Shown: piece by piece, positions 1 to 40,767 of the stretch
Layout: every line of letters starts with the position of its first letter
Position numbering within the stretch: the stretch's first letter is position 1
NCBI GenBank assembly: GCA_945860565.1
Contig: CAMAQS010000012.1
Span: 1 to 40,767, forward strand
Length of the DNA stretch: 40,767 nucleotides
Reading direction: 5' to 3'
Source of the DNA: Chitinophaga pinensis
GTDB lineage: Bacteria; Bacteroidota; Bacteroidia; NS11-12g; UBA955
The notes under the pieces: generated by a model
Database searches by the model: none
The model's input: only the letters and a program-made list of their open reading frames with translations
What the model was told of the DNA's origin: nothing
Program-made: the position numbers and the translations under genes

Positions 1-543
1 AATGACGGGAATATACCATTTCAATTCTGCTTTTTGATATTCCTGTGAATACTGTGACTCACCATTCACAGGCTTTTTAGGCTTAACAACGGCATAATTA
101 ATGCCCTTAGAATCATATTTTATCACCGAATCGTTTTTGAACCAAAACTGTAAATAAGTATTGGTGGAATAAGAATATGTAATGCCCGAGGAGGTGCTTT
201 TATTTGTAGTGTTCACCGATTGCGCGATGGGAGGCAGCACCAAATTCCACGGATTCTGACTTATTTCTCCCCTTTCATTTTTTATGGTCTCAGATTGCGA
301 TTTGGTCGATTCACCCAAGTGATAGTACCAAACTTCGATGTCTTTATAGGAAACATTTCGAGTGGCAACGCCATATTCAGTGATTACTTGAAGTTTATTT
401 TTAAACTTTTGGCGCATCACAGAATCATGGGTAATAAGTGTATCCATTTGCACCGGTGCAGTTACAAAATCAGATGTACTACCGCAGCTAGCCATGATTA
501 TCACCGATAACAATCCCCCTAAACCAAAAATGTTAACCTTCAT
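1..543 (-). CDS. Putative lipoprotein, partial (3' end lies beyond window start)
   Basis: Not in ORF track; manual minus-strand translation from ATG at 543 is open to base 1: MKVNIFGLGGLLSVIIMASCGSTSDFVTAPVQMDTLITHDSVMRQ...WYIPVI; lipobox IMASC. Confidence 0.85.
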   Translation of the reverse strand, partial: MKVNIFGLGGLLSVIIMASCGSTSDFVTAPVQMDTLITHDSVMRQKFKNKLQVITEYGVATRNVSYKDIEVWYYHLGESTKSQSETIKNERGEISQNPWNLVLPPIAQSVNTTNKSTSSGITYSYSTNTYLQFWFKNDSVIKYDSKGINYAVVKPKKPVNGESQYSQEYQKAELKWYIPVI

Positions 544-777
544 TTATACCAATGATTCGGATTTAATGAAAAATTCTAATTTCTGAAAGGAGTGGTGAAT
601 GAATAAATCTTTAACATTAAAAAAGTAGTTTTACATCTGATAATTCATTTGTTGGCATGCCATAAATCAAGTGCCATTTCAGAAATTTCGACGGAAATAA
701 TGACCGTTTTATCTCATTTCTTTGGGGGATGAATATTCCGGCAAAATCTCCATTAATATTGTATCCAATTTTAAAAA

Positions 778-1611
778 ATGAAACGCCAATTCTCTCTCCT
801 TATTTCTTTATTTACCTATTTCAATCTCTTTGCACAAAAACCACTTTCTATTGAAAACAAATCGTTTAACGGAATAGAATATGTCCAATACAAAGGCGAA
901 TATCAAAATTGTTATTTTGCCGAAGCCCGCAAAAAAATAGCATTAGATACACCAGTTACAGAAATGTATTGGTCGGATACTGTCTGTTCTGATTTGTATT
1001 TTGAAGGCATCCGTTTAAAGGATACCACTAAAAAATTGGATCATTTTCTCAAAGATTTTGCCTTTTCTTTGGGCAATGGCGAACAAATGAGTTATAATGA
1101 TTTATGTAGGATGATCGATACTTCTGCCAAAGAAAGCATCCTTAACTTATCCATGAGCACAGAACCATTGTATCAATTTGCAGATATATTAAGCATTCAA
1201 AAATCGATGAGTGAGTATGCTGGTGGAGCCCATCCAAACCATGCCATATTTGAGGTGAATTGGGATGTTGCTACCGACAAATGTATATTTTTAAAGGATT
1301 TATTCTTGCCGGGATTTGAACGTAAAGTCCAGCCCTATTTCAAACAACAATTAATTCAAAAGTACAATGAAGATTTCAGCGATTATTTTGGAGACACCAT
1401 CGCCATATCCAGTCACTTTTCATTCAATGATTCCACCATTAGCTTCGATTATAGTCCCTACGAACTTCTACCCTATGCTTACGGTATGGTAAATTTAGAA
1501 ATCCCCTATTGTGAGGTTAAAGCCTTCGCCACACCCTACTTCAAAAAGCAAATCAAAAAACACCAAAAATTCCTGAAACGCAATCGTCGTTCTGCTTACA
1601 AAAAGTGTTAA
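778..1611 (+). CDS. DUF3298/RsiV-like domain protein with signal peptide
   Basis: YAGGAHPNHAIFEVNWDVATDKCIFLKDLF...SPYELLPYAYGMVNLEIPYCEVK typical of DUF3298/DUF4163 proteins. Confidence 0.75.
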   Translation: MKRQFSLLISLFTYFNLFAQKPLSIENKSFNGIEYVQYKGEYQNCYFAEARKKIALDTPVTEMYWSDTVCSDLYFEGIRLKDTTKKLDHFLKDFAFSLGNGEQMSYNDLCRMIDTSAKESILNLSMSTEPLYQFADILSIQKSMSEYAGGAHPNHAIFEVNWDVATDKCIFLKDLFLPGFERKVQPYFKQQLIQKYNEDFSDYFGDTIAISSHFSFNDSTISFDYSPYELLPYAYGMVNLEIPYCEVKAFATPYFKKQIKKHQKFLKRNRRSAYKKC

Positions 1612-2525
1612 TTTTCGTAAAACTTCACTACTTCTTTTGCAATTTTCGCAATGATTAACTCACTGTTTTCCAGTGTTTCGTATGAGTCAGATACAAAAAC
1701 TGAAATGGCCACATGATCTCCATTGGAAAGCGTAACTATCCCAACATCATTCACCGCTGAAGTTTTTCCTTCTTTATTGGTATCGCCGGTTCCGGTTTTA
1801 TGGGCTACTGCTAAATTTTTGGAAATTTTCCCACGAATTCTATTGGCTCCTGTTGCAGTGGCCTCCATGGTTTTGAACAAAAAAGCTGAGGATTCTTTTG
1901 TTACAATCATGTTGTGATACAAACCATCCAACAATTCTATGCACGCATAAGGCGTACAATTGTTTTTATATTGAACCTCCCACCCTTTGGATTTCTCAAT
2001 TTCATTGGCTTTTACGCTCATGTTGGCAATATTTTTATCTTCTAAAAACTGCTCTAATGAAGCGGTTCCACCTATTAAATCAAACAGTAAATCGCAGGCA
2101 TTGTTGTCAGAAACAGTGATGGCATATTCTATTAATTTGGCCACTGATATTTCAAAATCTCCGTTGGGATGTTCGTCGCGCATGGGACTCCAAGTATTGG
2201 TGCGTAAATCAGAGGGCATGATGTACATTAATTGCTCTAATTGTAGTTCTTTTTTATCCACCAAATTCAATACAGCCAAGGCCAAAGGGAATTTGTAAAC
2301 ACTTTGCATGGGATAAATTCGCTCATTTAATACGGTCAAAGTATCTCGTTTTTCCATGTGCATAATGGCCACACCTACTTTGGCTTTGTAAGGGGTAATT
2401 ATTTTTTGGAGGGATGTTTTTAGCTTGCTGTTATTAGGTTGTTGTGCAGCGGCGAAATGCGCCGAAAATCCCCCGAAAAAGAGAATAATACATGCTCCTA
2501 TTTTGTTGATTTTGTATTGTTTCAT
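1608..2525 (-). CDS. Class A beta-lactamase (subclass A2-like)
   Basis: SVYK (SxxK), SDN and KTG motifs in correct order, N-terminal signal peptide. Confidence 0.9.
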   Translation of the reverse strand: MKQYKINKIGACIILFFGGFSAHFAAAQQPNNSKLKTSLQKIITPYKAKVGVAIMHMEKRDTLTVLNERIYPMQSVYKFPLALAVLNLVDKKELQLEQLMYIMPSDLRTNTWSPMRDEHPNGDFEISVAKLIEYAITVSDNNACDLLFDLIGGTASLEQFLEDKNIANMSVKANEIEKSKGWEVQYKNNCTPYACIELLDGLYHNMIVTKESSAFLFKTMEATATGANRIRGKISKNLAVAHKTGTGDTNKEGKTSAVNDVGIVTLSNGDHVAISVFVSDSYETLENSELIIAKIAKEVVKFYEN

Positions 2526-2535
2526 TGCTTAAATT

Positions 2536-3348
2536 CTATTGCTTAAACGGAATGGCACGCAAGGCATAAACCATTGGGATTTGCGGTTTTATGGTGGAAA
2601 TCACAAATTTATTAGGACCTATTTCTTGCATATTCTGAAAACAATTATACGGGGAATAATTGAATTCTTCAAAACTATCTACCATTAAGCCATTGGATTT
2701 TAACGCATTGAATACTTCTGAGAGGCTGTGATTCCAAGTAATGTCGTTCACTTTGATATCGCTATCGGCATTCGCGTAAGTGCCACTTTGTTCTTCAATA
2801 ATAGGGGTAGATTTAAAATAATCGTAGGTAATTTCGGTAAATTCATTGTTATACATCCACAAAACTGGATGAAATTCCGCCATAATAAATTGTCCATTGG
2901 GTTTCAAAAAATGCCTAACCACTTTTGCCCATTTGTCTAAATCTGGCAACCATCCAATGGTACCGTAACTTGTAAACACAATGTCGAAGGTATCCTGATT
3001 TACAGTTGGAGCACTATATACATCGGCACAAACAAATTGAGCGTTCAAATTCATTTTATCAGCTAAATTTTTTGCATATTCTATGGCTTTGGGAGAAAAA
3101 TCCAATCCAACCACTTCTGCTCCCAGCTGTTGCAGCGCCAGCGAATCCTGTCCAAAATGGCATTGTAAATGCAGAATTTTCTTGCCTTTTACATCCCCCA
3201 ATAACGAAAGTTCTATGTCGTTTAGCACTTGTTTTCCATTTATAAATCCTTGAACATCGTAGAAATCAGAATCTATGTGCACACCCACTCTTTTATCCCA
3301 CGATTGCTGGTTAATTTTCAAATAATCGGAGTTAGCATCTGTTGTCAT
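2536..3348 (-). CDS. Class I SAM-dependent methyltransferase
   Basis: KKILHLQCHFGQDSLALQQLGAEVVGLDFSPKAIEYAK SAM-binding motif. Confidence 0.85.
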   Translation of the reverse strand: MTTDANSDYLKINQQSWDKRVGVHIDSDFYDVQGFINGKQVLNDIELSLLGDVKGKKILHLQCHFGQDSLALQQLGAEVVGLDFSPKAIEYAKNLADKMNLNAQFVCADVYSAPTVNQDTFDIVFTSYGTIGWLPDLDKWAKVVRHFLKPNGQFIMAEFHPVLWMYNNEFTEITYDYFKSTPIIEEQSGTYANADSDIKVNDITWNHSLSEVFNALKSNGLMVDSFEEFNYSPYNCFQNMQEIGPNKFVISTIKPQIPMVYALRAIPFKQ

Positions 3349-3425
3349 AACTAAAATGTCAAAGATAAGTTAGGAATTGAAATCATCTATTGGTAAAAAC
3401 TCTAATTTGCCTTAAAAACGGCACC

Positions 3426-3605
3426 ATGAAAATAAAAAATAAATCTTTCTTTTTGGCGGCACTTTTCACGGTGGGATTTTTGATAATGGAATTAACAGAC
3501 ATTTATGGAGACTCAGTTGGGGTAAAAGTGTTTTTTGCGTTTTTAATCCTGACATATTTACTTGCTGGGTTTTGGAGTAGGAAAAATAAAAGTGATAAAC
3601 CGTAA
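3426..3605 (+). CDS. Small two-TM membrane protein
   Basis: Internal ATG of ORF 3390..3605: MKIKNKSFFLAALFTVGFLIMELTDIYGDSVGVKVFFAFLILTYLLAGFWSRKNKSDKP. Confidence 0.5.
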   Translation: MKIKNKSFFLAALFTVGFLIMELTDIYGDSVGVKVFFAFLILTYLLAGFWSRKNKSDKP

Positions 3606-3828
3606 TTTGAATTACTACAATTCCCACAAATTCACCAATCAATTCTGTATCAGGAATACTGAATTTATTGATTCTGAAGATTGATTTTTAGATTATTACT
3701 TAAAAAGCAATGTGCATTTAGGGAGCAGTTTCCAACAAAATTGAATAACCTGAAAATAGTGAGAAATGAGTATATTCGTATTTAATCTAAGATTTTCAAT
3801 CAAAAAATAGACGTTGTGAATTTATAAA

Positions 3829-4113
3829 TTGCCTATGCCAAAAATTGCGGTCTACAAATTCCTGACATTTTTTATTTTTGCATACGATGCAATAAATGAG
3901 CCACCTCACCTTCATATTGTTAAAGAAAAAGGGTATCGTCAACGCTCCGCCAAAATTTGGTTAGATACCTTAAAAGTTGTCGAAGTTGGAACATTAAATG
4001 AAAAGGAATTAAACCAAGCGATTACACTCATAAAAAATAACAAAAACATATTGATTGAAGCTTTTAACAAAGTAAAAACAGGTCAAAAAATCAAAACACT
4101 AAAATTAAAATAA
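3829..4113 (+). CDS. DUF4160 domain protein
   Basis: NEPPHLHIVKEKGYRQRSAKIWLDTLKVVEVGTLNEKELNQAITLIKNNK is DUF4160-like; overlaps next ORF as TAATG. Confidence 0.75.
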   Translation: MPMPKIAVYKFLTFFIFAYDAINEPPHLHIVKEKGYRQRSAKIWLDTLKVVEVGTLNEKELNQAITLIKNNKNILIEAFNKVKTGQKIKTLKLK

Positions 4114-4373
4114 TGACAGCGACTCTTAAAAATACGAAAATGCGCATTGTTAAATTAACTTTTGACAAAGTTGGAAAAATTACTATAAAGCTTGAAGATG
4201 GTCGCATTCTCATAGTACCTATCAAATATTTTCCAGACATTCAAAAAATGTCTGTTGAAAAGCGCAAAAAATATACAATTGTAGATGATAGAACCGTTCT
4301 TTTCTCTTATTCTGATAATATATATCATTTGGAAGATTTTATGGGTTTAGAAAATAAATGGAGAGAAAGGTAA
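4113..4373 (+). CDS. DUF2442 domain protein
   Basis: VKLTFDKVGKITIKLEDGRILIVPIKYFPDI pattern of DUF2442; coupled to the DUF4160 ORF. Confidence 0.75.
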   Translation: MTATLKNTKMRIVKLTFDKVGKITIKLEDGRILIVPIKYFPDIQKMSVEKRKKYTIVDDRTVLFSYSDNIYHLEDFMGLENKWRER

Positions 4374-4442
4374 TGAATGCTAGTAGCAAAAATAAGGATT
4401 TAAAAATTATTCTATCTAGCAAGCTTCTAACTCAAAAGAAAA

Positions 4443-5171
4443 ATGAAACCCCTTTACTTCCTTATTCTAACCACATTAATTGGCCAACTTGGTGCTCAGA
4501 ATAAAAGCAATGGCTCCAATAGAGGAAACTTTGATCGATTGCAAATAGGCATGGTAGTTTCACCCGATTTTTGTTTTAGAACATTAAAAAACAATGACGG
4601 TAGTGCAACAAGCGATAATGTGATAAGTGCACGCAATGAGCAAGAAACACCCAAAATTGGCTATACGGCAGGCGTAAATGTGTGTTACAACATAAACACA
4701 AACTTTGGCATTGAATCAGGCATTCAATATTCAAACAAAGGGTATCAAACGAAAATCGAATACTTAATATTCGGTGGACCTGGAATTTTTGAGCCCATTG
4801 AAACTAACAATAGATATAATTTCCACTGCATTGATATTCCCCTGAAATTGAATTTCGCCGCAGGTACTGGAAACGTTCGGTTTATTTCTAGTCTGGGAAT
4901 AACAACGAATTTTTTCGGAAAAGAAACGCAAATAAGATACTTCTATTACCCAAACAGAACCGACAAAAGTTCTGGACCTACTGGATTTGACTACAATGAT
5001 GTAAACATATCTCCTACAGTAAGTGTCGGAATAGATTATAAAATTAAAGACGGAATGAATTTGCGTATTGAGCCTGCTTTTAGATATACCATTTTGAAAA
5101 TCATTGACTCGCCTGTTTCTGGTTATTTGTATAGTGGCGGAATAAATGTTGGATATTACGTTGGATTTTAA
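4443..5171 (+). CDS. Outer-membrane beta-barrel protein (PorT-like)
   Basis: Signal peptide, repeated amphipathic strands, GIESGIQYSNKGYQT, terminal aromatic. Confidence 0.75.
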   Translation: MKPLYFLILTTLIGQLGAQNKSNGSNRGNFDRLQIGMVVSPDFCFRTLKNNDGSATSDNVISARNEQETPKIGYTAGVNVCYNINTNFGIESGIQYSNKGYQTKIEYLIFGGPGIFEPIETNNRYNFHCIDIPLKLNFAAGTGNVRFISSLGITTNFFGKETQIRYFYYPNRTDKSSGPTGFDYNDVNISPTVSVGIDYKIKDGMNLRIEPAFRYTILKIIDSPVSGYLYSGGINVGYYVGF

Positions 5172-5180
5172 AGATTTGGT

Positions 5181-5777
5181 ATGGAGGTAAGTCAACAATC
5201 AAAAATTGAAGATATGTCAACTGCTTTAAAAAAGGCATTTGATCCCTATTTTGATGCACCCAAACAGGCGTGGTTTGAATTTGCAGAACTTTGCCAGGAG
5301 ATTGAGTTTCCTAAAGAATTTATATTAAAAAAGGCCCATGAGTCAGAACGATTTTTTTATTTCATCCTAAAAGGAAGTATGGGCGTTTTTTTATGGAAAG
5401 ACAATAATCCCGTCTGTTTGGATTTTGCCTTTGAAAATCATTTTATTGGCGATTACATGTCTATTTTAACTGGTGCTCCTACCCCGTTGGAAATCAAAAC
5501 TTTGGATGCGAGCACGGTTTATCGGATTTCTAGGGATAATTATTTGCAATTGGGGCAAACAGAAATTGGCAATACGCTGATGCGCATTGCCGCAGAATCA
5601 TCATTTATTTCCAAGCAACAACAACAAATTGACCTACTCACCAAATCTGCTAAGCAACGATATGAAGAACTTTCCTTGCATTTTCCGCAAATTGAATTGC
5701 GTGTAGCACAAAAATACGTGGCGTCTTATTTGGGAATAACGCCCCAAAGTTTGAGTAGGTTGCGCAAACTCTCGTAA
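5181..5777 (+). CDS. Crp/Fnr family transcriptional regulator
   Basis: cNMP-binding fold (FYFILKGSMGVFLW) and HTH end VAQKYVASYLGITPQSLSRLRK; start may be 5214. Confidence 0.85.
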   Translation: MEVSQQSKIEDMSTALKKAFDPYFDAPKQAWFEFAELCQEIEFPKEFILKKAHESERFFYFILKGSMGVFLWKDNNPVCLDFAFENHFIGDYMSILTGAPTPLEIKTLDASTVYRISRDNYLQLGQTEIGNTLMRIAAESSFISKQQQQIDLLTKSAKQRYEELSLHFPQIELRVAQKYVASYLGITPQSLSRLRKLS

Positions 5778-5828
5778 AAGTTACCATTTGGTAATTGATT
5801 TTAAACAAACTCATGGCAACTTTGCACC

Positions 5829-6950
5829 ATGAAATTACCCTGTTTTGGAATTGCCCTTTGTGTGCTCGGATTGTTGTTTTTAAGTGTTAAATCCGTTTAT
5901 GGCCAAAGAAGCAACACAGATTCGTCTTTGCAACAGATTTTGAACAATGCAACAGATGGTAAATACATTCACGGTACAACCGTATTTATCCAAGGAAAAA
6001 ATGGCAAATGGCAAGGAGCCACAGGCAATTTCAAAACCGAAACCCCGTATTTTATTGCCAGCACAACAAAACTCTATACCACCGCAGTAATTCTGCATTT
6101 GGAATCCCAAAAAAAACTAAAACTGAGTGATTCCCTGAAACAGTATTTTTCGCAAAAAGAATTGCAAGGATTGCATTTTTTGAAACACACAGAATGGGCG
6201 CCTCACATTACAATAGGTCAACTGCTGTCGAATACATCCGGTTTGCCTGATTATTTTGAAGACAAAGACGATAAGGGACAAATTTTGATGAATAACCTAT
6301 TTATAGGCAAAGACCAATCGTGGAATTTTCAGGATGTGTTACAACTCACAAAACGCATGAAGCCTAAATTTACCCCAGGTCAAAAGGGGAAAGCCCATTA
6401 TTCCGATTCCAATTTCCAATTATTGGGTGAACTGATTGAGCGTATTACCGGTAAATCCATTCAACAGGTGTACCAAGAAATCATTTTTACCCCATTGAAT
6501 CTAAAGAACACCTATTTGTATTCCGATAGCAGCGATAGACGTCCTGTGCCCATGTATTATAAGGAAAACACATTGAACATTCCCTTGGCCATGTGCAGTG
6601 TCAAAGCCGATGGAGGCATAGTTTCTACTGCAGAGGAATCCTTTGTTTTTCTTCAAGCTTTTTTTGGGGGATATTTTTTCGACAAGGTAAAAATTCCAAC
6701 ACTTTACGACTGGAAACCGGTGATGTTTCCGCTGGAATATGGAATGGGAATTATGCGCTTCAAATTACCCAAAATGCTCACTCTGGGCAAAGAAATGCCC
6801 GAACTTATTGGACATTCTGGCATATCTGGTGCGTTTGCCTATTATGTACCTTCGAAGGATCTGTTTATCACTGGAACGGTGAATCAAATAAACAATCCCG
6901 GTACATCCTACAAAACGATTCTGAAGTTGATTGATGTTTATTCCCGTTAA
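5829..6950 (+). CDS. Serine hydrolase, class C beta-lactamase-like
   Basis: ASTTKLYTTAVILHL (SxxK), YSDSNFQLLGELIE, HSGISGAF. Confidence 0.85.
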   Translation: MKLPCFGIALCVLGLLFLSVKSVYGQRSNTDSSLQQILNNATDGKYIHGTTVFIQGKNGKWQGATGNFKTETPYFIASTTKLYTTAVILHLESQKKLKLSDSLKQYFSQKELQGLHFLKHTEWAPHITIGQLLSNTSGLPDYFEDKDDKGQILMNNLFIGKDQSWNFQDVLQLTKRMKPKFTPGQKGKAHYSDSNFQLLGELIERITGKSIQQVYQEIIFTPLNLKNTYLYSDSSDRRPVPMYYKENTLNIPLAMCSVKADGGIVSTAEESFVFLQAFFGGYFFDKVKIPTLYDWKPVMFPLEYGMGIMRFKLPKMLTLGKEMPELIGHSGISGAFAYYVPSKDLFITGTVNQINNPGTSYKTILKLIDVYSR

Positions 6951-6994
6951 CATTAAAAAAGCAATTTGAATCAAGGAATTTGCAATTCCAACAA

Positions 6995-7023
6995 AAAAAC
7001 GCAATTCAATGAATTGCGTTTTT
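6995..7023. terminator. Bidirectional intrinsic terminator
   Basis: AAAAACGCAATTC-aat-GAATTGCGTTTTT, 13-bp perfect stem, between convergent genes. Confidence 0.85.
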
Positions 7024-7264
7024 CGCATTAATTTTAAAACCTGTTAAGGTATTCTGTAATGTATACGGCAACCAAATGATTCAGTAATAGGTTGTGTAAC
7101 TGTTTTCTTATCTAACAGTTGGTCAACATATCATTGAGAACTTTTTTCCTGTCCAAAATGAGGACACGATTAGGTTATTGAAACTCGCAACAAAATTCAA
7201 ATGTTTAATCCAGGTTAAACACTTCATAAAGAATGAATTAATTATCGAACAAATTCAAAAAACC

Positions 7265-8806
7265 TTACGCATTTCTAGGCTTCCATTCCCGTTTTACCCC
7301 AGGTTTCTTGTCTGTTTTGGGTGCAGGCGACGAACGATTAGAATCAGGTTTTGAAACGTTTGATTCTGATTTTGATACTGGATTATTAAACCTTGGACGA
7401 GAATTTGAATTATCAGATTTTGGAGTATTCCGGTTAAACTCTCTATTGGGTTTATTGTTTGTGCTTTTGTTCGAAGAATTGTTATTCCCGTTTGAGTTTT
7501 CTCTAGACGCACTTTTGGGTTTGTTAAATCTACTCGGAGGTCTTTGAAATTCTTTAGGCGCATCGGCATCCGCAATTTTAATTCCTGGAGGAAATGGATG
7601 TTCTTCTTCTACGGGGATTTCCTGTTTAATGAGTTTTTGGATGTCGCGTAAAAACGGCACCTCTTCCCTATCCACAAAAGACCAAGCAATTCCACTGTTT
7701 CCTGCACGTCCAGTTCTTCCAATACGGTGAACATACGTCTCAGGGATGTTTGGAATTTCATAATTAATTACGTGTGTTAATTCATCGATGTCAATGCCTC
7801 TAGCAGCAATGTCTGTGGCCACTAAAACACGGGTTGTTTTGTTTTTGAAATTGGTCAATGCATTTTGTCTAGCACTTTGACTTTTATTTCCATGAATGGC
7901 CTGTGCTGAAATATTTAAGCCTACCAAATCTTTAACTACCTTATCGGCACCGTGTTTGGTTCTTGTAAACACCAAAACGGTGGGTATTTCTACCTCACTT
8001 TCATCCAATAGGTGTCTCAATAAAAAGCGTTTGGTTTTTTGATCTACAAAAAATACTTTTTGACTCACTTTTTCCGCTGTTGTAGAAACGGGTGCAACTG
8101 ATACCCTCACTGGATTCACCAAAATGGATTGGCTTAACTTAACCACTTCGGCGGGCATGGTTGCCGAAAAGAACAAGGTTTGTCTTTTAACGGGCAACTT
8201 GGCTATCACTTTTTTTACATCATGGATGAACCCCATGTCTAACATTCTATCGGCTTCGTCCAGAACAAAGTGTGATATATTTCTTAAATCCACATGTCCT
8301 TGTTGCATTAAATCCAACAATCTTCCAGGTGTAGCCGTAATGATATCCGTACCGCGTTTCAGGGCATCCACTTGCGGTGATTGCCCTACTCCTCCAAAAA
8401 TAACGGCATTTCGAACTTGAACGTTTTTACCGTAAGCTTTAATGCTCTCGTCTATTTGTAAGGCAAGTTCACGTGTAGGTGTTAGAATTAAAGCACGAAT
8501 GGGACGGCGTTTGTCTTGTGACACTACATCCATTAAATGTTGGATAATGGGAATTGAGAATGCCGCTGTTTTACCTGTACCAGTTTGTGCTGTGCCTAAT
8601 ATATCTTGATGATTTAATGCGGGTGGAATGGCTTGTTCTTGAATTGGGGTGGGTTGTGTATAACCCTGTGTGGAAAGCGCTTCTATTATTTTTGAAGCGA
8701 TTCCGAGTTTAATAAAATCTTTCAATCCTGCAAAGATAGGTATAGTTACATCATTTTGTCCATTTAAGATGAATACTATGTTAAGTTTTTGTCGCGTTTT
8801 TCGCAA
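7265..8806 (-). CDS. DEAD-box RNA helicase, RhlE-like, with N/S/R-rich C-terminal tail
   Basis: AQTGTGKTAAF, VLDEADRMLDMGF, SATMP, HRIGRTGRAG motifs; true start may be an internal TTG before LKDFIKLGI. Confidence 0.93.
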   Translation of the reverse strand: MRKTRQKLNIVFILNGQNDVTIPIFAGLKDFIKLGIASKIIEALSTQGYTQPTPIQEQAIPPALNHQDILGTAQTGTGKTAAFSIPIIQHLMDVVSQDKRRPIRALILTPTRELALQIDESIKAYGKNVQVRNAVIFGGVGQSPQVDALKRGTDIITATPGRLLDLMQQGHVDLRNISHFVLDEADRMLDMGFIHDVKKVIAKLPVKRQTLFFSATMPAEVVKLSQSILVNPVRVSVAPVSTTAEKVSQKVFFVDQKTKRFLLRHLLDESEVEIPTVLVFTRTKHGADKVVKDLVGLNISAQAIHGNKSQSARQNALTNFKNKTTRVLVATDIAARGIDIDELTHVINYEIPNIPETYVHRIGRTGRAGNSGIAWSFVDREEVPFLRDIQKLIKQEIPVEEEHPFPPGIKIADADAPKEFQRPPSRFNKPKSASRENSNGNNNSSNKSTNNKPNREFNRNTPKSDNSNSRPRFNNPVSKSESNVSKPDSNRSSPAPKTDKKPGVKREWKPRNA

Positions 8807-8840
8807 ATTTCAAAATTCATCGTAATATTGCAATGTATTT

Positions 8841-9173
8841 ATGGGACTCACCAAATCAGATTTATTTACTGCAGAACAAAATCAGCTGGCACAAGTTGCC
8901 AAAGCGTTGGCTCATCCTGCTCGAATTGCCATTTTAGAACATTTGTTGATGCAAAATGCATGTATTAACAGTGACTTAGTCGACGAACTTGGACTTGCTC
9001 AGGCTACCATTTCTCAACATTTAAAGGAACTAAAGGAAATTGGAATCATCCATGGAAGCATTGAAGGAAATAGCATGAGCTATTGCATTAACCCTGAGAA
9101 ATGGTCTGAAATTACTTCAAACATGAATCGTTTGTTTAATCAATATGTCCCAAAAGACAATAACTGCTGCTAA
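8841..9173 (+). CDS. arsR: ArsR-family transcriptional regulator
   Basis: AKALAHPARIAILEHLLMQNACINSDLVDELGLAQATISQHLKELKEIGII; first gene of ars operon. Confidence 0.88.
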   Translation: MGLTKSDLFTAEQNQLAQVAKALAHPARIAILEHLLMQNACINSDLVDELGLAQATISQHLKELKEIGIIHGSIEGNSMSYCINPEKWSEITSNMNRLFNQYVPKDNNCC

Positions 9174-9181
9174 TACCATCC

Positions 9182-9886
9182 ATGAAAAAAATACTATTCT
9201 TTAATGCCTTAATTTTATTTGGATTAATGGCTTGTGACCCAAACAAAACATCCCCCGAAAAAACCATTACAACTATGAACGCTAGCATTGTCAATTACAT
9301 CGATTCACAGGTAATTCCTGGATTTGATACCTTATCCCCCGAAAGAAAAGAAATTCTGAATGAATTGTCTGATTGGATTTCCGAAAATACAGACTCAAAC
9401 CGTGCCCTTACATTTATTTGCACCCACAATAGCAGAAGAAGTCATTTTGGTCAAATTTGGGCTCAAGTAGCAGCGAATTATTATGGCATTTCAAATATAA
9501 AAACCTATTCAGGAGGCACTGAGGCCACCGCATTTAATCCAAGAGCCATTGCAGCCATGGAAAGAGTAGGATTTTCAGTAGCCAAAGACAGCGGCGAAAA
9601 CCCCATGGTTCATTTAAAATACGATACAGAATCGGAAGCAATCAATTGCTTTTCAAAAAAATACAGCGATAAAAGTAATCCACAAAAACAATTTGCAGCA
9701 ATCATGACGTGTTCTCATGCGGACGAAGCTTGTCCAGTCGTTTTTGGTGCTTCTAAACGATTTGCAATAATGTATTTAGACCCTAAAGTGGCAGACAATA
9801 CTGACCAAGAAACCGCAAAATACGACGAACGCTGCAAGCAAATTGCCACTGAAATGTTCTATGTGATGTCTCGTGTGAAAAAATAA
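9182..9886 (+). CDS. ArsC-like/low-molecular-weight phosphatase family protein with N-terminal lipobox
   Basis: CX5R loop CTHNSRRS; N-terminus [22 protein letters not shown]; within ars operon. Confidence 0.82.
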
Positions 9887-9888
9887 CC

Positions 9889-10905
9889 ATGAAAAAACTG
9901 GGTTTTTTAGACCGCTGGCTCACCCTTTGGATATTTTTGGCCATGCTTTTGGGTGTTTTGTTGGGATATATTTTCCCTGGAATTTCGGACGTAATCGATT
10001 CGTTTTCAGCGGGAACCACCAATATCCCCATTGCCATTGGATTGATACTAATGATGTATCCGCCACTTGCGAAAGTGAATTATGCCTTGCTGCCGGCAGT
10101 ATTTAAAAATACCAAATTATTGGGTGTTTCATTGCTTTTGAACTGGATTATTGGTCCGGTAATCATGTTTATTCTGGCCATTGTTTTTTTACAAGATCAT
10201 CCAGATTACATGGTTGGATTAATTCTAATCGGACTGGCACGCTGCATAGCCATGGTGTTGGTTTGGAATGATTTAGCCGAAGGAAACGCAGAATATGGAG
10301 CGGGTTTGGTTGCGTTAAATAGTGTATTTCAAATCTTTGCTTACAGTTTTTACGCGTGGTTGTTCATAACGGTACTTCCTCCGTATTTCGGATTTAAAGG
10401 GGCATTGGTCGATATTTCGGTGGCCACCATAGCCGAAAGTGTGGGCATTTATTTGGGTGTTCCCTTTTTGATGGGGATTATCACCCGAACGGTATTGGTA
10501 AAACAAAAAGGCGAAACGTGGTACAAAGAACAGTTTATTCCTAAAATTAGTCCAATTACCTTGGTATCGTTATTGTTTACCATTGTGGTGATGTTTTCAT
10601 TAAAAGGAGAACTCATTGTAACTATTCCACAGGATGTGTTACTGATATCCATACCGTTATTGATCTATTTTGGGATTATGTTTTTTGTGGGATTTTTTGT
10701 CAGCAAAGCAACGGGAGCACCCTACTCCACAAACGCTGCGGTGGCATTTACAGCGGCCGGCAACAACTTCGAGTTGGCCATAGCCGTGGCTATAGCTGTT
10801 TTTGGCTTGAATTCAGGTCAAGCCTTTGTGGGCGTCATTGGTCCGCTGGTGGAAGTCCCCGCCCTCATTTTGTTGGTTCGGGTGGCATTGAAGAGGTTGA
10901 GGTAA
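9889..10905 (+). CDS. ACR3-family arsenite efflux transporter
   Basis: [64 protein letters not shown]. Confidence 0.93.
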
Positions 10906-11003
10906 CTCATTGGAAGTATACCGCAATAATTTTATAACCTTAGAATACAGTTGTCAAAATATGGATTATAAAAATAGTAAAAATTACAACTTTTATTCTA
11001 TTT

Positions 11004-11156
11004 TTATTCTGGATCTATTTCCACAATTTTGTTGTCTCGCATTACTACAAGTTTGCTTTTTTTCGCTTTTTTATATTTCAACAGATCTTCATAGGTTTTT
11101 TCTAGGCCTTTAAGTATTTTAAGTTTGAGTTCATTGAAACTTTCTTGATTCGTCAT
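11004..11156 (-). CDS. 50-aa small ORF overlapping the 3' end of the zeta-like gene; candidate partner
   Basis: Manual translation: MTNQESFNELKLKILKGLEKTYEDLLKYKKAKKSKLVVMRDNKIVEIDPE*; overlaps upstream CDS by 26 nt in another frame. Confidence 0.6.
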   Translation of the reverse strand: MTNQESFNELKLKILKGLEKTYEDLLKYKKAKKSKLVVMRDNKIVEIDPE

Positions 11157-11727
11157 ATCGTTTTTTTAAATTGTTGTATATTTCTTGATTGAAAATAATT
11201 ATTTCATTATCAAAGTACTTTTCGGCAAAAAGATAGTGTTTACCCTCTGAATTATCAAACAAGAAAACCGTGTCTACAATTGAAAGGTAAATATCAAAAA
11301 AGTTTCTAATACCTCTTAAATATCTTCTTTCAATAACTTCAATGGGTATATTATGACCGCCCTCTTTTACTCGCGTCCGAACTCGTTCTTTGGCCAAATC
11401 AACATTTGAAAGCCAAAAGAATAACAAGCATATTTTATAACCATTTGCTTTCGCTTTGACTATTTTGCTTTTATAACTTTTAGTGGATAACGTAGTTTCT
11501 ATAGCGAATGTTTCATTCTTTGAAAGTAATTCATCAATTCTATAGAGCATTATTCGCCCGGCTTCAATTGCAACTTTCTCTGGTTGAAAAGGTGAAATTC
11601 CCTTGGCAATTTCATCGGCATTTATAAATTCTTTACAATTCAATATTTCTGGTAAAATCGTAAACGATGCAGTAGTTTTTCCAACACCATTACAACCTGC
11701 AACTATATAAAGATTTTTACCACTCAT
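11131..11727 (-). CDS. Zeta-toxin-like P-loop kinase
   Basis: YIVAGCNGVGKTTASFTILPEIL, INADEIAKGISPFQPE, AIETTLSTKSYKSKI typical of zeta toxin family. Confidence 0.85.
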   Translation of the reverse strand: MSGKNLYIVAGCNGVGKTTASFTILPEILNCKEFINADEIAKGISPFQPEKVAIEAGRIMLYRIDELLSKNETFAIETTLSTKSYKSKIVKAKANGYKICLLFFWLSNVDLAKERVRTRVKEGGHNIPIEVIERRYLRGIRNFFDIYLSIVDTVFLFDNSEGKHYLFAEKYFDNEIIIFNQEIYNNLKKRYDESRKFQ

Positions 11728-12310
11728 TCAAACGAATTTACGCATAGTTTTTGTAGTTTTTCTAAAACATTGGTTTGGGACACACAATAATAGCCATAAA
11801 GTTTATAAAATTCTTTTGTGAAATATTGTATCGGTAATTACCGAAATCTTTGCTTCTCGATGTGTTTTCCAACTTGGTAATCCTGATTGTAAAAAGTGTC
11901 AATACAAGCTATTCTTATATACAATGTCTTGATATTTCACAATCTTAAGAAAACCATTAATTAATTTGGAATAAAATTAATTCCATTTCCTTTTGCAGTG
12001 AATTAAACTCTAATTAAGATTTGAGTTATTTAACCAAAATCTATTTAATAGAAAATTTATTACGGCCACAAATTAATTTGAAATAGGGCGTTTCAATTAC
12101 TTTATTTGAATCATCAGGTAGTTTAGAAATACTACTCCTTAAATAATATTAATTTCTTTAGGCGTTGAGGTCTTTTGATGTATTCTTGATGTAAATTCTG
12201 AGTTTAAATCTAAAGTCACCTAGAAAAGTGTTTTGAATTTGGTTCAATTCCAGGTTATTCAAAGGTGGATGATTATCTTTGACTTTAAAGGTAAATATTT
12301 AAAGTTCTAA

Positions 12311-12709
12311 ATGAAAACCATTGAAGTAGTTTGTGCGGTAATTCAGCAAGGCGATGCTTTTTTATGTGTACAACGCGGAAAACATAAATTTGATTATTTG
12401 AGCTATAAATACGAGTTTCCAGGCGGTAAAATCGAGAATGGAGAAACACCACAAAGTGCATTAATCCGTGAGATTAAAGAGGAACTCGATTTAACGATTG
12501 AGATTCAAAAAGAGCTGTGTACTGTGCAACATGTTTATCCCGATTTTGAAATTCAAATGACCGCTTTTTTGTGCACTTCAGACAATAGTACTTTGAAATT
12601 AAATGAACACATAAACAGTGTTTGGTCAAATTCAGAAAGTTTAAACGATTTAGATTGGGCTGCCGCCGATGTGCCCATTGTGGAGCACCTAAAAGTGATG
12701 AGGGATTAA
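12311..12709 (+). CDS. NUDIX hydrolase, MutT/8-oxo-dGTP diphosphatase-like
   Basis: NUDIX box GGKIENGETPQSALIREIKEELDL. Confidence 0.9.
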   Translation: MKTIEVVCAVIQQGDAFLCVQRGKHKFDYLSYKYEFPGGKIENGETPQSALIREIKEELDLTIEIQKELCTVQHVYPDFEIQMTAFLCTSDNSTLKLNEHINSVWSNSESLNDLDWAAADVPIVEHLKVMRD

Positions 12710-12711
12710 AG

Positions 12712-15621
12712 ATGAGAGAATTGTTGCACGACGCCTTAATAGCGGGATATATAGATAAAACACATTCCGCCAATGGAGATTATCTGCCAGAATTGTTATT
12801 AAACGATAAAACCCGACATAAAAGTGTACTACAATCCATTCATTTCGCGCTGCAAAACTGTGATGAGTTTTGGTTGAATGTTGCATTCGTTACTACGAGT
12901 GGCTTAGCTACCATCAAACAACAGCTCATAGAACTCAATAGAAGAAAAATCCGGGGTAAAATCTTAGTGTCTCAATACCTAAATTTTACTCAACCAGAGG
13001 CTTTAAAGCAACTGCTTTTATTTGATAATATGGAAGTTAGAATTAGCACCCATGACAGCCATCACATCAAAAGTTATATTTTCAAAAAAGACCGGATTGT
13101 TGACTTAATCATAGGGAGTAGTAACCTCACAGCCAGTGCGTTGACAATAAATAAAGAGTGGAATTTAAAAGTTTGTGGTGCATTTGAGAGTTATATAATT
13201 CACAAAACTTTAAGTGAATTTGATTTGCTATTTGCGCAAGCAAAACCTGTGAATCAATCCTTTATTGATGCTTACATTTTGGAATACTCTAAGTCCAAAG
13301 TTCCTGCAGAATTTCACGAAAATCCGGGTCCACAGCTTGTTACGGCAGAGAAAATCCTACCTAATTCTATGCAATCCGAGGCGCTAAAAAACATTGAATA
13401 TTTGCGCGCATCGGGGGCTAAAAGAGCGCTATTAATTTCGGCTACTGGAACAGGAAAGACTTATTTATCTGCCTTTGATGTAGTTAAATGCAAACCCAAA
13501 AAACTTTTATTTGTGGTTCATCGCAGAACCATCGCCAAAGCTTCTTTAGAATCGTTTTCAAGGGTCATTTCAGACTTCAAAATTAAAATGGGTATGTTTT
13601 CTGGGGATGAAATAGGCTACAATTACGATTATTATTTTGCAACCATTCAAACCATTAGTCGGGACGAACATTTATCAAAATTCACTTCCGACTATTTTGA
13701 TTACATTATTGTAGACGAAACCCACCGATCTGGTGGAAATACATATCAAAAACTCATTCAACATTTTAAACCGAAATTCCTTTTAGGAATGACCGCTACT
13801 CCGGAAAGAACCGATGGTTTTGATATTTTCAACTTATTTGATTACAACATTGCGTATGAAATTCGATTGCATCGGGCTTTAAAAGAAAATTTGTTATCCG
13901 ATTTTCATTATTATGGCGTGAGCGATTTAACCGTAAATGGAGAAGTTGTAGAAGAAACTTCTTCTTTTAATTATTTGTCAAGTGATGAAAGAATTAGACA
14001 CATTCTGACCACCATTAATTTGTATGGAACAGATTCAGGGGTTACTAAAGGACTTGTTTTTTGCCCTGCGAATACAGCAAATCAATCTAATGAAATTCAC
14101 TTTTTATGTGAAAAATTCAACGAATTTGGCTTTAAATCGGTTGTTTTAACGGCAACTAATTCTGAAAAAGAAAGACTTTCTGCCATTGAAAAATTAGAAT
14201 CTACAGGGCCAGAAAAGTTAGATTATATATTCACCGTAGATTTATTCAATGAAGGAATTGACATTCCCGCAGTGAATCAAATTGTGCTATTAAGACCAAC
14301 TCAATCCTCTATAGTATTTGTACAACAACTTGGGCGTGGTTTGCGGAAACATAAAGGTAAGGAATATTTAACAGTGATTGATTTTATAGGCAATTATTCC
14401 AATAATTTTTTAATTCCAATTGCCCTATATGGAAATGATTCTTACAACAAAGAATCCATCCGTAAACAACTCATTGGCGGGGAACAATTATTACCCGGTA
14501 CTTCTACTATTAACTTCGAAAAACAAGTAAAAGAGAACATTTTAAAATCATTGAATGGTTCTAATTTTAATGCACGGAAAAAATCAATTGAAGATTACCA
14601 ATATTTAAAACAAAAATTGGGAAGAATTCCCATGATGTGCGATTTTCTAACTCATGGCAGCCGTGATCCATACAATTATGTATTGTCAGACAAGTCTTAC
14701 TACAATTTTGTGCAGAAGCAAGAACGCACAGGCTTAGACTTATTAAATGAAACTCACAGACGCTGCTTAGAACTGTTTGCTTCAGAAGTAAACAATGGAA
14801 AACGAATCATAGAAACCATCACTTTAAAACTATTATTGCAAGAAAACGAGGTTTCAGCAGATCAAATAAAGACAGAAATCCATGAAAAATATGGAATTCA
14901 GTTAAAAAATCGGGATGTTGAATCCATTACCAATCATTTGAACTTTAAGTTTTCGCACAAAAATATATTGCAAAGCATCGGACTATCCGAACTCGTTGTT
15001 TTCGAAAATGGCAATTTCCAATTAAGTCCGGATTTTCAATCCATTTTACAAACACCGGTATTCTTGTCTTTTCTTACTGACAATGTGAATTGTGCTTTGA
15101 TTCAATATCAACAATCCTTATCAGAATATATATATCAAGATGGCTTTTTATTGAATGAACGATATTCTAGAAAAGATGTATTTCGGATTTTGAATTGGTC
15201 CGAAAATCCAAACCCTCAAAATGTTGGTGGATACATGCGCAGTCCCGACAAGTCAAACTGCCCTATTTTCGTCACTTACCATAAGAGTGAATCCATTTCT
15301 GAAACCACCAATTATCACGATCATTTTATTTCTAGGGATATGTTGGGTTGGATGTCAAAATCGAAGCGGTCATTAACTAGTCCCGATGTAATAGACATTC
15401 AAAAAAGCAGTGAAAACAACATGCGTTTGCCTTTATTCGTAAAACGGGATGATACTGAAGGTACTGAATTTTATTATTTGGGTGATTTAACCGTTCTTCA
15501 AAACGAAACAGTGCAAACCACAATTGGTTCTGACAATGCCAGCGTGGTATCCTTTAAATTCAAAATCAACCCGCCATTAGATTTGGCCATGTACAGTTAT
15601 ATTACTGGTAAAGAAGGTTAA
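12712..15621 (+). CDS. PLD-like + SF2 (DEAD/DEAH) helicase + DUF3427 protein
   Basis: HHIKSYIF..IIGSSNLTASAL (PLD), ISATGTGKTYLSAF (Walker A), IIVDETHRSGG, GMTATPERTDG, QQLGRGLRKHKGK; C-terminal LGWMSKSKRSL..LPLFVKRDDTEGTEFYYLGD; ATG two bases after the NUDIX stop. Confidence 0.88.
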   Translation: MRELLHDALIAGYIDKTHSANGDYLPELLLNDKTRHKSVLQSIHFALQNCDEFWLNVAFVTTSGLATIKQQLIELNRRKIRGKILVSQYLNFTQPEALKQLLLFDNMEVRISTHDSHHIKSYIFKKDRIVDLIIGSSNLTASALTINKEWNLKVCGAFESYIIHKTLSEFDLLFAQAKPVNQSFIDAYILEYSKSKVPAEFHENPGPQLVTAEKILPNSMQSEALKNIEYLRASGAKRALLISATGTGKTYLSAFDVVKCKPKKLLFVVHRRTIAKASLESFSRVISDFKIKMGMFSGDEIGYNYDYYFATIQTISRDEHLSKFTSDYFDYIIVDETHRSGGNTYQKLIQHFKPKFLLGMTATPERTDGFDIFNLFDYNIAYEIRLHRALKENLLSDFHYYGVSDLTVNGEVVEETSSFNYLSSDERIRHILTTINLYGTDSGVTKGLVFCPANTANQSNEIHFLCEKFNEFGFKSVVLTATNSEKERLSAIEKLESTGPEKLDYIFTVDLFNEGIDIPAVNQIVLLRPTQSSIVFVQQLGRGLRKHKGKEYLTVIDFIGNYSNNFLIPIALYGNDSYNKESIRKQLIGGEQLLPGTSTINFEKQVKENILKSLNGSNFNARKKSIEDYQYLKQKLGRIPMMCDFLTHGSRDPYNYVLSDKSYYNFVQKQERTGLDLLNETHRRCLELFASEVNNGKRIIETITLKLLLQENEVSADQIKTEIHEKYGIQLKNRDVESITNHLNFKFSHKNILQSIGLSELVVFENGNFQLSPDFQSILQTPVFLSFLTDNVNCALIQYQQSLSEYIYQDGFLLNERYSRKDVFRILNWSENPNPQNVGGYMRSPDKSNCPIFVTYHKSESISETTNYHDHFISRDMLGWMSKSKRSLTSPDVIDIQKSSENNMRLPLFVKRDDTEGTEFYYLGDLTVLQNETVQTTIGSDNASVVSFKFKINPPLDLAMYSYITGKEG

Positions 15622-15667
15622 ATTCAAATTAAAATTAACAAACAGTCTTGATAATTTTATTTACAAC

Positions 15668-16339
15668 CTAAATTACACCAATCTGTAAATTTAAATGTAT
15701 AAACATTTCACTACGATCGGAATTAAAAAGCATCTTCGTTTCCATGTCATTTTCTAAATCTAATAGTTGGGTGTTGTTAAATAAAAATTCTTCGAAAATA
15801 TTGTGCGTATTTATTTGATAATTCAAAAGTTTATTATCCTCGATCTTGAGCATGGGTAAAGTAGTTTCATTATATTTTCCTGTCCATACATTTAAAGTAT
15901 TCATTCCAAGGGCGAGTTCTAAAAGAAATCTTTGTATTTTACTTTGATAAAAGAAATGTGAAAATTCCAGATTGTAATTTAATGGATTTAACCGTTTCAA
16001 TTCATTTGTTAATTCAAGAGTCGTTTTAAAATCAGACTTATAAAAAAGCAAAACCAAATTCGCCAACAATTCAGGCATTTTACTATCTATTAAGACAAGA
16101 TTGTTTTTGAATAGTTCATTTTCAACTTTTACAAAATCAATTTGTCCACCCGATTCCATAAAATCATTCAGTATTTTTCTTTTATAATTCGTAGAATAAT
16201 TTGAATAGTTTTCATATAATCCAAATTCGCTCAAATTACGATGCTTCAAAACATAAATAAATCGCACAGACTCATTGATATTAAACAAAGTTGTAGTGCC
16301 TACCAATAATTTGTTCTGATTAATATCTTGTTGCAGCAT
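15668..16339 (-). pseudogene. HpaII-family restriction endonuclease, apparently 5'-truncated
   Basis: From memory resembles C-terminal part of HpaII family: FKNNLVLIDSKMPELLANLVLLFYK, LNPLNYN, FLLELALGMNTLNVWTGKYNETT, FEEFLFNNTQL, LNLQIGVI; expected N-terminal part absent, no methyltransferase adjacent. Confidence 0.55.
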
Positions 16340-16384
16340 AATATTGAAAATTTTGGAGATCCTGAGATTAAATAATTCTCCTGC

Positions 16385-16470
16385 AATTTAATCCTTTTCA
16401 ACCCAATATCTCTGGCGAAAATCAACACAATTTGTAAACAACCCCAATTTTTTTTGCAAAAACTGCAAAT
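16385..16470 (+). repeat. Diverged direct repeat, copy 1
   Basis: AATTTAATCCTTTTCAACCCAATATCTCTGGCGAAAA (16385-16421) matches copy 2 at 32/37; next 49 nt align gaplessly at 32/49. Confidence 0.7.
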
Positions 16471-16818
16471 ATCGCGAAACGCAGTTTCAAAGAGAATTTG
16501 AAATTGGAATGAAATATGGGTAAGTTTGTGATTGGTGTACTTCGTAACCAACTTTAATGACAATAGACAAAAGTGGAATTAAAAACCTTGAATACGTAAC
16601 AGTGAACCCCGGATTCTGAAATAGGTGGAAATTGATTTACCTCAGGCTAGTTGAAAAGTTCGCAGGAGCATCTAATACAATGAAAAAAGGGTAAGACAGA
16701 TCTAAACCAATTTCAAAATGACTACAGAAAAAGTTGAAATGGTGGTGAATGTTTTCTTCGTAAAAAGCAAGACATCAATGGCAAAAAAAAATACCGCGAT
16801 ACATAACGCATTTTAACA

Positions 16819-17814
16819 ATGGAAGAAAATACCAATTTTATTATTTATCATAACCCAAACGGAGAAGTAAAGGTAGATGTTTTTGTAGAAGGTGAAACCG
16901 TATGGCTAACTCAAAAGAGTATGGGAGAACTTTTTGGCGTAGTAAAATCAACCATTAGTGAGCATCTTTCCAATATTTTTGATACCAATGAGTTGCAAAA
17001 AGAGTCAACTGTTCGGAATTTCCGAACAGTTCAACAAGAAGGAAAACGATTGGTAAATCGAGATATTGAATATTATAACCTTGATGCCATTATTTCTGTG
17101 GGTTACAGAGTAAATTCTAGCAAAGCAACTCAGTTTAGAATTTGGGCTACCCAAACTTTGAAGGAGTATATTATTAAGGGATTTGTGCTGGATGATAACC
17201 GTCTGAAGCAAGGTCAAACACTTTTTGGCAAAGATTATTTCAAAGAGTTACTTCGTAGGGTCCGTTCCATTAGGGCAAGTGAACGCAGAATTTACCAACA
17301 AGTAACTGATATTTTTGCAGAATGTAGTATTGACTACGATAAGAATTCAGACATCACAAAGAATTTTTATGCCATGGTGCAAAATAAATTTCATTTTGCA
17401 ATTACCGGGAAAACGGCTGCCGAAATTATTCACCTATCAGCAAATAAACATAAAGACAATATGGGGCTTACCACATGGAAAAATGCACCAAACGGACGAA
17501 TATTAAAATCAGATGTGATTGTCGCTAAAAATTATTTGCAAGAAAAAGAAATTAGTCAATTGGAAAGAACTGTAACAGGCTATTTTGATTACATAGAAGG
17601 TTTGATAGAGCGAGAAAATACGTTTACAATGGAACAATTGGCAGACAGTGTCAATAAGTTTCTTACGTTTAACGAATACAAAATATTGCATGGCAAAGGC
17701 GGACTTTCAAAGATTCAGGCTGCTAAAAAAGCTATAGAAGAATATGATGAGTTTAATAGAACTCAAAAACTCATTTCTGATTTTGATAAGGAACTTAATA
17801 AGGGAGAAATGTAA
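16819..17814 (+). CDS. RhuM family protein
   Basis: VWLTQKSMGELFGVVKSTISEHLSNIF, STVRNFRTVQQEGKR, YYNLDAIISVGYRVNSSKATQFRIWATQTLKEYIIKGFVLDDNRLKQG. Confidence 0.93.
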   Translation: MEENTNFIIYHNPNGEVKVDVFVEGETVWLTQKSMGELFGVVKSTISEHLSNIFDTNELQKESTVRNFRTVQQEGKRLVNRDIEYYNLDAIISVGYRVNSSKATQFRIWATQTLKEYIIKGFVLDDNRLKQGQTLFGKDYFKELLRRVRSIRASERRIYQQVTDIFAECSIDYDKNSDITKNFYAMVQNKFHFAITGKTAAEIIHLSANKHKDNMGLTTWKNAPNGRILKSDVIVAKNYLQEKEISQLERTVTGYFDYIEGLIERENTFTMEQLADSVNKFLTFNEYKILHGKGGLSKIQAAKKAIEEYDEFNRTQKLISDFDKELNKGEM

Positions 17815-18056
17815 AAAAATATAGATTAGAGTTCAAGCTTTTGCTTATGAAATTGGCTGTGAAAAACTATTCCAATAATTGATTGTAGTATATTGGAAAT
17901 TTTTTGTAAGTAAATAATTACTGAATTACATAATCCCGAGGATATTAACGATAGGACTCGAGACGCCGAAATATTGGAATTTCAAGCAGTATTGAAAGCC
18001 ATTAGGCAGTAAAAGGTTTTATTCTCTTCGGTGTTGAATGTTATCAATTCCTTTAA

Positions 18057-18142
18057 AATTTAACCCATTTCAACCCAATATCACATGCGAAAAACGCGGC
18101 AAGTCTTAAAAAATGACACTATTTTTTGGAATAATTGCAAAT
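18057..18142 (+). repeat. Diverged direct repeat, copy 2
   Basis: AATTTAACCCATTTCAACCCAATATCACATGCGAAAA (18057-18093); upstream of cytochrome c lipoprotein gene. Confidence 0.7.
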
Positions 18143-18181
18143 CAATTTTTTCAATTTGGAAACATTGCGGAACTTTGTCCC

Positions 18182-18520
18182 ATGAAATTCTTTTTGAACC
18201 TTTTATTTGCCACTTTGGTCTTGGCGGCGTGTGCACCTAAACAATTTTACGCGCCAAACGACCTCGACATTGAACGCGGTAGAACTAAATTTCCGAATTA
18301 CACTTTGGCGGAAATGAACCGCGGTAAAATTGTATACTCCCAAAATTGTGGCAATTGCCATGCCTATAAAAATCCTTCAAAGTATTCAGAAAGCGAATGG
18401 AATGAAATTGTGCCGAGAATGGTTAAAAAAGCCAACAAAAACGACATGTTAATTAACAAAGAAGAAGCCGAACTGTTGCGCAAATTTGTGATTACCATGA
18501 GTCTTAGACCTTTAGACTAA
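18182..18520 (+). CDS. Cytochrome c-like lipoprotein
   Basis: MKFFLNLLFATLVLAACAPKQ lipobox; CGNCH heme motif; ORF track start 18113 is upstream in frame. Confidence 0.8.
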   Translation: MKFFLNLLFATLVLAACAPKQFYAPNDLDIERGRTKFPNYTLAEMNRGKIVYSQNCGNCHAYKNPSKYSESEWNEIVPRMVKKANKNDMLINKEEAELLRKFVITMSLRPLD

Positions 18521-18538
18521 GCATTAATTATCCTTAAA

Positions 18539-20860
18539 TCAGGAAACCGGTTCCAATACTTCCGTTGGACGCAATTTTAAGATAATCATTTTAGAAGTTG
18601 GCGTGTTGCTCTTATCTGCCACACTGTCTATTGGCACCAAGACATTTGTTTCAGGGAAATACGTTGCGCAACAACGCTCCGGAATACTGAATTCCAGTAT
18701 GATAAAATTTTTGGCCACGCGTTCACGTCCCCCAAAATCATTAATCAAATCTACCCTATCCCCGTGTTTATATCCCAACCGCTTTATGTCAAAAGCATTC
18801 ATAAATATAACCCTGCGTTCGTTGTGTACGCCTCGGTAACGGTCGTCTAAACCATAAATGGTGGTGTTAAATTGGTCGTGGCTGCGAACAGTCATCATCA
18901 TCAACTCATCTTCCTCAATTTTAATGGGTTGCACGGTTGCCACATTGAAATTTGCCTTGCCGGTAATGGTTTTAAACTGTCCTTCACGCGCTGAATTTGG
19001 CAAATAAAATCCACCCGGCAACCGCGCTCTATCGTTGTATAAATCGAACCCCGGAATCGTTTTTTCTATGTCCCAACGGATGTTGTCGTAATGTTCCATA
19101 TACCTCTGCCAGTTCACTTTCGTTTTATCTCCAAACACAGCCTGGGCCAATTTACACACTATTACTGGCTCACTCAACAAATTGTCTGATACAGGCTTAA
19201 GTACTCCTTTGGACATCTGAATGACTCCCATGGAATTCTCACAGGTCACAAATTGCAATTCGCCATTTAACACATCGTGGTCGGAACGACCCAAGCACGG
19301 CAGAATGATTGCTTCTTCGCCGGTAATTAAATGGCTTCGATTTAATTTCGTGGAAACCTGCACCGTTAACTTGCATTTTTCCAATGCTTCTGCCGTATAT
19401 ATGGTATCTGGAGTGGCTGACAAAAAATTCCCTCCCATGGCAAAAAACACCTTTACTTTACCCTCGTGCATGGCTTTGATGCTGTCTACCACATCTAAAC
19501 CGTGATCTGCAGGAGGTTCAAATCCAAATACCCGTTCAATATTATCTAAAAACGCTTTCGACGGTTTTTCGTAAATGCCCATTGTTCTGTCACCTTGCAC
19601 GTTGGAGTGGCCTCTTACCGGGCACGTACCAGCACCGGGTTTGGCAATGCTGCCTTTTGCAATGAGCATGTTTACCACTTCTTTGATGGTATCAACGGCA
19701 TTTTTATGCTGTGTTAAACCCATTGCCCAGCAGGAAATAATCTTTTTCTTGTATTTAATGGCTTGAAATGTCTCTTGAACCTGCTCTAACGTGATTCCAG
19801 AGTGATACACCAATTCATCAAAATTTTGAGCCAAAATATGCGACTTCCACTCTTCAAATCCAGAGCTATGATTTATTATGAACTCGGGATCCAATATTTG
19901 ACCCTTTTCACTTTCTTCGGCTTGCAACATTAGGTATGCCAAGGCCTGAAACAAAGCCAAATCTCCGTTGATTTTTACCTGTAAAAAGTGGTCTGTCAAT
20001 CGGGCTTTAATACCCAAAGCGCCTTTTATAGATTGTGGATCTTTAAAAGCCATGAGACCTGTTTCAGGAAGTGGATTCACAGAAATGATGGTACAGCCTT
20101 TTTCCTTTGCTTTTTGCAAGGCACTTAACATGCGTGGGTGGTTGGTTCCGGGATTTTGTCCGATGATAAAAATCACGTCCGCAACGTAAAAATCTTCCAG
20201 TTTTACACTTCCTTTTCCAATTCCGAGAGATTCGTTTAATGCCACACCACTTGACTCATGGCACATGTTGCTGCAATCGGGCAAATTGTTGGTGCCATAT
20301 TCGCGGACAAACAGTTGGTATAAAAATGCGGCTTCGTTGCTGGTTCTTCCGCTGGTATAAAACACAGACTCGTTGGGGTGATTTACCGCATTGAGTTCTG
20401 TTGCAATTTTCGCAAAAGCAGAATGCCAAGAAATTGGCCTATAGTGTGTTGCTCCTTTTTCCAAATACAATGGTTCTGCAATTCTGCCTTTTTTGCCAAT
20501 TTCATAGTCATTCAGTAATGACAAATCTGCGACCGAATTGTTGGCAAAAAAATCGGCGGTTAACCGTTTTGTTGTGGCTTCTTCTGCTACTGCTTTCGCC
20601 CCGTTTTCACAGTATTCACCGAGACTAGAGCGATCGTCATCTGGGTCGGGCCATGCGCAACTTGGACAATCGAACCCACCCTTTTGATTCAAATTAAACA
20701 ACGCTTTTAATCCCCGGGCTGCATTCATTCCGCTAAAAACATGTTTTACCGCAACAGTTACTCCAGTAATTCCGGCAGCGGATTCACTAACTTCCCTCAA
20801 TTTAAGCTTAAGTAAACTCTCAGGATTTTCGGGATTCGGATGGTTGTGTAATTTGGTCAT
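18539..20860 (-). CDS. FdhF/YdeP-family molybdopterin oxidoreductase
   Basis: CPSCAWPDPDDDRSSLGEYCENGAKAVAEEA, SNMCHESSGVAL, GQNPGTNHPRM, VRSHDQFNTTIYGLDDRYRGVHNERRV. Confidence 0.92.
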   Translation of the reverse strand: MTKLHNHPNPENPESLLKLKLREVSESAAGITGVTVAVKHVFSGMNAARGLKALFNLNQKGGFDCPSCAWPDPDDDRSSLGEYCENGAKAVAEEATTKRLTADFFANNSVADLSLLNDYEIGKKGRIAEPLYLEKGATHYRPISWHSAFAKIATELNAVNHPNESVFYTSGRTSNEAAFLYQLFVREYGTNNLPDCSNMCHESSGVALNESLGIGKGSVKLEDFYVADVIFIIGQNPGTNHPRMLSALQKAKEKGCTIISVNPLPETGLMAFKDPQSIKGALGIKARLTDHFLQVKINGDLALFQALAYLMLQAEESEKGQILDPEFIINHSSGFEEWKSHILAQNFDELVYHSGITLEQVQETFQAIKYKKKIISCWAMGLTQHKNAVDTIKEVVNMLIAKGSIAKPGAGTCPVRGHSNVQGDRTMGIYEKPSKAFLDNIERVFGFEPPADHGLDVVDSIKAMHEGKVKVFFAMGGNFLSATPDTIYTAEALEKCKLTVQVSTKLNRSHLITGEEAIILPCLGRSDHDVLNGELQFVTCENSMGVIQMSKGVLKPVSDNLLSEPVIVCKLAQAVFGDKTKVNWQRYMEHYDNIRWDIEKTIPGFDLYNDRARLPGGFYLPNSAREGQFKTITGKANFNVATVQPIKIEEDELMMMTVRSHDQFNTTIYGLDDRYRGVHNERRVIFMNAFDIKRLGYKHGDRVDLINDFGGRERVAKNFIILEFSIPERCCATYFPETNVLVPIDSVADKSNTPTSKMIILKLRPTEVLEPVS

Positions 20861-20876
20861 ATTTCAATCGTATTCG

Positions 20877-21245
20877 TTAACACTCCAAATTAGGATTTGG
20901 GTAATTGTTGCTTTGGTCTTCGAAGGTATTATCGATGCACACAAAATCTTTTTCAATGAGTAAAAACAAAGATTCCCCGTTTTCCAACGGCAGTTTGTGC
21001 TGAAATCCTACTTCTTCGGTTTCAACCCACTGTTTGGCAATATCTTCAGGCATTAAAAACACGATGCTGTTGTCTTGCCAATGTGCCGACAAGGTTTCAA
21101 CTTGATTTGAGCGACGCAAAATATAGCTAAATGTACCGCCCACCAATTGAGTCGTTTCCACCAACTCAGCAGTTTCAGCAAATCGTGCCACTTCTAATTT
21201 GTCTAATCTATATCTTACAGAATTGCCTTTTATTCGTATTTTCAT
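20877..21245 (-). CDS. DUF7009-like hypothetical protein
   Basis: MKIRIKGNSVRYRLDKLEVARFAETAELVETTQLVGGTFSYIL; between FdhF-like and FdhD genes. Confidence 0.65.
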   Translation of the reverse strand: MKIRIKGNSVRYRLDKLEVARFAETAELVETTQLVGGTFSYILRRSNQVETLSAHWQDNSIVFLMPEDIAKQWVETEEVGFQHKLPLENGESLFLLIEKDFVCIDNTFEDQSNNYPNPNLEC

Positions 21246-21327
21246 TTTAGCCTACTTTCGTTCGAATATACATATTTCAATTTCTCTTGGCAAATTTCGC
21301 AAATGGTTCCTTTGTGATTTTCAATTT

Positions 21328-22179
21328 TTACAAACCCATTCTTTCAGGAGCGCAGTAAACATTAAATCTATTCTCTTTTAAAAAACCGACCAAGGTGATG
21401 TCGTATTCTTCGGCAAGATCAATGGCCAAACTACTGGGTGCACCTATTGCACAAATCATGCGGATTCCGGCCATGCTTGCCTTTTGAACCAATTCAAAAC
21501 TGGCTCGTCCACTCAAAACCAATACATAGTCAAAACAGGGAATCAATCCCTCATTCAACGCAAAACCGATGAGTTTGTCAACCGCATTGTGACGGCCAAC
21601 ATCTTCTTTTATGTACTTGCACTCTCCAGACAAATCAAACAAAGCAGCGGCATGAATCCCTCCAGAATATTCAAAATTCAGTTGGGCATTGCGCAATTTT
21701 GATGGAAAGGTCATGATGGTTTCGGGGGATATTTTCCATTTTTTTTGGGGGATGATTATCGGACAAGCCAATTTAACCGCATCGATGGATGCTTTTCCGC
21801 ATACTCCGCAACTGGAGGTGGTATAAAAATTGCGTTCCAATTGTTTCAAATTCACATTAACCGTTTCCTTCAGCACAACAGTCACTCCTTGATGTTCCAT
21901 GTTTGATTCAGATAGATTCGCTTCTGAGGCAAGTACTTTTTCAACGTCTTGATTGCCTTGAATAATTCCTTCGGTATATAAAAAACCAATAGCCAATTCT
22001 TCGTCAGCCCCTGGTGTCCGCATGGTAATGGCTACAATCTGAACTGTTGAAACGCCATTAATGGTTTGCTCAATGGAAATTTCAAGCGGCTCTTCTACCG
22101 ACACCAAATCATTTACATGTGTTCTATTGGTTCCAGAAATCTTTAGAATTTCATAGGGAATTAAGGTGTTTTTTGTCAT
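21328..22179 (-). CDS. fdhD: Formate dehydrogenase accessory sulfurtransferase FdhD
   Basis: TTSSCGVCGKASIDAV, GGIHAAALFDLSGECKYIKEDVGRHNAVDKLIG, SGRASFELVQKASMAGI. Confidence 0.94.
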   Translation of the reverse strand: MTKNTLIPYEILKISGTNRTHVNDLVSVEEPLEISIEQTINGVSTVQIVAITMRTPGADEELAIGFLYTEGIIQGNQDVEKVLASEANLSESNMEHQGVTVVLKETVNVNLKQLERNFYTTSSCGVCGKASIDAVKLACPIIIPQKKWKISPETIMTFPSKLRNAQLNFEYSGGIHAAALFDLSGECKYIKEDVGRHNAVDKLIGFALNEGLIPCFDYVLVLSGRASFELVQKASMAGIRMICAIGAPSSLAIDLAEEYDITLVGFLKENRFNVYCAPERMGL

Positions 22180-23230
22180 TGGGGGTATCGAAGCTTTTAA
22201 AATGTTCGGGGTTTGTGATTAGAAGGGTTCGCGCTTTGTTTTCCTTGATTTTATCCATTAAAAATCCACTCAATGAGTGGTTGTTTTTAATCCCAATTTC
22301 AAAGTTCAAATCGCTGGCTGCATAGATTGCTATAAGTGGTTCTAGAAAATGGGTATCAGGATGTTTGTAACACACCGTTTTACCTGTGATTCGATACACT
22401 TGCAACAAATCAAATATTGCAGAAATCGGTAAATTTGGATAATCTATACCTATAAATAAAATACTCTTTTCAGTAAACTTTTTATGTGCGGTTAGTAATC
22501 CACCCATTGGTCCATTCTCTTGAAATTCAGGATCATCAGCAAAAACAGGATTTTCAGTTTCCAAGAAATCATTTGCATTTATTGCAACTAGGATATTGAG
22601 TGTTTGCAGTTGATTCACTACATATTGAAATTGAGGCAATCCATGGTAATTAATGAGTGCTTTGGGTTCACCCATGCGGCTACTTTTTCCTCCCGCTACT
22701 ACAACGGCTTGTATATTTGGAAAAGTTCTTATGAAAGGCCCTGTATTGACAATGGCATCAAACAATTTGTATTTTGTTAAAGCCCTATCTAATAGTGTGT
22801 TTCGTACAATTATCACCAACGAAGGTTTTGGTTCTTGGTGTTGATAATATTGGTTTAAAAATTGCGAAAATTGCGGTTCAAATCCGGCATTTGATTCTAT
22901 TTCAAGTTTTCCCAACTCGTCGATGATTAAATAATCGTGTATATTCTGCTTTAAGTCCTCTTTCAAATGGGCTAGTGCCCGAGAGAATGCAGATTTGTAA
23001 AATTCATATCTACCAATTTTAACGATTTCGGGGGATTGGTTTTCTGCAATTTCGGCAACCTCGAACGGGATATATTTTTGTGCAGCTGGAAAGTAAATTT
23101 GTCGCTTGTTATTAACTACCGGCGATAAGAATCCCCCCACAGACAAAGTATTATTGGAAGAAATCCAATCCATAATTAAGGTAGTTTTACCAATTCCAAT
23201 TGGCGCCGATATGATATAAATTTCGCTCAA
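22151..23230 (-). CDS. Fusion: P-loop NTPase (THEP1/NTPase_1-like) + MobA-like molybdenum cofactor guanylyltransferase
   Basis: N-term YIISAPIGIGKTTLIMDWI..YLIIDELGKLE; C-term VVVAGGKSSRMGEPKALINYHG..GPMGGLLTAHKKF..FIGIDYPNLP. Confidence 0.8.
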   Translation of the reverse strand: MSEIYIISAPIGIGKTTLIMDWISSNNTLSVGGFLSPVVNNKRQIYFPAAQKYIPFEVAEIAENQSPEIVKIGRYEFYKSAFSRALAHLKEDLKQNIHDYLIIDELGKLEIESNAGFEPQFSQFLNQYYQHQEPKPSLVIIVRNTLLDRALTKYKLFDAIVNTGPFIRTFPNIQAVVVAGGKSSRMGEPKALINYHGLPQFQYVVNQLQTLNILVAINANDFLETENPVFADDPEFQENGPMGGLLTAHKKFTEKSILFIGIDYPNLPISAIFDLLQVYRITGKTVCYKHPDTHFLEPLIAIYAASDLNFEIGIKNNHSLSGFLMDKIKENKARTLLITNPEHFKSFDTPNDKKHLNSL

Positions 23231-24222
23231 TTGATGCGATTTTCAACTTTGAATGCAATGAGGTATTCTATGCCAATGAAATATCTCAAGAATGGGGTGT
23301 GAAATTTCTTGGCAACCTGCACGCAGTGTAAATATTCCTGTTTTAGTTGGTTAAATTCGAGCATAATTTGGTTTACAGCTGCGGAATATTTGTTGTCTTT
23401 TACTTTTTTTGCAAGCAACCACTTAAACAGAGGATTCACCAACAAATAAATAAGCAATGTTGCCGTGATACTTCTTACAAAAACAGCCAATACATTAGAC
23501 TTATCGGAATCCGAAATGTATAAGATGGAGAGCATAAGAAACAATGTGACTGAATAAATTATCCAAAAAGGTTTTTTTCTTTTGGGGGATGTTGTCTTGG
23601 GTTTTAGTTCGTTTGTGGTGATTCCAGAAAGAGAATTTCTATTTTGGTTCAAGCGTGACATTCGTTTCGGTAATGTGCCCATTCGGGCACCGATAATCAT
23701 CCCCCAAAAAACATATAATGAAATATACGCGCCTAAAATCCAACTAGATACATTGGTTTCCAGTCCAAATTCTTTTGTTAAACCTGAAACAGTTTTATCG
23801 ATGGCTTTAAAAATGGATGTGCCATAAATTAATGTAAGGACAAGGATTTTTTGCATTGCCGATTCCAGCATAGCAATTATGGCAAAAACTATTGTTGCCA
23901 GATTATAGACGGGCAATACTTTAAATATGAACACTCCTATCAACCCTTGAAATACTACTGCGATATATGCGGGAGGTGGAGAATGAGGGCTTGCGGTTAC
24001 CTTAACCAAAATAACAATGAGTGTGGCTTTCAGTATTTCTTGAGTTGCATTTTTATTGTTATGGGCCATAATTGAAATTATAGCTACGGCAGATCCACCC
24101 ACAAGCAAACCAGTAAGTGGAATATGGAGCGCGTGTAAAACACCGCCCAATGTAGCTTCAACGAAGGCCCATAAGGCAGTAAGTTGAAACCAAATTGTAT
24201 TTTGTGAATTATTTGGATGCAT
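23227..24222 (-). CDS. Multi-pass membrane protein, unknown function, coupled to NTPase-MobA gene
   Basis: FVEATLGGVLHALHIPLTGLLVGGSAVAIISIM and further hydrophobic segments; ATGA-type 4-nt overlap with downstream gene. Confidence 0.7.
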   Translation of the reverse strand: MHPNNSQNTIWFQLTALWAFVEATLGGVLHALHIPLTGLLVGGSAVAIISIMAHNNKNATQEILKATLIVILVKVTASPHSPPPAYIAVVFQGLIGVFIFKVLPVYNLATIVFAIIAMLESAMQKILVLTLIYGTSIFKAIDKTVSGLTKEFGLETNVSSWILGAYISLYVFWGMIIGARMGTLPKRMSRLNQNRNSLSGITTNELKPKTTSPKRKKPFWIIYSVTLFLMLSILYISDSDKSNVLAVFVRSITATLLIYLLVNPLFKWLLAKKVKDNKYSAAVNQIMLEFNQLKQEYLHCVQVAKKFHTPFLRYFIGIEYLIAFKVENRIN

Positions 24223-24375
24223 GAAAGAGGACGAATTTACAAAAAAAATGTGTTTGGGTCTTTTTAAAAGAAATGTTCAAAAAACGACAATGTTACTTTT
24301 ATCACTTTAAAATTCGTTTTTTTTTAACTTTAGATTTGTGGACTATTTAAAATTCACCGTCAGAGTTCTTAAAAA

Positions 24376-24906
24376 ATGAAAAATACCGCAACCAATCCAT
24401 TATACGCATTCGTCATTTTCGGATTTGCTTTTTTTTCTTCTTGCGGTGAAAATACCAATAAATCTGACATCAAAAACTCAGATAGTACTAATAATACCAC
24501 AACAGAAACGGTTCAACAAAATAAAAAAGGTTTTTCGGACGTTGTAATTGAAGTTACTGATCAAATGAAGTTTACTTTATCAAAAATTGAGGTGAACGCC
24601 GGCGATACAGTGCAAATTACGTTCATTAATTCTGGCAAAATGCCTAAAGAGGCGATGGGTCATAACTGGACCTTGTTGCAATCTGCGGTAAAATTAGACG
24701 AATACGCTGCAGAAGCGGCAAAATATAAAGAAAACCAATATCAGGTAAAAGGCAGAGAAAACGATGTGATTGCTTTTACCCAGATTTTGGGACCTGGAGA
24801 AAAGGAAATTTTAAAATTTCCCGCTCCAATTAAGGGGAATTACAAATTTATTTGTACTTTTCCGGGCCATTACGGCATAATGCAAGGAGATTTCATTGTA
24901 AAATGA
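24376..24906 (+). CDS. Azurin/plastocyanin-type cupredoxin lipoprotein
   Basis: Lipobox FFSSCG; MGHNWTLLQ and FICTFPGHYGIMQGDFIVK copper-site motifs. Confidence 0.9.
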   Translation: MKNTATNPLYAFVIFGFAFFSSCGENTNKSDIKNSDSTNNTTTETVQQNKKGFSDVVIEVTDQMKFTLSKIEVNAGDTVQITFINSGKMPKEAMGHNWTLLQSAVKLDEYAAEAAKYKENQYQVKGRENDVIAFTQILGPGEKEILKFPAPIKGNYKFICTFPGHYGIMQGDFIVK

Positions 24907-24932
24907 TTATTTCATATAAGGGTTAGTATCTC

Positions 24933-24960
24933 AAAGGGTCGCTGTGGTTGGCGACCCTTT
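24933..24960. terminator. Intrinsic terminator hairpin
   Basis: AAAGGGTCGC-tgtggttg-GCGACCCTTT, between convergent genes. Confidence 0.8.
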
Positions 24961-25528
24961 ACTTTATCCTAAAATCTACTTTTGTACGTTCATTTGTAAG
25001 TTGTTCAGTTTTTCGATTTCCATTTACAATACAATGAACTATGTGTGTTTGACTATTAGTTTGCTTGAATAAGGCGGTATTTTCAAATTGAATCTTCTGA
25101 ATTTCTTTCAATTGCTTGTATGATATTTTTTTGATAGGCAACATATAAATCCAGGTTGCTTCTTCTTCTACAGACCATCCCTTTACAAATAAGGGAACAT
25201 TTAAAACAGTGATTTTTGATTTGGGTTTTCGTTGAAAACAAAGTGATAAATGGATGTGATTGTTAAAATATTGTGACAATTGTTTTTGGGACTCTTCTGT
25301 AGTTCGTTCTTCTGGTAGAAAATGAAACCCGTTTTCCTGTTGAAGTGCGCGTTGTAAATCGTCTGTAAATAGTTTAACTTCAACTAGGCAGTTATTGTCA
25401 ACAGAATTTTTGGTTTCGACAAAAATTTGTGAAACTCCTACAAAAAAAGGATGAGTAACAAATCCCATCACAAAGGGAATACACAATATACTAGTCAAAA
25501 AAAATCTCTGTTTTCTCATTTCCCTCAT
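24959..25528 (-). CDS. DUF6702-like protein
   Basis: THPFFVGVSQIFVETKNSVDNNCLVEVKLFTDDLQRAL pattern. Confidence 0.6.
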   Translation of the reverse strand: MREMRKQRFFLTSILCIPFVMGFVTHPFFVGVSQIFVETKNSVDNNCLVEVKLFTDDLQRALQQENGFHFLPEERTTEESQKQLSQYFNNHIHLSLCFQRKPKSKITVLNVPLFVKGWSVEEEATWIYMLPIKKISYKQLKEIQKIQFENTALFKQTNSQTHIVHCIVNGNRKTEQLTNERTKVDFRIK

Positions 25529-25554
25529 TTAAATTGCACAAAAATAGGCGAACA

Positions 25555-26163
25555 ATGAATGATTTTAATCTGTGGTTAAGTGACTTTGTTCTATGGGCTA
25601 AAATTGGGATAGAGCACATTACAGATTGGCAGGGTGCTGACCACCTATTATTCATAGTGATAACCGCAGGATTTTATTCGCTTTCTGATTGGAAAAAGTC
25701 TTTGTGGTTAAGTTTGGCTTTTACATTAGGCCATAGCGTTACGTTGGTTCTTAGTACCTATCAGGTAATTTCCTTGCCTACCGTAGTTATTGAAGTTCTA
25801 ATTCCGATAACTATTCTGGTGGCGGTTATCTTCAGGATTTTTGAAACTTTGAATCTTTTGAACGCTTCACAACGATATTTATTTGCTACAATAATACTTT
25901 TTGGTTGCATTCATGGATTGGGATTTTCCAATGTGTTAAAATCAATGTTAGGAAGAGAGATGAATATTCTTAATCCTTTATTGGCATTTAATATAGGCCT
26001 AGAATTCGGACAGATATTGATATTAAGTTTTGTGATTATTTTAGGACATCTGGTTCAGAATATTTTAAATTACAGTCGAAGCATTTGGAATTGGTCGATT
26101 ATAGTTATAGTTGGAATTTCCTCAATCTATCTCATTTATGATAGATTAATGATGGTAATTTAG
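25555..26163 (+). CDS. HupE/UreJ-family membrane protein
   Basis: GIEHITDWQGADHLLFIVITAG, LAFTLGHSVTLVL, FGCIHGLGFSNVL. Confidence 0.88.
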   Translation: MNDFNLWLSDFVLWAKIGIEHITDWQGADHLLFIVITAGFYSLSDWKKSLWLSLAFTLGHSVTLVLSTYQVISLPTVVIEVLIPITILVAVIFRIFETLNLLNASQRYLFATIILFGCIHGLGFSNVLKSMLGREMNILNPLLAFNIGLEFGQILILSFVIILGHLVQNILNYSRSIWNWSIIVIVGISSIYLIYDRLMMVI

Positions 26164-26213
26164 ACTTTTCCATTGATAAGGATTTTGTATATTCGCTCTT
26201 TTATAGCCATTTT

Positions 26214-28703
26214 ATGCAACGAATTTTACTACTAACTGCCTTAATATTTGGATTTAACCGAACAAACGCTCAGAATATCCCAAATAATCCAAAGTCAAAC
26301 CATGGGAACAAGTTTGAACAATTGGGAAGTATTTTGGCAGATCCAAATGAATATAGGGCTGCTTCAGGTGCGCCGGGCCATGCATACTGGCAACAAAAGG
26401 CAGATTACGTCATTAATGCTGAACTTTTAGAAACGCAGCGTATTTTAAAAGGCGAAGAACAAATTACTTATCACAATCAATCACCAGATGCACTCGATTA
26501 TTTGTGGCTGCAATTAGACGAAAATGAACATTCCCCAACGGGTGAATCCAATTATTTCAATGAAAGTAAATTTCAGCAGCCCATTACCCCAGATCAGTTG
26601 AATGGCTTAGATGTAAAAGAATTATTGGCCGGTTATGGTGTAAATATTGAATGGGTTAAGGATGCAAAAAACAATCCTCTACCTTATGTTATTAATTATA
26701 CAATGATGCGGGTAGATCTACCCAAGCCGCTTAAACCGGGGGAAAAATTCATTTTCAAAATTAAATGGGACTATAAAATTCCTGAAAAAATGAAAATTGG
26801 AGGCCGCGGTGGATATGAATTTTTTAAAGAAGACGGCAATTGTCTGTTCACTATTTCTCAGTGGTACCCTAGAATGTGTGTTTATTCAGATTATCAAGGA
26901 TGGAACCACAAACAGTTTACAGGAAGGGGTGAATTTTCTTTGGTTTTTGGGGATTATGATGTGAGTATGACTGTTCCTTCGGACCATATAATTGCAGCTA
27001 CAGGAGAGTGCAACAATTACAATGAAGTATTGAGTGCTGAGCAACTTAAACGCTGGAAATCCTCACAAAGCGCGTTAACTCCAATGCAAATTGTTACATT
27101 AGAGGAAGCATTGGCAAAGGAAAAAAATCCAATATTGGACCCTTCAGATAAAAATATTTCCTTGAAAAAAACATGGAGATACAGTGCCAAAAACGTACGC
27201 GATTTTGCTTGGGGCAGTTCAAGAAAATTCACTTGGGATGCAATGGGTGTAGATGTAAAAGGCAAAAAAGTTATGTGTATGAGTTACTATCCCAAGGAAT
27301 CTTATCCATTATACAACAAATATTCAACCAAAGTGGTTGCACACACCATTCTTACTTATTCAAAATATACAATCCCCTATCAATATCCAGTTGCCATTAG
27401 CGTTGAAGCTTCGTCTGGAATGGAATATCCAATGATTTGTTTTAATTATGGTAGAACGGACAAAGAAGGCAATTACTCTAAAGAGACGAAATATGGGATG
27501 ATTGGAGTAATCATTCATGAAGTTGGACACAATTTTTTCCCTATGATCATTAATTCTGATGAACGTCAATGGAGTTGGATGGATGAAGGGTTAAATACGT
27601 TTGTACAATTTTTAGCCGAGCAAGAGTTCGACAATGATTATCCATCTAGAAGAGGTCCTGCGCATAAAATTGTGGATTACATGAAGTTGCCAACAGAAAG
27701 ATTGGAACCAATAATGACAAACTCAGAAAACATTATAGAGTTTGGTCCGAACGCTTATGCTAAACCTGCCACTGCCTTAAATATATTGCGTGAAACAGTT
27801 ATGGGAAGAACCCTATTTGATCATGCATTTAAAACATATTGTGAGCGTTGGGCTTACAAACACCCTACCCCATCAGACTTTTTCAGAACAATGGAAGATG
27901 CTTCGGGTGTTGATTTAGATTGGTTTTGGAGAGCTTGGTTTTACGACATTGAACCAGTTGATATTGCATTAGACAGTGTCGTGGCCTTTAAGGTATTTTC
28001 ACCAGAAAAAATGCCACTTAAAGCGGATAGTTTTGAAAATGTAAAACTTGAAGCGATTGCTGTTCCAGGCAATCCGAGACGCAGAAACCGCAATTTAGCG
28101 CCGCAACCAGAAGATACTTATTTGCATGTATCGAGATTGCGAAATAAAGCTGAAAAAATGTCTTTTGCGGTAGAACGAGATACTTCATTGAGGGATTTTT
28201 ATGATTCTTACAACTCGAAAATAGACACGGCCGCCGATAAATATTACGAAATGAACAGGCAACGCGATACTGCACAAAAAGTAAATGTAAATTTAAAATA
28301 CCCAAATTTAACGTTGTTAACGCCCGAGGAATTGATTAAATATTCCAATAATTATTACTATGAATTAACATTAAAAAATCTAGGTGGAGCGGTAATGCCT
28401 GTAATAATTCGTTGGAATTTCGTAGACGGCACCTCTGAGGTTGAATATATCAGTGCATATATATGGAGAAAAGATGAGTATCAAGTAACCAAAGGTTTTG
28501 TTAAATACAAAGAAGTTGCGAGCATTGTTATCGATCCATTCCGTGAAACAGCGGACATAAATGAAGGCAACAACCAGTGGCCGGGGGTAAAAATGTTATC
28601 GAGATTTGAAATATACAAATCTAAATCAGGCGACAACGAAACCCCAAGTAATCCAATGAAGCGAAACAAAGACTTCCGCAAAAAGACATTTAGGAAATAT
28701 TAA
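26214..28703 (+). CDS. M1-family metallopeptidase
   Basis: VIIHEVGHNFFPMIINSDERQWSWMDEGLNTFVQFLAEQE (HExxH...E); signal peptide. Confidence 0.93.
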   Translation: MQRILLLTALIFGFNRTNAQNIPNNPKSNHGNKFEQLGSILADPNEYRAASGAPGHAYWQQKADYVINAELLETQRILKGEEQITYHNQSPDALDYLWLQLDENEHSPTGESNYFNESKFQQPITPDQLNGLDVKELLAGYGVNIEWVKDAKNNPLPYVINYTMMRVDLPKPLKPGEKFIFKIKWDYKIPEKMKIGGRGGYEFFKEDGNCLFTISQWYPRMCVYSDYQGWNHKQFTGRGEFSLVFGDYDVSMTVPSDHIIAATGECNNYNEVLSAEQLKRWKSSQSALTPMQIVTLEEALAKEKNPILDPSDKNISLKKTWRYSAKNVRDFAWGSSRKFTWDAMGVDVKGKKVMCMSYYPKESYPLYNKYSTKVVAHTILTYSKYTIPYQYPVAISVEASSGMEYPMICFNYGRTDKEGNYSKETKYGMIGVIIHEVGHNFFPMIINSDERQWSWMDEGLNTFVQFLAEQEFDNDYPSRRGPAHKIVDYMKLPTERLEPIMTNSENIIEFGPNAYAKPATALNILRETVMGRTLFDHAFKTYCERWAYKHPTPSDFFRTMEDASGVDLDWFWRAWFYDIEPVDIALDSVVAFKVFSPEKMPLKADSFENVKLEAIAVPGNPRRRNRNLAPQPEDTYLHVSRLRNKAEKMSFAVERDTSLRDFYDSYNSKIDTAADKYYEMNRQRDTAQKVNVNLKYPNLTLLTPEELIKYSNNYYYELTLKNLGGAVMPVIIRWNFVDGTSEVEYISAYIWRKDEYQVTKGFVKYKEVASIVIDPFRETADINEGNNQWPGVKMLSRFEIYKSKSGDNETPSNPMKRNKDFRKKTFRKY

Positions 28704-28918
28704 GTTTTAAATCCTCCATTTTAGAATATCTGCCTTTCTAATGTTTTATTAAGTTTAGAATCACAAAACTTACTTTTTGATTTGTGGGGGATATTTATTG
28801 TACTATTTTAGAAAAAAGCAAAAAAAAACAAAGGTGGGTTCCTGTGTTCAACTAATTGATTGACAATGCAAAATTAAAGTTTATTGAATTTTATTTTGCA
28901 GTTTCTAAAAAAAAGTTA

Positions 28919-28946
28919 TTGAAGTTCCATTAAAAGACTACCTTTG
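28919..28946 (+). promoter_or_regulatory. Bacteroidota-type promoter for cold-shock gene
   Basis: TTG (28919) - 17 nt - TACCTTTG (28939-28946). Confidence 0.6.
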
Positions 28947-28959
28947 TTTTTTTATTAAA

Positions 28960-29154
28960 ATGAACACAGGTAAAGTAAAATTTTTCAATGAAACCAAAGG
29001 TTATGGTTTTATTGCTGATGAGAACTCAAATGAAGAGTATTTCACTCACATCACTGGTCTTATCGACACAATTAAAGAAGGCGATCTAGTTGAATTTGAA
29101 TTAGAAGAAGGCAAAAAAGGCTTAAACGCCGTTAATGTCAAAGTAGTTCATTAA
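28960..29154 (+). CDS. Cold-shock domain protein
   Basis: MNTGKVKFFNETKGYGFIADENSNEEYFTHITGL (RNP1-like KGYGFI). Confidence 0.95.
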   Translation: MNTGKVKFFNETKGYGFIADENSNEEYFTHITGLIDTIKEGDLVEFELEEGKKGLNAVNVKVVH

Positions 29155-29281
29155 CATAAAAGGGGTTAAACCTCAGTTACAAAATTACCTTTACTATTTT
29201 TCTTCTTAGGAAGACTTTGAAAGCCCTGCAATATCGCGGGGCTTTTATTTTGCTTCCCCCGATAGTTATCTGGGAAGCTCA

Positions 29282-29407
29282 GTGCGGGCAGAAAATTTTC
29301 AGCCCCGACATTTTATGCAGCAACTATTCTTAAACATTGCTCTGAATGTTGGGGAAGAAAAAAATAGCAAAATATGAAAGCAGAAGATTTTCTGCCCCGA
29401 TGCGCAC
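29282..29407. repeat. MITE/REP-like inverted-repeat unit 1
   Basis: GTGCGGGCAGAAAATTTTCAG (29282-29302) ... GCAGAAGATTTTCTGCCCCGATGCGCAC (29380-29407). Confidence 0.6.
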
Positions 29408-29499
29408 TTCGATTGGATATTTTCTCATTTTTCACAATTTTTTAGAGTTTGGCACAGCGTTTGTAAAATACCTATCAAATAACACTAAACAAAAACAAC

Positions 29500-29973
29500 A
29501 TGAAAAAAATTACTACACTTTTCGCTTTGGCTTTCATCATGGTAGGATCTACCTTCGCTCAACAAGCTATTTCTGGTGCAATCTTCGCTTCTAATCCTGC
29601 TCGTTTCAACGGAAGAACTGTTACCGTTAAAAATGTACAGTTAAACATGACAAATATTACTTCTACTACTGGAACGGTTGCTCCAGGTGGTGCTGGTGTT
29701 CAAGCTGGACCTGCTGGACCATCACATGGTGCTCCAGGACCTAATGGTGCTGGAACTGCTGTGGTTCGTTGCAACCCTCCTAAAGGTTACCAAAAATTAG
29801 ATGTTGATTTCATCGAAGAGCCTGATTACCAAGGATGTTTCTTCATGAAAGAAGTAATGTTCAACCAATTGAAAAAAGAAACTGGTATGCAAGATAAAGT
29901 AGATGTTCAATTGACTTTCCGTGGAGACGCAAAAGTTGGTTACATGGTTACTTTCTACAGATTAGGTAAATAA
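29500..29973 (+). CDS. Secreted protein of unknown function with Gly/Pro/Ala-rich collagen-like insert
   Basis: Signal peptide MKKITTLFALAFIMVGSTFAQ; PGGAGVQAGPAGPSHGAPGPNGAGTA. Confidence 0.8.
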   Translation: MKKITTLFALAFIMVGSTFAQQAISGAIFASNPARFNGRTVTVKNVQLNMTNITSTTGTVAPGGAGVQAGPAGPSHGAPGPNGAGTAVVRCNPPKGYQKLDVDFIEEPDYQGCFFMKEVMFNQLKKETGMQDKVDVQLTFRGDAKVGYMVTFYRLGK

Positions 29974-30001
29974 TCTTTTATTACTTCTAACCCTTACAGA
30001 A

Positions 30002-30034
30002 AGTCCCCCGCGATACCGCGGGGGACTTTTTTTT
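30002..30034 (+). terminator. Intrinsic terminator
   Basis: AGTCCCCCGCG-ata-CCGCGGGGGACTTTTTTTT. Confidence 0.85.
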
Positions 30035-30145
30035 GTTGGGGCTGAAAATTTTCAGCTCCAACAAAATATTCTGCAAATATGTTATATGATTCACTTTCGT
30101 TCAGGACACAAATAACATCATTCACAGAAAATTCTCTGCCCCAAC
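30035..30145. repeat. MITE/REP-like inverted-repeat unit 2
   Basis: GTTGGGGCTGAAAATTTTCAGCTCCAAC (30035-30062) ... CAGAAAATTCTCTGCCCCAAC (30125-30145). Confidence 0.6.
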
Positions 30146-30232
30146 TATTCAATTAGACAATGCATTATAAAATGTCATTTTTAAGCAATTACATAAAATT
30201 TTAAAAAAGTTTGTTTAATTTCGAATGAAAAT

Positions 30233-30688
30233 ATGAAAAACAAATTTTTATTATTATCAATCGCAGCAATAGGTGCAATGAGCATTTTCAGCTGTAAAGA
30301 CGAAGAAGAAACAAAAACATCAACCCCAAGCGTAGTGGGTACATGGGAAATGAGCAAATTAGGTGTTAAAGTTTATTTTGCTGGTGTTAAATTTGCGGAT
30401 ACCACAATTTTGCCAGAGGCTGGAACATCTTCAATGGCCGTAATTAAAGAAGATAAATCTATTATGCTAATAGACAAAGATGGTAGTGGTTCTGATACTA
30501 CATTTGGTACTTACAACATTACTGGAACTAAAATGGTTTTAAATCTTATTGACCCAACAGATGGTCCTTATACAGAAGAGTATGAAAATTTATCGTACAA
30601 TGCCACTGAAATGACTTTTACTGGATATGAGCCAAATAAAACGGATTTAAATAGAACTGAAATCACTCCGACTTTTAAAAGAAAGTAA
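30233..30688 (+). CDS. Lipocalin-like lipoprotein, tandem paralog 1
   Basis: MKNKFLLLSIAAIGAMSIFSCKDEEE..VVGTWEMSKL..GTYNITGTKMVLNLIDPTDGPYTEEYENLSYNATEMTFTGYEPNKTDLNRTEITPTFKRK. Confidence 0.85.
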   Translation: MKNKFLLLSIAAIGAMSIFSCKDEEETKTSTPSVVGTWEMSKLGVKVYFAGVKFADTTILPEAGTSSMAVIKEDKSIMLIDKDGSGSDTTFGTYNITGTKMVLNLIDPTDGPYTEEYENLSYNATEMTFTGYEPNKTDLNRTEITPTFKRK

Positions 30689-30704
30689 TATAAAATCAAT
30701 TTAC

Positions 30705-30740
30705 AAAAAAAACGCCTTCCCAAAAGAAGGCGTTTTTTTT
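30705..30740 (+). terminator. Terminator after paralog 1
   Basis: AAAAAAAACGCCTTC-ccaaaa-GAAGGCGTTTTTTTT. Confidence 0.88.
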
Positions 30741-30793
30741 GTATTAAATATTCATTTTTCTCCACGATTTATGCATTCAAATCAAATTAATTA

Positions 30794-31303
30794 TTGTTGG
30801 AATTGACCATTAGATATTTATTTTCGTATTATACGAAAAATAAATTTTTTCTATTATCAATTGCAGTAATTAGTACAATTAGCATTTTTAGTTGCAAAAA
30901 ATATGAACCAACAACAACAACATTTCTAATTCCTGCTGACACAAGTATTTTAGGATCTTGGGAGCGGACTAAAATGAATCTTAAAACTTACTCTGGTGGA
31001 AATTTATTTACTGACACTACGACGATACCTGAAGCGGGCGTTTCTTATTTTTTGAAGTTCACTGAGGATAAGTCAATCCAATTAATTGGTAAAAACAATG
31101 GCAAATCTGATACAATTCCAGGCACCTACAATATTACAGATTCTATAATGGTTTGGAATTTAATTCATCCAATAAATGGTCCTTTTACGCGAGAATTTGA
31201 AAATTTGACTTTCGACAATACCAATTTAGCCTTTACATTATATGATCCAAATAAAACAGACCGAAATAGAGTTGAAATAACCTATACATACAAAAGAAAT
31301 TAA
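30794..31303 (+). CDS. Lipocalin-like lipoprotein, tandem paralog 2; ancestral ATG replaced by ACG
   Basis: TKNKFFLLSIAVISTISIFSCKKYE aligns with paralogs 1/3; ORF opens only at an upstream TTG. Confidence 0.7.
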   Translation: MLELTIRYLFSYYTKNKFFLLSIAVISTISIFSCKKYEPTTTTFLIPADTSILGSWERTKMNLKTYSGGNLFTDTTTIPEAGVSYFLKFTEDKSIQLIGKNNGKSDTIPGTYNITDSIMVWNLIHPINGPFTREFENLTFDNTNLAFTLYDPNKTDRNRVEITYTYKRN

Positions 31304-31320
31304 TTTCAAATACGTTCATA

Positions 31321-31355
31321 AAAACGCCTTCACCAAATTGAAGGCGTTTTTTTTG
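31321..31355 (+). terminator. Terminator after paralog 2
   Basis: AAAACGCCTTCA-ccaaat-TGAAGGCGTTTTTTTT. Confidence 0.88.
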
Positions 31356-31446
31356 TATTAAATATTCACTTTTCAGCACGATTTATGTATTCAAACTAAA
31401 ATAATCAAAGTTGAAATTAGCCAAAATTTAATTAAATTCGTATTAT

Positions 31447-31902
31447 ATGAAAAATAAATTTTTAATTTTATCCATTGCCACTATAAGTGCAATGAGCATT
31501 TTTAGCTGCAAAGACGATGAAGAAACCAAAACAACTAATGCAAGCATTGTTGGTACATGGGAAATGAGTAAAATGAGTGTTAAGGTTTATATTGCCGGTG
31601 TAAAATTTGTGGATACCACAATTATGGCCGAAGCTGGTACGTCTTCAGTTGCCGTAATTAAAGAAGATAAGTCTATTATGCAAATTGAAACAGATGCTTC
31701 TGGTTCTGATACTATTTTTGGTACATATAACATTACAGGAACTAAATTCGTACTGAATCTGGTTGACCCAACAGATGGGCCTTATACAGAAGAGTATGAA
31801 AATTTATCATACAATGCAACAGAAATGTCATTCACCGGATATGATCCAAATAAAACAGATCTAAACAGATCTGAATTTACCCCAACTTTCAAACGGAAAT
31901 AA
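31447..31902 (+). CDS. Lipocalin-like lipoprotein, tandem paralog 3
   Basis: MKNKFLILSIATISAMSIFSCKDDEE; near-identical layout to paralog 1. Confidence 0.85.
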   Translation: MKNKFLILSIATISAMSIFSCKDDEETKTTNASIVGTWEMSKMSVKVYIAGVKFVDTTIMAEAGTSSVAVIKEDKSIMQIETDASGSDTIFGTYNITGTKFVLNLVDPTDGPYTEEYENLSYNATEMSFTGYDPNKTDLNRSEFTPTFKRK

Positions 31903-31919
31903 TTTAAAAACCTCTCATC

Positions 31920-31953
31920 AAAACGCCTTCACCAAAATGAAGGCGTTTTTTTT
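31920..31953 (+). terminator. Terminator after paralog 3
   Basis: AAAACGCCTTCA-ccaaaa-TGAAGGCGTTTTTTTT. Confidence 0.88.
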
Positions 31954-32047
31954 GAGCTTTAATAAAACTGTTTTGAACTTTCCCATAGAATAACCTAATG
32001 CTACCGGTTGTTTGTATTAACCTCGTAAATCTCTATTTTTGTTTACA

Positions 32048-32473
32048 ATGAAGTTCAAATTTTTATATTTGTGTATTGCTGCAATTTGTGTTTTCAATAT
32101 TTTCAGTTGCAAAGAACAAGAAGAAGAAGTAACTTCAAGTCCATCCATTGTGGGTACCTGGGAATTGTATAAAGTTCATGGCAAATTTTACGTATCCAAC
32201 AGATACGAAAGAGACACTATCATTTTTCCTCCATCTGGAACTTCTACTATTTTTATAATGAACGAAAACAAGACAATGATGCAGATTTACACCGAGAATG
32301 GTGAAACCGACACATTTTCTGGAACCTATACTATAATTGGCTCTACTCTCGTTACCACGTTAAAAGATCCGACAGACAATTCAACCTATACCGATGAATA
32401 CGACAATGTTTACTTCAGTTTTACTGAATTGAATATGACCGGCTACGATCCGAACAAGACATATCCGGATTGA
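32048..32473 (+). CDS. Lipocalin-like lipoprotein, tandem paralog 4, C-terminus cut by in-frame TGA
   Basis: MKFKFLYLCIAAICVFNIFSCKEQEEE..YDPNKTYPD*; downstream in frame LEMVAHFKRK* matches paralog C-termini. Confidence 0.7.
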   Translation: MKFKFLYLCIAAICVFNIFSCKEQEEEVTSSPSIVGTWELYKVHGKFYVSNRYERDTIIFPPSGTSTIFIMNENKTMMQIYTENGETDTFSGTYTIIGSTLVTTLKDPTDNSTYTDEYDNVYFSFTELNMTGYDPNKTYPD

Positions 32474-32525
32474 CTTGAAATGGTTGCTCATTTTAAACGG
32501 AAATAAACTAAATAACAATGATTCT

Positions 32526-32972
32526 ATGAAAAAAAACATTCAAATCTATTTCTGCCTTTTTTTATTAAGTTTTATCCTGTTCGCTTGTGGCGAGCAAGAA
32601 AATCCCCCAAAAGAAATTCAAATATTTGGAATTTGGTCAAAAGTAAAACAACAATTTATTCGGATAAATAACAATAAAATCATCGAAGACACTGTGACGT
32701 ATACATCAATCAACGACTCGAGTGATTTAGAATTATTTAATGATAGTACATACCGAATTAAATTCTACACGTTCAAAGATTCTGGAATTTTTCAGGGTAA
32801 ATATTATCGAAATAAACCATCAATAACATTTATCCCATTAGACAGTCCAACAAATACTGATGTGTACCAAGAACTGCGTCTTTCAGAAACTGAATTGTGG
32901 TTAAAGAAAACAGACCCAGACAATACCAATCCAAATAGAATTGAGATTATTCAATATTTCGTTAAAAAATAG
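32526..32972 (+). CDS. Lipocalin-like lipoprotein, tandem paralog 5 (divergent)
   Basis: MKKNIQIYFCLFLLSFILFACGEQE..DSGIFQGKYYRNKPSITFIPLDSPTNTDVYQELRLSETELWLKKTDPDNTNPNRIEIIQYFVKK. Confidence 0.75.
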   Translation: MKKNIQIYFCLFLLSFILFACGEQENPPKEIQIFGIWSKVKQQFIRINNNKIIEDTVTYTSINDSSDLELFNDSTYRIKFYTFKDSGIFQGKYYRNKPSITFIPLDSPTNTDVYQELRLSETELWLKKTDPDNTNPNRIEIIQYFVKK

Positions 32973-33016
32973 ATGGTTGATATACATCTTTGAGGGGTGT
33001 TAAATCTTAAAATAAA

Positions 33017-33841
33017 ATGAGCACAATTACACAGAGAGCGCGCAAATCCGCTGTGACTTTTGAGCGTACTATTCTTTCTGTACTTCACGTGTATTTTGAT
33101 GCACATACATTTATTCGAAAAAACCATTTCCGACGGTACTTAATAATATCTGGATTGGCATTTTTTATCTTATTTACTTTTACTATAAAGGCGATAATTT
33201 ATTGGGTCAACTATTTTGAGCAGCCAATAACTCAAGAACTATTGCCTATTTTGCAAAAATTTCTAACCATAAAACCTGAAGATATAACTACAGGTATTCG
33301 CGCTGGATTTTGGTTGATAAAAAAAGCAATTGAGGCTTATAAATACCCCATTTTTAGCTCCATATTCTTGATAGTGGGTACACCATTTTTTTCCTACATC
33401 AGTTCAAAAACAGAAGAAATACACTCTGGAAAAACATACCGTTTTTCGTTTATAGTTTTCTTTAAAGAAATAAAGCGTGGAATTAGCATATCTATCCGCA
33501 ATTCAATTAAACAGTTCGGGCTTATTTTGTTGATTACATTGTTCGGTATGATTCCGGTATTTGACCTAATTTCTCCGTTGTTTATTTTCTTTGTTCAAAT
33601 GTATTTTAACGGTATATTAATGACGGATTATACGTTTGAAAGGCAAGGATATACTGTAAAACAAAGTGAGGCCTTTTACAGTGGACATAAACCAGAGATG
33701 TTCGCCATTGGATTGGGATTTATGTTTTTGTCATTAATTCCTGTTGTTGGGTGGTTTATTGCGCCAACTTATGGTTTGGTTGCATCCTATTTATACTTCT
33801 CAAAAGTAACTATGCCCGTGAGACTGGAGTCCAAATCTTGA
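33017..33841 (+). CDS. EI24/CysZ-like membrane protein
   Basis: SIRNSIKQFGLILLITLFGMIPVFDLISPLFIFFVQMYFNGILMTDYTFERQG; GPTYGLVASYLYF-like C-terminus. Confidence 0.7.
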   Translation: MSTITQRARKSAVTFERTILSVLHVYFDAHTFIRKNHFRRYLIISGLAFFILFTFTIKAIIYWVNYFEQPITQELLPILQKFLTIKPEDITTGIRAGFWLIKKAIEAYKYPIFSSIFLIVGTPFFSYISSKTEEIHSGKTYRFSFIVFFKEIKRGISISIRNSIKQFGLILLITLFGMIPVFDLISPLFIFFVQMYFNGILMTDYTFERQGYTVKQSEAFYSGHKPEMFAIGLGFMFLSLIPVVGWFIAPTYGLVASYLYFSKVTMPVRLESKS

Positions 33842-33934
33842 TTTAGTCAAAATAAACTTATTATTTGGACTCATTCTAAGTAATTATCACATTAGTTCAA
33901 CTATAGTAGCCAGAAATACTATCTTTGCATTGCC

Positions 33935-36004
33935 ATGATTCTTTCTAAAATGCGTTTTTGCATGCTTGCCTTATTTTTGCTTTGTTGTGTTTCAAATTCA
34001 TATGCACAAACAGACAATTTAGACACCCTAGATGAAGTTGTGGTTACTGGAACAATGAGGTCCGTTAAAAGGTCAGAAAGTCCAGTAAGTGTTGAGATTT
34101 ATACTTCTCATTTTTTTAAGAAAAATCCCACTCCAAATTTATTTGAGGCATTACAATTGGTTAACGGTGTGCGCCCCCAAGTAAATTGCAACGTCTGTAA
34201 TACGGGTGATATTCATATTAATGGAATGGAAGGACCATATACCATGGTATTAATCGATGGAATGCCCATTGTGAGTTCATTGGCCACGGTTTACGGATTA
34301 ATGGGGATTCCAAATGGAATGATAGATCGAATTGAAGTGGTAAAAGGTCCTGCGTCTTCATTATATGGAAGTGAGGCCATGGGTGGACTCATAAACATTG
34401 TGACGAAATCTGCAACATCTGGACCCAAAATTTCTTGTGATTTTTACAGTTCAACTTGGCCAGATGCCAACCTCGATTTAAATTTCACAACCAAAATTGG
34501 TGCAAAAAGTCATTTACTAACAGGAATAAACGGTTATTGGAATGACAGTAAACGAGATGATAATTTTGATGGATTTACGGATGTGGCAATTCAAAAACGC
34601 ATATCCTTATTTCAAAAGTTAAACATCCCCCGAAAACAAAACAAACAATTTGATATGGCCTGGAGAATTTTCAATGAAAATCGGTGGGGTGGAGAAATTG
34701 ATTGGAAAAAAGAATTTGAAGGGGGAGATTCAGTTTATGGAGAGAGTATACAGACTCAACGTCTTGAATTTGTTGGAAATTATCAACTGCCCATTAATTT
34801 ACCCTTGAAATTAGCAGTAAGTTTCAATCATCATAAACAAGCGAGCTTTTATGGAACTACACCGTACGATGCGGTACAAAGGATTGCTTTCGGACAATTG
34901 CTGTGGGAAAAAAAGATAAAGAAACACGCTTTACTCATTGGAAGTACCTTTAGGAATACTTTTTACGATGATAACACGGTGGCTACTCAGACAATAAAGA
35001 CCGACAGTTTTATTGAAAATGCACCATCGAACATAAACATGCCAGGCATATTTGTGCAGGAAGAGTATACTCTGTCTCCAAAATTTTTACTCTTAGGAGG
35101 ATTTAGAATCGACCATCATCCTGAACACAAATTCATTTACAGCCCAAGATTTGCGTTGAAATATACCACTACCAATAAAACGGTAATTCGTTTAAACGCA
35201 GGAACAGGCTTTCGGGTTGTTAATTTATTTACAGAAGACCATGCCGCACTTACTGGCGCCAGAACTGTTATTATTAAAAATGAACTAAGGCCAGAACAAT
35301 CTAACAATGTGAATTTAAATGTTAATCACACATTTGGACTTAAACGCGACGCCTTAATTAATGTGGAATCCTCTCTATTCTATTCGCATTTTCAAAACAG
35401 AATAATCCCCGATTACACTACCGACCCTACAGCAATAATTTACGATAACCTAAACGGGATATCTGTAAATAGAGGTCTAAACATTAGCGCCTTTTACCAA
35501 AATAAACGAGGATTTAGTTCAAGAATCGGCATTACCTATATGGATGTCTATTTTATTGAAAATGCGGTAAAAAGTCGTCCACTACTCACTGAAAAAATGA
35601 ATGGGACTTTCACTGTGGGATATCGATTCGCCCGTATTCGCACTACCATCGATTATTCAGGCAATGTGGTGAGTCCGATGCTACTTCCTACGCTCGGCGA
35701 ACTTGACCCCAGAAGCAAAACGTCCCCTTGGTGGTCTGTTCAACATGTTACATTTGTTCATACCTACAATAAAAAAGTAAGCTTCTATTTTGGAATCAAA
35801 AACTTATGGAACTGGACACCAAATAAAGGAAATCCATTCATTATTGCTAGGTCAAATGATCCGTTTGACAAACAGGTAAAATTTATTGACGGAGTTCCTC
35901 AAATCACCCCCGATAATCCATCTGCGCTAACATTTGACCCTACTTACGTATTTGCGCCAAATCAAAGTCGAAGGTTTCTTATTGGATTAAGATTTTCTAT
36001 TTAA
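33935..36004 (+). CDS. TonB-dependent receptor
   Basis: LDEVVVTGTMRSVKRSESPVSVEIYTSHFF, VLIDGMPIVSSL, RIEVVKGPASSLYGSEAMGGLINIVTK. Confidence 0.92.
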   Translation: MILSKMRFCMLALFLLCCVSNSYAQTDNLDTLDEVVVTGTMRSVKRSESPVSVEIYTSHFFKKNPTPNLFEALQLVNGVRPQVNCNVCNTGDIHINGMEGPYTMVLIDGMPIVSSLATVYGLMGIPNGMIDRIEVVKGPASSLYGSEAMGGLINIVTKSATSGPKISCDFYSSTWPDANLDLNFTTKIGAKSHLLTGINGYWNDSKRDDNFDGFTDVAIQKRISLFQKLNIPRKQNKQFDMAWRIFNENRWGGEIDWKKEFEGGDSVYGESIQTQRLEFVGNYQLPINLPLKLAVSFNHHKQASFYGTTPYDAVQRIAFGQLLWEKKIKKHALLIGSTFRNTFYDDNTVATQTIKTDSFIENAPSNINMPGIFVQEEYTLSPKFLLLGGFRIDHHPEHKFIYSPRFALKYTTTNKTVIRLNAGTGFRVVNLFTEDHAALTGARTVIIKNELRPEQSNNVNLNVNHTFGLKRDALINVESSLFYSHFQNRIIPDYTTDPTAIIYDNLNGISVNRGLNISAFYQNKRGFSSRIGITYMDVYFIENAVKSRPLLTEKMNGTFTVGYRFARIRTTIDYSGNVVSPMLLPTLGELDPRSKTSPWWSVQHVTFVHTYNKKVSFYFGIKNLWNWTPNKGNPFIIARSNDPFDKQVKFIDGVPQITPDNPSALTFDPTYVFAPNQSRRFLIGLRFSI

Positions 36005-37452
36005 AAATGGTAGTTTAGGACTACATTTATCTGTAATAAATTTACTTTATTTATTTGGTATTTTTGGGGGATATCTTGTTCTAAATTTGATTTATAAACG
36101 AGTAAAATCTGACTTTCTATGCCTTTCCAATATCCTTGAAAGTCGTGTCGCCAGTCCAGATTAAACTGCAAATAACTTGGCATTCCATATTTATTTGATG
36201 AAAAAGCGTATACCGATGGCAATTGATAATATCCGCCTATGGCCAAAAGAGTATTTCTAGTTGTTATTCGTTGTTTAATCTTAAAGTTTGTCGCTTGTAC
36301 ATTTGCGAGTCCTTCATTTCTTTCTCGGGGCATAAACGTAAAAAATGGATCTCTACCCCATTCTCGCGGCATAATATATTGCCCTTGATTTGAAATGTGG
36401 GTATAATTTAATTCAAGGGTTGTATTTTTGATTTTAGTTCCAATTCTACCACTTATTATAAATGCATGTTGACTATTATTCATGTATTTTTCGGTTGCTA
36501 TTTGGCTTCCGCCATTCCCATTTGAAAATTGTTTTGTCAATTGCAAAGAACCATAATATGTTAGTGAATTGGTGCGATTTAATGTATAATCTGTTTGAAT
36601 AAGTGAAATATTAAACAGATTTTGAACGTACATATTCCAACCGCGTACTGATACATTTTTATTGATGGTATGGAAGATACCCGTTAACAATAACCAATCA
36701 CTTTGGATTTTACCAACGAATTGATTCGGATTGCCTGTTTCATTTACACCAGCGCCATAAAGTCCAATTGATTCTCCAATTCCATACCATTTAGTGGTGC
36801 TTCTGGGCGAGATTCCCCAAATAATTCCTCCATTAATTTTGGTATTTTTCCATTTATTTAGATTAAGCCAAGCTCCTTCTACTCCAGTTCCCCGCATTCT
36901 TCCATCTTGTAAATTTATAAATGGTGTATTAATTAATTGACGACCAAAAACAATTTGTGACGACTTAAAATTATATTTTACATAAAATTCCTCCAATCTG
37001 TCCAAATCTTCGGTATTTTTAGGATCACTAACATCAAAAAGGCCTATTTCATAGCGATTCTTGGCGTTGGTTAAACTATCCCTCAGCGCTAAATCTGAAG
37101 ACCCTAAATTAAAAATAAAAAAACCACTTACGGCAAATTGAAACCCTTTAATTGGCAATGTTTCATACCGAATTCCACCACCACCTGCATTTGCGTAATA
37201 GTCAGACAAATTTTCATTGTTTTGGGTATTCATATAAAAGTACCTTAAATGACCATTGAATTTACCTTTGCGGAAAGCGTCTTGCAAGGAATTCGTGTCT
37301 TTTTTTGGGGGATGACTGCCTTTCCACATTTGAGGTGTTTCAGTTATTTCCTGGTGTTGGGCAAAGAGAGTAGAAAAAGGAAAAAGTATCCCTAGAAACA
37401 AAATAAAACCAAATAAACAGTAACGGCTTTTACCATACATATACAATTGCAA
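36001..37452 (-). CDS. OprD-like outer-membrane porin
   Basis: FNGHLRYFYMNTQNN..GGGIRYETLPIKGFQFAVSGFFIF..IVFGRQLINTPFINLQDGRMRGTGVEGAWL. Confidence 0.65.
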   Translation of the reverse strand: MQLYMYGKSRYCLFGFILFLGILFPFSTLFAQHQEITETPQMWKGSHPPKKDTNSLQDAFRKGKFNGHLRYFYMNTQNNENLSDYYANAGGGGIRYETLPIKGFQFAVSGFFIFNLGSSDLALRDSLTNAKNRYEIGLFDVSDPKNTEDLDRLEEFYVKYNFKSSQIVFGRQLINTPFINLQDGRMRGTGVEGAWLNLNKWKNTKINGGIIWGISPRSTTKWYGIGESIGLYGAGVNETGNPNQFVGKIQSDWLLLTGIFHTINKNVSVRGWNMYVQNLFNISLIQTDYTLNRTNSLTYYGSLQLTKQFSNGNGGSQIATEKYMNNSQHAFIISGRIGTKIKNTTLELNYTHISNQGQYIMPREWGRDPFFTFMPRERNEGLANVQATNFKIKQRITTRNTLLAIGGYYQLPSVYAFSSNKYGMPSYLQFNLDWRHDFQGYWKGIESQILLVYKSNLEQDIPQKYQINKVNLLQINVVLNYHF

Positions 37453-37540
37453 ATGTAGATTCTAAAAAATGCGTGATTGGTAACATAAATCACACGATAC
37501 TGGTTCGAAAATTGTAAATTTAAAGTCTTATAAAGACCAA

Positions 37541-38158
37541 ATGAAAAAAATGTGGGATGATCGATATGCGGAGGACGGTTTTGCTTACGGTAGTGAACCA
37601 AATGTCTATTTTAAAGAGTGTATTGATACTATTGAATTAAAAAAGTCAATATTGTTACCTGCTGAAGGAGAAGGAAGAAATGCCGTTTATGCAGCTTCCG
37701 TTGGTTGGGATGTTACGGCTTTTGATATTAGCTCGGAAGGAAGAGAAAAAGCCATCCAATTGGCCGAGGTACATGGGGTTAAATTTAACTATGAAGTGAA
37801 AGATTTTGAAGAAATCTACTTTAATCGTGCTTTTGATTGTGTAGCTTTTATTTATACTCATTTCACAACAGAAAAAAAGTACTTGTTCTTTGATAAGATG
37901 CTGGACGCTTTAAAACCAGGGGGTTGGGTTATTTTTGAATGCTTTAGTGTGAATAATTTATCGTTTAGAGATAAAAACCCAAAAATTGGTGGTCCCGAAA
38001 ATCCAAATATGTTATATAGCATTGTGGAGTTACAGACAATTTTTATGGGATATAAAATTATAAATTTAACAGAAGACTTGGTAACTTTAAATGAAGGAAA
38101 ATATCACAATGGAGAAGGTTGCGTTATTCGCTTATTTGCTCAAAAACCTATTCCTTAA
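37541..38158 (+). CDS. Class I SAM-dependent methyltransferase (TehB-like)
   Basis: MWDDRYAEDGFAYGSEPNVYFKE, LLPAEGEGRNAVYAASVGWDVTAFDISSEGREKA. Confidence 0.88.
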   Translation: MKKMWDDRYAEDGFAYGSEPNVYFKECIDTIELKKSILLPAEGEGRNAVYAASVGWDVTAFDISSEGREKAIQLAEVHGVKFNYEVKDFEEIYFNRAFDCVAFIYTHFTTEKKYLFFDKMLDALKPGGWVIFECFSVNNLSFRDKNPKIGGPENPNMLYSIVELQTIFMGYKIINLTEDLVTLNEGKYHNGEGCVIRLFAQKPIP

Positions 38159-39077
38159 TCCAACGATTCAACAACTGTTCTACTTTGGGCACAAATCCAA
38201 TAAACAGCAATACTCCCAAAAAGTTAAACAATACGTGCCCATTGGCAATAATGTGTTCAAATTTATTACTATTTGAAATATACATAGCCAATTTAACAAA
38301 AGGTTCAAAGAAAATCAAACCTATAATAATAGAACAAAGATTAAAGAAAAGGTGAAATAATCCTGCTTTTTTTGCCTGCTTAGACCCTCCAATTGTTGCC
38401 AATAGCGTGTCTGAACAAGTGCCTAATTCTGCACCTATCATTAATGCCAAACCAGCTGAGACTGATAGCAAACCCTTCTTGGCAAATACAATGGCCATTC
38501 CTACGGTGGCTGAAGAAGATTGTATAATTAAGGTTAAAATTGCACCGGTAAGTGAACCCAAATAAGGATTGTCTAAACTTGTTAAAAAATGTTGAAAATA
38601 TGCTTCATTCCTTAAAGGCTCAACAGCTCGTTCCATTGTATATAAGCCGAAAAATAACATGCCGAAATAAACAACAATTTTACCAAGATTATTTAATTTG
38701 TTACTTTTAGCAACCAATAACAATACAAAGCCCAGAACCAACAATACAGGAGAATATTTTCCAATATTCATAGCAATTAGTTGACTACTAAAAGTAGTCC
38801 CAATATTTGCACCCATTATGATTCCCATTGTTTGTTTAAACGTAAGTAACTTGGCATTAATAAGAACAATGGCAATGATGATAACTGCAGAAGATGAGTC
38901 TAATAATGTGGTAAAAATAGTTCCTGTTATAATTGCTGAAAATAGGTTTTTTGTAAATTTTAAAATCCAAATACGCACACTTTCACCTGCAAAATCAGTA
39001 ATGGTAGAAGACAAATTATTAACGGCAAAAAGGAATAACACCAATCCAGCTAATAGCGATAAAACAACTTCTAACAT
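38148..39077 (-). CDS. Na/Pi cotransporter family protein
   Basis: GTIFTTLLDSSSAVIIIAIVLINA, MGIIMGANIGTTFSSQLIA, LTLIIQSSSATVGMAIVFA. Confidence 0.85.
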   Translation of the reverse strand: MLEVVLSLLAGLVLFLFAVNNLSSTITDFAGESVRIWILKFTKNLFSAIITGTIFTTLLDSSSAVIIIAIVLINAKLLTFKQTMGIIMGANIGTTFSSQLIAMNIGKYSPVLLVLGFVLLLVAKSNKLNNLGKIVVYFGMLFFGLYTMERAVEPLRNEAYFQHFLTSLDNPYLGSLTGAILTLIIQSSSATVGMAIVFAKKGLLSVSAGLALMIGAELGTCSDTLLATIGGSKQAKKAGLFHLFFNLCSIIIGLIFFEPFVKLAMYISNSNKFEHIIANGHVLFNFLGVLLFIGFVPKVEQLLNRWIKE

Positions 39078-39807
39078 TTTGCAAATAAATGAAATACATG
39101 TTAATTTACAATTAACTCAAGGTCATCAAAACAATTCATTGGTCCAAGGTATGGAATCATCAATGAAATATTATGACAAAAGCTAAACTAATAAAGGAGA
39201 ATTGATACTTAAAAAACAATAACTTGAGAAGCCAAATACATAATTAGCGAATACCAAATAATTGTTTATTAAAAATATAGATTCAAAAAATCCACATTGG
39301 AGGTTATACCTAGAATATGCATTAGAAAATATATTCCGATTACAAATCCCTAGAAATCAGACGTGGTAATGACTTAATTTCGGTTACCATGTCGTTAAAA
39401 TAAGAACACATTCTAAATTGCTGAATTCTTTCGGCATAAGGCCTTTTGACGATGATATAATGCATAATCCTGGTTATACAAATACCTACTTGGTAAATTA
39501 TAAATGTGCGAACATTTTAAGGTAAGTTCTAAATTGAAAATCCCTTTGTATAGATAAGAATGGTTTAGAGGGTCTATTTAGGTATTACTAGTACAAAAAA
39601 ATGAATTTTTTTTTGTCTAATTCAAATATTCTTCCACCATTGGATTGTAAAACAGGGCAAAAGAAATAAAGTCATAAAGAACCTTAATAAAATAATAATT
39701 ACTAGGAACTTCTTAAACTTTGATAACTAAAATTAGTATAAATTAATGAAATCCATTTCGATCATTAATAAAGGAACTCGACTATTGAATGAATACAAAA
39801 AATCAAA

Positions 39808-40530
39808 TTAATTAAGGTGCATAGGAACATCCATTATCAATACTTCAGAATTTATTATAGATTCAATTTTAATAGGATTTGTCAAATTCCACAATCCAAG
39901 ACCATCTCGGGTATTCAATTCATGACCATTGACAACGATTTTCCCTGACAACAAAAAAATATAGACACCATTATCAGGAAGCTGTACTGTATAGGTATGT
40001 GAGGAATTGGAATGCAATAAACCCAAAGAGAACCATACATTCTGACGAATCCAAACTGCAGATTCACTTGGTTGGGGTGTAAGAATGAATTGTAATTTAT
40101 TGTTTCTATCTGCAGGATTAAGTGATTTTTGGTCATACCTTGGTGTACCATTTCTTTTATCCGGAAATATCCATATTTGTAAAAATTTAACAGGTAAATT
40201 CTTATTGTGATTATATTCACTATGGGTAATACCTGTACCAGCACTCATTACTTGGATGTCGCCCTTTCGAATTATGGTTACATTTCCCATGCTATCACGG
40301 TGTTCAAGGTCACCTTCGAGTGGTATAGATACAATTTCCATATTATCATGAGGATGCGTACCAAAGCCCATTCCCATGTCTACAGTATCATCATTGAGAA
40401 CACGTAAAACACCAAAATGCATTCTATCTGGGTTATGATATTGGGCGAAACTAAAGGTATGGTATGATTGCAGCCAACCGTGATTTGCTGAACCACGGGA
40501 GGAAGCGGGGTGAAAAACAAAATGATTCAT
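39808..40530 (-). CDS. Pirin family protein
   Basis: ASSRGSANHGWLQSYHTFSFAQYHNPDRMHFGVLRVLNDDTV, GTHPHDNMEIVSIPLEGDLEHRDSMG, AGTGITHSEYN. Confidence 0.94.
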   Translation of the reverse strand: MNHFVFHPASSRGSANHGWLQSYHTFSFAQYHNPDRMHFGVLRVLNDDTVDMGMGFGTHPHDNMEIVSIPLEGDLEHRDSMGNVTIIRKGDIQVMSAGTGITHSEYNHNKNLPVKFLQIWIFPDKRNGTPRYDQKSLNPADRNNKLQFILTPQPSESAVWIRQNVWFSLGLLHSNSSHTYTVQLPDNGVYIFLLSGKIVVNGHELNTRDGLGLWNLTNPIKIESIINSEVLIMDVPMHLN

Positions 40531-40582
40531 AGTATAAAGTTACAAAAAAAACAAGTAATGCAATTCGCGAAGAATTCTAATA

Positions 40583-40614
40583 AAATATCCTCGGGATAAA
40601 TCCCGAGGATATTT
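40583..40614. terminator. Intrinsic terminator (between rRNA operon end and pirin gene)
   Basis: AAATATCCTCGGGA-taaa-TCCCGAGGATATTT. Confidence 0.8.
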
Positions 40615-40623
40615 GACAAAAAA

Positions 40624-40650
40624 AAATCCCGCTTTTTGGGCGGGATTAAT
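40624..40650 (-). terminator. rRNA operon terminator
   Basis: AATCCCGC-tttttgg-GCGGGATT with flanking A-run, just after 5S end on minus strand. Confidence 0.75.
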
Positions 40651-40660
40651 TTTCAATAAG

Positions 40661-40767
<107 letters not shown>

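What the first reader, a model, noticed from the sequence alone, without database searches (positions are those of the whole stretch)
513..37313. Dispersed, strongly over-represented motif ATCCCCCRAA on both strands
Hand count of ATCCCCC/GGGGGAT cores (start positions): 513, 724(-), 2468, 3193, 6666(-), 9250, 9334, 21724(-), 21747(-), 23030(-), 23131, 23584(-), 23699, 28786(-), 32602, 34624, 36066(-), 37307(-). That is 18, with 9 on each strand. About 14 continue as ATCCCCCRAA. At roughly 37% GC I estimate fewer than 2 cores and well under 1 extended match by chance. About 18 of the 30 C5/G5 runs I found carry the AT. In genes the motif falls in different frames (TSPE, LSPE, IIPQ, NIPR, ENPP, SHPP, and FGG/GG when antisense), so the pressure looks DNA-level rather than protein-level. 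It could be a HIP1-like dispersed word, a recombination or segregation signal, an uptake sequence, or a methylation or protein-binding site.
Basis: partly seen in the sequence, partly recalled or inferred. Interest (0 to 1): 0.72.

Follow-up and report, generated by a model that had tools for sequence, protein, structure and literature searches.

The report
Uptake-like DNA word with species dialects
The genome is peppered with hundreds of copies of one 10-letter DNA word, and related species use slightly different spellings of it, just like the 'take me up' tags some bacteria use to recognise their own DNA; such tags do not seem to have been described in this bacterial phylum, although uptake itself has not been tested.

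Summary
The window has 18 ATCCCCC cores (9 per strand) and 14 ATCCCCCRAA (0.26 expected). The whole genome has 376, against 4 for the reversed control pattern. It is the top over-represented 8-10-mer in 441 kb. It falls in all six frames, is balanced between strands, has no replication polarity, and exceeds a codon-shuffle null (60 observed vs 4.7).

All share the frame [A/G/T]TCCC[C/T]C[R]AA with an A-rich 3' tail. Dialects follow the ComEC tree. Two close species keep the word at 12 of 13 aligned sites; anagram words stay identical in 37%. At ~70% identity no site is shared, so sites turn over.

This is the signature of DUS/USS uptake sequences (Neisseriaceae, Pasteurellaceae). My paper searches found none established in Bacteroidota. 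No secretin (hence no canonical type IV pilus) was detected in 14 genomes; ComEC is in 12. Best reading: an uptake-sequence-like self-recognition word read by non-pilus machinery. Uptake is untested; a Chi-like or other protein-binding word remains possible.

The parts
721..730 (-). full word ATCCCCCAAA
2468..2477 (+). full word ATCCCCCGAA, antisense inside the beta-lactamase-like ORF 1608-2525(-)
6663..6672 (-). full word ATCCCCCAAA, antisense inside the beta-lactamase-family ORF 5829-6950(+)
9250..9259 (+). full word ATCCCCCGAA, sense inside ORF 9182-9886(+)
9334..9343 (+). full word ATCCCCCGAA, sense inside ORF 9182-9886(+)
21721..21730 (-). full word ATCCCCCGAA, sense inside the FdhD-like ORF 21328-22179(-)
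21744..21753 (-). full word ATCCCCCAAA, same strand, 23 bp from the previous one
23027..23036 (-). full word ATCCCCCGAA
23581..23590 (-). full word ATCCCCCAAA
23699..23708 (+). full word ATCCCCCAAA
32602..32611 (+). full word ATCCCCCAAA
34625..34634 (+). full word ATCCCCCGAA, sense inside the TonB-receptor-like ORF 33935-36004(+)
36063..36072 (-). full word ATCCCCCAAA, sense inside the OprD-like ORF 36001-37452(-)
37304..37313 (-). full word ATCCCCCAAA, sense inside the OprD-like ORF 36001-37452(-)
513..519 (+). core only (ATCCCCCTAA)
3193..3199 (+). core only (ATCCCCCAAT)
23131..23137 (+). core with six C (ATCCCCCCAC)
28786..28792 (-). core only (ATCCCCCACA)

Best explanation
ATCCCCCRAA, with an A-rich 3' flank, is this species' dialect of a self-recognition word that works like the DNA uptake sequences (DUS/USS) of Neisseriaceae and Pasteurellaceae. 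Inferred mechanism: a surface DNA receptor prefers DNA that carries the word; homologous fragments carrying it are taken up (ssDNA entry through ComEC) and recombined; that bias copies the word through the population and keeps it dense, strand-neutral and at shifting positions, until the receptor's preference changes and a new dialect spreads. Shown here: over-representation, strand neutrality, frame neutrality, a single-base-specific core, genus restriction, dialects congruent with a ComEC tree, conservation between close species, turnover between distant ones, ComEC present. Inferred: receptor, uptake and drive. The receptor would have to be something other than a pilin on a secretin-based type IV pilus.
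For: 376 vs 4 control copies genome-wide; top word among 8-10-mers; core positions mostly intolerant to change, C4 not enriched; codon-shuffle null 4.7 vs 60; strand concordance 0.505; sense/antisense 31/29 and all frames; intergenic excess 14/74 vs 6.8% non-coding, p=4e-4. Dialects: GTCCCCCRAA 76 in G012 vs 1 in G005 and G010; TTCCCCCRAA 193 in G005, 106 in G010, 21 in G000; RTCCCTCAAA 257-452 in six species, 95 in G000, background outside the genus. Clades {G004,6,7,9,11,13} and {G002,G012} 100/100 in the ComEC tree. G007/G011 sites 12/13 kept as the word, 10/13 identical, vs 37% identity for anagram words (p~1e-4). A-rich 3' tail in all dialects, reminiscent of Haemophilus USS AT-tracts (own knowledge). 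ComEC in 12/14. Riemerella anatipestifer, also Bacteroidota, is naturally transformable with ComEC, DprA and ComF and unfamiliar outer-envelope proteins (PMC8459023). Longest word-free gap in the window (9.3-21.7 kb) is an island-like stretch.
Against: No uptake or competence experiment. No secretin found in any of 14 genomes, so the known DUS receptor route (minor pilin on a type IV pilus) is unavailable. G005 carries 193 TT words but has no ComEC hit (MAG, 96% complete). ComEC is also in species without the word (G001, G008). DUF5689, a marker of one Riemerella transformation protein, has no hit in G000. Few close inverted word pairs, unlike the terminator pairs of Neisseria. Copy number (about 370-450 per genome) is below the thousands of many DUS genomes. 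Site conservation rests on one species pair (13 sites).
Confidence: 0.62

Rival explanations
1. A Chi-like recombination word: the AddAB/RecBCD-type nuclease of these species is switched by TTYGGGGGAT, and repair selects for many copies.
For: G-rich like several known Chi sites (own knowledge); density of about 1 per 6 kb is of the order of Chi in E. coli (own knowledge); conserved between close species.
Against: No polarity within contigs (0.505) and equal counts on both strands; 10 positions plus a ~10-bp A-tail is long for Chi; dialect shifts at two or three positions within one genus are not known for Chi; intergenic excess.
Confidence: 0.13
2. Binding site of a genus-specific nucleoid or chromosome-organising protein, or the self-marking site of a defence or modification system, selected for density rather than position.
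For: Strand-neutral, position-neutral, species-specific spelling would also fit a fast-evolving DNA-binding protein; HIP1 in cyanobacteria shows that dispersed words without a settled function exist (own knowledge).
Against: Asymmetric, non-palindromic site with a one-sided A-tail; no macrodomain-like clustering seen in the sampled contigs; restriction or modification alone does not raise word counts. No candidate protein found.
Confidence: 0.17
3. Protein- or codon-level by-product (Pro/Gly codon runs), or a compositional or mutational artefact of C-runs.
For: Most copies are inside ORFs.
Against: Codon-shuffle null 4.7 vs 60; all frames and both strands; ATCCCCRAA (C4) sits at expectation, 11 vs 12; 14/74 sites intergenic; sister genera with similar GC show background counts.
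Confidence: 0.03
4. Remnants or target sites of a small mobile element, or regulatory operators.
For: Intergenic excess.
Against: No shared sequence beyond about -5 to +20; mostly inside genes, both orientations; turnover and dialects by point change.
Confidence: 0.03

Closest known systems
DUS of Neisseriaceae (10-12-mers, dialects; receptor ComP)
   Same: Dispersed ~10-mer, both strands, genes and intergenic, several dialects congruent with phylogeny around a conserved core (PMC3630211)
   Different: Unrelated sequence; other phylum; fewer copies (about 370-450 vs thousands); no secretin or type IV pilus; uptake untested; inverted terminator pairs rare
USS of Pasteurellaceae (AAGTGCGGT-type core with AT-rich flanks)
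   Same: Core of 9-10 bp plus one-sided A/T-rich flanking tract; strand-neutral; maintained by biased uptake in the known systems (core and flank description from own knowledge)
   Different: Unrelated core; here the tail is A-rich on the C strand; no pilus secretin; uptake untested
Chi sites (RecBCD/AddAB)
   Same: G-rich, over-represented, about one per several kb
   Different: No strand polarity; longer motif with tail; dialects within one genus
HIP1 of cyanobacteria
   Same: Dispersed over-represented word in genes
   Different: HIP1 is an 8-bp palindrome (own knowledge); this word is asymmetric
Natural transformation of Riemerella anatipestifer (PMC8459023)
   Same: Bacteroidota; ComEC-dependent; unfamiliar outer-envelope proteins
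   Different: No uptake word established there: only A-rich k-mers reported for R. anatipestifer, R. columbina and F. johnsoniae (PMC7965970); DUF5689 marker absent from G000

Membership tests
DUS/USS uptake sequence | Hundreds to thousands of copies, far above a composition and codon null | tested here: met
   376 vs 4 control; codon null 4.7 vs 60 in sample
DUS/USS uptake sequence | Equal on both strands, no replication polarity | tested here: met
   185/191; concordance 0.505
DUS/USS uptake sequence | Dialects that track phylogeny around a conserved core | tested here: met
   single-gene ComEC tree, some forks only 87/89
DUS/USS uptake sequence | Sites maintained between close relatives | tested here: met
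   12/13 kept vs 37% identical anagram words; one species pair
DUS/USS uptake sequence | Depleted from recently acquired DNA | tested here: inconclusive
   12.4-kb word-free stretch coincides with an island-like block, but one case only
DUS/USS uptake sequence | Frequent close inverted pairs acting as terminators (Neisseria) | tested here: not met
   two inverted pairs within 150 bp among 74 sites; a common but not universal trait
DUS/USS uptake sequence | ComEC-type import machinery present | tested here: met
   12/14 genomes including G000; missing in G005
DUS/USS uptake sequence | Type IV pilus/secretin carrying the receptor (known cases) | tested here: not met
   no PF00263 in 14 genomes, positive in 6 control genomes
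DUS/USS uptake sequence | The word raises DNA binding, uptake or transformation | not testable with these tools
   needs a cultured member
Chi site | Strand bias relative to replication | tested here: not met
   (contigs up to 81 kb)
Chi site | Modulates RecBCD/AddAB | not testable with these tools
   biochemistry needed
HIP1-type word | Palindrome | tested here: not met
   asymmetric ACATCCCCCRAAA plus A-tail

The most novel reading that the evidence does not exclude
A genus of Bacteroidota has its own family of uptake-sequence dialects, recognised by a non-pilus outer-membrane DNA receptor, so that sequence-specific uptake arose independently of type IV pili. A second dispersed word, AAGCCCCCTR, in another Bacteroidota family hints that this may have happened more than once in the phylum.
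Probability: 0.45. Interest if true: 0.9.

Novelty: new variant of a known kind. Interest (0 to 1): 0.74.

Why it matters
Uptake sequences are established only in Neisseriaceae and Pasteurellaceae, both of which take up DNA with type IV pili. A dialect system in Bacteroidota without a detectable secretin would be an independent origin, would point to an unknown sequence-specific DNA receptor, and would give 14 related genomes with at least four natural dialects in which to find that receptor by co-variation. It would also imply that uncultured members of this genus have regular genetic exchange within species. If it is not an uptake word, a fast-changing dispersed word with dialects would itself be unexplained.

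Tried and rejected
Protein or codon origin: rejected by codon shuffle. Segregation/KOPS-like polarity: rejected. Repeat element: rejected, no shared flanks beyond about 25 bp. C-run artefact: rejected, C4 not enriched. Type IV pilus machinery: sought by secretin, none. Riemerella transformation protein marker DUF5689: no hit in G000, only weak hits to a long calx-beta-like secreted protein in some relatives. ComEC neighbourhood in G007: no envelope DNA receptor candidate. Comparable words in five other genera sampled (G023, G021, G039, G043, G017, G019: 100 kb each): none as strong. Naming the genus: the one named scan gave Flavobacteriales-Baikal-G2 as nearest (76% aa), but that genome lacks the word. 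The first tree was faulty because minus-strand loci were read in the wrong frame; redone.

Full report
CHECK OF THE OBSERVATION. The window (one contig, C12, of a 2.39-Mb, 156-contig draft genome) holds 18 ATCCCCC, nine per strand, and 14 ATCCCCCRAA. Dinucleotide-preserving shuffles give 3.3 and 0.26. The whole genome holds 376 ATCCCCCRAA (185/191 by strand) and four of the reversed pattern. In 441 kb of the genome it is the most over-represented 8-, 9- and 10-mer family under a 4th-order Markov model.

ANATOMY. The consensus is (a-rich)-C/a-ATCCCCC-R-AAA followed by an A-rich tail to about +20, with little information outside -5..+20. Single changes inside the core mostly drop to background; ATCCCTC (7x) and GTCCCCC (7x) are the notable exceptions and turn out to be other species' spellings. 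Four C's are not enriched (11 vs 12 expected), while six C's followed by AAA are (12 vs 0.4). Sites lie in all six frames, 31 sense and 29 antisense, with 14 of 74 intergenic against 6.8% non-coding sequence. Permuting synonymous codons within genes gives 4.7 copies against 60 observed. Neighbouring sites are not co-oriented (0.47), nor are sites of one contig (0.505), which argues against replication-linked polarity.

DISTRIBUTION AND DIALECTS. ATCCCCCRAA is high only in this genus: 376 here, 148 in G002, 109 in G012, falling to background in other genera of the family and order. The genus members low in this spelling carry others in the same frame. GTCCCCCRAA has 76 copies in G012 but one in G005 and one in G010. 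TTCCCCCRAA has 193 in G005 and 106 in G010, 21 here. RTCCCTCAAA has 452, 386, 367, 316, 276 and 257 copies in G011, G007, G013, G006, G004 and G009, 95 here, and background counts in 93 genomes outside the genus. G002 and G012 prefer RTCCCCCGAA. G001 and G003 show no clear word and G008 at most a weak TT form. All dialects share the A-rich 3' flank. A tree of 12 ComEC proteins unites the six RTCCCTCAAA species (100/100) and G002 with G012 (100/100), pairs G010 with G008, and places G000 beside the RTCCCTCAAA clade with moderate support (87/89). The moderate RTCCCTCAAA count in G000 fits that position. A phylum-wide sample of 394 genomes gave no other genome near this level for RTCCCYCRAA (G000: 499; others at most about 130, in larger genomes with higher controls).

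EVOLUTION OF SITES. G007 and G011 align over about 68 kb at 88.8%. Of 13 G007 words, 10 are identical and 12 are still the word in G011; anagram words are identical in 37%. Flanking identity of the sites is only about 83%, so the words are kept in faster-changing surroundings. Between G000 and species about 70% identical, none of the roughly nine aligned words is shared. Sites are therefore maintained over short times and replaced over long times: selection or drive acts on the word's density, not on particular positions.

MECHANISM. Known dispersed words with this combination (asymmetric ~10-mer, strand-neutral, dialects around a fixed core, short-term maintenance, turnover) are the DUS and USS of naturally transformable Neisseriaceae and Pasteurellaceae (PMC3630211; PMC7811141). 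I infer that this word works like one. ComEC is present in 12 of 14 genomes. No secretin was found in any of the 14, while the same search rings in six control genomes, so the receptor cannot be a pilin on a canonical type IV pilus. That is compatible with Riemerella anatipestifer, which transforms using ComEC, DprA and ComF together with envelope proteins unlike known machinery (PMC8459023). In Riemerella and Flavobacterium johnsoniae only A-rich k-mers were proposed as possible uptake words (PMC7965970). My searches of the held open-access papers found no established uptake sequence in Bacteroidota; subscription papers and preprints were not searchable.

LIMITS. No uptake data exist; membership in DUS/USS is not claimed. 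G005 has the TT word but no ComEC hit, and two species with ComEC lack the word. Conservation rests on one species pair. The genomes are drafts and unnamed; the nearest named protein hit is a Flavobacteriales MAG from Lake Baikal (76% aa), whose genome lacks the word. Chi-like and other DNA-binding roles are not excluded.

A SECOND WORD. By chance, the reversed control pattern exposed another dispersed word, AAGCCCCCTR, at 175-231 copies per genome, both strands, unrelated flanks, in genera g92 and g103 of a distant Bacteroidota family. It suggests that such words may be more widespread in the phylum.

Noticed in passing
G504, G236, G182 and other genomes of family f27 (genera g92, g103); loci L247-L276: A second dispersed 10-mer, AAGCCCCCTR, equal on both strands, 175-231 copies per 2.4-2.8-Mb genome against about 10-20 for its reversed control, with unrelated flanks; GC 48-60%. 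Found because it matches the reversed control of my census pattern.
   Followed up: partly
window 11131-18520: Island-like block without any word: zeta-toxin-like ORF, NUDIX, DUF3427/ResIII helicase with PLD domain, HpaII-type restriction endonuclease, RhuM; GC falls to about 0.32.
   Followed up: partly
window 15668-16563 (-): The HpaII-like endonuclease ORF matches only profile positions 146-358 of 359; a second minus-strand ORF (16300-16563) overlaps its start, so the gene may be split by a frameshift.
   Followed up: no
G007 sample L157-L166 and G012 sample L149-L156: Other over-represented strings (e.g. GGTCCCCGTC in G007; ACCGATCACC and TTGGTCTTTGG in G012) look like local tandem or protein-repeat DNA rather than dispersed words; not examined.
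   Followed up: no
L198-L201, L203, L204: A ~1065-aa calx-beta-like secreted protein with a weak DUF5689 hit is conserved in length across several genus members and relatives.
   Followed up: no
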